Shown: positions 1 to 64,000 of the stretch, in pieces
Layout: each line of letters begins with the position of its first letter
How positions within the stretch are numbered: the stretch's first letter is position 1
Origin: Frigoribacterium sp. PhB24
GTDB taxonomy: Bacteria; Actinomycetota; Actinomycetes; Actinomycetales; Microbacteriaceae
Direction: 5' to 3'
Length of the DNA: 64,000 nt
Assembly (NCBI RefSeq): GCF_003755185.1
Contig: NZ_RKIC01000009.1
Coordinates: forward strand, 558,001-622,000
Translations under genes and position numbers: made by a program
Notes under the pieces: generated by a model
What the model saw: only the letters and a program-made list of their open reading frames with translations
What the model was told of the DNA's origin: nothing
Databases searched by the model: none

Positions 1-421
1 CGCGCTGCAGACCGAACATCTCGCGCTCGTCGTCGGGCTCGGCGTGGTCGAACCCGAGGAGGTGCAGGATGCCGTGACAGGTGAGGAGCAGCATCTCGTC
101 GAGAGGGGCATGCCCCGCCGTGGCGGCCTGTGCGACGGCCACCTGCGGGCACACGACGATGTCGCCGAGGAGGCCGGCCGGGGTCGGCTCGTCCTCGGTG
201 CCCGGACGCAGCTCGTCCATGGGGAAGCTCAGCACGTCGGTCGGGCCGGGTTCGTCCATCCACTGGACGTGGAGTTGCTCCATCGCGGCCTCGTCGACGA
301 AGACGATCGCGAGCTCGGCCTCGGGGTGCACGTGCATCTGATCGAGCGCGAAGGTGGCCAGACGCTGGATCGTGGCCTCGTCGACCTCGACGGCGGATTC
401 GTTGGCGACCTCGATGCTCAC
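1..421 (-). CDS. ybeY: Endoribonuclease YbeY, partial (C-terminus beyond the window)
   Basis: Single-strand endoribonuclease of 16S rRNA 3' maturation and ribosome quality control; it is a zinc enzyme. Reading leftward from the GTG at 421, about 140 residues are visible. Near the end is the family's metal-binding signature [11 protein letters not shown], whose three histidines bind zinc. [12 protein letters not shown] block, typical of the family (consensus TDVLSFP), lies in the middle. The GTG overlaps the phoH stop by four bases (GTGA, 418-421), so translation is probably coupled. The stop codon lies off the left edge, so only a few C-terminal residues are missing. Confidence 0.95.
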
Positions 422-1542
422 CGGGTTCCTCTCTTCGGCAGGCGGTCGCGGGCGTCGGCCCGCCGCTCGGCGCGGTTGCCCGACTCGGCCTGGTCATGTG
501 CCGCCTCGTGACGGCGGTGCTGCTGGGCCTGACGCTCGGCGTCGTAGGTCGTGTACGCGTCGACGATGCGACCGACGAGCGTGTGCCGCACGACGTCGTC
601 GCTGGTGAGACGGGCGAAGTGGATGTCGTCGATGCCGTCGAGCACCGTCGTGACGAGCTGGAGGCCGCTGGCCCCGGTGGGCAGGTCGACCTGGGTGACG
701 TCGCCCGTCACGACCATGCGCGAGCCGAAGCCGAGACGGGTGAGGAACATCTTCATCTGCTCGGGCGTCGTGTTCTGAGCCTCGTCGAGGACGACGAACG
801 CGTCGTTCAGGGTGCGACCGCGCATGTAGGCCAGGGGGGCCACCTCGACGGTGCCGGCCGCGAGCAGCTTCGGGACGATCTCGGGGTCCATCATCTCGTT
901 GAGCGCGTCGTAGAGCGGACGGAGGTACGGGTCGATCTTGTCAGTCAGTGTGCCCGGCAGGAATCCCAGTCGCTCGCCCGCCTCGACGGCCGGGCGCGTC
1001 AGGATGATGCGCTGGACCTCGCGACGCTGCAGCGCCTGGACGGCCTTCGCCATGGCGAGGTACGTCTTGCCGGTGCCGGCCGGGCCGATGCCGAACGTGA
1101 TGGTGTGCTGGTCGATCGCGTCGACGTACTCTTTCTGACCCGGTGTCTTCGCCCGCACGCCTTTGCCACGGCTGGTGACGATGGGTTGGCCGAAGACCTC
1201 GGACGGGCTGCCCTGCCCCGAGTCGAGCAGACGGGCCGACGTCACGACCTCGGCCGGACCGAGGTCGTGCCCGCCACGGACCATCGAGACGAGTTCGGCG
1301 ACGAGCCCCTCGGCCCGACCGACGGCGGCCGCGGGCCCCTCGAGGGTGACCTCGTTGCCCCGCACGAGCACGCGGACCTCGGGGTACTGCTTCTCGACCG
1401 CACGGAGCAGGCGGTCCTGCGGGCCCAGCAGCTGGACCATGGCGACGCCGTCGACGGTGACGTCGACACGCCGGACGTCGTCGCTCGTCGTGGGTGTCGT
1501 GGGTGTCGTGGGGCCGGTGGCGTTCGTGTCGCTAGTGGGCAA
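418..1542 (-). CDS. phoH: PhoH-like ATPase
   Basis: Cytoplasmic PhoH-family ATPase, usually linked to RNA metabolism and found beside ybeY. The Walker A motif is GPAGTGKT and the Walker B region reads VVLDEAQN, followed by the MVVTGD motif. An N-terminal KH-like segment of about 90 residues precedes the ATPase core. I place the start at the TTG at 1542 (374 residues): a strong GGAGGAAGG ribosome-binding site lies five bases upstream, and the start overlaps the end of the HIT gene by 11 bases. Longer in-frame starts run further into the HIT gene and are less likely. The basic C-terminal tail (about 40 residues, rich in R, H and A) looks disordered. Confidence 0.93.
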
Positions 1543-1909
1543 GGGTGCCTTCCTCCAGGGGACCACCGAGCACATGGGCGTGCACGTGGAACACGGTCTG
1601 CCCGGCGGATGCGCCGGTGTTGAAGATCAAACGGAACTCGGCCCCGGAGTGTTCCCCGAAGGCCACCGGATCGGCGGCGAGTCGCGCGGCGGTCGCGACC
1701 ATCTCGGCGAGCAGGGCCGGATCGCCCGCGGCGAGCTCGACGACGTCGCGGTAGGCCTGGGTCTTGGGCACCACGAGCAGGTGGACGGGTGCCTGCGGCG
1801 CGATGTCGCGGAACGCGAGGACGGTCTCGCTCTCGAACACGATGTCGGCGGGGATCTCGCGCGCGACGATTCGGCTGAAGACGGTGGGCTCGTCGGAGGT
1901 CTCGGACAT
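1532..1909 (-). CDS. HIT family protein (histidine triad nucleotide hydrolase)
   Basis: Small purine-nucleotide phosphoramidase or hydrolase of the HINT branch, about 125 residues. The catalytic triad reads HVHAHV near the C-terminus, and an N-terminal FSRIVAREIPA block is typical of HINT proteins. I chose the ATG at 1909 because a -10-like TACGAT (1917-1922) ends exactly seven bases upstream, predicting a leaderless mRNA; an ATG at 1918 overlaps that hexamer. The gene sits between rsmE and phoH, a common actinobacterial order. Substrate unknown. Confidence 0.92.
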   Translation of the reverse strand: MSETSDEPTVFSRIVAREIPADIVFESETVLAFRDIAPQAPVHLLVVPKTQAYRDVVELAAGDPALLAEMVATAARLAADPVAFGEHSGAEFRLIFNTGASAGQTVFHVHAHVLGGPLEEGTLAH

Positions 1910-1916
1910 GCTGCCC

Positions 1917-1922
1917 ATCGTA
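1917..1922 (-). promoter_or_regulatory. -10-like hexamer, predicted leaderless start of the HIT gene
   Basis: TACGAT on the minus strand, seven bases before the ATG at 1909. No Shine-Dalgarno sequence is visible between them. The -35 element is not recognisable. Confidence 0.4.
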
Positions 1923-1959
1923 GCGACGGCCGCCGACGGCGTCCTCGGTGGCCGCGCGC

Positions 1960-2703
1960 TCACCAGCGGCCGAGCCGCGCGCTCAGGACGGACAGGGCGG
2001 CGGGACCGGCCGTGGAGGTGCGCAGCACGGCGTCCCCGAGGCGCACGGCGCGAGCACCCGCCTCGGTGAGCTGCCGCAGCTCGGCGGGCGACACTCCGCC
2101 CTCGGGACCGACGACGACGACGACGCGGTCGGGCACCGCGCCTCCTGAGGTCAGGTCGACCGTCGTGAGCGCCTGCTCGGCCGACGGTTCGAGCACGAGC
2201 ACGAGATCGCGGGAGGCGCGCTCGGCCAGCTGCCTCGTCGTCGCGAGCCCGGACACCTCGGGTGCCCAGGGACGGATGGACTGCTTGGTCGCCTCGCGGA
2301 CGATCGACGACCAGCGGGTGAGCCCCTTGGCGACCTTGGGGCCCTCCCAGCGGGAGATGCTGCGGGCCGCGGCCCACGGGACGATCTCGTCGACGCCGAG
2401 CTCGGTCGCGGCCTGCACCGCGAGCTCGTCGCGGTCGCCCTTGGCGAGGGCCTGGGCGAGGACCAGCCGCGTCGTCGGCGGCTCGTGCTGCACCACCCGC
2501 GTCGCGAGCAGCACCAGCCGCTCGGGCGCCGCCTCGGTCACCTCGCCCTGGACCACGAGCCCGCGGGCGTTGCCGAGCGTCAGCGCCTCGCCCACCCGGA
2601 CACGGCTGACCGTGACCGCGTGCCGAGCCTCGGAACCGGTCAGCTCGACCGACGAACCGACCTCGGCGCCGGACAGGTCGTCGACCAGGTAGAAGTGCGC
2701 CAC
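1960..2703 (-). CDS. rsmE: 16S rRNA (uracil1498-N3)-methyltransferase RsmE
   Basis: SPOUT-class methyltransferase that modifies U1498 of 16S rRNA with S-adenosylmethionine; 247 residues, normal length. It has an N-terminal PUA-like RNA-binding domain (residues 1-75) and a C-terminal SPOUT fold. The motif VVVGPEGG lies near residue 200, followed by LGDAVLRTSTA, the AdoMet-binding knot. The usual ETA of this last motif reads STA here, a small deviation. The GTG start at 2703 is two bases beyond the dnaJ stop, so it is part of the hrcA-dnaJ transcription unit. Confidence 0.95.
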   Translation of the reverse strand: MAHFYLVDDLSGAEVGSSVELTGSEARHAVTVSRVRVGEALTLGNARGLVVQGEVTEAAPERLVLLATRVVQHEPPTTRLVLAQALAKGDRDELAVQAATELGVDEIVPWAAARSISRWEGPKVAKGLTRWSSIVREATKQSIRPWAPEVSGLATTRQLAERASRDLVLVLEPSAEQALTTVDLTSGGAVPDRVVVVVGPEGGVSPAELRQLTEAGARAVRLGDAVLRTSTAGPAALSVLSARLGRW

Positions 2704-2705
2704 GA

Positions 2706-3821
2706 TCAGAAGTTCAGGAAGCGGTCGCGCAACTTGCCGAAGAGACCCTGCTGGAAGTGCGACAGCTCGGGCGCCTGCGAGCGTCGACCCGCGGCGAACT
2801 TCTCGATCAGCTCTCGCTCTTTGTGGCTGAGCTTGGTCGGGGTGACCACCTGCACACCGATCTTGAGGTCACCTCGTCCCGTGCCGCGCAATCGCGTGAT
2901 GCCTCGATCTTTCACGGTGATGATGTCGGCGCTCTGCGTGCCGGGCTTGATCTCGACCTCGATCTCGCCGTCGAGCCCGGTGAGCGTCGTCGACGTGCCC
3001 AGGACGGCGTCGGCCATCTGCACCTCGAGCGTCGCGAGCAGGTCGTCGCCGTTGCGGCTGTACGTGTCGTGGTGCCGCACCTTGACCTCGAGGTAGAGGT
3101 CGCCGTTCGGGCCGCCGGCCTGACCGACCTCGCCCTGACCCGGCAGCTGGAGCCTGAGACCCGTGTCCACGCCCGCGGGGATGTCGATGGGGATCGATCG
3201 GCGGGCCCGTACGCGGCCCTGCCCTTGACAGGTGGGGCAGGGGTTCGGGATGACGGTGCCGTAGCCGCGGCAGGTGCCGCACGGGCTCGACGTCATGACG
3301 TTGCCGAGCAACGACCGCACGGTGCGCTGGATCTGGCCAGAGCCTCCGCAGATGTCGCAGGTCTGCGGCGAGGTGCCGGGGGCGCAGCACGAGCCGCTGC
3401 ACGTGTCGCAGAGGACGGCCGTGTCGACCTCGATGTCGCGCTGGGTGCCGAAGACGATGTCGTCGAGGTCGACCTCGAGGCGCAGCAGCGCGTCCTGCCC
3501 CCGCTCTCGCCGGCTCCGGGGCCCCTGGCGCTGGCCCTGGCCGCCGCCGCCGAAGAAGGCGTCGAAGATGTCGCCGAAGCCGGCGGCCCCGCCTCCCCCG
3601 CCCCCGCCGAAGCCGGGCTGCGGACCGAGGTCGTAGCGCTCGCGCTGCTGCGGGTCGCTGAGCACGTCGTAGGCGTGCGTCACGTCCTTGAACCGCTCGG
3701 ACGCCTCGGGGCTGGGGTTGACGTCGGGGTGCAGCTCGCGAGCGAGCTTGCGGTACGCCTTCTTGATCTCTTCCGGGGTCGCCTGACGGTCGACTCCGAG
3801 GACGTCGTAATGATCTGCCAC
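2706..3821 (-). CDS. dnaJ: Chaperone DnaJ
   Basis: Hsp40 co-chaperone that stimulates DnaK ATP hydrolysis and delivers unfolded substrates; 371 residues from the GTG at 3821. The J domain holds HPD at residues 31-33, followed by a glycine-rich linker. Four zinc motifs follow ([31 protein letters not shown]), then the two substrate-binding beta domains. In the first zinc motif the last glycine is replaced (CSGSC), but all metal cysteines are present. It follows hrcA by 109 bases. This is the HrcA-linked copy; a dnaK-linked copy is common in actinobacteria but is not in the window. Confidence 0.96.
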
Positions 3822-3930
3822 TGGTTCTCGTCTGCCTCTGGTGTGGTGTGGTGGTCTTCCCGGCGGGGCCGGGCCCGGCGGACCGGGACGGGGGTGGGGG
3901 TCGCGTGACGGCCGGGGCCGCAGGTGTCGG

Positions 3931-4953
3931 CTACCGCTCGGCGAGCAGCGACGACAGGTAACGGGCGACGGCACGCACCGCCGCCATGTTGGTCGAGTAG
4001 TCCATGCGCATGGGACCGAGGACGCCGAGTCGTGCGATCTCGCTGCCCTGCGTCGAGTACCCGCTGGCCAAGACGGACGCCTGGGACAGCCCGAAGGAGG
4101 CGTTCTCGCGTCCGATGCTCGCGGCCACGTCGACGGCGTCGAGTTGCATCTCGCCGAACAGTCGGAGCAGGGCGACCTGCTCTTCTATCGCCTCGAGCAC
4201 CGGGTAGAGGTCGCCGCTGAAGTCGTCGCCCGTCCGCACGAGGTTAGCCGCACCGGCCATGACGAGGCGGTCCTGGCGACCGGCCGCGATCTGCTCGGTG
4301 AGGCTGGCGACCACGATGCCGACGACCGCCGCGAGGTCGGGGCGGAAACGAGCCGGCAGGTCGGCGAGGGCCGTGGAGGCCTCGGCGAGGGGACGTCCGC
4401 CGACCGCGGCGTTGACGGCGGCCCGCAGTTCGGACAGGAAGGCCTCGTCGACGGTGGTGCGGATGTCGACGACCCGCTGCTCGACCTGGCCGCTGTCGGT
4501 GATGAGCACCGTCATGACGCGACCGTCGCCCAGGCTCACCAGCTCGACGTGACGCACGCGGGCCCGCGAGAAGGTGGGGTACTGGACCAGGGCGACCTGG
4601 TTGGTGAGCTGGGACAGTAGTCGGACCGTCCGCCCGAGCACCTCGTCGAGGTCGGTCGAGTCGCCGAGGAAGGTCTCGATGGCCTGACGTTGGGCCGCGC
4701 TGAGGGGCCGCAGGTCGGCGAGCTGGTTGACGAAGAGCCGGTAGCCCTTGTCGGTCGGCACGCGGCCCGACGAGGTGTGCGGTGCCGCGATGAGCTCTTC
4801 TTCTTCGAGCAGGGCCATGTCGTTACGGATCGTCGCGGCCGAGACGCCGAACTGGTGTCGCTCGACGATGGACTTCGACCCCACCGGCTCGCGGGACGCG
4901 ACGTAGTCGTGGACGATGACCCGCAGCACTTCGAGACCGCGTTCGGAGACCAT
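3931..4953 (-). CDS. hrcA: Heat-inducible transcription repressor HrcA
   Basis: Repressor of class I heat-shock genes that binds CIRCE operators; 340 residues. The N-terminal winged helix covers roughly residues 1-80 ([18 protein letters not shown], then [12 protein letters not shown]), followed by the GAF-like dimerisation domain. The ATG at 4953 has a good GAGAGGTG ribosome-binding site. A degenerate CIRCE lies at 5012-5038, 58 bases upstream, so the gene should repress itself and the downstream dnaJ-rsmE-HIT-phoH-ybeY chain. Confidence 0.96.
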
Positions 4954-5011
4954 GACGCACCTCTCTTCGCTCGACCGCCCCCCAGGTCGTCCGCACGCCG
5001 GGCGACCGGGC

Positions 5012-5043
5012 CTGGCACTCGACGTGCCGGACTGCCAATCGTA
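5012..5043 (-). promoter_or_regulatory. CIRCE-like HrcA operator with overlapping hrcA promoter
   Basis: On the plus strand this reads CTGGCACTC, nine bases, then GACTGCCAA (5012-5038). Each arm matches the CIRCE consensus TTAGCACTC-N9-GAGTGCTAA at seven of nine positions, with the exact N9 spacing. On the minus strand a -10-like TACGAT (5038-5043) touches the operator, so bound HrcA would cover the transcription start. The match and its position upstream of hrcA are seen directly; repression is inferred from the family. Confidence 0.8.
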
Positions 5044-5134
5044 CGTCACCTCCGTCTCGGGGCCTACTCGCGCCGCGCCCGGCTGCCCTAGGGTGGCGGG
5101 GACATCCGCAGGACACTCACGAACAGGTGCAGCC

Positions 5135-5611
5135 ATGACCGAGACCCCTCCCGCCCAGCCGAACGACCCGCAGAGCGGTCGGCCCGGCCAGAACGGCCAG
5201 CCTCACGGGCACGGCCGGCCCGGCCCCGGCCAGCCCGGCCCCGGCTACGGCCAGCAGCCCGGCTACCAGGCACAGCCCGTCCAGCCGATGCGTCCCGAGG
5301 ACGAGAAGCTCTGGGCGACCCTCATCCACCTCGGCGGCATCATCTTCGCCTTCGTCCCGGCCCTCGTCGGCTACCTCGTGCTCAAGGACCGCGGGCCGTT
5401 CATCCGCGAGCACACCCGGTCGGCGTTGAACTTCCAGATCACCATGGCGATCGTCTACGTGATCTCGGCGATCCTGGCGGTCATCGTCATCGGGGGCGTG
5501 CTGGCACTGGTCGCCGGCGTGCTCGTCATCATCTTCTCGATCATCGCCGCCGTCGCGGCCAACAAGGGGCAGTGGTACAAGTACCCGCTGACCTTCGAGT
5601 TCGTGAAGTAG
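5135..5611 (+). CDS. DUF4870 domain membrane protein
   Basis: A 158-residue membrane protein. The first 50 residues are a disordered, proline-, glycine- and glutamine-rich tail (repeats such as GPGQPGPGYGQQPGY). A DUF4870 domain follows: DEKLWATLIHLGG, then about three hydrophobic helices between residues 60 and 145. Start is ATG 5135 with AGGTG upstream. Its function is not known. It is divergent from hrcA across a 180-base region that holds the CIRCE operator, but a TAGGGT at 5090-5095 suggests its own promoter. Confidence 0.85.
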   Translation: MTETPPAQPNDPQSGRPGQNGQPHGHGRPGPGQPGPGYGQQPGYQAQPVQPMRPEDEKLWATLIHLGGIIFAFVPALVGYLVLKDRGPFIREHTRSALNFQITMAIVYVISAILAVIVIGGVLALVAGVLVIIFSIIAAVAANKGQWYKYPLTFEFVK

Positions 5612-5642
5612 ACGCTCGACCCGCCCGCACGGGCACGACGCG

Positions 5643-5672
5643 AGGCGCGACTCCCCCCCGGGAGCCGCGCCT
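5643..5672. terminator. Hairpin terminator between DUF4870 gene and hemW
   Basis: Arms 5643-5655 (AGGCGCGACTCCC) and 5660-5672 (GGGAGCCGCGCCT) pair with one mismatch around a CCCC loop. It lies between convergent genes and can serve both. No clear T-tract follows. The right arm contains one copy of the dispersed CGCGCCTCCT motif (5666-5675). Confidence 0.65.
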
Positions 5673-5744
5673 CCTGCGTTCTGGGCCCGTGCCTCCCGGG
5701 TGCGCCGGCGGCCGAGGGCACGGCACCGTCGGCCGGGCGGCGGA

Positions 5745-6971
5745 TCAGTCGGGCAGGAGGCGCCGCACGACGGCATCGGCCATGAGGCGGCCCTCGCGCG
5801 TGAGGACGACCCGCCCTTGCAGGGCCGGACGCCCCTCGACCCATCCGTCGGCGATGAGGCCGGCGACCGCCTGGCGACCGTCGTCGTCGAGTTCGGAGGT
5901 CGGCAGCCCTTCACGGATGCGCACCCCGAGCAGCACGCGCTCGACCCGACGCGTCTCGTCGTCGAGGGTCTCGCGCCCGGCGGCCGGTGACTCGCCCGCG
6001 GCCATGCGCTGTTGATACGCGGCCGGGTGCTTGACGTTCCACCAGCGGACGCCGCCGACGTGGCTGTGCGCGCCCGGTCCGACGCCCCACCAGTCGTGGC
6101 CCTGCCAGTAGGCCAGGTTGTGTCGCGACCGGTGCTCGAGGCCACGCGACCAGTTGCTGACCTCGTACCAGTCGTATCCGGCCTCGGCGAGCCGGTCGTC
6201 GGCGATCTCGTACATGTCGGCCGCGGTGTCGTCGTCGGGCGTCGGGACCTCGCCGCGCTTGATCTGGCGGGCGAGCTTGGTGCCCTCTTCGACGATCAGC
6301 GAGTAGGCCGAGAGGTGGTCCGGTCGCTGCTCGAGGGCGACGTCGAGCGAACGCCTCCAGTCGTCGAGGGTCTCACCGGGCGTGCCGTAGATGAGGTCGA
6401 GGCTGACGTCGAGCCCGGCGTCGCGCGCCCAGCGGACGACGAACGGGATGCGCTCGGGGTCGTGCGTGCGCTCGAGGGTGGCGAGCACGCTCGGGACGGC
6501 CGACTGCATGCCGAAGCTGACACGCGTGAAGCCGGCGTCGGCGAGCTGCTGCAGGTAGGCGGCGTCCACCGAGTCGGGGTTCGCCTCGGTCGTCACCTCG
6601 GCACCGGGCTCGAGACCCCAGGTGTCGACCATCGCGTGCAGCATCGAGGTGAGATCGCCCGAGGGCAGCATCGTCGGGGTGCCCCCACCGAAGAACACCG
6701 AGGAGGCGCGGCGCGGCGGCAGGCCCGCCTCGCGCAGCACCCGGCCGCCGAGCTCGATCTCGGCGACGGCCTGCCCGGCGTAGTCGTCGCGGCGCGCGCC
6801 CCGCAGCTCGTCGCCCGTGTAGGTGTTGAAGTCGCAGTAACCGCAGCGGACCCGGCAGAACGGCACGTGGAGGTAGACCCCGAAGTTGCGCCTGTCGGCG
6901 TCGATCGCGACGGTCTCGGGCAGGCGTCCGTCGACGGGGGCGGGATCGCCGAGGGGAAGGGCTCCGGGCAC
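5745..6971 (-). CDS. hemW: Radical SAM heme chaperone HemW (formerly called HemN-like)
   Basis: Radical SAM protein of the HemW group, thought to carry and transfer heme to proteins such as respiratory cytochromes; 408 residues. The iron-sulfur motif is CRVRCGYCDF (CxxxCxxC) near residue 40, followed by FFGGGTPTML. The C-terminal HemN-type domain includes the NLAYWQGHDWWGVGPGAHS region. It has the fourth position F after the cysteine cluster typical of HemW. The GTG at 6971 lies two bases beyond the DUF1990 stop, indicating one transcript with it and lepA. Confidence 0.92.
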   Translation of the reverse strand: MPGALPLGDPAPVDGRLPETVAIDADRRNFGVYLHVPFCRVRCGYCDFNTYTGDELRGARRDDYAGQAVAEIELGGRVLREAGLPPRRASSVFFGGGTPTMLPSGDLTSMLHAMVDTWGLEPGAEVTTEANPDSVDAAYLQQLADAGFTRVSFGMQSAVPSVLATLERTHDPERIPFVVRWARDAGLDVSLDLIYGTPGETLDDWRRSLDVALEQRPDHLSAYSLIVEEGTKLARQIKRGEVPTPDDDTAADMYEIADDRLAEAGYDWYEVSNWSRGLEHRSRHNLAYWQGHDWWGVGPGAHSHVGGVRWWNVKHPAAYQQRMAAGESPAAGRETLDDETRRVERVLLGVRIREGLPTSELDDDGRQAVAGLIADGWVEGRPALQGRVVLTREGRLMADAVVRRLLPD

Positions 6972-6973
6972 CG

Positions 6974-7747
6974 TCAGGCGCCGGTTCCTGCAGCGTCGCC
7001 GCGCGGGCCGGTCGGGGGACGTTCGTCGCCGCGGGGGTCGCCCACCCCGGCCTCGGTGTCTTCCACGACGACGACCTCGTCGGTCTGCTCGCCCTTGTCG
7101 TTCAGGCTGAGGGCTCGAAGGTACCGCTTCGTGTACTGCGCCTGCGTGCGTCGCAGGAACGGTGCCACGAGGCGCCACTTCGCACTCGACGGCTTCGAGA
7201 ACGACCGGATGGAGAGCCAGACCGAACCGTCGTCGGTCTGGTCGACGATCCAGGACTCCTCGCCGCTCTCGGGGTGGCCGTCGAGGGTTCCGTACGCGAA
7301 GCCCTTGCGCTTCGGTTCGTCGATCACGTAGACGACCCGCACCGGGGCCTCGACCGTGCGCCCGTAGGCCTCGATGCTGAGCGTGGCGGTCGTGCCCGCC
7401 GTGAGCAGGGGCGTGCCGTCGGGCGAGTACCGCGACTCGTCGCGGGCGGTCGCCCACTCGGCCGCGTCGACCGGTTGCCCGTGCTCGTCGAACTGGACCG
7501 GCGTGTACTCGCCCTCGTCGGCCGGCGGTACGCTGTCGACCCGGACGCGGATGCCGCTGCGCTCTTGGATCTGCCAGGTCATGGTGGCGATCCACGCCGC
7601 AGCGAAACGGGCGTCGCCGTGGCCGACACGGGCCCGGTACTCGGCCGGCTTGAAGCCCTTCGGCGGGTACTGCATCAGGTCGGGGGCCTGCGTCGCCCCG
7701 ACCTCGCCGTAGGTCGTGCGGGTCTCGGTGTGGGTGGCTCGACGCAT
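6974..7747 (-). CDS. DUF1990 family protein
   Basis: A 257-residue protein. A TYGEVGATQ block near the N-terminus, the RVGHGDARFAAA segment, and VIDEPKRKGFAYGTLDGHPE in the middle are characteristic of DUF1990. The C-terminal 40 residues are acidic and look disordered. The gene starts five bases beyond the lepA stop and ends two bases before hemW. No biochemical function is established; the fold may be of the START-like kind, which is inference. Confidence 0.82.
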   Translation of the reverse strand: MRRATHTETRTTYGEVGATQAPDLMQYPPKGFKPAEYRARVGHGDARFAAAWIATMTWQIQERSGIRVRVDSVPPADEGEYTPVQFDEHGQPVDAAEWATARDESRYSPDGTPLLTAGTTATLSIEAYGRTVEAPVRVVYVIDEPKRKGFAYGTLDGHPESGEESWIVDQTDDGSVWLSIRSFSKPSSAKWRLVAPFLRRTQAQYTKRYLRALSLNDKGEQTDEVVVVEDTEAGVGDPRGDERPPTGPRGDAAGTGA

Positions 7748-7752
7748 GGGCC

Positions 7753-9603
<1,851 letters not shown>

Positions 9604-9697
9604 ACGATCCTCTGGGGGTGGTGGGCGGGGGTACCCCACGATTCTCCCACGCCGGGGCGCCGGTTCGGGCGTCGAGCCGCTCCGGCGGGGTCGCCGC

Positions 9698-10006
9698 TCA
9701 GCCGGCGGTGCCGGGGAGGAGTGCGAGGACGCCCGCTCCCCCGACGACGGCGAGACCGATCGCGAGCGCGATCACCGTGCCCACGAGCATGACGACGGAC
9801 GAGACGATGCCGATGAGCGCCATCGTGCGGCCCTCGGGCTCACGCCGGCGGGACAGGATGCCGAGGACGAGACCCGCGATCGGGACGACGAAGGTGAAGC
9901 CGAAGCCGATCGAGGCGAGGCCGAGCACGAGGCTCCAGACCGCGAGGGGAGAGCGGATGCCCGTGGTCGGGACGGAGACGGGGGTGTTCAGGGGTTGGTT
10001 CGTCAT
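9698..10006 (-). CDS. DUF4190 domain small membrane protein
   Basis: A 102-residue protein with two long hydrophobic segments (roughly residues 25-50 and 62-97) joined by [15 protein letters not shown]. This arrangement, with the [17 protein letters not shown] opening, is typical of DUF4190. Function unknown. A TAGGCT hexamer six bases before the ATG predicts a leaderless mRNA. Confidence 0.82.
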
Positions 10007-10012
10007 GGTTCG

Positions 10013-10018
10013 AGCCTA
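10013..10018 (-). promoter_or_regulatory. -10 hexamer, leaderless start of the DUF4190 gene
   Basis: TAGGCT on the minus strand, then six bases, then ATG at 10006. No ribosome-binding site is visible. Confidence 0.5.
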
Positions 10019-10060
10019 GGAAGCCCTCCGCGTCGACCCCAGGGGGTTGACCCCCGGATG

Positions 10061-11212
10061 TCAGCGGGGGTCACCCGGCGCGGGCAGCTTGCCGAGTCCC
10101 CGAGTGATCACCTCGGGCGCCGACGCGAGACAGACCCTGATCCACCCCTCACCGCTCCGCCCGAAGGCGCTGCCGGGCGCGACCGCGACCCGCTCCGTCA
10201 GCAGGAACCGCTCGGCCCACCCCGCGACGTCGCCCCGCGAGGCGTGGCCCATGTCGATCCAGAGGTAGAAGGCGCCCGTGGGTTCGAGGTACCGGATGCC
10301 CCGGTCGGCCAGCAGGGTCGTGGCGAGGACGAGGTTGCTCCGATAATGCTCGCGGGCGTCGGCCACGGACTGGTGGTCCCCCACGATGGCGGCGAGGGCG
10401 GCGTGCTGGTCGGGCTCCGCGACGCAACTGATCGCCGCCTCCTGGACGGTGCGCATGGTCTCGGCGAGCCCCTTGGGCGTCACGAGGTAGCCGACCCGCA
10501 CCCCCGTCATGGCGTAGGTCTTGCTCAACGAGAAGACGCTGAACACCCGGTCGTCGGTGTCGAGCGACGCGAGGCTGACGTGTCTCGGCCCGTAGGTGAA
10601 GTACTCGTAGACCTCGTCGCTGAGCACCCACAGGTCGTGCCTCCGGGCGAAGTCGAGCAGGCGCCGCAGCGTCTCTTCGGGGTAGACGACGCCGAGGGGG
10701 TTCGACGGGCTGTTGACCACGATGACGCGGGTGCGGTCGCCGACGAGGTTCTCGAGCTCGTCGAGGTCGGGGTGGAAGTCGAGGTCAGGTGTCAGCGTGT
10801 ACGGGACGGGCACGGCGTCGAGCATGCGCGCGTTCATCGTGAAGGTCGTGTAGCCGGGGTCGGGGACGAGGACCTCGTCACCCGCCGCGAGCAGGAGCCC
10901 CATGGCCTGGTGCAGGGCCTGCGTGCCGCCGACGGTGACCCAGACCTGCTCGAGGTCGACGTGCACGTCGTTCTCGCGGGCCAGTTTGGCCACGAGCGCC
11001 TCGCGCAGGGCGGGGATGCCGCCGTTCGGCGTGTAGCCCGTCCGGTCGTCGGCCCAGGCGCGGCGGGCCGCGTCGGCGATGTGGCGGGCCACGGGCACGT
11101 CGGGCTCGCCCACCACGAGCATGTCGACGTCGTCCAGCTGGGCCGCGAGCTCGAACACCCGACGGATTCCGGACGCGGGCACGGTGGTCATGTGGGGCGC
11201 GAGCTGAGGCAT
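10061..11212 (-). CDS. Class I/II pyridoxal-phosphate aminotransferase
   Basis: Fold type I aminotransferase, 383 residues; the amino acid substrate cannot be told from sequence. Motifs in order: [13 protein letters not shown] (substrate-side loop), [19 protein letters not shown], and [16 protein letters not shown], where the lysine of SLSK binds PLP. A C-terminal arginine region (EGWIRVCLA) fits carboxylate binding. The start ATG 11212 is six bases after a minus-strand TACCGT. It is divergent from rpsT and monocistronic. Confidence 0.9.
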
Positions 11213-11218
11213 GATGGC

Positions 11219-11224
11219 ACGGTA
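11219..11224 (-). promoter_or_regulatory. -10 hexamer, leaderless start of the aminotransferase
   Basis: TACCGT on the minus strand, then six bases, then ATG at 11212. There is no ribosome-binding site; -35 not recognisable. Confidence 0.4.
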
Positions 11225-11261
11225 CCCCGGACGACACGGCACGCCGACGGACCGGCGCTCG

Positions 11262-11290
11262 TTGAGAGTCGGGCCTGCTGCTGGTAACGT
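11262..11290 (+). promoter_or_regulatory. Promoter of rpsT
   Basis: TTGAGA at 11262-11267, a 17-base spacer, then TAACGT at 11285-11290. Spacing and both hexamers fit a sigma-70-type vegetative promoter. It leaves an untranslated leader of about 160 bases before the rpsT GTG. Confidence 0.7.
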
Positions 11291-11456
11291 TGCCTGTTGG
11301 CTTGCGCGTTACGTCTGCAGTGGCGGAACGCGATCGCAGCCGAGAGCCGCTCCGGTGGCCATCACCGGCGGCAGCACCGGGTCGATCGATTCACGTCGGT
11401 CGGACGCTCGGCTGGCGCACATCCGTCCGAGACACAGAATCCAGAAAGTAGTTCAC

Positions 11457-11717
11457 GTGGCAAACATCAAGTCGCAGATCAAGCGCATCGGCACCAACAA
11501 GAAGGCCCAGGACCGCAACCGCGCCGTCAAGAGCGAGCTCAAGACCGCCGTCCGCGCCACCCGCGAGGCCATCGCCGCCGGCGACAAGGACAAGGCCACC
11601 TCGGCTCTGCTCCTCGCGTCGAAGAAGCTCGACAAGGCCGCCAGCAAGGGCGTCATCCACCAGAACCAGGCCGCGAACCGCAAGTCGTCCATCGCGAAGC
11701 AGGTCGGCGCCCTCTAG
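11457..11717 (+). CDS. rpsT: 30S ribosomal protein S20
   Basis: Primary 16S rRNA-binding protein of the 30S subunit; 86 residues. The sequence is rich in lysine and alanine and keeps the family's N-terminus ([10 protein letters not shown]) and the long two-helix hairpin. The start is a GTG (VANIKSQIK), with a weak AGAAAG upstream. It has a good promoter at 11262-11290 and is followed by a strong hairpin at 11744-11785. Confidence 0.97.
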
Positions 11718-11743
11718 GCTCCCCCACCGAGCCCCCTGGCTCG

Positions 11744-11785
11744 ACGACGAAGGCCCCGTCTCGATCGAGACGGGGCCTTCGTCGT
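11744..11785. terminator. Bidirectional terminator, rpsT / holA
   Basis: A 42-base perfect palindrome (arms 11744-11764 and 11765-11785; core AAGGCCCCGTCTCGA and complement) between convergent genes. In practice the central four or more bases form the loop. The run after it is GC-rich, without a long T-tract. Confidence 0.85.
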
Positions 11786-11831
11786 ACCCGGCGACGGTCG
11801 CGGCGGCGACCAGAGGGTCAGGAGGCGCGGC

Positions 11832-12866
11832 TCACGACAAAAGCGCACCGCGCGTCGAGATCATGGTCACCATGCGCTCGAGCGCGTACACCGGATCGCG
11901 CTCGGCGCCCTTGACGGCCGCATCCGTCTCGGCGAGCAACTCGATGCACCGCCCCAACCCGTCCTCGGACCACCCGCGCAGGTCACGCTGTGCCCGCTCG
12001 ACCTGCCACGGGGCGAGGCCGAAGCGAGAGGCGAGCTGGCCCGAGCCGCCGTACGAGCCCTGCAGCTTGGCCATCGTGCGGATCTTCATCGCGAACGCCG
12101 CCACCACGGGGACGGGATCGGCTCCGGTCGACAGCGCGTGACGCAGCAGGACGAGGGCTTCGCCCTGGTGCCCGGCGATGGCCGCGTCGGCCACCTTGAA
12201 GGCGTTGGTCTCGACCCGGCCCGAGTAGTACTTCTCGACGGTCGCCTCGGTGATCTCGGCCGCCGCGTCGCTGATCAGCTGCTGACAGGCGCTGGCCAGT
12301 TCGGCCAGGTCGTCGTTGAAGGCCGTGACGAGGGCCCGCAGGGCCCCTTGCGAGATGCGTCGACGCTCGGCGGCGAACTCGGCCGCCGCGAACTCGAGCT
12401 TCTCGGTGTCTTTCTTGAGTTCGGCGCACACGACCTCGAGGCCGCCCCCGGTGCCGCCCCGGACGGCGTCGAGGAGTTTCTTGCCCCGGACCCCGCCACC
12501 GTGACGCAACACCAGGGTCGTGTCGTCGGCCGGCGTGTCGAGGTACCGGAGCGTCTCGGTGAGGAAGGCGTCGGTGCACTTCTCGACGTTCGAGACGCGG
12601 ATGAGACGCGGCTCGGCGAAGAGCGACGGGCTCGCCAGGGTCACGAGCTCGCCGGGCTGGTAGTGGTCGGCCTCGAGGTCGTGCACCTCGAGGCTGGGGT
12701 CTTCGGCGGCGAGCTGATCGCGCAACTGGCGCGACGCACGATCCGCGAGGAACTGCTCGGGCCCGCTCACCAGCACGACGGCCGCGGGCCGGATTTTGTC
12801 CCACCCCACCTGGTCGATCGCGACCGAGGCCTTCTTCGTCGTCTTGCCACTCGCTCGCGCTGCCAT
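11832..12866 (-). CDS. holA: DNA polymerase III subunit delta (HolA)
   Basis: Clamp-loader delta subunit that opens the beta clamp; 344 residues. It has the AAA+-like delta fold with AVVLVSGPEQFLADRA at residues 28-43, where the other clamp-loader subunits carry a P-loop, and the C-terminal collar domain (VADAAIAGHQGEALVLLRHAL). The ATG at 12866 has GAGAGG upstream. It follows comEC by 88 bases; holA after comEC is a widely conserved order. A copy of the dispersed CGCGCCTCCT motif (11820-11829) lies just before its stop, read on the plus strand. Confidence 0.93.
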   Translation of the reverse strand: MAARASGKTTKKASVAIDQVGWDKIRPAAVVLVSGPEQFLADRASRQLRDQLAAEDPSLEVHDLEADHYQPGELVTLASPSLFAEPRLIRVSNVEKCTDAFLTETLRYLDTPADDTTLVLRHGGGVRGKKLLDAVRGGTGGGLEVVCAELKKDTEKLEFAAAEFAAERRRISQGALRALVTAFNDDLAELASACQQLISDAAAEITEATVEKYYSGRVETNAFKVADAAIAGHQGEALVLLRHALSTGADPVPVVAAFAMKIRTMAKLQGSYGGSGQLASRFGLAPWQVERAQRDLRGWSEDGLGRCIELLAETDAAVKGAERDPVYALERMVTMISTRGALLS

Positions 12867-12954
12867 GCTGCCTCTCGGACGTCGTCCCACGCGCACGGGG
12901 CCCGCCGCGCCACCTCCGATGCTAGAGGACGCCACCGACGTGCCCGACGTGTCG

Positions 12955-15315
12955 TCACGGCCCCGGCGCCGCGTGCTCCCGCCAGATCCGCAGGCCGACG
13001 TCGCCGTCCCCACGAGCGACGGGCGTGACCGCGGTCTGACCGGCCTGGTCGCTGCGGACCACGACTCCCCCGCCGTGCCGGACCAGGTCGAGCGCGACGT
13101 CGGACGGGTGCCCGTACGAGTTGTCGGCACCCACGCCGATCAGGCCGACGCGAGCCGACACGCGCTCGTACAACTCGGCGTGCTGGTCCGCGGACCCGTG
13201 GTGTGAGACCTTGACGACGTCGACCGGTCCGAGCCCGTCGCCGCCGTCGGTCGACGAGAGCAGACGACGCTGCGCGGTCTCGCCGAGATCCCCGAGGTCG
13301 AGCAGCGAGAGGCATCCGACCCGGCAGGTCTCGCCGGGGTCGACGCGCAGCACAACGCTGGCGTCGTTGCCCGCCGGGGTCTCGGGAGGCGGCCAGAGCA
13401 GCCGCCACGTGAGGTCACCGAGGCGTCCCCGGATGCCGCCCTGCGCCTCCTGGATCTGGGCACCGCCGTCGCGCAGCGCCGTCACGACCTCGGTGTCGTC
13501 CGAACGCCCCACGGGCCCGACGAGGGCCGTGCCGACCCGGCCGACGACGGAGCCGACCGCCCCGACGTGGTCACGATCGAAGTGGGTGAGCACGAGCAGG
13601 TCGACGTGGCGCACGCCGAACGTCGAGAGGCATCGGTCGAGGGCGGCCTCGTCGTCGCCCACGTCGATCAGGGCGACCGCCGGACCGCTTCGGACGAGCA
13701 CGGCGTCGCCCTGCCCCACGTCGCACTGGGCGACGACCCAGCCGTCGGGCACGGAGGCGCGGGTCGCCAGGGTGCGCCCGCTCACGACCCCGACGGTCAC
13801 CACCAGGACGCTGACGAGCAGCGTCGTCGTGACCGCCCGCGTGCGACCCCGGGCCCGCGCGACCACCGCGACGACGACCAGCGCCGTCAGGCACACCAGG
13901 GAGGCGACGCCCGGCACCGAGGCGTCCCAATGGAGTCGGGTACCCGGCCACGTGGCCGCGGATCGGGCCACGGCGGCCACCCAGGACGAGGGCAGCCACG
14001 AGACCCAGGCGGCCACCGCCGCCGCCCCGGGCACCGAGGGCGCGAGAACGCAGGCGACGAGCCCGCCCAGGGTGGCCCCCGGAGCCGCGGGGCCGGCGAG
14101 CACGTTCGCCACGACGCCGTGCAGGGCGATGCTCGGTTCGAGCGCGAGCAGCACGGGTTGACAGGCGAGCTGCGCTGCCGCCGGCACGGCGAGGCCCGCC
14201 GCCACCGGTTCGGGCACGAGGCGCGACAGCAGGGTGGTCAGCGGACCACCGATCACCACCAGACCCGCCGTCGCGAGGACGGACAGGACGAAGGCGAGGT
14301 CGCGCGCCAGCCAGGGGTCGACGAACAACAGCCCGGCGACCGCCAGCGCGACGACGGGCACGCCCCCGATCGGCCGGGCGACGGCGAGGTGCACGAGCAC
14401 GAGCACGGCCATGACGGTGGCCCGGACGATGCTCGGCTCGGGCGTGACGAGCACGACGAACGCGACGAGGACGGCGACGGCCAGCGCGAGTCGCATCAGG
14501 CGAGGCAGCCTCAGCAGCGACCCGACGAACATGACGAGCGCGACGAGGACGGCGCAGTTGGAGCCGGACACGGCCGTCAGATGGCTGAGCGACGCTGCTT
14601 TCATGTCGATGTCGAGATCGTCGGGCACGCCCGAGGTGTCGCCGATCGCGAGGCCCGGCAGCAGGGCCCCGCCGTCCCCCGGCAGGCGCGCGGCGACGGT
14701 GCGGAAGGACGACCGCAATCCGTTCGACCACGCCGACGTCCCCCGGGGCTCGGCCCGGACGCCGAGCGGCCCGACCGCACCCCCCTCGAACGCGACCGAC
14801 TCGCCGTACCTCACGGGGCCCAACACGAGCCGGGCCGAGACCCGGGCGCCGATCTCGACCGGGTCGCGCCCCTCGAGTCGGGCACCGAACACCCGCACCG
14901 GCACCCGGGACCCGAGTGCCACGGCCCCCTGGCCGACATCGACCCGGTCGACGGACACCGTCGTCACGTCGGCCCGCCCCTCGACCCGGTCGAGCAGGCG
15001 CCCCTCGACGGTGATCGCGTGCCCGACCGACGATGTCAGACCCGCAGGGTGACGGCGGTCGTCGCGCACCGCCGCCTGAGCGGTGAGCCCGGCGCAGGCA
15101 CCGGCGCTGAGGGCGACGACCAGCAGTATCCGCCCCGCGGCCAGGACGCCCACCCGCGCCCCGACCACCAGTCCGACCGCGACGACGCACACCACGAGGG
15201 CCGCCCCAGCCACGACGGGCAGCAGCCCCGGCCGGATCGAACCCGCGGCGAGACCGGTCCAGGCCACGGCCACGGGTACGCCGAGCCGCAGGTCGAGGAC
15301 GCGACCCGGCGTCAC
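12955..15315 (-). CDS. comEC: ComEC/Rec2 competence protein
   Basis: Polytopic membrane channel that takes transforming single-stranded DNA across the membrane; 786 residues. Order: N-terminal helices and DUF4131 region (residues 1-200), the Competence domain with many helices (SHLTAVSGSNCAV and the SIVRATVMAVLVL region, residues about 230-500), and a C-terminal metallo-beta-lactamase-like domain (LTHFDRDHVGAVG, then VVKVSHHGSADQH). All domains are intact. The GTG at 15315 overlaps the comEA stop (GTGA). Whether this organism is competent is not shown. Confidence 0.93.
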   Translation of the reverse strand: MTPGRVLDLRLGVPVAVAWTGLAAGSIRPGLLPVVAGAALVVCVVAVGLVVGARVGVLAAGRILLVVALSAGACAGLTAQAAVRDDRRHPAGLTSSVGHAITVEGRLLDRVEGRADVTTVSVDRVDVGQGAVALGSRVPVRVFGARLEGRDPVEIGARVSARLVLGPVRYGESVAFEGGAVGPLGVRAEPRGTSAWSNGLRSSFRTVAARLPGDGGALLPGLAIGDTSGVPDDLDIDMKAASLSHLTAVSGSNCAVLVALVMFVGSLLRLPRLMRLALAVAVLVAFVVLVTPEPSIVRATVMAVLVLVHLAVARPIGGVPVVALAVAGLLFVDPWLARDLAFVLSVLATAGLVVIGGPLTTLLSRLVPEPVAAGLAVPAAAQLACQPVLLALEPSIALHGVVANVLAGPAAPGATLGGLVACVLAPSVPGAAAVAAWVSWLPSSWVAAVARSAATWPGTRLHWDASVPGVASLVCLTALVVVAVVARARGRTRAVTTTLLVSVLVVTVGVVSGRTLATRASVPDGWVVAQCDVGQGDAVLVRSGPAVALIDVGDDEAALDRCLSTFGVRHVDLLVLTHFDRDHVGAVGSVVGRVGTALVGPVGRSDDTEVVTALRDGGAQIQEAQGGIRGRLGDLTWRLLWPPPETPAGNDASVVLRVDPGETCRVGCLSLLDLGDLGETAQRRLLSSTDGGDGLGPVDVVKVSHHGSADQHAELYERVSARVGLIGVGADNSYGHPSDVALDLVRHGGGVVVRSDQAGQTAVTPVARGDGDVGLRIWREHAAPGP

Positions 15316-15998
15316 ACCCGCACCCGATCGCGGAGCTTCTCGAGCGTCTTCGGTCCGATGCCCGGCACCCCGAGGAGGTCGTCGACGCTCCGGAAGCGCC
15401 CGTTGTCGTCGCGCCAGGACAAGATCGCCGCCGCGGTCGCCGGCCCCACGCCGGGCAGCGTCCGCAACGCCGCGTCGTCCGCGAGGTTCAGGTCGACCGT
15501 CCCGCCGTCGCCGGCTCCACCCCCGGTCGCCGTGCCGTCCGTGGCCGCGCCTCCGCCAGCCGTGACCCCGTCGTCCACGGCCTCCCCCACGGCCGGCACC
15601 CGCAGTTGCTCGCCGTCGACCAGCACCCGCGCCAGGTTCACCGCCGCCTGGTCGGCATCCGCCGTGAACCCGCCGGCCGCGGAGACCACGTCGATCACGC
15701 GCGCGCCGAGGGGCAGCTCGAACAGCCCGGGTGAAGCGACCTGACCGTGCACGTGCACGAAGACGACCGGGTCACCCCCGGGAGGCGCGGTGCCGGCCCC
15801 CGCCCCGGCATCGGCCCCGGTGCCCGACTCGACGGACACGAGCTCGTCCGCCGCGCCTCCTCGGGTGGCGAACGCCGACACGGCGACGCTCACCGCCAGC
15901 ACGACGAAGAGCAGGACGACGACCGCGCCGAGCCCCACGCGCCACCTCGGACCGCCCGGCTCGGACGGGTCGACGGCGGTGCGGAAGCTGACGGTCAT
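15312..15998 (-). CDS. comEA: ComEA-type DNA-binding protein
   Basis: Membrane-anchored DNA receptor that passes DNA to ComEC; 228 residues. A single helix lies at residues 22-44, then a glycine- and alanine-rich linker, an SLBB-like domain (VFVHVHGQVASPGLF), and a C-terminal helix-hairpin-helix pair (LRTLPGVGPATAAAI and LLGVPGIGPKTLEKL). The ATG at 15998 lies eight bases after a minus-strand TACGGT, so it may be nearly leaderless. First gene of comEA-comEC-holA. Confidence 0.92.
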   Translation of the reverse strand: MTVSFRTAVDPSEPGGPRWRVGLGAVVVLLFVVLAVSVAVSAFATRGGAADELVSVESGTGADAGAGAGTAPPGGDPVVFVHVHGQVASPGLFELPLGARVIDVVSAAGGFTADADQAAVNLARVLVDGEQLRVPAVGEAVDDGVTAGGGAATDGTATGGGAGDGGTVDLNLADDAALRTLPGVGPATAAAILSWRDDNGRFRSVDDLLGVPGIGPKTLEKLRDRVRV

Positions 15999-16006
15999 GA
16001 CCCGTC

Positions 16007-16012
16007 ACCGTA
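16007..16012 (-). promoter_or_regulatory. -10-like hexamer upstream of comEA
   Basis: TACGGT on the minus strand, eight bases before the comEA ATG. Spacing is at the edge of the pattern. Confidence 0.3.
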
Positions 16013-16040
16013 CGGACACGGTCGGGCCCACGGAGACGAC

Positions 16041-16072
16041 GTCGGCCGCCCTGGGGAACCAGGACGGCCGAC
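16041..16072 (-). terminator. Terminator of leuS
   Basis: Arms 16041-16054 and 16059-16072 (GTCGGCCGCCCTGG and CCAGGACGGCCGAC) pair with one mismatch around a GGAA tetraloop. It lies 33 bases past the leuS stop and upstream of comEA. No T-tract. Confidence 0.7.
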
Positions 16073-16104
16073 GACGGGTGGGGACGAGACGCGCCCCGGG
16101 GCGG

Positions 16105-18729
16105 CTACTTCACCGCGATGTTCACCAGACGGGGCGCCCGCACGATGACGTTGACGATCTGCTTGTCGCCGATCGCGCGCTGCACGGCACCGGAGTCGCG
16201 GGCCAGCGCCTCGAGCTCGTCCGAGGTGATCTTGGGCGACACCTCGAGCCGGTCGCGCACCTTGCCGTTGACCTGGACGACCGCGGTGACGCTCGTCTCG
16301 ACGAGCAGCGTCGGGTCGGCCTTGCGCCAGCCGTAGGTGGCGATCGCACCGCCGTCGTAGCCGAGCTTCTCCCACATCTCGGAGGCCGTGTAGGGAGCGA
16401 ACAGCGACAGACCGAGAGCGACGGTCTCGGTCGCCTCGCGCACGGCCGGGTCGGACGCGCCGGGCCCCGAGTCGATCGCCTTGCGCACGGCGTTCGTGAG
16501 CTCCATCAGGCGGGCGACGACGACGTTGTACTTGAACGCCTCGCTGAGCCCCGGGGCCTCGGCGAGGAATCGGTGCGTCACGCGGCGCAGGGCCTGGTCT
16601 CCGTCGGCCCAGACCACGTCCGGCGAGCTGTCGACGTCGCTCGCGAGACGGAAGGCCCGGGCCAGGAACTTGGCCGAGCCGGCGGGCGAGACGTCGGCCC
16701 AGTCGATGTCGTCCTCGGGCGGGCCGGCGAAGGCCATGGTCAGGCGGATGGCGTCGACGCCGTGCTTGTCGATCTCGTCCGAGAGGCTGACGACGTTGCC
16801 CTTGCTCTTGCTCATCTTCGCACCGTCCTGCAGCACCATGCCCTGGTTCAGCAGCGCGCTGAAGGGCTCGGTGAAGTCGACGTGGCCGAGGTCGAAGAGC
16901 ACCTTGGTGATGAAGCGCGCGTAGAGCAGGTGCAGGATGGCGTGCTCGACGCCTCCGACGTACTGGTCGACCGGGGCCCACTTGCTGGCCTGGGCCGGGT
17001 CGAAGGCCCGGTCGGAGTCGGTCGGGTCGAGGAACCGCAGGAAGTACCACGAGCTGTCGACGAAGGTGTCCATCGTGTCGGCGTCGCGGCGCGCCGGCGA
17101 CCCGTCGCGCGGGTCGGGCACGTTCACCCAGTCCTCGGCGGCACCGAGCGGCGAGCTGCCCTTGGGCTTGAGGTCGAGCCCCTCGGTGGACGGCAGCCGG
17201 ACCGGCAGCTCGTCGTAGGGCACCGGCACCTCGACGCCGTCGGCGCCGTGCACGATCGGGATGGGCGTGCCCCAGAATCGCTGGCGCGAGATCAGCCAGT
17301 CGCGGAGGCGGTACGTCTTGGCCGCCTTGCCGTCGCCGGAGGCCTCGAGCAGCTCGACGACGCGCTTGATCGCGTTCGACTTGCTGAGGCCGGTCAGGGC
17401 GCCCGAGTTCATCAGTCGGCCGTCGCCGGTCAGGGCCACGCCCGTCTCGCGGGGGTTCAGGTCGGGCAGGTCGTCGGGCAGGATCGCCTGGCCGTCCTCG
17501 TCGAGCTCGAGCTTGGGGATGACACCCGTGACGGGTGCGTTCGTGTCGACCACGACGCGCACGGGCAGGTCGTACTTGCGGGCGAAGTCGAGGTCGCGCT
17601 GGTCGTGCGCGGGCACGGCCATGACCGCCCCGTGGCCGTAGTCGGCCAGCACGTAGTCGGCGGCCCAGACCGGCATCGGGTCGCCGGTGAGCGGGTTGAC
17701 CGCCACCCGGCCGAGCGGCACGCCGGTCTTGGGGCGCTCGCTCGACTGGCGCTCGATCTCGGTGGCCTTCTGCACCTCGACGAGGTACTCGGCGAAGGTC
17801 GCCTTGACGTCGTCCGTCGCGTCGGCGACGAGCTCGGCGGCCAGGTCGGAGTCGGGGGCGACGACCATGAAGGTCGCCCCGTACAGGGTGTCGGGCCGCG
17901 TGGTGAACACCGTGACCCTCTCGTCGCGGCCCTCGACCGTGAAGTGCACGTCGGCACCGATCGAGCGGCCGATCCAGTTGCGCTGCATGTTGAGCACCTT
18001 GGTCGGCCAGCGACCCTCGAGCTGGTTGAGGTCGTCGAGCAGGCGGTCGGCGTAGTCGGTGATCTTGAAGTACCACTGCGTCAGCTTCTTCTTGACCACG
18101 ACGGCACCCGACCGGTCGCTGGTGCCGTCGGGCAGCACCTGCTCGTTGGCGAGCACGGTCTGGTCGACCGGGTCCCAGTTGACCCAGCTGTCTTTCCGGT
18201 AGGCCAGACCCTTCTTGTACATCTCGAGGAACAGCCACTGGTTCCACTTGTAGTACTCGGGATCGCTCGTGTGCAGCACCCGGCTCCAGTCGAACGACGG
18301 GGCGTAGAGCTTCATGCTCTGCTTCTGCTGCGCGATGTTGGCGTAGGTCCACTCGCGGGGGTCGACGCCGCGCTTGATGGCCGCGTTCTCGGCGGGCAGC
18401 CCGAAGCTGTCCCAGCCGATCGGGTGCAGCACGTTGAAGCCCTGCTGGCGCCAGTACCGCGTCACCATGTCGCCGAGCGCATACTGCTCGGCGTGACCCA
18501 TGTGCAGGTCGCCCGAGGGGTACGGGAACATGTCGAGGATGTACTTGCGCGGGCGCTTGTCGTCGGGGTCGACGACGAACGGCTGCTCGGCGTCCCACCG
18601 GGCCTGCCACTTCTCTTGCAGGCGGGCGACGTCGTACTCGCGTTCGGGCAGGCCGTCGTGGGGCGGGGTGGCCGGGGAGGCGTCGGTCGCGGTCGTGTCG
18701 TGCTCGTGTGCCACGGGGCTCTCATTCAC
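16105..18729 (-). CDS. leuS: Leucyl-tRNA synthetase
   Basis: Charges tRNA-Leu; class I synthetase, 874 residues. [16 protein letters not shown] carries the HIGH signature as HMGH, and KMSKSKGN is the KMSKS loop near residue 620. The editing domain (CP1) lies between ([13 protein letters not shown]). The start used is GTG 18729; a second GTG 15 bases downstream has a GAGAG before it and is an alternative that removes five residues. The gene is followed by a hairpin terminator. Confidence 0.96.
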
Positions 18730-18831
18730 TGCTGGCAGTCGGTGCGGTGGGCGCGGACCGCCCGCGCGAGGGCACGGCGACGTGCGCTGGGCTCAGCGAT
18801 CCTCGCCAAGGCTACCGAACGGCGCGCCCGG

Positions 18832-20256
18832 TCACGACATGCGCACCGGGGCCCCGTCGGCGGCCCGGACGCCGAGCACGGCGAGGAGGGCCGCCGCTTT
18901 GAGCTCGACCTCGTCCCGCTCGTCGACCGGCGTCGACGAGATCGTGATGCCGCCGCCCACCCCGACGCGCGCCCCGGCCGGTCGCGCGGGCCGTCCCCCG
19001 GTCGCCGACCGGGCACCTTGCACGACGATCGTCCTGATGGTCATGGCCAGGCTGGCCGAGCCGTCCCGACCGAGCCAGCCGACGGCGCCCGAGTACACGC
19101 CCCGCGGCGCCCCCTCGAGGTCGGCGAGCAGCTCGACGGCGCGACGTTTCGGGGCGCCGGTCATCGACCCGGCCGGGAACGCCGCCTCGACGACGTCGGC
19201 CGCCGTGCGCCCCGCCGCGAGCCGGGCCCTGACCGTGCTGACGAGCTGATGGACGTGCTCGTACGAGTGCACGGCGAGCAGCTCGGACACCTCGACCGTG
19301 CCGAGTCGGGCCACCCGGGCGAGATCGTTGCGGACCAGGTCGACGATCATGACGTTCTCGGCGCGCTCCTTCTCGCTCTCGACGAGTTCTCGCGCGAGCG
19401 CGGGGTCGTCGGCGCCCGACCCGCGGCGTCGCGTGCCCTTGATCGGCGACGACGACACCAGACCGTCGGTCGTCACCTCGACGAACGACTCGGGCGACGC
19501 CCCGACGACGGCGACGTCGCCGAGGCGTACGAACGACGCGTACGGTGCCGGCGAGGAGCGCCGGAGGCGCGCGAAGGCCTCGAGCGCGTCCACCGGCCCG
19601 ACGACGTCGACCGCCGTGGTCAGGCAGAGCTGGTACGCCTCGCCGGCCGCGATGGCGCGGCGGCAGCGCTCGATCAGGTCGAGGTACTCGTCGGGACGGT
19701 GCCGCCAACGCACGTCGGCCGGAGAGGACTTGGACGAGGAGGCGCGGATCGGCCCGGGCGCCGGGGGCTCGAGCGGCACGTCGGCCCAGGCCTCGGCCAG
19801 CGAGGGGGCCCACGGGTCGCCGGCACGGGCCACGGCCTCGACGGACCGTGCGGCGTGGTCGAAGACCAGGGCCCGGTCGACGTCGAGCAGAGCGAGGTCG
19901 GGGGCGTCTCCGGCGGCGGCGACGGTGGAGGCGGTGGCCGCCGGGCGATGTCCCTCGGTGGCGTCGCGGTCCAGCAGCCGGCAGCCGAATCCGTAGCCGA
20001 GCCAGCCGGCCCAGCCGAGCGGGTGGCTGTCGGGTTCGACGTCGACCAGGTCGTCGCGCACCGCTTGCCATAGCCTGTCGGCGCCGCCGTCGCGGAAGTC
20101 ACCCGTCGCGGCCCGACCCCACCCGACGATCGAACGCCCGCCGACGGCGTCCACGCCGGCGTCTCGCCAGACCACGTCACCCGTCGCGGCCAGGTGCCGG
20201 ACGACGGATTCGGGGTCGCGCCACGGCAGGGAGGATCGGACGACCGCGGGGCGCAT
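18832..20256 (-). CDS. pabB: Aminodeoxychorismate synthase component I
   Basis: Converts chorismate plus ammonia to 4-amino-4-deoxychorismate for folate synthesis; 474 residues. The chorismate-binding domain shows SSPIKGTRRRG, ERAENVMIVDLVRNDLAR, FPAGSMTGAPKRRA and GVGGGITISS. The lysine of PIKG is the mark of PabB rather than TrpE (which has an alanine there). A glutamine amidotransferase partner (PabA) is not encoded here. Start ATG 20256, seven bases after a minus-strand TAGGAT. It is divergent from pabC across only 32 bases. Confidence 0.9.
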   Translation of the reverse strand: MRPAVVRSSLPWRDPESVVRHLAATGDVVWRDAGVDAVGGRSIVGWGRAATGDFRDGGADRLWQAVRDDLVDVEPDSHPLGWAGWLGYGFGCRLLDRDATEGHRPAATASTVAAAGDAPDLALLDVDRALVFDHAARSVEAVARAGDPWAPSLAEAWADVPLEPPAPGPIRASSSKSSPADVRWRHRPDEYLDLIERCRRAIAAGEAYQLCLTTAVDVVGPVDALEAFARLRRSSPAPYASFVRLGDVAVVGASPESFVEVTTDGLVSSSPIKGTRRRGSGADDPALARELVESEKERAENVMIVDLVRNDLARVARLGTVEVSELLAVHSYEHVHQLVSTVRARLAAGRTAADVVEAAFPAGSMTGAPKRRAVELLADLEGAPRGVYSGAVGWLGRDGSASLAMTIRTIVVQGARSATGGRPARPAGARVGVGGGITISSTPVDERDEVELKAAALLAVLGVRAADGAPVRMS

Positions 20257-20263
20257 ACCCTTG

Positions 20264-20269
20264 ATCCTA
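20264..20269 (-). promoter_or_regulatory. -10 hexamer of pabB
   Basis: TAGGAT on the minus strand, then CAAGGGT, then ATG 20256. This predicts a leaderless or near-leaderless pabB mRNA, though AAGGG could also act as a weak ribosome-binding site. Confidence 0.4.
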
Positions 20270-20288
20270 TGAGCGGACCCCCCACCCG

Positions 20289-21116
20289 ATGAGTGCCGAG
20301 CGGCCGCGAGGCGACGTGCTGCACGTCTGGCAGGGCGACGAGCTGTCGACGGGTGGGAGCGAGGCGGGGGTCGAGGCCGACCCGCGCCTCCTGGTCGCCG
20401 ACTCGTGGCTGGTCGACGACGGCTCGGTGCTCGCGCTCGACGTGCACCGCGATCGGTTCGCCGGCTCGGTCGCCGGGGTGCCCGCCGGGCCCGACGCGGA
20501 CGAGGTCTCGGCGTTCTGGGCCGCCACCGTCGCGACGCTGCCCCGGACGGGAGCATGGTTCCCCCGGGTCGAGCTCGTCGCCGGCGACGCGGGCGACCGG
20601 CCCGGGCGCGCACGGCTGCAGCTGCGCCTCCGCCCCGCTCCCCCGCGCCGTCGCTCGGCCGTCCTCGCCACGGCCGCACGTGATCCCCGCACGCAGCCCA
20701 CGGTCAAGGGCCCCGACCTCGCGACCCTCGGTTCGCTCGTCGCCGAGGCCAGGGCCCGGGGGGCCGACGAGGCCGTGCTGCTCTCGCCCGAGGGCCACGT
20801 CGTCGAGGGCGCCTGGAGCTCGATCGTCTGGTGGCGTGGCGACGCCCTCTGCCTGCCCGCGGACGACCTGCCCCGCCTGCCGGGCGTCACGGTCCGCAGC
20901 CTGACGACCTTGGCCGCCGTCCTCGGCGTCGACGTGTTGCACGACCGCACCCGGCCGGACGAGCTCGACGGGTTCGAGGTCTGGAGCCTCGGCGCGTTGC
21001 ACGGCATCCGCATCGCCACCGGCTGGATCGACGGCCCGGCTCCGGCCGAGGAGCCCGGACGACTCGCCCTCTGGCGTGCGCGACTCGATCGTCTGCGTCG
21101 ACCGATCGACGCCTGA
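20289..21116 (+). CDS. pabC: Aminodeoxychorismate lyase-like class IV aminotransferase
   Basis: PLP enzyme of fold type IV, 275 residues. The context next to pabB suggests 4-amino-4-deoxychorismate lyase (release of p-aminobenzoate and pyruvate). TQPTVKGPDLATLGSL supplies the likely PLP lysine (residue about 139), followed by GADEAVLLSPEGHVVEGAWSS, matching the family's E-G-x-x-S/T-N region but ending in WSS in place of the usual TSN. Function as lyase rather than as branched-chain aminotransferase rests on the pairing with pabB. Confidence 0.78.
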   Translation: MSAERPRGDVLHVWQGDELSTGGSEAGVEADPRLLVADSWLVDDGSVLALDVHRDRFAGSVAGVPAGPDADEVSAFWAATVATLPRTGAWFPRVELVAGDAGDRPGRARLQLRLRPAPPRRRSAVLATAARDPRTQPTVKGPDLATLGSLVAEARARGADEAVLLSPEGHVVEGAWSSIVWWRGDALCLPADDLPRLPGVTVRSLTTLAAVLGVDVLHDRTRPDELDGFEVWSLGALHGIRIATGWIDGPAPAEEPGRLALWRARLDRLRRPIDA

Positions 21117-21149
21117 CCGCGCCTCGGCGACGACCGGGACGTCGGGTCG

Positions 21150-22889
21150 TCAGTCGTCGGAGTCGGCTGCCTCGTCGAGGGCGACCTCGACGTCGCGCAG
21201 TCGGCCGGACTCGACGCGCACGCGCCGTGTGACCAGCTCGGCCGGCACCTCGACGTGCGAGATGACGACCACCGTGGACCCGTCGTCCCGGGCCGTCGTC
21301 AGGACGTCGAGGACGAGCCGGCGGGCGGTCTCGGGGTCGAGGCCCGCCGTGGGCTCGTCGAGGATCAGCACCGGGAAGCCCCGCAGGAGGGCTCGGGCCA
21401 ACGAGATGCGCTGGGCCTGACCGCCCGAGACGAGGACTCCCCGCTCGCCCAAGGGAGCGTCGAGCCCGCCGCGCCCTGCGGCCCAGTCGCCCAGCCCGAC
21501 GCGGTCGAGCACGGCCAGGAGATCGTCGTCGGTGGCCGTGTCGCGGGCGAAGAGGAGGTTCTGTCGCAGTGACTCGTCGAAGAGGTACGGGGTCTGCTCG
21601 ATCAGGCCCACCGCGGCCCGGACGGCGGCCGGGGCGAGGGTCGCCGTGTCGACTCCCCCGACCTCGTAGCGTCCGGTGTGTTCGACGAACCGGGCGAGCA
21701 CCGAGGCCAGCGTGGTCTTGCCGGCGCCGCTCGGCCCCTCGACCACGACGCGGTCGCCGACGGCGACGTCGAGGTCGACGCCACGGAGGGCCGGGCCCGC
21801 CGCACCGGGCCACGTCGCCGAGAGGCCCCGCAGACGCAGGGCCGACACGGGCGTCCGCGACGCGCCGACGAGTGTCCGCGTCATCTCGGCCCCGTCGGCC
21901 GCCGACCCGCCGACGGCCTCGTCGTCGACGACCCCCGCGGGAACGACGGCGGGCACCGCGGACTCGACGCGGTCCCCGCTCGCGCGGACCCGCCGCCAGG
22001 CCAGCACGGCCGTCGGCACGGCGCCGACGACCTCGAAGACGGCGAGCGGCACGAGGACCACCAGTGCGACGGCCGGGCCGGTCAGTCCCCCCGCGGCGGC
22101 GTCGGGCGCGACGACGGGGATCGTGGCGAGCGCTGCGGCACCGGACAGCGCCGAGAGGACGGCCGCGACGACGCCTCCGGTCAGGGCCCGGCGCGAGGAG
22201 GCGCGGCGCAGGTCGTCGTCGAGCCCCGCGACCCGGCCGAGCTGCCGGTCCACGGCCTCGAACGCGACCAGCACGTCGAGGTTCTGGACGAGGTCGACCA
22301 CCGCGGCCGAGAGCGCACCACGCTTCTCGGCGAGGACGTGCTCGCTGCGGCGCGCGAGGCGGTCGGCGGCCACGCAGCCGACGCCGAACGCCAGGACGAG
22401 CGCGCCCGCCAGGACGACGGCGGCCTGCGGGGACACGAGAGCGACGCCGACCACGGCGACGACGGAGGTCAGGCCCGACACCACGAGGGGCTGCACCACC
22501 CGCAGGGGAAGGTCCTGCAACGCGTCGACGTCGCCGACGACGCGCGCGAGCAGGTCACCACGATCCGTGCGACCGAGACCCGCCGGGGCCACGCGGACCA
22601 GTCGCCGGTACAGCTCGGTGCGGACCACGGCCAGCTGACGGAAGGCGGCATCGTGGCTGGACAAACGCTCGAGGTATCGGAAGACCGCCCGGGTCAGGGC
22701 GAACGCGCGGACGCCGACGACGGCGAGCGAGAGATAGAGGATCGGCGGCTGCTCGGCCGCCCGCGTGATCAGGTACGCGGACGCCGCGAGCAATGCGACG
22801 GCCGACAGTGCGCTGAGCGAGCCGAACACCAGGCCGGGGGCGGCCCGGCGTGCGTCGGGCTGAGCCGCGCGGAGCAACGAACGGTTCAC
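21150..22889 (-). CDS. cydC: Thiol reductant ABC exporter CydC
   Basis: One half of the CydDC ABC exporter that moves cysteine/glutathione-type thiols out and is needed for cytochrome bd assembly; 579 residues. An ABC transmembrane domain with six helices (residues about 15-310) is followed by the ATPase: GPSGAGKTT (Walker A), VSGGQAQRISLARAL (signature), VLILDEPTAGLD (Walker B). The GTG at 22889 overlaps the cydD stop as GTGA. Last gene of cydABDC; the tail is acidic. Confidence 0.92.
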   Translation of the reverse strand: MNRSLLRAAQPDARRAAPGLVFGSLSALSAVALLAASAYLITRAAEQPPILYLSLAVVGVRAFALTRAVFRYLERLSSHDAAFRQLAVVRTELYRRLVRVAPAGLGRTDRGDLLARVVGDVDALQDLPLRVVQPLVVSGLTSVVAVVGVALVSPQAAVVLAGALVLAFGVGCVAADRLARRSEHVLAEKRGALSAAVVDLVQNLDVLVAFEAVDRQLGRVAGLDDDLRRASSRRALTGGVVAAVLSALSGAAALATIPVVAPDAAAGGLTGPAVALVVLVPLAVFEVVGAVPTAVLAWRRVRASGDRVESAVPAVVPAGVVDDEAVGGSAADGAEMTRTLVGASRTPVSALRLRGLSATWPGAAGPALRGVDLDVAVGDRVVVEGPSGAGKTTLASVLARFVEHTGRYEVGGVDTATLAPAAVRAAVGLIEQTPYLFDESLRQNLLFARDTATDDDLLAVLDRVGLGDWAAGRGGLDAPLGERGVLVSGGQAQRISLARALLRGFPVLILDEPTAGLDPETARRLVLDVLTTARDDGSTVVVISHVEVPAELVTRRVRVESGRLRDVEVALDEAADSDD

Positions 22890-24532
22890 GAGGCCCCTCC
22901 GATCGCGACGACGACGTCGGCGGCGTTCCTGACGGCACGGCGGTGCGTGACGACGACCACCGCGACGCCCGTGGCCGCGATGCGTCGGAGCCCCGCCACG
23001 ACCCGGGCCTCGGTGACCGGGTCGAGCGCCGACGAGGGCTCGTCGACCAGCAGGAGGCGCGACCCCACCCGATCGAGTCGGTACAGCGCCCGGGCCACCG
23101 ACACCCGTTGCGCCTGTCCACCGGACAGGCCCTGGCCGCCGGCCCCGAGCACGAGCGCCGGGTCGAGGCCCGCCGCACCGGCCAGGTCGAGGGCCCGCAC
23201 GACGGCCTCGGTGTCGGGCTCGCGCGTGTCGCCGAGAGCGACGTTCTCGGCCACGGTGCCGGACGACAACAGCGGGGACTGCCCGGACCAGGCGATCTCG
23301 TGGCGCGTCGGGGCCCGCCCCGACGACCGCCAGACGACTCGACCCTCGCACGGTTCGAGCCCCAGCACGGCGTCGAGCAGGGTGGACTTGCCGGCACCGC
23401 TCGGGCCGACGACCGCCGTGACGCGACCCGTCTCGGCGACGAGCGAGGTCTCGGGCAGCCGCACCGCGCCTCCTCGGCTCACCGAGACGCGGTCGACGAC
23501 GAGCGCGTCGCCCTCGGCGCGGGGCTCGTGGTGACCGGCGGCCACGGCCGACCCGGTCGGCCGAGGTGCGACGTCGCCCTTCTCGTCTTCCAACAGCTCG
23601 AAGACGTCGTCCGCCGCCGCGACCCCGTCGGCTGCGGCGTGGTAGTTCGCGCCGACCTGGCGCAGGGGCAGGTAGGCCTCGGGTGTGAGCAGCAGCACGA
23701 ACAGTCCGGCGGTGAGCCCCATCGAGCCGTCGACGAGCCGGATGCCGATCGAGACGGCGACGAGCGCGACCGACAACGACGCCGCCAGCTCGAGCACGAA
23801 GCCGCTGAGGAACGACACGCGCAGCACCTTCACCGTCTCGACCCGGTAGTCGTCGGTGATGCTACCGATCCGCTCGACCTGGCGCCGCTCACGACCGAAC
23901 GCCTTGAGGGTCGACGCCCCGCCGACGGCGTCGGCGAACGACGAGGCGAGGTGCGTGAGGCGGTCCCACTGGCGCGTCTGGGCGGCACGGGTGGTCCATC
24001 CGATCAGCACCATGAAGACGGGGATCACGGGCAGCGTCAGCACGACGATCAGGGCCGAGACCCAGTCGTGCAGGGCCATGACGACGACCAGCGACGGCGT
24101 CGCCAGGGCCGTGAGCACGAGCTGGGGCAGGTACCGGGCGAAGTACTCGTCGAGGGCGTCGAGTCCGGGGCCGACGAGGGTCGCGACCCGGGCCGACGAA
24201 TGCCGGTCGACCCAGGCCCTCCCGCGGTCGGCGACCGCGCGGACGACCCGGGCCCGCAGCTGGCTCTTCACCCGGGCCGCGGCCCGCGCGGACGTCACCT
24301 CGAGCGCCCACGCCACGAGCGACCGCACCGCCACCGAGACGCCGAGTCCGACCAGGGCGGTCGCGAGTCCGTCGGTGGCAGGCCCCTCCACGACCCGGAC
24401 CACGGCCGTCGTCGTGAACCAGGCCACGGCGACGATCGAGACGGTCTGCACGAGACCGAGCACGGCCCCGAGCCCGAGGAACACCCGGGCGGCGGAGGCG
24501 TAGCGCAGGAGGCGCGGGTCGAGCGGTCTCAC
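22886..24532 (-). CDS. cydD: Thiol reductant ABC exporter CydD
   Basis: The partner of CydC, 548 residues. ABC transmembrane domain, then Walker A GPSGAGKST, LSGGQAQRVSVARAL and LLLVDEPSSALD. I start at GTG 24532 (VRPLDPRLLRY), ten bases beyond cydB; longer readings run into the cydB end. Three copies of the dispersed CGCGCCTCCT motif fall in this gene (23052, 23465 and 24507), the densest cluster in the window. Confidence 0.92.
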   Translation of the reverse strand: MRPLDPRLLRYASAARVFLGLGAVLGLVQTVSIVAVAWFTTTAVVRVVEGPATDGLATALVGLGVSVAVRSLVAWALEVTSARAAARVKSQLRARVVRAVADRGRAWVDRHSSARVATLVGPGLDALDEYFARYLPQLVLTALATPSLVVVMALHDWVSALIVVLTLPVIPVFMVLIGWTTRAAQTRQWDRLTHLASSFADAVGGASTLKAFGRERRQVERIGSITDDYRVETVKVLRVSFLSGFVLELAASLSVALVAVSIGIRLVDGSMGLTAGLFVLLLTPEAYLPLRQVGANYHAAADGVAAADDVFELLEDEKGDVAPRPTGSAVAAGHHEPRAEGDALVVDRVSVSRGGAVRLPETSLVAETGRVTAVVGPSGAGKSTLLDAVLGLEPCEGRVVWRSSGRAPTRHEIAWSGQSPLLSSGTVAENVALGDTREPDTEAVVRALDLAGAAGLDPALVLGAGGQGLSGGQAQRVSVARALYRLDRVGSRLLLVDEPSSALDPVTEARVVAGLRRIAATGVAVVVVTHRRAVRNAADVVVAIGGAS

Positions 24533-24542
24533 GGACGCCGGC

Positions 24543-25544
24543 TCAGTGGGCGGCCGGGATCGCCGCACGGCTGATCCGTTTGCGGAAGATCCAGTAGGTG
24601 AAGCCCTGGTAGCCGAGGATGAGCGGGACGAAGACGAGGGCGACCCAGCTCATGATCGTCAGGGTGTAGGTCGAGCTCGACGCGTTGGCGATCGTCAGGC
24701 TGTTCGCCGGATCGTTGCTCGCCGGCATCACTCCGGGGAAGAGCGCGGCGAACAGGCTGGAGACCGCCAGGGCGATCGTGACGGCCATCAGGCCGAAGGA
24801 CCGCCCCTCGCGGCCGCGGAGGTTGGCGACGAACGACGCGATCAGGGTGACGGCCGCCACGACCGAGAGGACGACCGACACGAGGGTCCCGTGCATCAGC
24901 GAGGTCAGGGCCAGGAAGGCCGCCGCGACGACGATCGTGACGAGTCCGGCGCGGACGGCCAGGCGGCGGGCTCGCCTCCGGATCTCGCCCTCGGTCTTGA
25001 GCGTCACGAAAACCGCGCCATGCGTGAAGAAGAGCAGGAGGGTCGTGAGGCCGCCCAGGACGGCGTACGGGTTGAGCAGGTCGAGCAGCGTGCCTGTGTA
25101 GTCGTGCCCCTCGTCCAGCGGTACACCCCGGACGACGTTGGCGAAGACCAGCCCCCAGACGAACGCCGGGACGGCCGAGCCGACGACGATCATCGCGTCG
25201 AAACGGCGCTTCCACGACGCCTCGGGGCGCTGATGCCGGTATTCGAACGAGACGCCACGCACGATCAGGGCCAGCAGGATCAGCAACATGAGGAGGTAGA
25301 ACCCGCTGAACAACGTGGCGTACCACTCGGGGAAGGCCGCGAACAGGAAGGCGCCCGCGACGATGACCCAGGTCTCGTTGAGATCCCAGACGGGACCGAT
25401 GGTGTTGATCAGCACGCGCCGGTCCGTGTCGTCCCGCCCGAGGAAGGGCAGCGACATGCCGACCCCGAAGTCGAAGCCGTCGAGCACGAAGTAGCCGACG
25501 AAGAAGAAGCCGAGGATGACGAACCAGAGGGTGGGGAGGTCCAT
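24543..25544 (-). CDS. cydB: Cytochrome bd ubiquinol oxidase subunit II
   Basis: Membrane subunit of the high-affinity bd-type quinol oxidase; 333 residues and about eight to nine hydrophobic helices. Starts MDLPTLWFVILG, with the GYFVLDGFDFGVGM block typical of CydB. I use ATG 25544 because AAAGG is eight bases upstream; an ATG at 25550 adds two residues but has poor spacing. Second gene of cydABDC, 43 bases after cydA. Confidence 0.95.
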   Translation of the reverse strand: MDLPTLWFVILGFFFVGYFVLDGFDFGVGMSLPFLGRDDTDRRVLINTIGPVWDLNETWVIVAGAFLFAAFPEWYATLFSGFYLLMLLILLALIVRGVSFEYRHQRPEASWKRRFDAMIVVGSAVPAFVWGLVFANVVRGVPLDEGHDYTGTLLDLLNPYAVLGGLTTLLLFFTHGAVFVTLKTEGEIRRRARRLAVRAGLVTIVVAAAFLALTSLMHGTLVSVVLSVVAAVTLIASFVANLRGREGRSFGLMAVTIALAVSSLFAALFPGVMPASNDPANSLTIANASSSTYTLTIMSWVALVFVPLILGYQGFTYWIFRKRISRAAIPAAH

Positions 25545-25587
25545 GGTCATAGCCTTTCTCGCGTCGGGACGACGAGGGTCGCGGGCA

Positions 25588-27000
25588 TCAGTAGACCGTC
25601 GCCTCGTGTCGGATCTCGCCCGACACGGGATCGGGTTCCGGGGCGTCGGCCGGCCCCTTCTGGGCCGCCTTGACGATGAGCCTGAACTCGACGACGGCGA
25701 GCGTCCCGTAGATCAGGGTGAAGGCGACGAGGGAGATGAGCACCGTCAGGCCGGTGACCCCGGGCGAGACGCCGTCCTCGGTCTTGAGCAGCCCGAAGAC
25801 GAGCCAGGGCTGCCGGCCCATCTCGGTGAAGACCCACCCGACGATCATCGCCAGCAGAGGCATCGGGTAGCTGAAGACCGCGGCCCGCCACACCCACGTG
25901 TTCTGCGGCAGACGCCCTTTCCGGGTGATCCAGAGGCCGACGAGCGATACGAGGACACTGACCATCCCGAGGCCCATCATCCAGCGGAAGGACCAGTAGG
26001 TGACCCAGATGATCGGGGTGTAGTCACCCGGACCGTAGAGCTGCACGTACTGGGCCTGGAGGTCGTTGATCCCCTCGACCGTGCCGTCGAACGTGTGGGT
26101 CGACAGGAACGACAGCAGGTAGGGCACCCGGATGCTGAAGAGCTCGTGCACACCGTCGGGCGTGCCGAGCGTCAAGATCGAGAACGAGGCGTCCGCTCCG
26201 GTGCTGGTCGTGTAGAGCGCCTCCGCGGCGGCCATCTTCATGGGCTGGGTCTCGACCATGGCGAGGCCGAGCTGATCGCCCGTGACGAAGGTGAGCGCAC
26301 CCGCCGCCACCATCGTCCAGAGGCCGAAGCGCAGGGCCGGCCTCATGGTCTCGAGGTGTTGGTTCCGGGACAGGTGCCAGGCGGCGACCGCGACGATGAC
26401 CGCGGCGGACACCATGAAGCACGCGAAGATCGTGTGGGGAAACGCCGCCAGGGCGATCTTGTTGGTCAGGACCTCCCAGATGCTGGTGAGCTCGGCACGG
26501 CCCTTCTCCTCGTTGATGTCGTAGCCGACCGGGTTCTGCATGAAGGCGTTCGCGGCGATGATGAAGTACGCCGAGAGGATGCTGCCGACGGTCGCACCCC
26601 AGATGCTGGCCAGGTGCAGCTTCTTCGGCACCTTGTCCCAGCCGAAGATCCAGATGCCGATGAAGGTCGCCTCGAGGAAGAACGCGAGCAGGCCCTCGAG
26701 CGCGAGCGGGGCACCGAACACGTCGCCGACGAATCTCGAGTAGTCGGACCAGTTCATGCCGAACTGGAACTCCTGAACGATTCCGGTCACGACGCCCATC
26801 GCGAAGTTGATCAGGAAGATCTTGCCGAAGAACTGGGTCAGCTGCAGGTAGTGGATGCGGCCCGTGCGCACCCACGCCGTCTGGAAGACCGCGACCGTGA
26901 ACGCCATGCCGATCGTGAGCGGCACGAACAAGAAGTGGTAGATCGTGGTGAGCCCGAACTGCCAGCGGGACAGCAGCAGCGGGTCGAGCAGCTCGTTCAT
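25588..27000 (-). CDS. cydA: Cytochrome bd ubiquinol oxidase subunit I
   Basis: Heme-bearing subunit of cytochrome bd (b558, b595 and d), reducing oxygen to water with quinol; 470 residues. The N-terminus is LLSRWQFGLTTIYHFLFVPLTIG, with the conserved histidine of TIYHFLF in the first helix. The GRQPW motif occurs in the C-terminal half. The short Q-loop version is present, as in most actinobacteria. GGAGAAGG lies eight bases before the ATG. The operon cydABDC encodes the oxidase and its maturation exporter. Confidence 0.96.
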   Translation of the reverse strand: MNELLDPLLLSRWQFGLTTIYHFLFVPLTIGMAFTVAVFQTAWVRTGRIHYLQLTQFFGKIFLINFAMGVVTGIVQEFQFGMNWSDYSRFVGDVFGAPLALEGLLAFFLEATFIGIWIFGWDKVPKKLHLASIWGATVGSILSAYFIIAANAFMQNPVGYDINEEKGRAELTSIWEVLTNKIALAAFPHTIFACFMVSAAVIVAVAAWHLSRNQHLETMRPALRFGLWTMVAAGALTFVTGDQLGLAMVETQPMKMAAAEALYTTSTGADASFSILTLGTPDGVHELFSIRVPYLLSFLSTHTFDGTVEGINDLQAQYVQLYGPGDYTPIIWVTYWSFRWMMGLGMVSVLVSLVGLWITRKGRLPQNTWVWRAAVFSYPMPLLAMIVGWVFTEMGRQPWLVFGLLKTEDGVSPGVTGLTVLISLVAFTLIYGTLAVVEFRLIVKAAQKGPADAPEPDPVSGEIRHEATVY

Positions 27001-27129
27001 CGGGATGCGCCTTCTCCCTCGGATGGTGGTGTGGTCGTGCGTCGCACCGTCGGGACGTCATGAGCCTAGAGCGTGAGATGGACGACACCTGTTGTTTTGG
27101 GCACTCGGGCGCCGTGCACTCGCTGTGAA

Positions 27130-27135
27130 TAGGCT
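27130..27135 (+). promoter_or_regulatory. -10 hexamer of dedA, leaderless GTG start
   Basis: TAGGCT, then seven bases, then GTG at 27143. The hexamer is preceded by TGTGAA, which may add an extended -10 feature. No ribosome-binding site. Confidence 0.45.
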
Positions 27136-27142
27136 CGGGCGG

Positions 27143-27811
27143 GTGAACGACGTGCTGACGACGCTGCTCGACCTGGTCCAGTCCGTCGACCCCGTGCTGA
27201 GGACCGTGCTGGCCGGCGTCGCCATGGTCCTCGAGACCTCGGTACTGCTCGGGCTGATCGTGCCCGGCGACACGGTGGCCATCGTGTCGGCGACGGCGGT
27301 GGCGTCGCCGTTCGAGTTCGGGGCGCTCGTCGCGGCCCTCGTGCTCGGGGCCCTCGTGGGCGAGAGCGTGGGCTTCGCCCTCGGCCGGTTCTTCGGGCCG
27401 AAGATCAGGGCGAGCGTGCTCGGCCGACGCATCGGCGAAGCGAACTGGGTGCGGGCCGAGAACTACCTCGCCCGACGGGGCGGCATCGCCGTCTTCGTGT
27501 CGAGGTTCCTGCCGGTGCTGCATTCGTTGATCCCGCTCACCGTGGGCACGAGCCCGATGCGCTACCGGACCTTTCTCGCCTGGACGACGCCCGCGTGCAT
27601 CCTCTGGGCTCTCGCCTACGTCTCGGTCGGTGCCGCCGCCGCCGGCAGCTATCGCGAGCTCGCCGACCAGCTGCACCAGGCCGGTTACGTCTTCGCCGGC
27701 ATCATCGCCGTCTTCGCCCTGCTGGTCGTCGTCGTCAAGAAAGTGCTCCACCGCCGCGAGGAACGGCACATGGCGCACCCCGACGACGGCGTGGGCGACG
27801 ACGCGTCCTGA
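27143..27811 (+). CDS. DedA family membrane protein
   Basis: DedA/VTT-domain membrane protein, 222 residues, probably involved in membrane lipid or envelope homeostasis. Typical features: LGLIVPGDTVAIVSATAVA, then FALGRFFGP, and VSRFLPVLHSLIPLTVG. In most DedA proteins the last motif is R-x-x-P-x-x-R; here the second arginine is histidine, so it belongs to a variant subgroup. GTG 27143 follows a -10-like hexamer by seven bases. Divergent from cydA, which suggests, but does not show, coordination. Confidence 0.88.
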   Translation: MNDVLTTLLDLVQSVDPVLRTVLAGVAMVLETSVLLGLIVPGDTVAIVSATAVASPFEFGALVAALVLGALVGESVGFALGRFFGPKIRASVLGRRIGEANWVRAENYLARRGGIAVFVSRFLPVLHSLIPLTVGTSPMRYRTFLAWTTPACILWALAYVSVGAAAAGSYRELADQLHQAGYVFAGIIAVFALLVVVVKKVLHRREERHMAHPDDGVGDDAS

Positions 27812-27857
27812 CCCGCGCCTCCTCGTCCTCGCCCTGCGGGCGGGGTCCCGGACGACG

Positions 27858-27891
27858 GAGAGCCCCGTTCCGCGGACGGAACGGGGCTCTC
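27858..27891. terminator. Bidirectional terminator, dedA / osmoprotectant ABC operon
   Basis: Perfect 15-base arms (GAGAGCCCCGTTCCG, 27858-27872, and its complement 27877-27891) around CGGA. It lies between convergent genes. No T-tract. Confidence 0.85.
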
Positions 27892-27904
27892 GGAGAGGGA
27901 GTGC

Positions 27905-28840
27905 CTAGCTGTCGAGCAGGCCCTTCTCGGTCAGGTAGTCCTTGGCGATGGTGGCCGAGGACTCCTTGTCGGTCTGGCTCTTCGAGTTGAGTTTCTGCAG
28001 GTCGGACGCGCTGAGGACCGCGTCGACGCTCTCGATGACGGCCTGCGCGTCCGAGTCGACCTTGTCGGACACGATCGGGACCACGTTCTGCGGCAGGATC
28101 ATGTTCTCGGGGTCCTCGAGCGTGACCAGGTCGTTCTCGGCGATGAGGGGGCTGGCGGTGTAGATGTCGGCCAGTTGGACGCTGCCGTCCGTGAGGGCCT
28201 TGACCGTCAGGGGGCCACCACCGTCGTCGATCGGGGTCGAGGTGACGTCGACGCCGTAGACGCTCTTCAGACCGGGAGGGCCGTAGGGACGCTCGGCGTT
28301 CTCGGGCGGAGCACCCAGCGCCAGCGTGCCGGAGTAGTCCTTCAGGTCGGCCAGGCTCGTGATGTCGTTGTCCTCGGAGAACTTCTTCGTCACGTTGTAG
28401 CTGTCCTGGTCGGACGCCGCGGCGGCCTTCAGCGCGGTCAGACCGGAGGGCAGCGCGGCGGCCAGAGCCGTCTCGACCTCTTCGGGCGACTTCGCGGTCT
28501 CTTCTTTGTCGTAGTACTGGAGCAGGTTGCCGGTGTACTCGGGGAAGACGTCGATCTTGCCCGACTCGAGCTCGGGCAGGTACACCTCGCGCTGACCGAT
28601 CTGATATTGACGGTCGACCGTGTAGCCCTTGGCCTCGAGTGCCTGGGCGTAGAGCTCGGCGATGATCTCGTTCGAGTAGTACTGCTGCGAGCCGATGACG
28701 AGCGTGTCACCGTCGCTCGACTCGGACGAGTCGCCCGAGCTCAGCGGGTCGCTCGACGAGCACCCTGCCAGGGCCACCACGGCCCCGATCGCGACTGCGC
28801 CGAGAACGGTGAGCCGGCCCTTCTTGTTCGCTGTGATCAC
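27905..28840 (-). CDS. Osmoprotectant ABC transporter, substrate-binding lipoprotein
   Basis: Extracytoplasmic binding protein of the OpuC/ProX type (glycine betaine, choline or carnitine class); 311 residues. A lipoprotein signal is visible: short basic start, hydrophobic helix, lipobox VALAGC, then a serine/aspartate-rich linker. The mature domain contains IGSQQYYSNEIIAELYAQAL and the DVFPEYTGNLLQYY block, typical of this family. The GTG at 28840 overlaps the permease stop (GTGA) and has AAAGG upstream. Ligand not certain. Confidence 0.9.
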   Translation of the reverse strand: MITANKKGRLTVLGAVAIGAVVALAGCSSSDPLSSGDSSESSDGDTLVIGSQQYYSNEIIAELYAQALEAKGYTVDRQYQIGQREVYLPELESGKIDVFPEYTGNLLQYYDKEETAKSPEEVETALAAALPSGLTALKAAAASDQDSYNVTKKFSEDNDITSLADLKDYSGTLALGAPPENAERPYGPPGLKSVYGVDVTSTPIDDGGGPLTVKALTDGSVQLADIYTASPLIAENDLVTLEDPENMILPQNVVPIVSDKVDSDAQAVIESVDAVLSASDLQKLNSKSQTDKESSATIAKDYLTEKGLLDS

Positions 28841-29577
28841 TGTGTGCCTTTCGTGAGGGGTGTTGTCGTGACCGCCCCGGGCCGGAGTGCCTTGGAGCGG
28901 GTGTCGGAGGGGCGTCCGGCCGTGACCCCGGCGGGGACGACGAGACGCTGGGCGATCGAGAAGACGATCTCGAGGACGACCGCGAGGGCGATGACGACGA
29001 TGGAGCCGGCCAGCATCTGTGTGTAGTCGTTCGACCGCAAGCCCCGGAAGATGTACGTGCCGAGGCCGCCGGCCCCGACCACGGTGGCGATGGTCGCGGT
29101 CGCCACGACCTGCAGCGTGGCCGATCGGATGCCGCCGATCAGCAGGGGCAGCCCGAGGGGCACCTCGACCTTGGTGACGATCTGCCATTCGGTCATGCCC
29201 ACGGCCCGGGCCGCGTCGACCGTCTTGCGGTCGACGGCCTCGAAACCTGAATAGGCGCCGGCGAGCACGGAGGGAATCGCCAGGACGACGAAGGCGATCA
29301 TCGGCGCCGTGATGCCGATGCCGACGAGCAGAGCCAGGAGGAACACCAGCCCGACGGTGGGCAGCGCGCGCGCACCACCGGTCAGGGCCACGGCGAGGGT
29401 GCGGCCACGACCCGTGTGTCCGATGAGGTAACCCGCGGGGATGGCGAGGACGGAGGCGATGACCACCGCGACGACCGTGTACCAGAGGTGTTCACCCAGC
29501 CGGGTGGGCACCCCGTCGGCCCCGGAGAGGTGCGTCGGGTCGGCCAGCCAGGCGAAGGCGTCGACGAAGAGGTTCAC
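28837..29577 (-). CDS. Osmoprotectant ABC transporter, permease
   Basis: Inner-membrane permease of the importer, 246 residues, with about five hydrophobic helices and the DAARAVGMTEWQIVTKVEVPLGLPLL coupling loop (EAA motif). The end of the protein is polar. The GTG 29577 overlaps the stop of the preceding permease, so the two are coupled. Confidence 0.9.
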   Translation of the reverse strand: MNLFVDAFAWLADPTHLSGADGVPTRLGEHLWYTVVAVVIASVLAIPAGYLIGHTGRGRTLAVALTGGARALPTVGLVFLLALLVGIGITAPMIAFVVLAIPSVLAGAYSGFEAVDRKTVDAARAVGMTEWQIVTKVEVPLGLPLLIGGIRSATLQVVATATIATVVGAGGLGTYIFRGLRSNDYTQMLAGSIVVIALAVVLEIVFSIAQRLVVPAGVTAGRPSDTRSKALRPGAVTTTPLTKGTQ

Positions 29578-30263
29578 GGCGCCACGACCTTCTGACGAGC
29601 CCAGGCCGGCGTGCTCGCCTTGGTCGGCGCGTGACCCCTCGTCCAGGGCATCAGTGCTCGACCGAGCAGCACCAGCAGACCGTCGAGGACCAGCGCCATG
29701 ACGATCGTGAGGACGATGCCCGCCACGATCTCGGCCATGATGTCGCGCTGCAGCCCGTCGTTGAAGAGCAGTCCGAGCCCGTTGATGCCGAGGATGCCCC
29801 CCACGGTGGCCAGGCTGATGGTGCTGACCAGGACGACGCGGAGGCCTGCGAGCAGGACGGGGCCGGCCAGCGGGATCTCGACGCGCCAGAACCGCTGCCA
29901 CCCCGAGTAGCCGATCGCCGTGGCGGACTGACGCACGTCGGTCTCGACCGACTGGAGGCCGTCGGCGACCGACCGGACCATCAGGGCGACCCCGTACAGG
30001 GTGAGGCCGATGATGAGGTTCGTGTTGCTGCGGATGCTGTACCCGATGAGGCCGGGCAACACGACGAGCAGGGCGAACGACGGCACGGCGTAGAACAATC
30101 CGGCGACCGCGAGGACGATGCCCCGGAGGCGGGTGTACCGGTTGGCAGCCCACCCGATCGGCAACGAGATGACGAACGCCAGGATGACCGGCGGCACGCT
30201 CAGACCGAGATGCACGATCGTCTTGTCGAGGATGTAGTCGCTGTTCGACCAGATCCAGTTCAC
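29574..30263 (-). CDS. Osmoprotectant ABC transporter, permease
   Basis: Second permease subunit, 229 residues, five hydrophobic helices and the coupling loop QSATAIGYSGWQRFWRVEIPLAGP. The start is GTG 30263 (MNWIWSNSDYI), overlapping the ATPase stop as GTGA. Together with 28837-29577 it forms the transmembrane heterodimer. Confidence 0.9.
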   Translation of the reverse strand: MNWIWSNSDYILDKTIVHLGLSVPPVILAFVISLPIGWAANRYTRLRGIVLAVAGLFYAVPSFALLVVLPGLIGYSIRSNTNLIIGLTLYGVALMVRSVADGLQSVETDVRQSATAIGYSGWQRFWRVEIPLAGPVLLAGLRVVLVSTISLATVGGILGINGLGLLFNDGLQRDIMAEIVAGIVLTIVMALVLDGLLVLLGRALMPWTRGHAPTKASTPAWARQKVVAP

Positions 30264-31096
30264 GACGTCCGCCCACCTCGGACGGACTCGGTCAGCACCC
30301 CGGCGGTGCGTCCGTCACCGTCGACCACCACCTGCCCGGTCGGGGTCTGCTCGACGTGCAACGCACGCTTGCCCCGGTTGGCGCCGATGAACTCGGCGAC
30401 GAAGTCGGTCGCGGGGGCCGAGAGGATCTCGGCAGGGCTGCCCTGTTGGGCGATCTGACCGCCCTTCTCGAGGATGACGACCTGGTCGCCCAGGTAGAAG
30501 GCCTCGTCGATGTCGTGCGTGACGAAGACGACGGTCTTGTCGAGCTCTCGCTGCAGCCGGATGAGTTCTTGCTGCAGGTCGGACCGCACGAGTGGGTCGA
30601 CGGCGCCGAACGGCTCGTCCATGAGCAGGATGTTCGGGTCGACGGCGAGACCGCGGGCGACGCCGACGCGCTGCTGCTGCCCGCCGGACAACTGACTCGG
30701 GTAGCGCTGGGCGAGGTCGCGGTCGAGCCCGACGGTGTCCATCAGCTCGAGGGCGCGGTCACGGGCGACCTTCTTCGACGTGCCCTTGAGCACGGGAACC
30801 GTGGCGATGTTGTCGACGACCTTGCGGTGCGGCAGCAGACCGGAGTTCTGCATGACGTAGCCGATGCCGCGGCGCAACCCCACCGGCTCGAGGTCGCCGA
30901 TCGACTTGCCGTCGATCTCGATCACGCCGGACGTCGGGTCGACCATGCGGTTGATCATCCGCAGGATCGTCGTCTTGCCGCACCCGCTCGACCCGACGAA
31001 GACCGTGGTCTTCCGGGACGGGATGACGAGGCTGAAGTCGTCGACCGCGAGGGTGCCGTCGGGGTACTGCTTCGTCACGGAACGGAACTCGATCAT
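30260..31096 (-). CDS. Osmoprotectant ABC transporter, ATP-binding protein
   Basis: Cytoplasmic ATPase of the importer, 278 residues. Walker A GSSGCGKTT, signature LSGGQQQRVGVARGLA, Walker B ILLMDEPFGAVD, followed by the H-loop FVTHDIDEAF. The last 45 residues lack a full CBS domain, so the osmosensing CBS tandem of OpuA is absent. First gene of a four-gene operon with all overlaps of four bases. A TetR regulator lies upstream in the same direction. Confidence 0.92.
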   Translation of the reverse strand: MIEFRSVTKQYPDGTLAVDDFSLVIPSRKTTVFVGSSGCGKTTILRMINRMVDPTSGVIEIDGKSIGDLEPVGLRRGIGYVMQNSGLLPHRKVVDNIATVPVLKGTSKKVARDRALELMDTVGLDRDLAQRYPSQLSGGQQQRVGVARGLAVDPNILLMDEPFGAVDPLVRSDLQQELIRLQRELDKTVVFVTHDIDEAFYLGDQVVILEKGGQIAQQGSPAEILSAPATDFVAEFIGANRGKRALHVEQTPTGQVVVDGDGRTAGVLTESVRGGRTS

Positions 31097-31224
31097 GGGT
31101 GGCTCATTCCTCGTGGGCAGCACGAATCGACACTTGCCAGGGCGTTCACCCAACCACAGATCTCGACGATGTGTCACCGACCTCACCGAGGCCCCTGACA
31201 TACGCCGTCACACGGCCCGCGAGA

Positions 31225-31953
31225 TCAGCGCGCGGCGACGAGAGGCTCGAGATACCCCGTGAGCACCGTCCGGCACTGGCCGACGAAACGGTCGTCGCCC
31301 TCGGCATCGTCGATGAAGGCTCGCGCCAGAAGAGCGTTGGCGATCTCGACCGCCACCTGCAGGCCCAGCTCGAGCTCGTCGGTACGGGTCACCGAGCAGT
31401 CGTCGACGAAGACCGTGAGCAGCTGCTCGGCCAACGGGCTCGTGTACTGGCGCGTCTCGGGCGTACGGACGTCGGGGGCGTCCCCGAAGCGGATGGCGCG
31501 GAATCCGGGCTCGCGGCGGTACATCTCGGCCTTGGCCTCGACGAACAGGTCGACGGCGCGACGCCAGTCGCTGACGGCATCGTCGGACACGGCCTCGCCG
31601 ACCCGGACGGTCAGCCGCTGGACGGAACGCAGGGCGAGGGCGTCCACGACGGCGATGCGGTCGGGGAAGTAGCGGTAGACGGTGCCGATCGACGCCCCTG
31701 CCCGCTCGGCGACCATCGCCGTCGTCAGACGCTCGTAGCCGATCTCGTCGATGATCGCCGCGGCCGCGTCGAGCAACCCGGTGAGCCGCGCGGAACTACG
31801 GGCCTGGACGGGCTCGTTCCTGAGCAGCGGTGAACCCCCGGGCAGTGCGTCATTGACGTCGGTGACGAGCAACGTTTCTCCGTTTCGTGGCGATGCCTCG
31901 ACGGGGTCGGGCACGGTGCGATGACGTCGGAGGGAGACCGAGGTGTCGGTCAC
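31225..31953 (-). CDS. TetR family transcriptional regulator
   Basis: DNA-binding repressor, 242 residues. The helix-turn-helix lies at about residues 58-100: LTTAMVAERAGASIGTVYRYFPDR. The N-terminal 50 residues look disordered, so a later start is possible (the sequence upstream of the annotated GTG at 31953 shows no ribosome-binding site). The effector is unknown. It ends 128 bases upstream of the osmoprotectant ABC operon, and is divergent from the SRAP gene. Confidence 0.82.
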   Translation of the reverse strand: MTDTSVSLRRHRTVPDPVEASPRNGETLLVTDVNDALPGGSPLLRNEPVQARSSARLTGLLDAAAAIIDEIGYERLTTAMVAERAGASIGTVYRYFPDRIAVVDALALRSVQRLTVRVGEAVSDDAVSDWRRAVDLFVEAKAEMYRREPGFRAIRFGDAPDVRTPETRQYTSPLAEQLLTVFVDDCSVTRTDELELGLQVAVEIANALLARAFIDDAEGDDRFVGQCRTVLTGYLEPLVAAR

Positions 31954-31986
31954 CGGATGTCGGCGACTGCCACCAGAATGGGTCGC

Positions 31987-32715
31987 ATGTGCGGACGATT
32001 CGTGATGGCACGCGCCTCGAGCGACCTGGTGGCCCTGTTCGACGTCGATGTATCAGGAGACACTCTCCCAGAGCCTTCCTGGAATATCGCTCCGACTCGG
32101 CCGGTGAGTCTCCTGGTCGACGCGGCACCGCGAGGAGCCGACGCGGGCGGCCCACCGGTCCGTCGCCTCGCCGCGGCTCGCTGGGGTCTCGTGCCCGGCG
32201 GCTCGGCCGGCCCCGACGCCGGGCCCCCGCTCGTCAACGCGCGGTCCGAGTCGGTCGCCGAGAAGCCGTCGTTCCGCGACGCCGTGGTCTCGCGCCGCGG
32301 GCTCGTGCCGGCCACGGGCTGGTACGAGTGGCAGGCCCTGCCCGACGGCTCGAAGCGGCCCGTCCTGGTCCGGCTGCCCGACGACGAGGTGGTCCTGTTC
32401 GGCGCGCTCTACGAGTGGTGGCGAGATCCGTCGGCCGAGGTCGGCGCTCCGTCTCGGTGGCTGCTGTCGACCACCGTGTTGACCCGCGCCTCCTCGGGGC
32501 CGGTCTGCCAGGTGCACGACCGCATGCCGGTGCTCGTCGGCACGGACGTCATGGACGACTGGCTCGACCCCGGGACCGAGGGCGACGACGACCTGGTGCA
32601 GGGCATCGCGGGCCTCAGCGACGAGATCGCCGAGCGCCTCCTGCACCACGAGGTCGGCCCCGAGGTCGGCTCGACGTCGGTCGACCATCCCGGCCTGCTC
32701 GCCCCTGCGGGCTGA
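31987..32715 (+). CDS. SOS response-associated peptidase (SRAP/YedK/HMCES family)
   Basis: Forms a thiazolidine crosslink with abasic sites in single-stranded DNA to protect them; 242 residues. The start is MCGRF, so Cys2 becomes the N-terminal nucleophile after methionine removal. Other active-site blocks: WNIAPT, ARWGLVPG, VNARSESVAEKPSF, GWYEWQ (catalytic Glu) and CQVHDRMP (His). No LexA box is visible upstream. It carries a copy of the dispersed motif at 32485-32494 (encoding LTRASS). Confidence 0.93.
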   Translation: MCGRFVMARASSDLVALFDVDVSGDTLPEPSWNIAPTRPVSLLVDAAPRGADAGGPPVRRLAAARWGLVPGGSAGPDAGPPLVNARSESVAEKPSFRDAVVSRRGLVPATGWYEWQALPDGSKRPVLVRLPDDEVVLFGALYEWWRDPSAEVGAPSRWLLSTTVLTRASSGPVCQVHDRMPVLVGTDVMDDWLDPGTEGDDDLVQGIAGLSDEIAERLLHHEVGPEVGSTSVDHPGLLAPAG

Positions 32716-32725
32716 CCCGCCCGCC

Positions 32726-32755
32726 CGACGACCCACCGTGCGACGACCCACCGTG
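32726..32755 (+). repeat. 15-base tandem duplication before the App1-like gene
   Basis: CGACGACCCACCGTG occurs twice in perfect tandem, followed by CGAGAC. It ends 13 bases before the ATG at 32769, so it may alter promoter spacing. Confidence 0.85.
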
Positions 32756-32768
32756 CGAGACTGACCGG

Positions 32769-33809
32769 ATGCCCGACACCCGCAAGGCACCGCCCGCCGC
32801 CGTCGAGCCCTTCCTGCACCGGGCGGCTCGCATCGAGAACTCGGTCCACCGCTTCCGTGAGAAGAGAGCCCGACGCCGCGGGCTGCTGCCCACGGTCGTC
32901 CCGTACAGCGGCTACGGCGGTCCAGGATGGGCCCGTGTGCTGTCGCGCGTGCTGCTCACACGGACCGGCACGCTGTCGGGCGTCGACCGCCTCAACGTCC
33001 GGGGGTGGCGCAGCTTCACGAGCGTGCCCGTCGAGAAGGCGCTGGTCGAGATCTCGCTCGGCGGTCGCGTCCAGCGCGTCCAGACCGACCGCGGCGGTGT
33101 GCTGGACGCACGCATCGCCGTCGACCTCGAACCCGGTTGGCACGTCGCGACCCTGACCACCGAAGGGTCGACGCCGGTCGAGGCACCGATCTTCGTGATC
33201 GACCCGGAGGCGCGGTTCGGCATCGTCTCGGACATCGACGACACCGTGATGGTCACCTCGTTGCCCCGGCCGCTGCTCGCCGCCTGGAACACCTTCGTGC
33301 TGAACGAGCACGCCCGGCGCCCGGTTCCCGGGATGGCCGTACTGTACGAACGCCTGAACGCGGCGAACCCCGGGTGCCCCGTCATCTACCTGTCGACGGG
33401 AGCCTGGAACGTGGCGCCGACGTTGTCCCGTTTCCTGTCACGGAACCTGTACCCGAGCGGCGCGCTGCTGTTGACCGACTGGGGCCCCACCCACGACCGG
33501 ATCTTCCGCAGCGGACGACTGCACAAGCAGGAGTCCCTTCGCCGACTCGCCGAAGAGTTCCCCGACCTCAAGTGGCTCCTGGTCGGCGACGACGGGCAGC
33601 ACGACGAAGAGCTGTACGGGACGTTCCTGCACGACCACCCCGAGAACGTCGCCGCCGTGGCCATCCGCCAGCTGTCGCCCAGCGAGGCCGTGCTGGCAGG
33701 CGGCCGGTCGCGATCGGAGCACGCCGGCGCCAGCGACGTGGCCTGGGTGTCGGCGCCCGACGGCGCGGGCCTGTGGGAGCAGCTCCGTGACAACGGCGTG
33801 ATGGACTGA
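32769..33809 (+). CDS. App1-type phosphatidate phosphatase domain protein (DUF2183)
   Basis: HAD-like phosphatase similar to the catalytic domain of yeast App1; 346 residues. The DxDDT motif reads FGIVSDIDDTVM (residue about 160). It is followed by VIYLSTGAWNVAPT and KWLLVGDDGQHDEELY, the remaining catalytic blocks of DUF2183. The N-terminal 150 residues are basic with an RARRRG stretch and no signal peptide. Natural substrate in bacteria is unknown. Confidence 0.88.
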   Translation: MPDTRKAPPAAVEPFLHRAARIENSVHRFREKRARRRGLLPTVVPYSGYGGPGWARVLSRVLLTRTGTLSGVDRLNVRGWRSFTSVPVEKALVEISLGGRVQRVQTDRGGVLDARIAVDLEPGWHVATLTTEGSTPVEAPIFVIDPEARFGIVSDIDDTVMVTSLPRPLLAAWNTFVLNEHARRPVPGMAVLYERLNAANPGCPVIYLSTGAWNVAPTLSRFLSRNLYPSGALLLTDWGPTHDRIFRSGRLHKQESLRRLAEEFPDLKWLLVGDDGQHDEELYGTFLHDHPENVAAVAIRQLSPSEAVLAGGRSRSEHAGASDVAWVSAPDGAGLWEQLRDNGVMD

Positions 33810-33845
33810 CCATCGGCTCGTGTGATCAGCCTGCAATAGTGGGAT

Positions 33846-33895
33846 AATCACGTTTTCTGGGTCATATTGCTGCTATCGTGGTTTATTCCGTGATT
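33846..33895 (+). promoter_or_regulatory. AT-rich hipBA promoter with inverted repeat, candidate HipB operator
   Basis: The inverted repeat AATCACG (33846-33852) and CGTGATT (33889-33895) are 36 bases apart, a perfect 7-base match. The region is unusually AT-rich for this genome (33832-33900). A TGCTATCGT element at 33871-33879 could be an extended -10. HipB proteins typically autoregulate through such palindromes; that they do so here is inference. Confidence 0.45.
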
Positions 33896-33903
33896 GGAGC
33901 ATC

Positions 33904-34266
33904 GTGTTCAGTGATGATCAGAATCCGTACGGTGGGACTCCGCCCCTCGTCTCGACCGACGACCGCGAACGCCAGGTCGGCGATCAGGTCCGTCGTCTGA
34001 GGCTCGACCAGGGGCTCGACCAGCTCGAGGTCGCTCGACGGGCCGACCTGTCACCGAGCACGGTGCAGGCTCTCGAGACCGGGCGAGGCAGCACCTTGCG
34101 CACGCTCATCCGCGTCCTGCGAGCCCTCGGAGCCGACGGCGCGCTCGGCAACATCGCCCCGGCGAGCGCCGTCAGTCCGCTCGACGTGCTGAGGTCGTCG
34201 GGGGACGAGCCGCGTCGTCGGGTGTACCGGCCCCGGGGCGGGCGCTCGTCGGGAGGGGGCTCGTGA
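33904..34266 (+). CDS. hipB: HipB-like antitoxin (Xre-type helix-turn-helix)
   Basis: DNA-binding partner of HipA; 120 residues. The Cro/CI helix-turn-helix spans about residues 24-80 (LDQLEVARRADLSPSTVQALE, then TLRTLIRVLRALG). Unlike E. coli HipB (88 residues), it has an additional C-terminal tail of about 40 residues rich in arginine and glycine. Start GTG 33904 with TTGGAGC before it. The stop overlaps hipA as GTGA. Confidence 0.85.
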   Translation: MFSDDQNPYGGTPPLVSTDDRERQVGDQVRRLRLDQGLDQLEVARRADLSPSTVQALETGRGSTLRTLIRVLRALGADGALGNIAPASAVSPLDVLRSSGDEPRRRVYRPRGGRSSGGGS

Positions 34267-35546
34267 GCTGGGTCCCGGTTCGTGCGGTCGAGGTGACGGC
34301 GTGGGGTCTGCGGGTGGGGGCCGTGGCGCTCGACCCGGGCCTCGGGGCGTACGTCTTCGAGTATTACCCGGACTGGGTGGCTCGGGGCATCGAGCTGGCG
34401 CCTCTGACGATGCCGATCCGCATCCGGCGGCACGTCTTCCCCCAGCTGCCCGAAGCCACGTTCCACCGGTTGCCCGCCGTGTTGGCGGACGCGATGCCGG
34501 ACGACTTCGGCAACGCGGTGATCGACGCCTGGTTGGTGCGCCAGGGGGTCTCGCGGGGGCAGGTGAGCCCGTTGGACCGGTTGGCGTACATGGCAGACCG
34601 GGCCATGGGGGCGCTGGAGTTCCGGCCGTCGCGGGGGCCGCGTCAGCGGACGACGAGCGCGCTCGAGCTGAGCGCGCTCGTCGAAGGGGCACGCAGCGTG
34701 CTGGACGTCAGCTTCAGCGACGACCACGAGACCGAGTCGGCCATCCGGTCGTTGATCCAGGTGGGGACGTCGGCGGGTGGGGCGCGGGCGAAGGCGGTGG
34801 TGGCGTGGAACCGCGTGACGGGCGAGATCCGGTCGGGTCAGCTGGCGGCGCCGGACGGGTTCGAGCACTGGCTGATCAAGCTGGACGGGTTGGGCCCGGA
34901 CTCGGAGTTGGGCTCGGGAGGCCTCGCCGGCCGGGTCGAGTACGCGTACTCGCTGATGGCGGGTGCGGCGGGCATCGACATGGCCGAGTGCCGGTTGCTC
35001 GACGAGAACGGGCGGTCGCACTTCATGACGCGTCGGTTCGACCGTCGGGCCGAGGGGAAGGCGCACGTCCTGACGCTGTGCGGGGCGGCGCACCTCGACT
35101 TCCGGCAACGACAGGCGCACGACTACGGGCAGCTGTTCGACGCGATCCGTCGTCTGGGGGCGGGCGACGAGGCGATGGCGCAGGCGTTCCGTCGGATGGT
35201 CTTCAACGTGCTGGCGGCGAACAACGACGACCACACGAAGAACTCGTCGTTCCTGTTGGCGGGGCCCGGGGCGTCGTGGGGGTTGTCCCCCGCGTACGAC
35301 GTGACGTTCGCGCACAACCCGACCGGGCGGTGGACGTACCAGCACCTCATGGGGGTGGACGGGGTGTTCCGAGACGTCTCACGGGCCGACGTGATGCGCC
35401 TGGCCGATCGCTTCCTGGTGCGGGACGCGTCGGGCATCGTCGACGAGGTGCGCGACGCCGTGCGGCGGTGGCGGTCGTTCGCGGACGAGGCCGGCCTGCC
35501 CCGAGAGGCGGTCACCCACGTCGAGGAGGCGCTGCCCGGCTGGTGA
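34263..35546 (+). CDS. hipA: HipA-like serine/threonine kinase toxin
   Basis: HipA-family kinase; the E. coli member phosphorylates GltX and induces persistence. 427 residues, full-length. HipA_N subdomain and then SAGGARAKAVVAW (P-loop), VLAANNDDHTKNSSF (catalytic loop with NNDDH) and LSPAYDVTF (metal-binding Asp), so catalysis seems intact. Codon use favours GGG, TTG and CGG more than neighbouring genes, and the promoter is AT-rich; both suggest the hipBA pair was acquired. The substrate is unknown. Confidence 0.88.
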   Translation: MSWVPVRAVEVTAWGLRVGAVALDPGLGAYVFEYYPDWVARGIELAPLTMPIRIRRHVFPQLPEATFHRLPAVLADAMPDDFGNAVIDAWLVRQGVSRGQVSPLDRLAYMADRAMGALEFRPSRGPRQRTTSALELSALVEGARSVLDVSFSDDHETESAIRSLIQVGTSAGGARAKAVVAWNRVTGEIRSGQLAAPDGFEHWLIKLDGLGPDSELGSGGLAGRVEYAYSLMAGAAGIDMAECRLLDENGRSHFMTRRFDRRAEGKAHVLTLCGAAHLDFRQRQAHDYGQLFDAIRRLGAGDEAMAQAFRRMVFNVLAANNDDHTKNSSFLLAGPGASWGLSPAYDVTFAHNPTGRWTYQHLMGVDGVFRDVSRADVMRLADRFLVRDASGIVDEVRDAVRRWRSFADEAGLPREAVTHVEEALPGW

Positions 35547-35636
35547 GGTCACGAGCGACCCCGAGGCGCTGGGTCCGGGCCAGGGCCCGGGGCGAACCCG
35601 GGGTGGCCGATGTCGGTGGAGGTTCGTAGACTCCGT

Positions 35637-35652
35637 TCGAACACATATTCGA
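35637..35652 (+). promoter_or_regulatory. LexA box upstream of the DUF6504 gene
   Basis: TCGAACACATATTCGA, one mismatch from the actinobacterial SOS box TCGAAC-N4-GTTCGA (A for G at the start of the right half). It lies 15 bases before the ATG at 35668. Confidence 0.8.
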
Positions 35653-35667
35653 ACGAGAGGTCGGCAG

Positions 35668-35994
35668 ATGAGGGTGGACGAGAAGGTCCCGGTCGAGACG
35701 ACGCCCGACGGGGCCCCCCTGCGCTTCGAGTGGCGGGGGGTCGTGTACGGCGTCGTCAGCTCGCCCGAGCTCTGGGTCACACGCACCGATTGGTGGCGAT
35801 CGGCGACCAGGGCGCCACGAGGGGCGAGCGCGCACCTGCTCGAGATGACCGTCTGGCGGGTCGACGCGGTGCCGCTCACCGACGGTGCCCATCGGGTCGA
35901 CGGCACCTTCGACCTGGCGCTCGACGGCAGGGGCGACTCCTGGTTGCTGCTCGGGGTGTTCGACGACCGGGTCGAGCAGCAGCTGTTCGCCTGA
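35668..35994 (+). CDS. DUF6504 family protein, SOS-regulated
   Basis: 108 residues, matching the short family DUF6504: APLRFEWRGVVYGV, then DWWRSATRAPRG, TVWRVDA and DLALDGRGDSWLLLGVFD. In actinobacteria this family is often found next to mutasome genes (imuB-type polymerase and dnaE2). Here it stands alone after a LexA box, with GAGAGG upstream of the ATG, and 5.8 kb before dnaE2. No imuA or imuB is in the window. Its exact role is not known. Confidence 0.82.
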   Translation: MRVDEKVPVETTPDGAPLRFEWRGVVYGVVSSPELWVTRTDWWRSATRAPRGASAHLLEMTVWRVDAVPLTDGAHRVDGTFDLALDGRGDSWLLLGVFDDRVEQQLFA

Positions 35995-36158
35995 CCCGGG
36001 GCCGCCACCCCTGGGCCGCCGGCCCGGGCCGTCAGCCCGACGACGGCGGCCTTCGGGAATGACCCTCGTGTCACACTCGTTGCAGCACCAGGCGCTCTGC
36101 GCCCCGGGGACGCCGTGGTCCCGCACCACCCGCCACCCTGACCGAAGAGAGCCTCCCG

Positions 36159-36842
36159 ATGAATCCGTTGCTGTGGTTGTTCGACGCCCAGTTGCACATC
36201 GGCGACCAGACGATCCTCTGGCGAGAGGTGGTCGGCAACGTCTTCGGCCTGCTCAGCGCCCTCGGCGGCATGCGGCGCAAGGTCTGGGCCTGGCCGATCG
36301 GCATCGTGGGCAACGCGCTGCTGTTCACCGTCTTCCTCGGCGCGGTGTTCGACACCCCGAACCCGGTGAACCTGCTCGGCCAGGCCGCCCGCCAGGTCAT
36401 GTTCATCGTCGTGTCGATCTACGGCTGGTACCGCTGGAAGCACGCCGGCGACACCGGTGGCGTGGCCGTCGAGCCCCGCTGGGCGGGGTGGAAGAACCGG
36501 GTGCTGATCGTCGTCGTGCTGGTCGGCGGCACCGCCCTGCTGACTCCCTTGTTCCGCCTCCTGGGGTCGTACGAACCCGTGTGGGCCGACGCGTGGATCT
36601 TCACGGGGTCACTCCTCGCCACCTACGGCATGGCCAAGGGCTGGGTCGAGTTCTGGTTGATCTGGGTCGCGGTCGACCTCGTCGGCACTCCCCTGCTGTT
36701 CAGCGCCGGCTACTACGCGTCGGCGTTCATGTACGTCTTCTACGGTGCCTTCACGCTCGCAGGGTTCGTCGTCTGGGCTCGCACCCGACGACAGAAGCCC
36801 AAGGTCGAGACGCTCTGGCCCGACCCGACGCTGCAACGCTGA
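36159..36842 (+). CDS. pnuC: Nicotinamide riboside transporter PnuC
   Basis: Membrane transporter for nicotinamide riboside or a related vitamin, 227 residues, about seven hydrophobic helices. NVFGLLSALGGMRRKVWAWP is the N-terminal PnuC block, with GNALLFTVFLGAVFD after it. GAAGAGAG precedes the ATG. I looked for a riboswitch in the 160-base upstream region and see none. PnuC homologues also carry riboflavin or thiamine, so the exact vitamin is uncertain. Confidence 0.9.
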   Translation: MNPLLWLFDAQLHIGDQTILWREVVGNVFGLLSALGGMRRKVWAWPIGIVGNALLFTVFLGAVFDTPNPVNLLGQAARQVMFIVVSIYGWYRWKHAGDTGGVAVEPRWAGWKNRVLIVVVLVGGTALLTPLFRLLGSYEPVWADAWIFTGSLLATYGMAKGWVEFWLIWVAVDLVGTPLLFSAGYYASAFMYVFYGAFTLAGFVVWARTRRQKPKVETLWPDPTLQR

Positions 36843-36864
36843 CCCCGAGCCCCGGGCGCGCTGG

Positions 36865-36870
36865 TTTGAT
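36865..36870 (+). promoter_or_regulatory. -10-like hexamer of the GH15 gene
   Basis: TTTGAT, six bases before the ATG at 36877. It is the least TANNNT-like of the candidates, so the case is weak. Confidence 0.25.
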
Positions 36871-36876
36871 GAGCGC

Positions 36877-38694
36877 ATGCCCCTGCCCATCGAGAACTAC
36901 GCACTGATCGGCGACCTGCACACCGGATGCCTCGTGGGCTCCGACGGCAGCATCGACTGGCTCTGCCTCCCCCGTTTCGACTCCGCCTCGACCTTCGGCG
37001 CCCTGTTGGGCGACCACGACGCCGGTCGCTGGCTCGTGGCCCCCGCCGACGCCGCCGCCACCTCGACCCGCCGCTACGTCGACGACACCTTCGTGCTCGT
37101 CACCCGCTGGACGACACCCACCGGCGTGGTCGAGGTCACCGACCTCATGCCCTACGGCGACCGACGGGCCGACGTCGTCCGCCGGGTGACCGGGGTCTCG
37201 GGCACCGTCTCGATGCACGTCGACCTCGCGATCCGCTTCGGCTACGGCACGGCCGTCCCGTGGGTGCGGCAGATCCCCGAGGGCGACCGAACCGCGCTCG
37301 TCGCCACGGCCGGGCCCGACGCCGTCGTCGTCCGCGGACCCCGACTGACGGCCACCGACCACACGCACGAGGCGACGTTCGACGTCTCCGCAGACGAGAC
37401 GGTCGACCTGAGCCTCACCTGGTACCCGTCGCACCGCGAGCCGCCGACGCCCGTCGACGTGTCGGCCCGGATCGACGAGACCGTCGCCTGGTGGCAGGAG
37501 TGGGCGTCGCGGTGCTCGGCACCCGAGGCCTACACCCACGAGGTGCACCGGTCGCTGCTGATCCTGCGGGCCCTGACCAACGAGGACACCGGAGGCATCG
37601 TCGCCGCGGCGACCACGAGCCTGCCCGAGCAGTTCGGTGGCTCGCGCAACTGGGACTACCGCTACGTGTGGCTGCGAGACGCGTCGATGACGTTGCAGGC
37701 GCTCATCCTGCACGGCTACGCAGAGGAGGCCGACCGGTGGCGCGGCTGGCTGCTGCGCGCCATCGCCGGAGACCCCGCCGACGTGCAGATCATGTACGGC
37801 CTGGCCGGCGAACGGTACCTGCACGAGAGCGAGCTCGGGCAGCTGCCAGGCTATGACGGCGCCTCACCGGTGCGCATCGGGAACGCCGCGTACAAGCAGT
37901 ACCAGGGCGACATCTTCGGCGAGGTCATGGTCGCCCTGCACGAGGCCCGTCTGCTCGGCGTGGAGGAGAGCGAGTACTCGTGGCCTCTGCAACGCGCCCT
38001 CATGCAGTACGTCGAGGACAACTGGACCCGCCCCGACAACGGCATCTGGGAGATCCGCGGCGAACTGCAGCACTTCACCCACTCCCGGGTGATGATCTGG
38101 GCCGCCCTGGACCGCGCGATCCAGGGGGTCGAGCAGTTCGGTCTCGACGGCCCGGTCGACCGGTGGCGCGGCCTGCGCGACGAGGTGCGCACCGAGATCG
38201 AGAGCAACGGCTGGAACGCCGACCGCGCCTCCTTCACCCAGCACTACGGCACGACCGAGGTCGACGCGTCCCTGTTGCAGCTCTCCCAGGTCGGCTTCGT
38301 CGCCGCGGACGACCCCCGGATGCTCGGCACCGTCGCCGCGATCGAGCACGACCTGTTGCAGGACGGCCTGCTGATGCGGTACCGGACCGAGAGCGGCGTC
38401 GACGGACTCGACGGGGCCGAGAATCCGTTCCTGACCTGCTCGTTCTGGCTCGCCGAGCAGTACGCGGCCTCGGGTCGCGTCGACGACGCCGTCACCCTGA
38501 TGGACCGTCTGGTCGGCTACTGCAACGACGTCGGCATGCTCTCGGAGGAGATCGAGGTCGCGACCGGCCGCCACGTCGGGAACACCCCGCAGGCGCTCTC
38601 GCACCTGGCGTTGGTGCGCGCGGCGGACGCGATCTCACGCGCCACGTCGGCCAAGTCCACGGAGTCCACGGAGTCCACGACGACGAACGCCTGA
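36877..38694 (+). CDS. Glycoside hydrolase family 15 protein (trehalase or glucoamylase type)
   Basis: Cytoplasmic, 605 residues, no signal peptide. An N-terminal all-beta domain (IENYALIGDLHTGCLVGSDG, typical of actinobacterial GH15) is followed by an alpha/alpha barrel. RNWDYRYVWLRDAS marks the sugar-binding region; NGIWEIRG holds the likely catalytic acid, and CSFWLAEQYA the likely base. Such proteins from actinobacteria are trehalases or alpha-glucan hydrolases. The C-terminal repeat STESTEST comes from a 9-base tandem repeat in the DNA (38655-38680). Confidence 0.87.
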   Translation: MPLPIENYALIGDLHTGCLVGSDGSIDWLCLPRFDSASTFGALLGDHDAGRWLVAPADAAATSTRRYVDDTFVLVTRWTTPTGVVEVTDLMPYGDRRADVVRRVTGVSGTVSMHVDLAIRFGYGTAVPWVRQIPEGDRTALVATAGPDAVVVRGPRLTATDHTHEATFDVSADETVDLSLTWYPSHREPPTPVDVSARIDETVAWWQEWASRCSAPEAYTHEVHRSLLILRALTNEDTGGIVAAATTSLPEQFGGSRNWDYRYVWLRDASMTLQALILHGYAEEADRWRGWLLRAIAGDPADVQIMYGLAGERYLHESELGQLPGYDGASPVRIGNAAYKQYQGDIFGEVMVALHEARLLGVEESEYSWPLQRALMQYVEDNWTRPDNGIWEIRGELQHFTHSRVMIWAALDRAIQGVEQFGLDGPVDRWRGLRDEVRTEIESNGWNADRASFTQHYGTTEVDASLLQLSQVGFVAADDPRMLGTVAAIEHDLLQDGLLMRYRTESGVDGLDGAENPFLTCSFWLAEQYAASGRVDDAVTLMDRLVGYCNDVGMLSEEIEVATGRHVGNTPQALSHLALVRAADAISRATSAKSTESTESTTTNA

Positions 38695-38709
38695 GCGACC
38701 GGGACGGCG

Positions 38710-38743
38710 ACGGCCGCCCTGCTCTGACGAGCGGGGCGGCCGT
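38710..38743. terminator. Bidirectional terminator, GH15 gene / zwf
   Basis: Arms 38710-38724 (ACGGCCGCCCTGCTC) and 38729-38743 pair with one mismatch around TGAC. Lies between convergent genes. Confidence 0.75.
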
Positions 38744-38761
38744 TGCGGACGACGCGAGGAA

Positions 38762-40126
38762 TCAGGCGGGCCAGTCCTTCGGGCCGGTCGACCCGGCGGC
38801 GTAGGTGTCGAGAGGCACCTCGTCGGCCTTCCAGGCCTCGATGACGGGAGCGACGATCGCCCAGCACCGCTCGGCCACGTCGCCGCGGATCGACAGCGTC
38901 GGGTCGTCGTGGAAGATGCCGCTGAGCACCTCGCCGTAGGGCGTGAGCTCCGGCTTGCCCAGGGTGACCGACATCGTCGACTTCTCGAGGTCGAAGGGGT
39001 TGCCCGAACCGTTGGTCGTGACGCCGAGCTCCATCGTCTCGGGGCTGATCTCGATGCGCAGCGTGTCGGGCGTCGACGATCCGTTGAGGCCCTCGGGCAG
39101 CGCCGGGACCGGCTTGAAGGTGATCAGGACCTCTTTGCGGATCTTGGTCATGCCCTTGCCCGAGCGCAGGATGAACGGGACGCCGGCCCAGCGACGGGTC
39201 TTCACCTCGAACTCGACCTCGGCCAGGGTCTCGGTCTGACGGTCGTCGTCGACACCGTCCTCGTCGGCGTACGCGGGGACGTCCTTGCCGTCGATGGTGC
39301 CGGCCGCGTACTGCGCACGACGGCTCGAGGCGACCGGGTCGGCGTCCTTGACCCAGGTGGCCCGCAGGACGCGCGCGATCTCGCTGCGCAGCTCGACCGA
39401 GTCGATGCTCGACGGGGCGTCCATCGCGATGACGGCGAGCACCTGCAGCAGGTGGCTCTGGATCATGTCGATCAGCGCGCCGGCCTTGTCGTAGTACTGG
39501 GCGCGACCTTCGAGGCCGAGGACCTCGTCGTAGAAGATCTCGACCTTCTCGATGTTCTCGCTGTTCCAGACCGGCTCGAACAGGCGGTTGGCGAATCGGA
39601 GGCCGATCATGTTGAGGACCGTGGCACGACCGAGGAAGTGGTCGGTGCGGTGGATGCGCTCTTCGGGGACGATCTTGAGCAGCTCGGCGTTGAGCTCGCG
39701 GGCGCTCTGCTCGTCGGAGCCGAACGGCTTCTCGAGGGCGAGACGCAGGCCGTCGGGCAGGTCGATCTCGGCGAGCGCCTGGATCACCTTCGTGCTGATC
39801 GCGGGCGGCAGGGCGAAGTACATCACCGGGGTGCCCTCGCTGGCCTCGAACAGGGCCTTGAGGTGCTCGACCGTGGTCGGATCGCCCTGGATGTAGCGGC
39901 TGGACGCCAGGGTCTTCTTGGCGAGGTCGCTGCCGGCGTCGCCGTTGAAGGCGGTCTTCACGACGTCGTCCCACTCGTCGGGGCTGCGCTCGCTGCGGCC
40001 GGTGCCGATGAGCTGGACGTCGACGCCGCGGTCGCTCTTCAGCAGGCTCGCGAGGCCGGGGAGCAGCAGACGCTCGGTGAGGTCTCCGCTGGCTCCGAGG
40101 ATGATGAGGGTGGTGGTGTCTGTCAC
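38762..40126 (-). CDS. zwf: Glucose-6-phosphate dehydrogenase, variant
   Basis: Oxidises glucose-6-phosphate with NADP+ (entry to the pentose phosphate pathway); 454 residues from GTG 40126. GASGDLT is the coenzyme-binding loop and LALEKPFG the next conserved block. The signature usually R-I-D-H-Y-L-G-K-E reads RTDHFLGRA here, so the sugar-phosphate-binding Lys is Arg while Asp and His remain. The ALIDMIQSHLLQVL block is conserved with its catalytic His. No opcA, tal or tkt nearby, so this may be a second isoform. Confidence 0.85.
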   Translation of the reverse strand: MTDTTTLIILGASGDLTERLLLPGLASLLKSDRGVDVQLIGTGRSERSPDEWDDVVKTAFNGDAGSDLAKKTLASSRYIQGDPTTVEHLKALFEASEGTPVMYFALPPAISTKVIQALAEIDLPDGLRLALEKPFGSDEQSARELNAELLKIVPEERIHRTDHFLGRATVLNMIGLRFANRLFEPVWNSENIEKVEIFYDEVLGLEGRAQYYDKAGALIDMIQSHLLQVLAVIAMDAPSSIDSVELRSEIARVLRATWVKDADPVASSRRAQYAAGTIDGKDVPAYADEDGVDDDRQTETLAEVEFEVKTRRWAGVPFILRSGKGMTKIRKEVLITFKPVPALPEGLNGSSTPDTLRIEISPETMELGVTTNGSGNPFDLEKSTMSVTLGKPELTPYGEVLSGIFHDDPTLSIRGDVAERCWAIVAPVIEAWKADEVPLDTYAAGSTGPKDWPA

Positions 40127-40326
40127 GGTGCAGCTTTCATGGGAGGGCGGCGATCGGGTCGTCGCTGGTCGATCAGGCGGCGGGGGTTCTCGGGGCCACG
40201 GGTGTCAACGCACAGGGGGGACGGGCATTCCCGTCGACCGCCCCGGCCGCGGAGGGCACGGGTCGCGTCTCGGCGCCGGTGCCCGGTCAACCGTACTGCT
40301 CCCGGGCGATCAGCGCCGTATCGAGG

Positions 40327-41616
40327 TCATCGAGGAGAGTCGGCGTCGCCGTCCTGCACGGTGTCGTGCGGGGCGGTGTCGCGGGGCGCGGTGTCGTCGT
40401 CGACCGGCCCCGTGCTGTCGGTGCCGCCCACGCGGCCGCCGGAGCCGTCGTCGGCCGTGCGCGCCTCCTCGGCGGGGTCGTCCTCGGGGCTGGGCGCCGT
40501 GGTGTCGTCGGGATCGAGCGCGGCGATGACACGGCCCAGCGAGACGGCGATCGAGACGCCGCCGCTGGTGTCGGTGGTCGGGCGGTCGCGGTGACCGTCG
40601 ACGGCGTCCCAGAGGTCGGCGACCCGGCGCCGGGCGTCGGTGAACGCGTCGACGTCCTCGGCCCCGTGGCGGCGGATCACGGTGGCGACGCCGTGCACGG
40701 CGCGGGCGACGTCGGGAGCCAGGTCGTCGGGCATGCCGATCTGTCGGCCGATCCGGCGACCGAGGATGCCCGAGACCTCGGCGACGTCCTGGAGGTGGAA
40801 CGAGACCCGCTCGTAGATGGCGAGGTCGGCGTACTCCTGCCCCAGGTCGCGGCGACCGAGCATCCGCCGCGGGTTCAGGTGCCGGGACTCGTCGGCGTAC
40901 TGCACGGCCTCGCGCACACGGCGGAGGGTGCTCGGCAGGACGCCCACGCGACGCTCCCACTCGTCGTCCTCGAGGGGCCAGGGCGTCTCGAAGACGCCGG
41001 CGATCTCGTCGGCCCGGTCGGCGAGGGAGTCCTTCACCCGGGTGAGTCGTCGCTCGGCGCGCGAGGCGTAGAGCGGCGGCACGAGCACCAGGTTGACCAC
41101 GACGCCGACGACGACGCCGACGCCGATCTGCACGATGTAGCCCAGCGAATAGTCCTCGGCGTTCGCCCCGCCGAGCAGCAGGACGAACAGCCCGGCCGTC
41201 AGGACCCAGTCGCGGCCGGCACCCAGCCACCGGATGCCCGCCACGAGCACACCCACCCCGACGACGAGCGCGACGGCGAGGACGCCGGGCTGTCCGTCCT
41301 GCAGGGCGAAGACCGCCGTGGCGAGACCGATGCCGACGATCACGCCGAGCAGCACCTGGAACCCCTGACGGAGCGAGCTCTTGATGGTCGGGTACATCGC
41401 GATCACGGCGCCCAGCGGCGCGTAGTACGGGTAGTCGGCCGCGACACCGGGCACCTGCGGGGCGATCCAGTAGGCGAGGGCCGCGGCGAGCGCCGTCTTC
41501 ACGGCGAGCAGGAGGCGCGGCTGGGCCAGCAGGACGCGGGTCCAGTGGGTCGCGGTGCGGGCATCGCGACGCAGGGCTGTCCGTCGATCGGGCGGGGTGG
41601 GGCGTCGATCGGGCAT
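40327..41616 (-). CDS. FUSC/aromatic-acid-exporter-type membrane protein
   Basis: 429 residues. Six or so hydrophobic helices between residues 35 and 190 (ALAAALAYWIAP, TIKSSLRQGFQVLLGVIVGIG), then a cytoplasmic helical region and a disordered, aspartate- and threonine-rich tail. The layout matches the FUSC/ArAE group, which exports aromatic acids and related compounds. Start ATG 41616. Divergent from dnaE2. The substrate is unknown. Two copies of the dispersed motif lie in it (40460 and 41510). Confidence 0.8.
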   Translation of the reverse strand: MPDRRPTPPDRRTALRRDARTATHWTRVLLAQPRLLLAVKTALAAALAYWIAPQVPGVAADYPYYAPLGAVIAMYPTIKSSLRQGFQVLLGVIVGIGLATAVFALQDGQPGVLAVALVVGVGVLVAGIRWLGAGRDWVLTAGLFVLLLGGANAEDYSLGYIVQIGVGVVVGVVVNLVLVPPLYASRAERRLTRVKDSLADRADEIAGVFETPWPLEDDEWERRVGVLPSTLRRVREAVQYADESRHLNPRRMLGRRDLGQEYADLAIYERVSFHLQDVAEVSGILGRRIGRQIGMPDDLAPDVARAVHGVATVIRRHGAEDVDAFTDARRRVADLWDAVDGHRDRPTTDTSGGVSIAVSLGRVIAALDPDDTTAPSPEDDPAEEARTADDGSGGRVGGTDSTGPVDDDTAPRDTAPHDTVQDGDADSPR

Positions 41617-41691
41617 GCCTCGATGATGACAGGCCGCGGGACGCCAGACGGACCTCGGGCGCGACGAGGTATTCGTGGCGACGTACACTGG

Positions 41692-41707
41692 TCGAACATC
41701 TGTTCGA
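41692..41707 (+). promoter_or_regulatory. LexA box upstream of dnaE2
   Basis: TCGAACATCTGTTCGA, a perfect match to the actinobacterial SOS box TCGAAC-N4-GTTCGA. A TACACT hexamer (41684-41689) precedes it, so LexA would sit just downstream of the -10. ATG 41748 follows 40 bases later. Confidence 0.9.
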
Positions 41708-41747
41708 ACGACCCGGCCGGGGGTTCAGCAGCCCGAGGTACCGACCC

Positions 41748-44700
41748 ATGAGCTTCACCCACTTGCGCGTCGCGTCGGCGTTCAGCGCCCACCACGGCAC
41801 GGCGCACCCGAAGGCGCTCGTCGACGCCGCCGTCACGGCGGGGGCCGACGCGGCGGCGATCACCGACCGTGACGGGCTGTACGGGGCGATCCGACACGTC
41901 GGGGCCTGCCGGACGGCGGGCATCGACCCGATCGTCGGGGTCGAGCTGGGCTGCCGGGACGACCGCGACGAGGTCGTGGGCGGCGGGGGTGCCGGTGTCG
42001 GTGGCGGTGGGGTCGACCGCATCGTCGTGCTGGCACACGGGGCGCGGGGCGGCGGCCCGGCGAAGGCGGGGTGGGCGGCACTGTGCCGCCTGATCAGCGC
42101 GTCTCACGGTCGGGCCACACGCCGGGCCAGCGGCAGCGCCAACAGTGTGGCGACGATCGCCCGGTCGAGGGTGCGCGGTTTCGTCCAGGGCGAGACCGAG
42201 CCGGCGGCGACCGTGCTGTTGGGGCCCGACTCCGACGTCGGACGGCTGGTGCAGGCCGGACGACACGGCGAGGCCGCGGCATCCCTCGCCGACTGGGCGG
42301 CGACGCTGCCCGGCGGCGTGGTGGTCGAGGTGGTCTGCCACCTGACCGAGCCGGGCGAGAGCCGCAGCATCCGACACGCGGCGCGCATGCTCGAGCTCGC
42401 CGACCACGTCGGGGTGCCGGCGGTGCTGACGAACGCGGTGCGCTACCTCGACCCCGACGAGGCCGTGACGGCCGACGTGCTCGACTCGGCCGGGCACCTC
42501 GCCGCTCTCGGCTCGTTCCGGCCCCAGCCGAACGCCCAGGCGTACCTCAAGAGCCCCGTCGACATGCGCCGACTGGCCCGTCTGGTGAGCGACGCGTCGT
42601 CGTTGCCCCGCAGCGCCGGCGACGAGATGCTCGCCGCGACCGAACGCCTGGCCGACCGCTGCCGGATCGACCCCGTCGCCGACCTCGGGTGGGGCCGCCC
42701 GAAGGTGCCGGAGCTCAGCGCGATCGGCGTCGACGGCGATCCCGACCAAGCGCTGTTCCAGCGGGCCGAAGCCGGCGTCACCGAACGCTTCGGCGACGCC
42801 GACCGGTCCCTGCGCCAGAAAGTCGAAGAACGCATGCGGTACGAGCTCGGCATCATCACCGGCTTCGGCTTCGCGGGGTACTTCCTCACCGTGGCCGACG
42901 TCTCGGCGTTGATGCGCGACCTGAGGGTGCGCAACGCGGCGCGGGGTTCGGGTGCCGGCAGCCTCGTCACCTACCTGCTGCGCATCTCGAACGTCGACCC
43001 GATCGAGCACGACCTGCTGTTCGAGCGCTTCCTCGGCAACAAGCGCGAGACCCTGCCCGACATCGACATCGACGTCGAGGCGGCCCGACGGCACGAGGTC
43101 TACCGGGCGATCTTCGACCGGTACGGCAGCAACCGGGTCACGCTCATGTCGATGCAGTCCACCTACCGCGGGCGGGGTGCGGTGCGCGACGCCGGCCTCG
43201 CGCTGGGGCTCGACGACGAGCAGATCGACCTCGTGGCCAAGAACGTCTGGCGGTCGAACGCCCGGGACCTCCGCACCGCGATGGTCGAGAAACCCGAGCT
43301 GCGCGAGATCGCCGAACTGGCCCGCAGCAACGACCAGATCGATCTGCTCGTCGACCTCAGCGAACGACTCGACCGGCTGCCCCGGCACATCTCGATGCAC
43401 CCGTGCGGGGTGATCCTCGGTGACTCCGACCTGCTCAGCACGACCCCCGTCCAGCCCAGCGGCATCGGCCTGCCGATGAGCCAGTTCGACAAGTACGACA
43501 TGAACGACGCCGGTCTGCTCAAGCTCGACGTCCTCGGCGTCCGCATGCAGAGCTCCCTCGCCTATGCCCTCGACGAGATCGAACGCGTGAACGGCCCGCG
43601 GGCCGCCCTGGCCGGCGCCCTGCCGGTCGACGTGCCCTACGTGAACCGCCAGGGTCGCATCGAGCTCGACGAGATCCCCCACGACGACGAACCAACCTTC
43701 GAAGCGATCAGGACCACCCACACGCTGGGCATGTTCCAGATCGAGAGTCCCGGGCAACGCGAGCTGATCGGCAAGATGCAGCCCGACCGCTACGAAGACC
43801 TGATCGCCGACATCTCGCTGTTCCGCCCCGGTCCGATGAAGGGCAACATGATCGCGCCGTTCCTCGACACCAAGCACGGGTTCCAGCAGCCCGACTACCT
43901 GCACCCGAGCTTCGCGTCGTTCCTGGACGACAGCTACGGGGTGGTCATCTACCACGAGCACGTGCTGCGCATCCTCGAAGCGACCATGCAGGTGTCGCTC
44001 GCCGAGGCCGACGAGATCCGGCGGCACATGGGCAAGGGCGACGACGACGCGCTCGAGGCGACCTTCCGCGAGCGCACCCGCGGCAACCTCGACCCCGAGA
44101 CGGGCCGCCGGCGGTTCGACGACGCCGCCGTCGACCGCATCTGGGCGGCGCTCAAGGGGTTCGGGTCGTTCGGCTTCTGCAAGGCGCACGGGGCGGCGTT
44201 CGCCTTGCCCACCTACCAGAGCGCCTGGCTCAAGACCCACTACCCGGCCGAGTTCCTGGCCGGCATCCTCACCCACGACCCCGGCATGTACCCGAAGCGC
44301 CTGCTGTTGACCGAGGCCCGACGCATGGGCGTGCCCGTGCTGCCGCTCGACGTCAACGCCTCGACCGACGTCTACCGGGTCGAGCGCCTCCGACCTCCGG
44401 CGACCCCGATCGCGCCGACCCGGGTGGGCGACCTCGGGCTGAGGCTGTCGCTCGCCGACGTGCACGGCATCAGCGACGCCGAGCTGGCCCGGGTCGTCGT
44501 GAACCGCCCCTACGACTCGATCACCGACTTCTGGCAGCGGGCGACGCCCTCCCGGTCGTTGTTCGAACGCCTGGCGCAGGTCGGGGCGCTCGACTCGGTC
44601 GCCGGGCCCGGCCGCACCCGCGGTGACGTCCTGGCCCGGGTGCGGGCGCTCACCGGCCGGTCCTCGCGCCCTCGGGCCACCGACGTCGAGAACCAGCTCG

Positions 44701-45197
44701 ACTTCTCGATCGACGACTCCGACTCGGTGCCGACCGGCACGCCCGACGTCGGTGTCCGACAGAGGGTCAGCGACGAGCTCGACATCTTGTCGATGGAGGT
44801 CAGCGAGCACGTGATCGAGAGCTACCGTCCCATGCTCGACGATCTGGGCGTGGTCCGCGCCGCCGACCTGCGCGACCACTGGAACGGCACGACCGTGCTC
44901 GTGGCGGGCATCCGCATCGCGACCCAGACCCCGCCGATGCGCAGCGGGAGACGCGTCGTCTTCATCAGTCTCGACGACGGCAGCGGCTGCTCCGACTCCA
45001 CCTTCTTCGACGAGGCCCAGGCCCGCGCCGGCTCCCTCCTCTTCGGCACGCAGCTGATGCTGATCCAGGGGCGCACGCGTCGCACCGGCGAGCGCGGCAT
45101 CTCGCTCGAGGCTGAGAACGCGTGGGACCTCAAGGCGATGTGGCGCGACTGGAACGCGACCCGCGCCTCCTCGTCCCTGGCCGTCGACAATTCCTGA
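41748..45197 (+). CDS. dnaE2: Error-prone DNA polymerase DnaE2 (ImuC)
   Basis: C-family polymerase for damage-induced mutagenesis, 1149 residues. It starts FTHLRVASAFS: where replicative DnaE has HLRVHS, the second His is Ala, so the PHP site is degenerate, as is usual in DnaE2. The palm triad is LPDIDIDVE (residue about 440). Then finger blocks (GMFQIESPGQRE, ISLFRPGPMKGNM), SFGFCKAHGAAFA, and an OB fold (GTTVLVAGIRIATQTPP). No beta-clamp partner gene nearby. A perfect LexA box lies upstream. Confidence 0.93.
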   Translation: MSFTHLRVASAFSAHHGTAHPKALVDAAVTAGADAAAITDRDGLYGAIRHVGACRTAGIDPIVGVELGCRDDRDEVVGGGGAGVGGGGVDRIVVLAHGARGGGPAKAGWAALCRLISASHGRATRRASGSANSVATIARSRVRGFVQGETEPAATVLLGPDSDVGRLVQAGRHGEAAASLADWAATLPGGVVVEVVCHLTEPGESRSIRHAARMLELADHVGVPAVLTNAVRYLDPDEAVTADVLDSAGHLAALGSFRPQPNAQAYLKSPVDMRRLARLVSDASSLPRSAGDEMLAATERLADRCRIDPVADLGWGRPKVPELSAIGVDGDPDQALFQRAEAGVTERFGDADRSLRQKVEERMRYELGIITGFGFAGYFLTVADVSALMRDLRVRNAARGSGAGSLVTYLLRISNVDPIEHDLLFERFLGNKRETLPDIDIDVEAARRHEVYRAIFDRYGSNRVTLMSMQSTYRGRGAVRDAGLALGLDDEQIDLVAKNVWRSNARDLRTAMVEKPELREIAELARSNDQIDLLVDLSERLDRLPRHISMHPCGVILGDSDLLSTTPVQPSGIGLPMSQFDKYDMNDAGLLKLDVLGVRMQSSLAYALDEIERVNGPRAALAGALPVDVPYVNRQGRIELDEIPHDDEPTFEAIRTTHTLGMFQIESPGQRELIGKMQPDRYEDLIADISLFRPGPMKGNMIAPFLDTKHGFQQPDYLHPSFASFLDDSYGVVIYHEHVLRILEATMQVSLAEADEIRRHMGKGDDDALEATFRERTRGNLDPETGRRRFDDAAVDRIWAALKGFGSFGFCKAHGAAFALPTYQSAWLKTHYPAEFLAGILTHDPGMYPKRLLLTEARRMGVPVLPLDVNASTDVYRVERLRPPATPIAPTRVGDLGLRLSLADVHGISDAELARVVVNRPYDSITDFWQRATPSRSLFERLAQVGALDSVAGPGRTRGDVLARVRALTGRSSRPRATDVENQLDFSIDDSDSVPTGTPDVGVRQRVSDELDILSMEVSEHVIESYRPMLDDLGVVRAADLRDHWNGTTVLVAGIRIATQTPPMRSGRRVVFISLDDGSGCSDSTFFDEAQARAGSLLFGTQLMLIQGRTRRTGERGISLEAENAWDLKAMWRDWNATRASSSLAVDNS

Positions 45198-45278
45198 CCC
45201 GTGCCGCCACCCCGCCCGCCGGGGCCGCCGATCGCCCACGTGCGTCGCAGCAGCCAGGAATCGCCGACACCCCGTGCG

Positions 45279-45284
45279 TAGGGT
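45279..45284 (+). promoter_or_regulatory. -10 hexamer, leaderless start of the glutathionyl-hydroquinone reductase-type gene
   Basis: TAGGGT, then six bases (GGCGAC), then ATG 45291. A CAGGAATCGCCGAC element (45255-45268) lies 10 bases upstream of it and resembles the arms of the inverted repeat at 54137-54223. Confidence 0.5.
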
Positions 45285-45290
45285 GGCGAC

Positions 45291-46313
45291 ATGAGCGATC
45301 AGCAGGTCAAGGGCAGCTACGTCGAGCCCGGCCACGAGTACACCCGCGACACCAACTACATCGAGGACCGCATCACGCGCGACGCCGTCGACGGCTGGCC
45401 CGTCGAGGCGGGCCGCTACCGCCTGGTCGCCGCCCGGGCGTGCCCGTGGGCGAACCGCAGCGTCATCTCGCGCCGTCTGCTGGGGCTCGAGGACGCTATC
45501 TCGCTCGGTCTGCCCGGTCCCACGCACGACGCCCGGAGTTGGACCTTCGACCTCGACCCCGACGGTCGTGACCCCGTGCTCGGCATCGAACGCCTGCAAG
45601 AAGCCTTCTTCGCCCGCACCCCGGACTACCCGCGGGGCATCACGGTACCGGCGGTCGTCGACGTGCCGAGCGGCAAGGTCGTCACGAACGACTTCCCGCA
45701 GATCACCCTCGATTTCGCCACCGAGTGGACGGCGTTCCACCGCGACGGCGCCCCCGACCTCTACCCCGAGGCCCTGCGCCACGAGATCGACGAGGTGAAC
45801 GCCGTCGTCTTCCGCGACGTCAACAACGGCGTGTACCGGGCCGGCTTCGCGGGCTCGCAGAAGAGCTACGAGCGCGCCTACCGCACCCTGTTCGAGCGTC
45901 TCGACTGGTTGTCCGAGCGACTCGCCGGCCAGCGATACCTCGTGGGCGACACCATCACCGAGGCCGACATCCGCTTGTTCACGACGCTCGCCCGCTTCGA
46001 CGCGGTCTACCACGGGCACTTCAAGTGCAACCGCGACAAACTGAGCGAGATGCCCGTGCTCTGGGCCTACGCCCGCGACCTCTTCCAGACGCCGGGGTTC
46101 GGCGACACGATCGACTTCGATCAGATCAAGGCGCACTACTACGTCGTCCACTCCGACATCAACCCGACGGGCATCGTCCCGGCCGGTCCCGATGCCTCGG
46201 GGTGGCTCACCGAGCACGGGCGTGAACAGCTCGGCGGCCGCCCGTTCGGCGACGGGACTCCCCCGGCACCGCCCCGCGCGGGCGAAGAGGTGCCCTCGCT
46301 CGTGACGGCGTGA
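45291..46313 (+). CDS. Glutathionyl-hydroquinone reductase family protein (Xi-class GST)
   Basis: 340 residues. Thioredoxin-like N-terminal half with CPWANR at 51-56, where Cys51 is the catalytic residue of the family, and a helical C-terminal half (YLVGDTITEADIRLFTTLARFD). The enzyme reduces thiol-conjugated hydroquinones; actinobacteria use mycothiol, so the thiol partner may be mycothiol, which is inference. Followed 20 bases later by a DksA-like gene. Confidence 0.88.
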   Translation: MSDQQVKGSYVEPGHEYTRDTNYIEDRITRDAVDGWPVEAGRYRLVAARACPWANRSVISRRLLGLEDAISLGLPGPTHDARSWTFDLDPDGRDPVLGIERLQEAFFARTPDYPRGITVPAVVDVPSGKVVTNDFPQITLDFATEWTAFHRDGAPDLYPEALRHEIDEVNAVVFRDVNNGVYRAGFAGSQKSYERAYRTLFERLDWLSERLAGQRYLVGDTITEADIRLFTTLARFDAVYHGHFKCNRDKLSEMPVLWAYARDLFQTPGFGDTIDFDQIKAHYYVVHSDINPTGIVPAGPDASGWLTEHGREQLGGRPFGDGTPPAPPRAGEEVPSLVTA

Positions 46314-46332
46314 CGATCGAGCGCGTGACCTC

Positions 46333-46668
46333 GTGATCGACCCCACCGACCGCCTGCGCGTCACGCGCGACGAGGCCCACGCGCTGGCCGCGCGACTGCT
46401 CGGGGACATGGAGGCGGTGGCGGCGGCACGCGAGGGAGCCAACGTCGACGACGAGCACGATCCCGAGGGCTCCACGATCGCCTACGAACGCTCGCAGCTC
46501 GACGCCGTCCGGCGGTCCGCACTCGAGCGGGCCGCCGACGCCGAGGCAGCCCTGGCCCGGCTCGGCGACGGCACGTTCGGCCGCTGCGAGCGCTGCTCGG
46601 CGCGCATCGGCGACGCCCGGCTCGAGGCGCGCCCCACCGCGCGACTCTGCATCGACTGCGCGAGCTGA
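46333..46668 (+). CDS. TraR/DksA-type C4 zinc finger protein
   Basis: 111 residues with a predicted coiled-coil N-terminal half (RVTRDEAHALAARLL; YERSQLDAVRRSALERAADAEAALARL) and a C-terminal four-cysteine finger (CERCSARIGDARLEARPTARLCIDC). The DksA-type acidic tip of the coiled coil is replaced by a DDEHDPEGST loop. It may bind RNA polymerase. GTG start at 46333, 20 bases after the previous gene. Confidence 0.85.
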   Translation: MIDPTDRLRVTRDEAHALAARLLGDMEAVAAAREGANVDDEHDPEGSTIAYERSQLDAVRRSALERAADAEAALARLGDGTFGRCERCSARIGDARLEARPTARLCIDCAS

Positions 46669-46829
46669 CCCGCGCCTCCGGCCCCGCACCCGCCGATCGG
46701 CCACGAGGTCACAGCAGACCCCCATGCGGCGCCCTTCCCCGTGGCCACGTGCCGCCGTACGCTGACAGCACCACGGCGACGACGCCGCACCACGGACGCC
46801 TCGCCCCGATCGACGACGATGGGTGCCCG

Positions 46830-48080
46830 ATGTCCCTCACCGCGAGCCGCCCGCCCCGCGACGTCGGGCCGCTGCGTCGGGTGGTGCGGGATTCGTGGGA
46901 CCGAGCCTCGCGACAGCGCCTCGATCCCGACGGACTACCCCGGCTCGAGCTGCCCGAGGACGACCTCGACGACTGGCGCCGCGACCATCCGCTGGCGCTC
47001 GCCCTCCCCGTCGTGCGTCGCCTGCTGGTGGACGACGTCGCGGGTTCGGGGCTGCTGGTCGCGATCGGCGACGAACACGGCCGCCTGCTCTGGGTCGAGG
47101 GCGATCCCGCGGCCCGTCGCCGGGCCGAGGACATGCTGTTCGTCGCCGGAGCCGGATGGTCGGAGGCACGGGTCGGCACCTCGGCGCCGGGTACCGCGCT
47201 CGTGCTCGACCGGGGCGTGCAGATCCGGGGCGACGAACACTGGAACCACCGCGTCCAGGCCTGGAGCTGCACGGCCGTGCCGGTCCACGACCCCGTCGAC
47301 GGCCACCTGATCGGCGTCGTCGACATCACGGGCGACGAGCGGGCGGCCGGCTCGATGACCCTGCCCCTCGTCACCGCCACCGTCGCCGCCGTGGAGGCGC
47401 ACCTCGCGCTCCTGCGGTTCGCCGCGGCCGGTCGGGCCTCGGCCCGCTCCACGCGCCACCCCCTGCACGTCGTGTCCCCCCGCACGACCGTCACGGCGGC
47501 CCTCACCACCCTGGGCCGCGACGAGGCGATCCTCGCGGTCGGCGACGGCCGCATCGCCCTGGGTGCCCGTCACTCCGAGATCATGACCCTGCTCGCCCAC
47601 CACCCCGCGGGCTACACGGCGCACGAACTGGCCGACGCCGTCTACGGCGACGTCGACGCGGTGTCCACCCTGCGCCCCGAGATGGTCCGGCTGCGGCACG
47701 TGGTCGAGGCCCTCGACCCGACGCTGGTCCCCCTGTCGCGCCCGTACCGGCTGCCCCGTCCCGTGACGCTCGACCTCGACACGCTCGTCGGCCTCGTCGA
47801 CCGCGGCGCCCACCGTGCGGCGGTGCGGGCCGGCACGGGCGCGGCCCTCCCCTCGTCCACCGCGCCCGGCGTCGTCGCACTCCGGGCCGAGGTCGCCGCG
47901 ACCGTCCGCGACGCACTCCTCACCGACGGCTCGATCGACACCCTGCTGGCGTACTCCGAGTCGGCCACGGGGCGGGACGACGTGCGCGTCCTGCTCGAGC
48001 TGTTGCGCCGGCTGCCTCCTGGTTCGCCCCGGCGGACGCACCTCGTCGCGCACCTCGAGGCCCTCGAGAGCCGGGGCTGA
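46830..48080 (+). CDS. GAF domain transcriptional regulator of the aldehyde dehydrogenase genes
   Basis: 416 residues from ATG 46830. An N-terminal GAF-type sensor (residues about 60-220; VGTSAPGTALVLDRGVQIRGDEHW, AWSCTAVPVHDPVDGHLIGVVDITG) resembles AcoR-type regulators. A C-terminal winged-helix-like segment follows (LGARHSEIMTLLAHHPAGY, TLRPEMVRLRHVVEAL, SRPYRL). AcoR's central ATPase domain is absent. The position directly upstream of an ExaC-type aldehyde dehydrogenase suggests control of that gene. The start is uncertain: TACGCT at 46758 may be a -10, and earlier in-frame codons exist. Confidence 0.78.
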   Translation: MSLTASRPPRDVGPLRRVVRDSWDRASRQRLDPDGLPRLELPEDDLDDWRRDHPLALALPVVRRLLVDDVAGSGLLVAIGDEHGRLLWVEGDPAARRRAEDMLFVAGAGWSEARVGTSAPGTALVLDRGVQIRGDEHWNHRVQAWSCTAVPVHDPVDGHLIGVVDITGDERAAGSMTLPLVTATVAAVEAHLALLRFAAAGRASARSTRHPLHVVSPRTTVTAALTTLGRDEAILAVGDGRIALGARHSEIMTLLAHHPAGYTAHELADAVYGDVDAVSTLRPEMVRLRHVVEALDPTLVPLSRPYRLPRPVTLDLDTLVGLVDRGAHRAAVRAGTGAALPSSTAPGVVALRAEVAATVRDALLTDGSIDTLLAYSESATGRDDVRVLLELLRRLPPGSPRRTHLVAHLEALESRG

Positions 48081-48250
48081 CGCGCCCGTCGTGCCGCGCG
48101 CCTCCGCGACCCGCGACCCGCGCTCCGTGCCTCTAGTCCTCGCCCGGGTCCCGGACCGCGCAACCCGATGCAACCTGCCCCGACGTAGCCTGCCGCCATC
48201 GGCGGGCGACCCCCGCCGCCGACCCGACACCGTCGTCGAAAGGGACCGTC

Positions 48251-49791
<1,541 letters not shown>

Positions 49792-49792
<1 letters not shown>

Positions 49793-50202
49793 TGACGCGG
49801 CCCACCCCCTCGCGGGTCGACGTGACACCGGAGGCCGCGACGTTCCTCGTCGACCTGACCGCCCAGCACGGGCCGCTGATGTTCCACCAGTCGGGCGGCT
49901 GCTGCGACGGCTCGTCGCCGATGTGCTACCCGGTCGGGTTCTTCCGCGTCGGCGCGGTCGACGTGCACCTGGGCGACCTGCTCGTCGACGGTCTCGACCC
50001 GATCGAGGTCTACATGTCGCGCAGCCAGTTCGAGTACTGGAAGTACACGCACCTCACGATCGACGTCGTCCCCGGCCGCGGGGCCGGGTTCTCGGTCGAG
50101 AGCCCCGAGGGTAAGCGGTTCCTGATCAGGTCGCGCATGCTCGACGACGACGAGCTGCGGGCGTTCGGACTCGACGAGGCGGTGACTCGCACCACGAGCT
50201 GA
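49792..50202 (+). CDS. DUF779 protein, partner of aldehyde dehydrogenase
   Basis: 136 residues, with the family signature FHQSGGCCDGSSPMCYP, a cysteine-rich segment that may bind a metal. DUF779 is frequently encoded after ExaC-type aldehyde dehydrogenases. Start ATG 49792 overlaps the dehydrogenase stop by one base, so the two are coupled. No biochemical role is proven. Confidence 0.87.
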
Positions 50203-50224
50203 GGCGTCGACGCCCACGAGCGGG

Positions 50225-50866
50225 TCAGTCGGTCGGCGGGTGGGGCAGGGCGTAGGTGCCGTGCCCCACCCGTTCGATCACTCCCTGCCGGGCCAGGACA
50301 CTCAGCGTGGACAGCACGCTGCTGCGTCGGTAGTCGGGCAGGGCGGCGACGATCTCGGTGGTGCGCCGCGCACCGTCCCGCAGCACCTCGGGCACGCGGG
50401 CGGCCAGCGAATCGCCGACGGGTGCGGCCGTCGGGGCGACGTCCGTCGGGTCGCCGGCCCGCGCCTCCTGGTCGTACTCGGCTCGAGCCTGGTCGAGGCC
50501 CTCGGCCGAGACGCGGGTGGTCGAGCCGTCCGCGCCGGAGGCGTGCGCGTACGGCGCGAGCGTCAGGGACCGACCGACGCGGGCGTAGACGGCCGAGGCG
50601 CTGGTGCCCTGGTGTTCGGCGATCTCGGGATACGACGCACCGCCGAGCAGCAACACCGCCTCGCCCTCGAGCCCGAGCCACTGGCCGAGGCTCGCGATCT
50701 CCCAGCCGGCCGCCGTCACGGCCGAGCCCCAGACCTCGATGTCGTCGGCGTGGTCGGTGGTGAGCGTCTTCAGGTCGTCGAGCAGGTCGAGCAGGCGTTC
50801 ACGGGCGTCGTCGACGATCTCGGCCGTGAACTGCGGCGGGCGGCGAAGTTTGATCGGTCGTGACAT
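50225..50866 (-). CDS. Unrecognised protein with two predicted helix-turn-helix regions
   Basis: 213 residues from ATG 50866. I do not recognise the family. Residues 15-70 are helical and acidic ([18 protein letters not shown], then [15 protein letters not shown]). [20 protein letters not shown] looks like a helix-turn-helix near residue 85, and [35 protein letters not shown] form a winged-helix-like C-terminus. Convergent with the DUF779 gene and divergent from rplU. A TAGTCT hexamer seven bases before the ATG predicts a leaderless mRNA. It is probably a DNA-binding protein. Confidence 0.7.
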
Positions 50867-50873
50867 TTGTGAA

Positions 50874-50879
50874 AGACTA
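50874..50879 (-). promoter_or_regulatory. -10 hexamer, leaderless start of the unrecognised gene
   Basis: TAGTCT on the minus strand, then seven bases, then ATG 50866. Supports the chosen start. Confidence 0.45.
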
Positions 50880-50955
50880 TCCAAGTTGCCCTCGTGGCAC
50901 CACGACGTCGTCCGGCAGTCCGGGCGTCACATCCCCCACACTTTTTGGAGTTCCC

Positions 50956-51267
50956 ATGGCTTTCGCAATCGTGCGCGCCGGTGGCCGTCAGGAGAAGGTC
51001 GAGGTCGGCACGATCCTGACCGTCGACCGCCTCAAGGCCGCGACCGCCGACACCGTCTCGTTCGTCCCCGTCCTGCACGTCGACGGCGACACCATCCTCT
51101 CGGGCGACGACCTGGCGAAGGTCACGGTCGAGGGCGAGGTCCTCAACGACCTGCGCGGCCCCAAGATCGTCATCCAGAACTACAAGAACAAGACCGGTTA
51201 CAAGCGTCGCATGGGCTTCCGTGCCGACCTGACCCGCGTCAAGATCACCTCGATCACCACCAAGTAG
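50956..51267 (+). CDS. rplU: 50S ribosomal protein L21
   Basis: 103 residues; starts [18 protein letters not shown] and keeps the [15 protein letters not shown] basic block that binds 23S rRNA. TTTTTGGAG precedes the ATG by six bases. Cotranscribed with rpmA, 29 bases downstream. Confidence 0.97.
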
Positions 51268-51296
51268 TGCTCGCGAAAATCAGGAGCTGACAACAC

Positions 51297-51563
51297 ATGG
51301 CACACAAAAAGGGCGCATCGTCCACCCGCAACGGTCGTGACTCGAACGCACAGCGCCTCGGCGTGAAGCGCTTCGGCGGCCAGGTCGTCCTCGCCGGCGA
51401 GATCATCGTCCGCCAGCGCGGCACCCACTTCCACCCCGGCGTCAACGTCGGCCGCGGCGGCGACGACACCCTCTTCGCCCTCGCCCCCGGCTCGGTCGAG
51501 TTCGGCAACAAGGGCGGCCGCAAGGTCGTCAACATCGTCGCCTCCGCGACGGCCGTCGCCTAG
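51297..51563 (+). CDS. rpmA: 50S ribosomal protein L27
   Basis: 88 residues; starts [22 protein letters not shown], the conserved N-terminus that reaches the peptidyl transferase centre. AGGAG lies 10 bases before the ATG. The usual next gene obgE is not downstream here; a strong terminator is. Confidence 0.97.
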
Positions 51564-51584
51564 GCGACACCACACGCAGCATCC

Positions 51585-51628
51585 GCCTCGGGGCGGTCGG
51601 GCCGAGGTCCGGCCGCCCCGAGGCTTTT
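51585..51628 (+). terminator. Intrinsic terminator of rplU-rpmA
   Basis: Arms GCCTCGGGGCGG (51585-51596) and CCGCCCCGAGGC (51613-51624) pair perfectly, followed by TTTT (51625-51628). One of the few hairpins here with a T-run. Confidence 0.9.
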
Positions 51629-51675
51629 CCGCACCCGCTGTACCCCTCGTTCAGGAGGCACGGCGTCCGGACGCG

Positions 51676-51681
51676 TAGACG
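51676..51681 (+). promoter_or_regulatory. -10-like element before the alcohol dehydrogenase
   Basis: TAGACG, then six bases, then ATG 51688. It lacks the final T of the hexamer, so the case is weak. Confidence 0.25.
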
Positions 51682-51687
51682 GGACAC

Positions 51688-52863
51688 ATGAAGGCACTCA
51701 CGTACCAGTCCGTCACCAACGTCTCCGTCGAGGACGTCCCCGACCCCACGATCATCGAACCCGGCGACGCGGTCATCAAGGTCACCTCGGCGGCGATCTG
51801 CGGAAGCGACCTCCACCTCTACGACGCGCTCGGTGCGTTCCTCGACAAGGGCGACGTGCTCGGCCACGAGACGATGGGCATCGTCACCCAGGTCGGCTCC
51901 GAGGTCAGCCGCATCAAGGTGGGCGACCGCGTCGTCGTCCCCTTCGTCATCGCCTGCGGCCACTGCTTCATGTGCGACCGAGGACTCTTCTCGCAGTGCG
52001 AGACCACCCAGGTCACCGAGTACGGCTCGGGCGCGACCCTCTACGGCTTCAGCAAGCTGTACGGCCAGGTACCCGGCGGCCAGGCGGAGCAGCTGCGCAT
52101 CGCCCGTGCCGACGCCAACCTCGTCACGGTCGGCGCCGACCTGCCCGACGAGCGCTACCTGTTCCTCAGCGACATCCTCCCGACCGCGTGGCAGGGCGTC
52201 GAGTACGCCCAGGTGCCCGAGGGCGGCACCCTCGTCGTGCTGGGCCTCGGCCCGGTCGGCCAGTTCGCCTCGCGCATCGGCACGTACCGCGGCTACCGCG
52301 TCATCGGCATCGACCCGGTGCCCGAGCGTCGTGCGATGGCCGAACGCCACGGCGTCGAGGTCCTCGACCTGACGATGGACGTCGCCGACGTCGTCAGGGG
52401 AATGACCGACGACCGTGGCCCCGACTCCGTCGTCGACGCCGTCGGCATGGAGGCCCACGAGCATGCCGGCATCGGCCTCGTGCAGAAGTTCGCCGCCGCC
52501 CTGCCCGACACCATCGGCCAGGCCGTCATGCAGAAGGCCGGCATCGACAGCCTCGGCGCCATGCACCTCGCCTTCGAGATCGTCCGCCGAGGCGGCACCG
52601 TCTCGCTCAGCGGGGTCTACGGCGGCACGGCCGATCCCACGCCCTTCCTCACGCTGTTCGACAAGCAGATCACCATCAAGATGGGCCAGTGCAACGTCCA
52701 GAAGTGGATGGACACGCTGATGCCCCTCGTCGAGGACCCGACCGACCCGCTCGGCACCGAGGACCTCGTCACGCACCCGGTGCCGCTGTCCGAGGCCGCC
52801 GCCATGTACGACGTCTTCAAGAACAAGGAGGACGGCTGCATCAAGGTCGTCCTCAAGCCCTGA
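51688..52863 (+). CDS. Zinc-dependent alcohol dehydrogenase (formaldehyde-dehydrogenase-like)
   Basis: 391 residues, medium-chain dehydrogenase family. Catalytic zinc ligands at Cys38 and His60/Glu61 (GHETMG). The structural zinc block is CGHCFMCDRGLFSQC. A Rossmann motif VVLGLGPVGQFASRIG lies near residue 185. The pattern resembles the glutathione-independent formaldehyde dehydrogenase branch. Substrate not certain. It is monocistronic and ends at a hairpin at 52888-52922. Confidence 0.88.
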   Translation: MKALTYQSVTNVSVEDVPDPTIIEPGDAVIKVTSAAICGSDLHLYDALGAFLDKGDVLGHETMGIVTQVGSEVSRIKVGDRVVVPFVIACGHCFMCDRGLFSQCETTQVTEYGSGATLYGFSKLYGQVPGGQAEQLRIARADANLVTVGADLPDERYLFLSDILPTAWQGVEYAQVPEGGTLVVLGLGPVGQFASRIGTYRGYRVIGIDPVPERRAMAERHGVEVLDLTMDVADVVRGMTDDRGPDSVVDAVGMEAHEHAGIGLVQKFAAALPDTIGQAVMQKAGIDSLGAMHLAFEIVRRGGTVSLSGVYGGTADPTPFLTLFDKQITIKMGQCNVQKWMDTLMPLVEDPTDPLGTEDLVTHPVPLSEAAAMYDVFKNKEDGCIKVVLKP

Positions 52864-52887
52864 CGCCTCGGACCGTTCGCTCCGCCG

Positions 52888-52922
52888 ACGACGCGACCCC
52901 CGCCTCCTGGGGGTCGCGTCGT
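52888..52922. terminator. Hairpin after the alcohol dehydrogenase
   Basis: Arms of 14 bases (ACGACGCGACCCCC and complement) around GCCTCCT (52902-52908). The loop is part of the dispersed motif's core. No T-run. Confidence 0.8.
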
Positions 52923-53094
52923 TCCGGGTGTCGGGCTAGCGTCGTCGCTCGGGAATGCGGTCCGTTCGTCGACCGTTCACCGAAACGCGCGCGCACGTTC
53001 ACCCCGCTCATGGCAAACGGGTGATGGACTGGTGACGGATCAACAACGAGGGTCTCGTCCCGAGCCCGCGTCGGCGACATCGAATGAGAGAACC

Positions 53095-54063
53095 ATGGAT
53101 CTCCGGACGGCCGAACACCCCAGGCCGAACCACTTCATCCTGCACCTCAGCGACACGCACCTCGTCGGCGGTGACCGCGACCTCTACGGCGCCGTCGACA
53201 GCGAGGCCCGACTGCGTCAGATCATGGACGAGATCGAGGCGTCCGACGGGCGACCCGAGGCCATCGTCTTCACGGGCGACCTCGCCGACAAGGGTGAGCC
53301 CGACGCGTATCGCAAGCTCCGCGCCCTGATCGAACCCGTCGCCGAGCGGCTCGGCGCCCAGGTGATCTGGGCCATGGGCAACCACGACGACCGCAGCGCG
53401 TTCCGGTCCGAGCTCTTCGGGCAGCTGCCGTCGCAGCGACCGGTCGACCTCGTCTACGGCGTCAACGGCCTGCGCGTCATCACCCTTGACACGACCGTGC
53501 CGGGCCACCACTTCGGCCGGCTGTCCGGTGACCAGCTGGACTGGCTCGCCGAGGAGCTCTCGACCGACGCCCCCGACGGCACCATCATCGCCATGCACCA
53601 CCCACCGGTGCCGAGCGTGCAAGACCTCACGGCCCTCGTCGAGTTGCGCGACCAGGCGGCACTGGCCGAGGTGATCGAGGGCAGTGACGTCCGATCCATC
53701 ATCGCCGGGCACCTGCACTACTCGACCAACGCCACCTTCGCCGGCGTGCCCGTCTCGGTCGCGTCCGCCACCTGCTACACGCAAGACCTCAACGTCGCCG
53801 GGGGCGGCACCCGCGGCCGCGACGGCGCCCAGGCGTTCAACCTGGTGCACGTCTACGAGGGCACCGTCGTGCACTCGGTCGTACCGATCGGCACCTACGA
53901 CACCGTGGGAGAATACGTCCCGGCCGACGTCGTCGCCGAACGGTTGGCCGTCGCGGGCGTGCGCATCGCCCCGGCCGCCCCTCGCCATCGGGCGACCGAC
54001 ACGGCCCCGGTGCCCGTGGTGCCGCGCGATCTGGCGCTGACCGGTCCGATCGACACCCTCTGA
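53095..54063 (+). CDS. Metallophosphoesterase, CpdA-type cyclic-nucleotide phosphodiesterase family
   Basis: 322 residues. Two-metal motifs in order: LHLSDTHL (residue about 18), [21 protein letters not shown] and AGHLHYS. The order and spacing match CpdA (class III 3',5'-cyclic nucleotide phosphodiesterase). Start ATG 53095 with GAGAG upstream; an in-frame GTG at 53032 would add 21 residues. The true substrate may be another phosphodiester. The 52923-53094 region shows nothing I can assign. Confidence 0.88.
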
Positions 54064-54136
54064 CGCGGCGGGTCCTGCCCGCCGTCACCCGACCACTGTC
54101 GCGCGGCTCACGCCTGCCGTGAACGCCCCGCGTGCC

Positions 54137-54223
54137 GTCGGCGACTCCTGCTTCTTGCCCCGCGGGCGACGCCGGCACGACGTGTCGCCTCGACTCTCGT
54201 GACGGGAGGCAGGAGTTGCCGAC
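54137..54223. repeat. Imperfect inverted repeat between convergent genes
   Basis: Arms GTCGGCGACTCCTGC (54137-54151) and GCAGGAGTTGCCGAC (54209-54223) match at 14 of 15 positions across a 57-base spacer. A third, similar element, CAGGAATCGCCGAC, lies at 45255-45268. The spacer is too long for a simple terminator, although the arms lie between two convergent genes. Confidence 0.7.
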
Positions 54224-54262
54224 CCGTGATGACAGGCGTCGCCGGCCGCGGGCGGGTCATGG

Positions 54263-55096
54263 TCAGCCGTGGCCGGGCGGGCGGGCCTCGGCCGCCATCG
54301 CCGAGCGCAGCCGCCGCAGGTAGCCGTCGCGGAGCACGTGACGGAGGCGCGGGGGCAGACGCGGGACGACCGCGGCCGTGATGCCCATCACCCGGTCGTA
54401 GCGACGTCGGGCGGCGCTCGACCACGGCAGCTCGAAGTCGTCTCGGACGCGGGGCGGAAGCGACCCGGCCGTGACGAGTCGGGCCAGCGGCATCACGCCC
54501 CGCAACCACCACGGCCCCGTCGTCGGGTGCAACAGCTCGTACGCGACCTGGCGGGTGACGTCGTCCACCACGAGCCCCTCGACGGCGTCGTCCCAGTACC
54601 GCCTGAAGGACGCCACGTCGGCCGGCCACAGCTCCCGCGGCATCTGGAGCGAGGTGCCGACGAGCGCGTAGTCCTGGTAGACGGCCTCGGCGTGAGCGGG
54701 GTCGATGGGCCCGTGCACCCGCTCGAACACCTGCATGGCCGAGTCGTAGAGCGTCGCCGCGACCCACAGCTGCAACGTGGGGTCGAACGCGTCGTACCCG
54801 ACCGGTGAGTCCTCGCCGTCGCGCACCGGACGGTGCGCCCGACCGACGTCCCGGCGGACGTGGGCCACCTCGGACGGTGTGCCGAAGACGATGGCGTAGA
54901 GGTACGTCATGGTGCCGTGCAGTCGGGACAGCGGGCGCTCGACGAAGTCGCTGTGCTCGGCGACGCCGTGTCCGACACCGGGATTCGCCAGTTGCAGCAG
55001 GATCGCCCTGCCCCCGCCGGCGAGCAGCACCGACTCGCCCGCCATGTCGGAGATGCGCCTCACGTCCGAGCCGTTCAGGGTCCAGGGCGGTCGCAT
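54263..55096 (-). CDS. Oxygenase MpaB family protein (DUF2236)
   Basis: 277 residues. GGGRAILLQLANPGVGHGVAEHSDF near the N-terminus, the Arg that follows, and H-rich segments are features of the MpaB/Lcp group, which uses heme in latex oxygenase. The heme ligand cannot be confirmed by eye. A TAGGCT hexamer six bases before the ATG predicts a leaderless mRNA. Divergent from a Nudix gene. Confidence 0.86.
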   Translation of the reverse strand: MRPPWTLNGSDVRRISDMAGESVLLAGGGRAILLQLANPGVGHGVAEHSDFVERPLSRLHGTMTYLYAIVFGTPSEVAHVRRDVGRAHRPVRDGEDSPVGYDAFDPTLQLWVAATLYDSAMQVFERVHGPIDPAHAEAVYQDYALVGTSLQMPRELWPADVASFRRYWDDAVEGLVVDDVTRQVAYELLHPTTGPWWLRGVMPLARLVTAGSLPPRVRDDFELPWSSAARRRYDRVMGITAAVVPRLPPRLRHVLRDGYLRRLRSAMAAEARPPGHG

Positions 55097-55102
55097 CCGG
55101 TC

Positions 55103-55128
55103 AGCCTACGGCGGGCCGTCGATAGGGT
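55103..55128. promoter_or_regulatory. Back-to-back -10 hexamers of the MpaB and Nudix genes
   Basis: TAGGCT (minus strand, 55103-55108) and TAGGGT (plus strand, 55123-55128) are 14 bases apart, each followed by exactly six bases and then ATG. The two polymerase sites must overlap, so the genes may compete for transcription. Confidence 0.6.
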
Positions 55129-55134
55129 GCTGAC

Positions 55135-55611
55135 ATGGCCACCCCCGACTTCGTCCTGTCCCTGCGCGAGAAGATCGGGACGGCGCCGTTGTGGCTGGCG
55201 GGCGTGACCGCGGTGGTCGTCCGCGGTGACGAGACGCTGCTGGTCCGACGAGCCGACAACGGCGCATGGACTCCGGTCACGGGCATCGTCGACCCGGGCG
55301 AGCAGCCCGCCGACGCCGCCGTGCGCGAGACCCTCGAAGAGGCCGACCTGCACGTCGTCGCGGAACGGCTGGCATCGATCGGAGTCACCGGCGAGGTCGT
55401 CTACGCGAACGGTGACCGTGCGCAGTACCTCGATCACACCTTCGTCATGCGGTACGTCTCGGGCGAACCCTCCCCCGCCGACGGCGAGAACACGGAGGCC
55501 CGGTGGTTCGGGCTGGACGACCTGCCGACGATGGGTGCCGACATGCTCGAACGTCTCGACGCGGCGCTCTCGGGTGAGCAGGCCGCCCGCTTCGGCATGA
55601 CTCCTCGCTGA
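55135..55611 (+). CDS. Nudix hydrolase
   Basis: 158 residues. The Nudix box begins GIVDPGEQPADAAV and continues RETLEEADL: the catalytic REx2EE glutamates are present, but the usual Gly after EEx is Asp. An N-terminal helix (FVLSLREKIGTAPLW) and the box order resemble actinobacterial NUDIX proteins acting on nucleotide diphosphates. Substrate unknown. Confidence 0.87.
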   Translation: MATPDFVLSLREKIGTAPLWLAGVTAVVVRGDETLLVRRADNGAWTPVTGIVDPGEQPADAAVRETLEEADLHVVAERLASIGVTGEVVYANGDRAQYLDHTFVMRYVSGEPSPADGENTEARWFGLDDLPTMGADMLERLDAALSGEQAARFGMTPR

Positions 55612-55634
55612 CGGAGGCACGGGCCCCCAGGGGG

Positions 55635-57320
55635 TCAGTCCGTGCTCTCGAGCCCTCGATCCGACGACGAACCGTCGATCTCGCCCGACTGCGCTGCCTC
55701 GGCCCCCAGGGCCCGCCTGTCCTGCTCGGCGTTCTCGAGGGCGACGCGCTGCATCTCGTCCTTCTCCCACGGAGCGGGGAACGGGTAGTACCGCTCGAGG
55801 AAGTCCGTGACCGTGGCGGTGCGTTCTTCGTCGGTGACCTCGGGGAAGCTGCCGTCGTTGAGGCAGAAGAAGTCGAACGAGCGCTTCTTGAGGACTTCGG
55901 ACAACGATGCGAGCCCCGACACCATCGTCGTGTCGATGTAACTGACCTTGGCGTTCTCTTGCACGATCGCCCGGCCCGTCATGAGCGAGTAGTAGTGGTA
56001 CAGCGAGTTCGTGACCGAGATGTTCTCCTTCGCCCGGAAGGGGCTACCGGCCGTCGCCGCGAACTCGTCCGCGAACTCGTGCTCCATCTCGAAGAGGACG
56101 CTACGGCGCAACGGCGCGGCGGTGTGCTCGAGGTGGCGGGTGAGGACGCGCCCGAAACGCTGCTGCAACAGCCGTCGGTTGACCCGGGCGGCGTTCTCGA
56201 ACCCGCTGCGGTCGATGTTGTTGTGGCCGAGGCCGATGCGCGTGTCGGCCTCGATGAACTTGGTGACCGACCCGGGTGAGAAGAACATGCTCGGTGCGAC
56301 CGGGCGCCCGAAGAACATGTCGTCGTTCGAGTACAGGAAGTGTTCGCTGAGACCCTCGATGTGGTGCAGCTGCGACTCGACGGCCTGCGAGTTGTGCGTC
56401 GGGAGCATCGAGAGGTCGCTGAAGAACTCTTCGCTCCGCACGACGCGGACGCGAGGGTGCTCGCCCAGCCACTCGGGCACGGGTGAATCGGTCGCGATGT
56501 AGATGTTGCGCACCCACGGCGCGAACATGTAGACGGACCGCAGGGCGTACTTGAGCTCGTCGATCTGACGGAAGCGGGCCGCCGAGTCGTCTCCCTCGCC
56601 TACCACGTGACGCTTGGCCTGTGCGGCCCGGGCACGCTGGTACTCGATCGAGTTGCCGTCGACCCACGAGAAGACGATGTCGATGTCGAAGGTGATGTCG
56701 GTGGCGTGGTCGTCGAACATGTGCTCGAGGGTGGGCCACTCGATGCCGTACCGCTCGACCGTCTCTTCGACGGCTTCGGCCCGGGGGAGCTCGGTGCGCA
56801 TCAGCGCGTTCTCGGTCGGGGCGAGGATCTCGTCGTCGGTGATGATCCAGAACTCGACCTGCACGGCCGTGCCGGCACCGTAGCGGAGGCGGCCGATGGG
56901 CTCCACCCGGGGCCGGTAGACGCGAAAGACCCGCTCGGTCTCGAGCTCGAGCCCACCCTCGACGACGAGGGACGCCGGACCCTTGCGAGGCTTGGCGTAG
57001 AAGGGCTCGGTGGCCGAGGCCGCGATCATGGCGGCGGTGAAGCGGTCTCGGTGCACGGTGTCGACGGCGATCACCGGGCGGACGTCGTTGCCACGCACCA
57101 GCAGGAAGGGCACCTGGGCGGCATCGAGGACGCGACGGATGTAGAGGAGGTCCTCGATCATCGACTGCTGGGGGGTGAGGTGACCGTTCAGGAGCGTGAA
57201 CTGGCCCTTGCGGACCACGATGTCTTCTCGGTCGAGACCACCGGCTCGGTGACGAGGGGTCAGGAGAGGGCTCTCGGACGTGCCGACCATCTCTGACGTA
57301 CCGGGGATCTCCGTGGCCAT
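55635..57320 (-). CDS. Stealth family sugar-phosphotransferase
   Basis: 561 residues. Stealth conserved regions are visible: CR1 FDIDIVFSWVDGNS (residue about 210), CR2 with ELKYALRSVYMFAPWVRN, LPTHNSQAVE and FLYSNDDMFFG, then CR3/CR4 to the end. These proteins attach sugar-1-phosphates to capsular or exopolysaccharide chains. There is no signal peptide, as expected. It stands alone here, without capsule genes. GGAAGG lies ten bases before the ATG. Confidence 0.87.
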   Translation of the reverse strand: MATEIPGTSEMVGTSESPLLTPRHRAGGLDREDIVVRKGQFTLLNGHLTPQQSMIEDLLYIRRVLDAAQVPFLLVRGNDVRPVIAVDTVHRDRFTAAMIAASATEPFYAKPRKGPASLVVEGGLELETERVFRVYRPRVEPIGRLRYGAGTAVQVEFWIITDDEILAPTENALMRTELPRAEAVEETVERYGIEWPTLEHMFDDHATDITFDIDIVFSWVDGNSIEYQRARAAQAKRHVVGEGDDSAARFRQIDELKYALRSVYMFAPWVRNIYIATDSPVPEWLGEHPRVRVVRSEEFFSDLSMLPTHNSQAVESQLHHIEGLSEHFLYSNDDMFFGRPVAPSMFFSPGSVTKFIEADTRIGLGHNNIDRSGFENAARVNRRLLQQRFGRVLTRHLEHTAAPLRRSVLFEMEHEFADEFAATAGSPFRAKENISVTNSLYHYYSLMTGRAIVQENAKVSYIDTTMVSGLASLSEVLKKRSFDFFCLNDGSFPEVTDEERTATVTDFLERYYPFPAPWEKDEMQRVALENAEQDRRALGAEAAQSGEIDGSSSDRGLESTD

Positions 57321-57370
57321 GCAGACTCAACCTTCCGTGCGGGCCTCGGGCGGGCGGACGCACCCTCGGC

Positions 57371-57376
57371 ATTTTA
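57371..57376 (-). promoter_or_regulatory. -10-like TAAAAT upstream of the Stealth gene
   Basis: TAAAAT on the minus strand, 50 bases before the ATG, an AT-rich hexamer in an otherwise GC-rich region. No -35 is recognisable. Confidence 0.35.
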
Positions 57377-57417
57377 CGGGGTCGGAAGCACCTCGGTGGA
57401 TCCGGTACCCCCGACGG

Positions 57418-57789
57418 TCAGCGGCGGCCGCGAACCGGAGCGACCCGCGCTGCCGCGGACGCCTCGGTGGGCACCTTCACGAGCACGCCGACCGCGATCA
57501 TGATCGCGGCGGCGACGAACTGCAGACCTTGCCAGAGCTCGGGTTGGACGGGGACGACGAACACCGGGTTCCAGAGGACGGCCACGGCGGCGAGCAGCGG
57601 CAGCGCCCACCAGGCCCGCCCCCGGTAGGCGAACACGAGGACGATCAGGGCGAAGATCGACACGACGTACCGGAACACGGTGAAGACGTCGGAGTCGAGC
57701 AGGGCCGTGCCGGCCAACAGGGCGATGGCCGCGAGCAGACCGGGCGCCAGGGCCGGTCGCGTGAACGCCGGGGCGGTGGGGGTGGGCAC
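57418..57789 (-). CDS. Small membrane protein, DUF6804-like
   Basis: 123 residues, four hydrophobic helices (roughly 15-30, 38-55, 60-75 and 85-108). The segments FRYVVSIFALIVLVFAYRGRAWWALPLL and LWNPVFVVPVQPELWQGLQF are like DUF6804. Function unknown. GTG 57789 lies two bases beyond the SGNH gene's stop, so it is cotranscribed. Confidence 0.7.
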   Translation of the reverse strand: MPTPTAPAFTRPALAPGLLAAIALLAGTALLDSDVFTVFRYVVSIFALIVLVFAYRGRAWWALPLLAAVAVLWNPVFVVPVQPELWQGLQFVAAAIMIAVGVLVKVPTEASAAARVAPVRGRR

Positions 57790-57791
57790 GC

Positions 57792-58376
57792 CTACTCGAT
57801 GTCGTAGGCGACGTCGAGCACGCTGATCGGCCGACTCATCGGCGGTTCGTCGCGCAGACGCTCGAGGGCGGGCTGCAGTTCGGCCAGCCAGGCCTGGTAG
57901 CCGGCGTCGGTGAGGTGCACGTGATCAGCGGCGAACTCGGGCCGCAGAGCGTCGCCCGACTCGTCTGCGAGGGCGGGCCACAGGTCGAGCCACTGGGCTC
58001 GCACGGTCGACGAGAACTGACGCAGGTGCCTGTTGGCGTCCTTCAGGCGCGGCGCGAACTCGGCGCCCCTCGGCGCGATCGACTGCAGCAGCAGGCGGGT
58101 GCCCGGCAATTCTCGGCGCATGGCCACCATGAGGTTCTCGATGCCCCGGACCACCTGCTCGACCGAGCGTCGCGCGGTGAAGTCGTTCGTGCCGATCATC
58201 AGCACCACCGAGTCGGGGTTCGCGGCCACGACTTCGTGGAGCCGATCGGTCAGGCCGGCGACCGTGTCGCCCCCGACACCCAGGTTGACGACCTGCTCGT
58301 CGGGCAGCCAGGCCGCCCAGTCGCCGCTCTCGGTCAAGCTGTCGCCGACGAAGGCGACGGTCTCTCGTTGTGTCAT
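57792..58376 (-). CDS. SGNH/GDSL-type hydrolase
   Basis: 194 residues, no signal peptide, thus cytoplasmic. FVGDSLTESG carries the catalytic Ser, LMIGTNDFTA is the third block, and DHVHLTDAGY holds the Asp/His pair; together they match an esterase or lipase fold. I use ATG 58376 because AGGAGG lies five bases upstream. Confidence 0.9.
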   Translation of the reverse strand: MTQRETVAFVGDSLTESGDWAAWLPDEQVVNLGVGGDTVAGLTDRLHEVVAANPDSVVLMIGTNDFTARRSVEQVVRGIENLMVAMRRELPGTRLLLQSIAPRGAEFAPRLKDANRHLRQFSSTVRAQWLDLWPALADESGDALRPEFAADHVHLTDAGYQAWLAELQPALERLRDEPPMSRPISVLDVAYDIE

Positions 58377-58470
58377 CACGACCTCCTGGTGGTCTGCTGA
58401 AGTGCCCCCATCGTGCCATCACCCGCTGGGAAGCGGCGAACCGGCGCGCTCGTCCCCGCCGTCCGTCCCG

Positions 58471-58677
58471 TCACTGACGGAAACGCCGCGGCCGTCTGGA
58501 CCACACGCGATCGAGCCCGCGCCGCACGCGCGGCAGCAGCACGACGAACGACGAGACCACCACGAGCACCCCGAACGACACCCCGAGCCAGAGCGGTACC
58601 GGCGACATCGCCTGGTCGCCCGCAGGGTACAGCGGCGTCGGCGACGTCAACAGGACGAGGAGGCGCGGCTCGGTCAC
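58471..58677 (-). CDS. Small membrane protein coupled to the SDR-DUF2867 gene
   Basis: 68 residues from GTG 58677, which overlaps the SDR gene's stop as GTGA. One hydrophobic helix (LWLGVSFGVLVVVSSFVVLL) followed by a basic tail (PRVRRGLDRVWSRRPRRFRQ). Not recognised; may anchor a partner to the membrane. The overlap and clean helix support a real gene. Confidence 0.6.
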   Translation of the reverse strand: MTEPRLLVLLTSPTPLYPAGDQAMSPVPLWLGVSFGVLVVVSSFVVLLPRVRRGLDRVWSRRPRRFRQ

Positions 58678-60293
58678 GCCGCGGCCGTGGCGTCGCTCGT
58701 CGACGCGCCCGCCGAGCCGGCCCCGTGCGCGGCGTCCTCCCGGCTCGTACCGGCCCGGGCAGTCGCCTCCCGCTCGGCCGTCGCCGTGATCCGACGCAGC
58801 ATGCCCGAGAAGATGACGCCGTGGAACGGCAGGATCGCGAACCAGTAGAGACGGCCGCCGAGCCCCTGCGGGAAGAACACCGCACGTTGACGGTAGTGCG
58901 AGCCGCCTCCGGGACGAGGCTCGACGGTGAGTTCCAGCCACGCGCCTCCCGGGACCTTCATCTCGGCCCGCAGCCGCAGCAGGTGGCCGCGGTCGAGCTT
59001 CTCGACCCGCCACCAGTCGAGGGCGTCGCCGACGCGCAAGGTGGTCGCACTGCGGCGGCCGCGCCGCAGGCCCACTCCCCCGACGAGCCGGTCCATCCAG
59101 CCGCGGGCCGACCAGGCGAGCGGGAACGAGTACCACCCGTTCTCGCCGCCGATGCTCTCGAGCACCTTCCAGAGCTCGGCCGGCGGTGCGCTCGTGTCGG
59201 TCTGCCGGTCGTCGGTGTAGACGGTGTGACCCGACCAGTCGGGGTCGCTCGGCAGCAGGTCGCTGGGCGCCCCCGCGACCGAGGAGTCCTGCCAGCTGGT
59301 CTCGACGTCGCCGTCCTGCTCGCGCTGCAGGGCGAGGCGCACGGCACGGCGATAGGGCAGCAGCCCCTCGGCGGGCGGCGGCACGACGGCATCGATGTCG
59401 TGCTCGCGCACGACGCAGTCGTACTGCAACGACGCGATGATCGGGACGGCGAGGGCGCGGGGCACGGGCGTGACGAGGTTGACCCACTGCGAGGCGAGCC
59501 ACGGCGTGAAGACGGGCAACGAAGCGATGGGGCGCTGCTTGAGGCCGGCCTCGAGGGCGTAGCCGTTCATCATCTGCCCGTAGCGCAGCACGTCGGGGCC
59601 GCCGATGTCGAAGGTGCGGTTGACGTCGTCGGGCACGTCGGCCGCGCCGAGCAGGTAGTGCAGCACGTCGCGCACGGCGATCGGCTGGATGACGTTGCGG
59701 ACCCACTTGGGCGCCGGCATGTAGGGCAGCACGTCCGTCAGGTGCCGCACCATCTCGAACGAGGCGCTGCCCGATCCGATCACGACGCCGGCCTGCAGGG
59801 CCACCGTCGGAACGCCGCTCGCGAGCAGCACGTCGCCGACGTCCTTGCGCGACTGCAGGTGCTTCGAGAGGTCGCCCTCGGGGTGCAGTCCGCCGAGGTA
59901 GACGATGCGGCGCACTCCCGCGTCGCGTGCGGCGTCGGCGACGGTGTGCGCCGCGTCGGCCTCGGCACGTTCGAAGTCACCCTTGCCGCCCATCGCGTGG
60001 GCCAGGTAGTAGACGACGTCTACGCCTTCCATGGCGGGTCGCACGGTCTCGGGGTCGGTCAGGTCGCCCTGTACGACCTCGACGTCGCCCGACCAGGGCA
60101 CGTCGCTCAGCTTCTCGGGCGATCGCACGAGCACCCGCACGTCCGCCCCGGCGGCCACGAGCCGCGGCGTGAGCCGACCGCCGATGTACCCGGTCGCACC
60201 GGTCACCAGCACCCGGCGAGAGGCCACGGCGTGATCGGTGTCGCTCGTGACGGGGGCGCTCGACGGCATGCCGTCGGGAGTGTTCGCTGACAT
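58674..60293 (-). CDS. NAD(P)-binding SDR protein with C-terminal DUF2867 domain
   Basis: 539 residues. N-terminal Rossmann fold: VLVTGATGYIGGRLTPRLVAAG near residue 28. A NmrA-like extended SDR segment (LAHAMGGKGDFERAEADAAHTVADAARDAGV) follows. The C-terminal DUF2867 domain covers about residues 340-500 (WKVLESIGGENGWY, GDALDWWRVEKL). Reaction unknown. Leaderless ATG 60293, six bases after TAGCTT. Divergent from deoC. Confidence 0.87.
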   Translation of the reverse strand: MSANTPDGMPSSAPVTSDTDHAVASRRVLVTGATGYIGGRLTPRLVAAGADVRVLVRSPEKLSDVPWSGDVEVVQGDLTDPETVRPAMEGVDVVYYLAHAMGGKGDFERAEADAAHTVADAARDAGVRRIVYLGGLHPEGDLSKHLQSRKDVGDVLLASGVPTVALQAGVVIGSGSASFEMVRHLTDVLPYMPAPKWVRNVIQPIAVRDVLHYLLGAADVPDDVNRTFDIGGPDVLRYGQMMNGYALEAGLKQRPIASLPVFTPWLASQWVNLVTPVPRALAVPIIASLQYDCVVREHDIDAVVPPPAEGLLPYRRAVRLALQREQDGDVETSWQDSSVAGAPSDLLPSDPDWSGHTVYTDDRQTDTSAPPAELWKVLESIGGENGWYSFPLAWSARGWMDRLVGGVGLRRGRRSATTLRVGDALDWWRVEKLDRGHLLRLRAEMKVPGGAWLELTVEPRPGGGSHYRQRAVFFPQGLGGRLYWFAILPFHGVIFSGMLRRITATAEREATARAGTSREDAAHGAGSAGASTSDATAAA

Positions 60294-60299
60294 GGGCCC

Positions 60300-60309
60300 A
60301 AGCTACGCT
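60300..60309. promoter_or_regulatory. Overlapping divergent -10 hexamers of the SDR gene and deoC
   Basis: TAGCTT (minus, 60300-60305) is six bases before the SDR ATG; TACGCT (plus, 60304-60309) is ten bases before the deoC ATG. They share two bases, so only one may fire at a time. Confidence 0.5.
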
Positions 60310-60319
60310 GGACCCCATC

Positions 60320-61048
60320 ATGACTACCCAGCAGCTCCCCACCGTCTCCGCCGTCGCCGGCATGATCGACCACGCGATCCTCAAGCCCGAGCTCACCCGG
60401 GCCGAGGTCGACGCCGCCCTTGACGACGCCGCCGCGAACCACGTCTTCAGCGTCTGCGTCCGCCCGTCCGACATCGCGCACGCCGTCGAGGGACTCGAGG
60501 GCACCGGCGTGCTCGTCGGCACCGTCATCGGGTTCCCGCACGGCACGACCTCGACGGCAGCCAAGGCCGCCGAGGCGCGTCAGGCGATCGCCGACGGTGC
60601 CGCCGAGCTCGACATGGTCGTCAACATCGGCTGGCTGCGCAGCGGCCTGACCGACGAGGTCGAGGCCGATGTGCGGGGCGTGGTCGACGCCGCGGGCGAG
60701 ACGATCGTCAAGGTCATCCTCGAGACGGCCTACCTCGACGACGACCAGATCGTCGCGGGCTCGAAGGCCGCGGAGCGCGCCGGGGCGGCCTTCGTCAAGA
60801 CGTCCACCGGCTTCGCGGGTGGCGGGGCGACGCTCCCCCACCTGCGCCTGATGCGCGACGCCGTCTCCGACTCGGTCCAGGTCAAGGCCTCGGGCGGGGT
60901 CCGCGGCCTCGACACGGTGCTCGAGATGCTCGACCTCGGCGTCACGCGCTTCGGCACGAGCGCCAGCGGCACGATCCTCGCCGACCTGGCACACCGCCTC
61001 GAGACGGGTCGCGCCTCGGGCGCGGGCGACGACACGACGTCGTACTGA
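60320..61048 (+). CDS. deoC: Deoxyribose-phosphate aldolase
   Basis: Splits 2-deoxyribose-5-phosphate into acetaldehyde and glyceraldehyde-3-phosphate; 242 residues. The Schiff-base lysine is in AAFVKTSTGFAGGG; VQVKASGGVRG and FSVCVRPSD are the other active-site blocks. The gene is followed by a terminator made of two inverted copies of the dispersed motif (61054-61098). Confidence 0.96.
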   Translation: MTTQQLPTVSAVAGMIDHAILKPELTRAEVDAALDDAAANHVFSVCVRPSDIAHAVEGLEGTGVLVGTVIGFPHGTTSTAAKAAEARQAIADGAAELDMVVNIGWLRSGLTDEVEADVRGVVDAAGETIVKVILETAYLDDDQIVAGSKAAERAGAAFVKTSTGFAGGGATLPHLRLMRDAVSDSVQVKASGGVRGLDTVLEMLDLGVTRFGTSASGTILADLAHRLETGRASGAGDDTTSY

Positions 61049-61053
61049 CGAGC

Positions 61054-61098
61054 CGAGGAGGCGCGGGTGACGTCGACGACGTGACCCGCGCCTCCTCG
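61054..61098. terminator. Terminator between deoC and ribF, built from two inverted copies of the dispersed motif
   Basis: Arms 61054-61075 (beginning CGAGGAGGCGCGGGT) and 61077-61098 (ending ACCCGCGCCTCCTCG) are complementary with one mismatch around a minimal loop. Each arm carries one exact CGCGCCTCCT (61056-61065 in reverse, and 61087-61096). It can end both deoC (plus) and ribF (minus). No T-run. Confidence 0.85.
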
Positions 61099-61196
61099 TG
61101 GGGGTCGCGCCGTGCACCGCACCGCCGCACGCGCACCGCAGCGCCGCGCACTGCCGCACGCCCGACCGGCACCGCGGGGCGCCGCCTGTCGACGCG

Positions 61197-62138
61197 TCAA
61201 GCGGTCGGCAGCCCCAGGATCTCGCGCGTGCGGACGACGTCGGCCCGGATGTGGGCGACGAGCGCCTCGAGCCCGTCGAACCGCACGTTGCCCCGGACCC
61301 AGTCGACGAAGTGCACGGTGACCTCGAGCCCGTAGAGGTCGAGCGAGACGTCGAGCAGATGCGCCTCGACCTGCTTCGCCGGCACGCCCTCGAAGGTCGG
61401 GTTGTTGCCGACCGACACGGCCGCCGGGTAGAGCGTGTGGCCCACCAGCACGCGTGCGGCGTACACGCCGTCGGCCGGGACGAAACCCTCGCTGTCGCGC
61501 GCCAGGTTGGCCGTCGGAAAGCCCAGTTCGCGGCCACGCTGCTCGCCGTGCACGACGATGCCGCGCACCGACGGCTCGCGGCCGAGCAGGACGCCCGCCT
61601 CACGGACGTCGCCGGCGTCCATCAGTTCGCGGATCCAGGTCGAGGACGCCCGGCGGCCACCGCTCGGCCGCACGTCGTCGATCGACACGACCCGGAAGCC
61701 CCGCGAGGCACCCAGCTCTCGCAGGGTGTCGACGGTGCCGCTGCCGCGTACCCCGAAGCGGAAGTCGTCGCCGACGAACACGACCCGGGCGTGCAGGGCA
61801 CCGACCAGGATGCGGTCGACGAACTCGTCGGGCGTCAGGGCCCGCAACTCGGCGTCGAAGGTGAGCATGAGGGTGGCGGCCACCCCGGCGTCGTCGAGGA
61901 GTTCGCGCTTCTGCCGGTTGCTGACGAGCGCCGTGGGCACGTCGTCGGGTCGCAGGACGGCCAACGGGTGCCGGTCGAAGGTGACCACGGTGGAGACGAG
62001 GCCCTCGTCGCGCGCGACACCCTCGAGCATGTCGATCACCGCGCGATGACCGACGTGGACACCGTCGAACTTGCCGATGGTCACGGCACTCGGCCCGAAG
62101 TCGGGCGGCACGTCGGCGACCCGGTCGTAGAACTGCAC
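61197..62138 (-). CDS. ribF: Bifunctional riboflavin kinase/FAD synthetase
   Basis: Makes FMN and FAD from riboflavin; 313 residues. N-terminal nucleotidyltransferase: TIGKFDGVHVGHRAVI (H-x-G-H) at 22, and the ISSTWIRELM-like SSTWIREL. C-terminal kinase: RGRELGFPTANLA and PAAVSVGNNPTF. Start ATG 62138. A further 3-base gap separates it from the membrane protein upstream. Confidence 0.95.
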   Translation of the reverse strand: MQFYDRVADVPPDFGPSAVTIGKFDGVHVGHRAVIDMLEGVARDEGLVSTVVTFDRHPLAVLRPDDVPTALVSNRQKRELLDDAGVAATLMLTFDAELRALTPDEFVDRILVGALHARVVFVGDDFRFGVRGSGTVDTLRELGASRGFRVVSIDDVRPSGGRRASSTWIRELMDAGDVREAGVLLGREPSVRGIVVHGEQRGRELGFPTANLARDSEGFVPADGVYAARVLVGHTLYPAAVSVGNNPTFEGVPAKQVEAHLLDVSLDLYGLEVTVHFVDWVRGNVRFDGLEALVAHIRADVVRTREILGLPTA

Positions 62139-62141
62139 GCG

Positions 62142-62615
62142 CTACCTCGTCGTGCCCGGATCGGTCCGGCGAGCGACCCCCACGGCCCCCGTCCCGTCCG
62201 CCCCGCCGGCTCGGGCGGCGCGGCCCTGCCGACGCAGCCACAGGATGCCGAGCACGGGCAGCACCAGCGGCACGAAACCGTAGCCGCGTCCGAAGATCGA
62301 CCAGACGGTGTCGTGCGGGAACAGCCCGGGGTCGAGCACGGTCATGAGCCCGATGATCAGCACACCGGCGAGCTCGAACGAGATGGTCGCCCAGGCCACG
62401 GCGTACCAGCCCTGACCGGGGGCGATGAGGGCCACCGTGGCGACGATGTAGACGACGGCCGAGAGGGCGCTCAAGGTGTAGGCCAGCGGAGCCTCGGAGA
62501 ACTGGGTCGCGATCTGGAAGACCGACCGGCCGGTGGCGGCGAGGGCGAGGAGGGCGTAGACGGCGATGAGGACCCGGCCGAGACCGACCGCGCGCGTTGA
62601 CTTCTGAGTGACCAT
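62142..62615 (-). CDS. Conserved membrane protein upstream of ribF
   Basis: 157 residues and four hydrophobic helices (about 15-35, 48-66, 72-93, 105-125), then a basic and glycine-rich tail. Actinobacterial ribF operons often hold a similar protein; no function is known. Leaderless start: TATCCT on the minus strand ends seven bases before the ATG. Confidence 0.8.
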   Translation of the reverse strand: MVTQKSTRAVGLGRVLIAVYALLALAATGRSVFQIATQFSEAPLAYTLSALSAVVYIVATVALIAPGQGWYAVAWATISFELAGVLIIGLMTVLDPGLFPHDTVWSIFGRGYGFVPLVLPVLGILWLRRQGRAARAGGADGTGAVGVARRTDPGTTR

Positions 62616-62622
62616 CCCGTCA

Positions 62623-62628
62623 AGGATA
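62623..62628 (-). promoter_or_regulatory. -10 hexamer, leaderless start of the ribF-upstream membrane gene
   Basis: TATCCT on the minus strand, then seven bases, then ATG 62615. Confidence 0.45.
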
Positions 62629-62661
62629 GGACTCCGGCGGGCGCTCCGCCGCCAGGGTGGG

Positions 62662-63030
62662 TCAGAGCCCTTGGACGGTCCAGATCTGGAACATGCGGTA
62701 GACCATCACCGCGATCGCGAAGGACGATGTGGCCAGCACGAGGTTGCTCCACCGGGTGCGGTCCACGAGGGCCCACACCGTGGCGAGCGGCGGGAGCAGG
62801 ATCGCCGAGACGAGGTAGATGTAGAACTCGACGAGGTTGCCGGTCGGCGCGTTCCCGACGAACGGCGCCACGATCGCGACGACGAGTTGCACGAGCAACA
62901 GCAGCAGGACCACGGCGCCCGTGCCGACGGTGATGTCGTCGGGTTGCCGTCTCGCGAAGCAGGCGACGACGCAGACGACGCCCGCCACCACGGCCACCAC
63001 GACCTGCACCCAGGTGAACCATTCGATCAT
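62662..63030 (-). CDS. Conserved membrane protein, truB operon
   Basis: 122 residues, four hydrophobic helices (about 7-25, 37-58, 70-85, 95-112). Not recognised beyond a small actinobacterial membrane protein type. ATG 63030 overlaps the truB stop as ATGA, so it is coupled to truB. Confidence 0.78.
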   Translation of the reverse strand: MIEWFTWVQVVVAVVAGVVCVVACFARRQPDDITVGTGAVVLLLLLVQLVVAIVAPFVGNAPTGNLVEFYIYLVSAILLPPLATVWALVDRTRWSNLVLATSSFAIAVMVYRMFQIWTVQGL

Positions 63031-63926
63031 GCCTGCACCTCGTCGGTCGGAAAGTTAACGATGGGCTTCGCGGCACCGGCACGCACCGACACGAGGCCGG
63101 CGAGCGTGCCCGCCGGTGTCACGGCGGCGACCGGCCCCGGGGTGTCGGCCAGGTCGACGGTGACTCGCTTCCCGTGCCCGAGGTCGACGGTCTCGGCGGC
63201 GGTCATCGACCACGCCGGGAAGAGCGTCCGGGCCACGTCGACGGGAGGGATCAACGCCGGGGCGACGTCGATGCCCTCGAGCACGGAGGCGCGGGTCACG
63301 TCGAACGGCCCCACCCGCGTCCGCCGCAGCGCGGTCAGGTGTCCCCCCACGCCGAGGTCGGCCCCGAGGTCTCGCGCGAGCGCCCTCACGTAGGTTCCCG
63401 ACGAACAGGACACCCGCACGTCGAGGTCGCGGACGGCGACCCCGTCGACCAGCGCGTCGCGTCGTGCGAGCACCGTGAAGTCGGAGATCGTGACGTCGCG
63501 TGCCTTGAGCTCGACCTCGACCCCGGCGCGGGCGAGGTCGTACGCACGACGCCCGTCCACCTTGATGGCGCTGACGGTCGTGGGAACCTGGCTGATCGGC
63601 CCGGTGAGACGCGCGACGCCGGAGTCGACGGCCACGTCGGTGACGTCGCCCGCCGAGGTCGTCGCGACGACCTCGCCGTCGCTGTCGTCGCTCGACGTCG
63701 AGACGCCGAGCCGGATCGTCGCGTCGTACCCCTTGTCGAGGCCGACGAGGAAGGTCAGGAGGCGCGTCGACGAGTTGAGGCCGAGCACCAGCAGTCCGGT
63801 GGCCAACGGGTCGAGGGTGCCGGCGTGGCCGACCTTGCGCGTCCCTGCCGCCTTGCGCACCCGCGACACGACGTCGTGGCTGGTGATGCCCTGCGGCTTG
63901 TCGACGAGGAGGATGCCGCTGTTCAC
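63027..63926 (-). CDS. truB: tRNA pseudouridine(55) synthase TruB
   Basis: Makes pseudouridine 55 in the T loop of tRNAs; 299 residues. GILLVDKPQGITSHDVV is the first block; the catalytic Asp is in VGHAGTLDPLATGLL, followed by YDATIRLG. The C-terminal PUA-like tail is GKRVTVDLADTPGP. GTG 63926 lies six bases after a minus-strand TAACGT, so it has its own leaderless transcript. No rbfA is visible in the 74 bases upstream; those hold only the promoter. Confidence 0.95.
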   Translation of the reverse strand: MNSGILLVDKPQGITSHDVVSRVRKAAGTRKVGHAGTLDPLATGLLVLGLNSSTRLLTFLVGLDKGYDATIRLGVSTSSDDSDGEVVATTSAGDVTDVAVDSGVARLTGPISQVPTTVSAIKVDGRRAYDLARAGVEVELKARDVTISDFTVLARRDALVDGVAVRDLDVRVSCSSGTYVRALARDLGADLGVGGHLTALRRTRVGPFDVTRASVLEGIDVAPALIPPVDVARTLFPAWSMTAAETVDLGHGKRVTVDLADTPGPVAAVTPAGTLAGLVSVRAGAAKPIVNFPTDEVQA

Positions 63927-63932
63927 CCGACG

Positions 63933-63938
63933 ACGTTA
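63933..63938 (-). promoter_or_regulatory. -10 hexamer of truB
   Basis: TAACGT on the minus strand, six bases before GTG 63926; the same hexamer as the rpsT -10. Confidence 0.5.
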
Positions 63939-64000
63939 GCGCAGCCCGACCGCGACGACGTCGGGGACGCGCTCAGCACGCGTCGTCGAAGCGTCGACGC

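Follow-up and report, generated by a model that had tools for sequence, protein, structure and literature searches.

A Frigoribacterium-specific DNA word with the signatures of a DNA uptake sequence, tentatively read as a self-DNA signal acting after the pilus step

Our analysis shows that a 10-mer dispersed through genomes of Frigoribacterium, a genus of the family Microbacteriaceae, is in excess beyond the effects of codon use and composition, and that on the same measures its signatures are those of a DNA uptake sequence and unlike those of E. coli Chi. We tentatively propose, with a little less than even confidence, that the 10-mer forms the readable core within a Frigoribacterium-specific self-DNA signal of about 22 bp that is read after the pilus step.

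The motif was first noticed in a stretch of 64,000 nucleotides (the window), where all 22 exact copies reported by a first-pass annotation are present at the positions and on the strands it gave; 100 dinucleotide shuffles of the window yielded a mean of 0.61 and a maximum of 3. Four of the five places that it listed as close variants (13752, 46671, 48097 and 63284) carry CGCGCCTCCG, and 13434-13444 holds no variant. Its further statement that copies lie in genes of both directions and between genes was borne out, with 12 copies sense, 5 antisense and 5 intergenic, all five of the last between convergent gene ends. Sense copies read as RAS(S) in phase 0 and as (P)RLL in phase 1. The copies, the variants and two genes that may take part in reading the signal are as follows.

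2137..2146, plus: motif copy, antisense, within gene 1960-2703 (minus)
5666..5675, plus: motif copy, intergenic, convergent genes on both sides
6701..6710, minus: motif copy, sense, phase 0 (RASS)
11820..11829, minus: motif copy, intergenic, convergent genes on both sides
12955..15315, minus: comEC, channel for DNA import, putatively involved in reading the signal
13752..13761, minus: variant CGCGCCTCCG, within comEC
15312..15998, minus: comEA, DNA receptor of the helix-hairpin-helix type, putatively involved in reading the signal
15852..15861, plus: motif copy, antisense, within comEA
19737..19746, minus: motif copy, sense, phase 0
20383..20392, plus: motif copy, sense, phase 1 (PRLL)
22196..22205, minus: motif copy, sense, phase 0
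23052..23061, minus: motif copy, sense, phase 1
23465..23474, plus: motif copy, antisense, phase 2
24507..24516, minus: motif copy, sense, phase 1
27814..27823, plus: motif copy, intergenic, 3 bases past gene end, convergent genes on both sides
32485..32494, plus: motif copy, sense, phase 0
38224..38233, plus: motif copy, sense, phase 0
40460..40469, plus: motif copy, antisense, phase 1
41510..41519, minus: motif copy, sense, phase 1
45162..45171, plus: motif copy, sense, phase 0, within DNA polymerase III alpha-type gene
46671..46680, plus: variant CGCGCCTCCG
48097..48106, plus: variant CGCGCCTCCG
50460..50469, plus: motif copy, antisense, phase 1
58658..58667, minus: motif copy, sense, phase 1
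61056..61065, minus: motif copy, left arm of inverted pair, 8 bases past gene end, convergent genes
61087..61096, plus: motif copy, right arm of inverted pair
63284..63293, minus: variant CGCGCCTCCG
63757..63766, minus: motif copy, sense, phase 1

Genome-wide, the excess is strong and restricted to the genus. The genome from which the window comes holds 1,342 copies of the 10-mer, compared with 15 of a reversed-word control; all 15 congeners searched hold 513-1,570 and 44 genomes of other genera hold 0-61. A 14-mer, CCGCGCCTCCTCGG, has 58-243 copies in each of the four Frigoribacterium among 199 family genomes, and the other 195 have 0-9. The over-representation claimed from the window holds in 464 kb of genome G000, where we found 183 copies against 2.9-5.3 expected by Markov models of orders 1-4 (3.3 at order 4); orders 5 and 6 expect 14.5 and 45.6, and both of these models partly include the word itself. 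As the first-pass annotation argued, codon use does not explain the motif either, since coding copies number 121 versus 14.2 in synonymous shuffles (largest 19). Together the Markov expectations and the shuffles rule out a Markov artefact, codon pairs and protein words.

The whole element spans about 22 bp, approximately AC.CGACCCGCGCCTCCTCGGC, around a strict octamer core, GCGCCTCC. Across the 8 bases on each side of the octamer the flanks carry 3.3 bits, a figure that takes in the first and last bases of the 10-mer, versus 0.25 bits at one-mismatch words, and solitary coding copies also keep weak flanks. The bases originally described as shared on either side of the 10-mer were right in outline, with positions from about -7 to +15 weakly informative. 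One-mismatch words (positions 2-9) are near or under background abundance in G000, so that recognition is nearly all-or-none. The flanks were anchored on the core because an unanchored EM search for motifs picked up codon periodicity instead in six genomes (G016, G019, G022, G023, G024 and G037) and recovered almost nothing in G017.

The motif is also enriched between genes, and its close pairs are mostly inverted. In G000, 61 of the 183 copies are intergenic, against a non-coding share of 11%; the other 122 are genic, 50 of them antisense, and the motif is found in every reading frame. The intergenic share is 28-50% in six genomes with the 10-mer, and 43 of 56 close pairs in six genomes are inverted, including 29 of the 35 pairs that do not lie entirely within a single gene. 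The pair at 61056 and 61087 folds into a hairpin of -44.5 kcal/mol (z -6.45, one fold run). REP/BIME elements are intergenic palindromic repeats, and part of the Frigoribacterium copies, as intergenic inverted pairs, resemble them, but two thirds of the copies are genic. The closer likeness is to the Neisseriaceae DUS and Pasteurellaceae USS, which are clade-specific short words in very high excess, genic and intergenic, with inverted pairs capable of stem-loops and, as a feature less clearly shared, different words in related groups (compare PMC3630211). Frigoribacterium differs in being a high-G+C actinobacterium whose putative signal has an 8-bp strict core and is conserved in a clade that has no type IV pilus.

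That clade bears on where the signal might be read. In G000 a type IV pilus cluster sits between rpoC and rpsL, with PilT, PilM and a prepilin domain above curated cut-offs and PilB- and PilC-like proteins below theirs. PilC is present in 13 of 16 Frigoribacterium; G002, G003 and G006, which form one clade, gave no match to PilC or N_methyl pilins, and keep the motif with no such type IV filament found. In G002 the orf4680 homologue and rpsL come 1.1 kb after rpoC, and the cluster is absent from its place; G003 has the same scar, of which G006 shares just 90 bp. Copies nevertheless persist, with 22 of 29 in G002 kept in G003 and 21 of 23 in the reverse direction, versus 24-25% of control words of the same composition. 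With G006 the retention drops to 16 of 36 (four comparisons; control 21-23%). The G001/G008/G011/G012 group, in which the word has a different form, shows no retention (24 copies of 55 kept against 24.9 expected), and across deep clades copies are kept no better than background (33 of 154 versus 36.5). Five 9-mer copies in G002 are missing from G003 and the other aligned genomes shown; as only one of the five is the full 10-mer, we set gains after pilus loss aside. TadE gave no match in the pilus-less clade either, although this profile is weak in the genus; the clade thus has no evident route for taking up DNA, which counts against our reading. Across genera, motif strength does not correlate cleanly with type IV pili. 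Since the pilus-less clade retains its copies, a pilus-read uptake sequence is insufficient. The first-pass suggestion of an uptake or recombination signal stands in kind, given words specific to clades, an excess between genes, close pairs that are mostly inverted and a flanked core, while its plain pilus-read form is weakened.

We envision a scenario in which a DNA-processing protein would prefer fragments carrying the signal, and such fragments would be recombined into the chromosome more often. This preference would cause copies to spread and be kept, in either orientation, wherever coding permits. The reader may act downstream of the pilus step, with ComEA and ComEC at import as candidates; alternatively it could be the end-resection enzyme AdnAB or a partner, which would meet the signal while processing linear DNA ends for RecA. 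All 16 Frigoribacterium, pilus-bearing and pilus-less, carry an AdnAB-type adjacent PDDEXK_1 pair, and the G000 pair matches solved structures; RecC was found in none of 25 family genomes.

A broader account, which we regard as conceivable but doubtful, is that Microbacteriaceae as a family use genus-specific self-DNA words, read inside the cell by the AdnAB resection machinery or its partners on incoming linear DNA and not by the pilus. Such words would be the Chi-like signal still missing for AdnAB, and drive would spread them as it does an uptake sequence. Over-represented octamers of other sequence do occur in at least three sister genera (G016, G019 and G022), and word variants exist within Frigoribacterium, though the GGA start common to the words was judged by eye only. 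The kinship of these octamers with the Frigoribacterium motif is unproven because their intergenic share does not exceed the non-coding share.

It is unlikely that the octamer is a Chi site in the strict sense, read single-stranded and switching AdnAB from degradation to recombination mainly in the repair of broken forks. The short strict core, the many copies and the AdnAB-type enzyme in every Frigoribacterium searched, with RecC not found, recall Chi of RecBCD and AddAB, and whether AdnAB responds to Chi is described as not known in PMC4824097 and as unclear in PMC13309787. However, E. coli Chi, measured in the same way, gave 45 copies versus 28.9 expected, none of the 45 intergenic, no close pairs, an orientation skew (p 0.046) and 0.75 bits of flank information. 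Its excess is 1.6-fold, compared with 8-fold for our octamer core and about 50-fold for the 10-mer. The motif shows no skew between replication arms in G000 (90 plus, 93 minus, p 0.99, with a simulated power of 98% for a 75:25 skew given half of the stretches on each arm) or G008 (p 0.81). In our judgment the 22-bp context and the inverted pairs are unexpected for Chi; the large intergenic share is a further difference. KOPS are strand-skewed segregation signals of the octamer class with many copies. The segregation signal that had also been suggested is disfavored because no such skew, or strong polarity towards the terminus, was seen.

A binding site for a chromosome-organizing or other nucleoid protein, with many scattered sites and no strand orientation, is also improbable. 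About one copy per 2.6 kb, on both strands, in and outside genes and conserved among close relatives, would suit such a site, but inverted hairpin pairs are not obviously predicted by it. We know of no actinobacterial protein with a site scattered in this way, which also counts against it.

In Neisseria the uptake sequence is read outside the cell by ComP, a minor type IV pilin. That the motif is a canonical uptake sequence read in this manner, the pilus-less clade reflecting only lag after loss, seems to us decidedly unlikely. In its favor are the pilus cluster of G000 and the PilC of 13 of 16 Frigoribacterium, and the apparent dialects, the large excess and the inverted pairs between genes fit what PMC3630211 says of Neisseriaceae uptake sequences. 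Against it stand the missing pilus genes and continued conservation between G002 and G003, the lack of accumulated one-mismatch words, and the strong octamer of G022, a genome with no PilC match but one N_methyl match.

An element acting on RNA or expression, either a Shine-Dalgarno sequence or a terminator hairpin, is very improbable. The reverse complement of the motif contains AGGAGG and a pair of copies can fold into a strong hairpin, but no more than 6 of the 183 copies fall in the 20 nt before a called start, and most are genic, many antisense. The preference of intergenic copies for convergent gaps in G000 (23 of 58 versus 20% of intergenic bases) does not recur in G008 (5 of 35 versus 22%). 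An artefact of codon pairs, peptides or composition, for which the recurring RAS(S) and (P)RLL might speak, has next to no likelihood in the face of the synonymous shuffles, the intergenic excess and the low counts in other genera.

In listings from the open-access literature, preprints excluded, we found no description of the motif, of Frigoribacterium competence or of Chi with AdnAB, and no report of such a signal in an actinobacterium. If our reading is true, the motif would be a self-DNA signal of the uptake or Chi class in an actinobacterium, and a candidate for addressing whether AdnAB responds to sequence, the question raised in PMC4824097 and PMC13309787. The pilus-less clade is a natural test case for whether such a signal is readable when there is no pilus.

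The first-pass annotation had placed 22 exact copies of CGCGCCTCCT in the window, and all of them lie where it put them, 12 on the plus and 10 on the minus strand, against 0.61 expected from dinucleotide shuffling; its five close variants were likewise found, except at 13434-13444, where there is no variant. Twelve of the 22 are sense within genes, 5 antisense and 5 intergenic. The entire Frigoribacterium sp. PhB24 genome (G000; 3,457,365 bases) carries 662 + 680 copies, and 15 of the reversed word. A 464-kb sample of it (the window and twenty 20-kb stretches) holds 183 copies, against 2.9-5.3 expected from Markov orders 1-4; orders 5 and 6, both of which partly contain the word itself, expect 14.5 and 45.6. 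Under mutation-selection balance, a scaled advantage of roughly 4 for each copy would yield 183 in place of 3.5. Two sampled stretches stand apart in composition: L014 (G000:C2:1-20000) has zero copies and a GC3 down at 0.837, and could be an acquired island without the motif, and L019 (G000:C4:1-20000), at 63% GC (low) with 40% called coding and 3 copies, is possibly foreign DNA.

In a count survey of 60 genomes (this one, 15 congeners, 21 genomes from other genera of the family and 23 from other families of the order), there are 513-1,570 copies per congener and 0-61 in each of the 44 other genomes, mostly near their controls. Among 199 family genomes, a 14-mer extension occurs 58-243 times in 4/4 Frigoribacterium and 0-9 times in the remaining 195. 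The 10-mer is a real, strong and genus-specific element. Its core, GCGCCTCC, is nearly all-or-none, because one-mismatch words at positions 2-9 are near or below background in G000, with change allowed at positions 1 and 10; in congeners G001 and G011 change is allowed at position 2 as well. Around the motif, a weak flank signal spans about -7 to +15 and is still seen around solitary coding copies. The 8 bases to either side of the octamer, among them positions 1 and 10 of the 10-mer, carry 3.3 bits versus 0.25 for one-mismatch words. The consensus is common to the subclades, with variants in G007 (L046-L049; position 10 prefers C) and in G001, G008 and G011, the variant of G001 (L054-L057) and G011 (L062-L065) being centred on CGCCTCCT.

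Codon usage does not reproduce these counts: in the G000 sample, 121 coding copies compare with 14.2 after synonymous shuffling (largest 19) and 8.8 after junction-preserving shuffling (largest 14). Genic copies lie in every phase, 72 sense and 50 antisense, and 61/183 copies are intergenic at 11% non-coding DNA. The intergenic share of the 10-mer is 28-50% in five congeners (G002, G003, G005, G006, G008; non-coding 10-16%), and that of the octamer words 10-21% in four others (G001, G004, G007, G011; non-coding 8-12%). Copies also pair: 9.1% of G000 spacings are 60 bp or less versus 3.5% expected, and in samples of six genomes 43/56 pairs of the 9-mer within 60 bp are inverted, 29/35 among those not wholly in one gene and 14/21 inside one. 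For the window pair at 61056/61087, the folding energy is -44.5 kcal/mol (z -6.45). No strand skew among stretches was seen in G000 (+90/-93; p 0.99 for heterogeneity) or in G008, whose single contig was sampled at 14 stretches (41/41, p 0.81). The test had 98% power for a 75:25 arm skew, provided each arm holds half of the stretches. Other words are also frequent between genes: poly-G/poly-C octamers in G000 (61 vs 8.1 expected; window and L001-L020) and the overlapping TCGGCAACT, GCAACTCCT and CAGGAGTTG in G007 (L046-L049; 7 counts each per 80 kb vs about 0.1).

Sister genera have excess words of their own in samples of 40-140 kb: GGATGCCG in G016 (128 vs 16.7 expected), G024 (108 vs 25.2), G023 (88 vs 19.8), G021 (71 vs 21.8) and G018 (59 vs 17.0), GGATGCCC in G022 (95 vs 12.3) and GGATCCTG in G019 (76 vs 7.8); G017 showed no clear excess word in 40 kb. 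Whole genomes hold up to 2,906 (G016) and 2,931 (G024) copies of GGATGCCG, but across the order it often outnumbers its reversed form two- to fourfold. By eye, these words share a GGA start with GGAGGCGC, which may be chance. Coding copies exceed synonymous shuffles most clearly in G016 (111 vs 22), G019 (62 vs 6) and G022 (86 vs 21). Intergenic shares are 3-16% at 8-19% non-coding, an excess that is small or nil, so that a codon-context cause is still possible for the sister words, above all in G018 and G021. G023 (L078-L079, L111-L115) has a further over-represented word, GTCTCGAAA (16 vs 0.5), and in G037 (L082-L083, L121-L125) intergenic words around TCATGCAAT, with 12 counts per 140 kb and almost none expected, resemble a repeated intergenic element.

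The annotation was right about the motif and only partly so about its kind, for which it had offered an uptake sequence, a recombination or segregation signal or a modification site. The G000 type IV pilus cluster sits between rpoC and rpsL (L146-L147, G000:C4:190001-220000), in the RNA polymerase/ribosomal protein region, with PilT, PilM and a prepilin domain above curated cut-offs, PilB- and PilC-like proteins below them, and genes that we take from position to be pilD, pilN and pilO. PilC is found in 13/16 Frigoribacterium. Genome-wide searches of G002, G003 and G006 gave no match to PilC, N_methyl pilins or TadE, the last a weak profile in this genus that also failed to match G004, G008, G013 and G015. 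G002, G003 and G006 make up a single clade (SH-aLRT 100), within which third-position differences are 0.32-0.40. In G002, 1.1 kb separates rpoC from a homologue of orf4680, which rpsL follows. The G003 site aligns with this scar (89.5% over 574 bp) and includes the G000 sequence downstream of rpoC; in G006, 90 bp of the scar recur, at a different distance from orf4680 (672 bp examined). G002 and G003 probably lost the cluster in a single ancestral event, and it is plausible that G006 shares that event.

Despite the missing PilC and N_methyl, these genomes carry 1,204-1,492 copies, with no build-up of one-mismatch words. The 9-mer is retained at 22/29 sites from G002 to G003 (control words 23.6% of 499) and 21/23 in reverse (25.2% of 421), and at 3/10, 3/4, 5/10 and 5/12 in the G006 comparisons (controls 21-23%). 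Clade-level counts lump relatives together and lack independence. By these, the main clade kept 399/499 aligned copies vs 254 expected from 9-mer identity, and the G001/G008/G011/G012 group showed no excess (24/55 vs 24.9). Retention between the main and pilus-less clades is at background (33/154 vs 36.5), and sites therefore turn over in the long term.

Escherichia coli Chi, put through the same measures over 200 kb, differs from the motif in excess (45 counted vs 28.9 expected), intergenic share (0/45 at 11% non-coding), sense and antisense copies (37 and 8), close pairs (none), skew (p 0.046) and flank information (0.75 bits). RecC was found in 0/25 family genomes searched. Part of a 2026 paper (PMC13309787) calls the management of stages such as Chi recognition unclear. 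A pilus-read uptake sequence leaves some observations unexplained, and so does a textbook Chi. The motif could also be the site of a nucleoid protein. We favor a model in which it serves as a self-DNA signal that would work downstream of the pilus step. comEC is present in 39/40 genomes searched, including all 16 Frigoribacterium, and that of G000 matches three named Frigoribacterium strains at 85-87%. An adjacent nuclease-domain pair of the AdnAB type occurs in 16/16 Frigoribacterium, and the G000 helicase subunit of this type matches the solved entry 6ppu (E 9e-153), which we take to be mycobacterial AdnAB. ComEA/ComEC, or the end-resection enzyme AdnAB, would be candidate readers of a signal that may be maintained in Frigoribacterium through preferential recombination of motif-bearing DNA.
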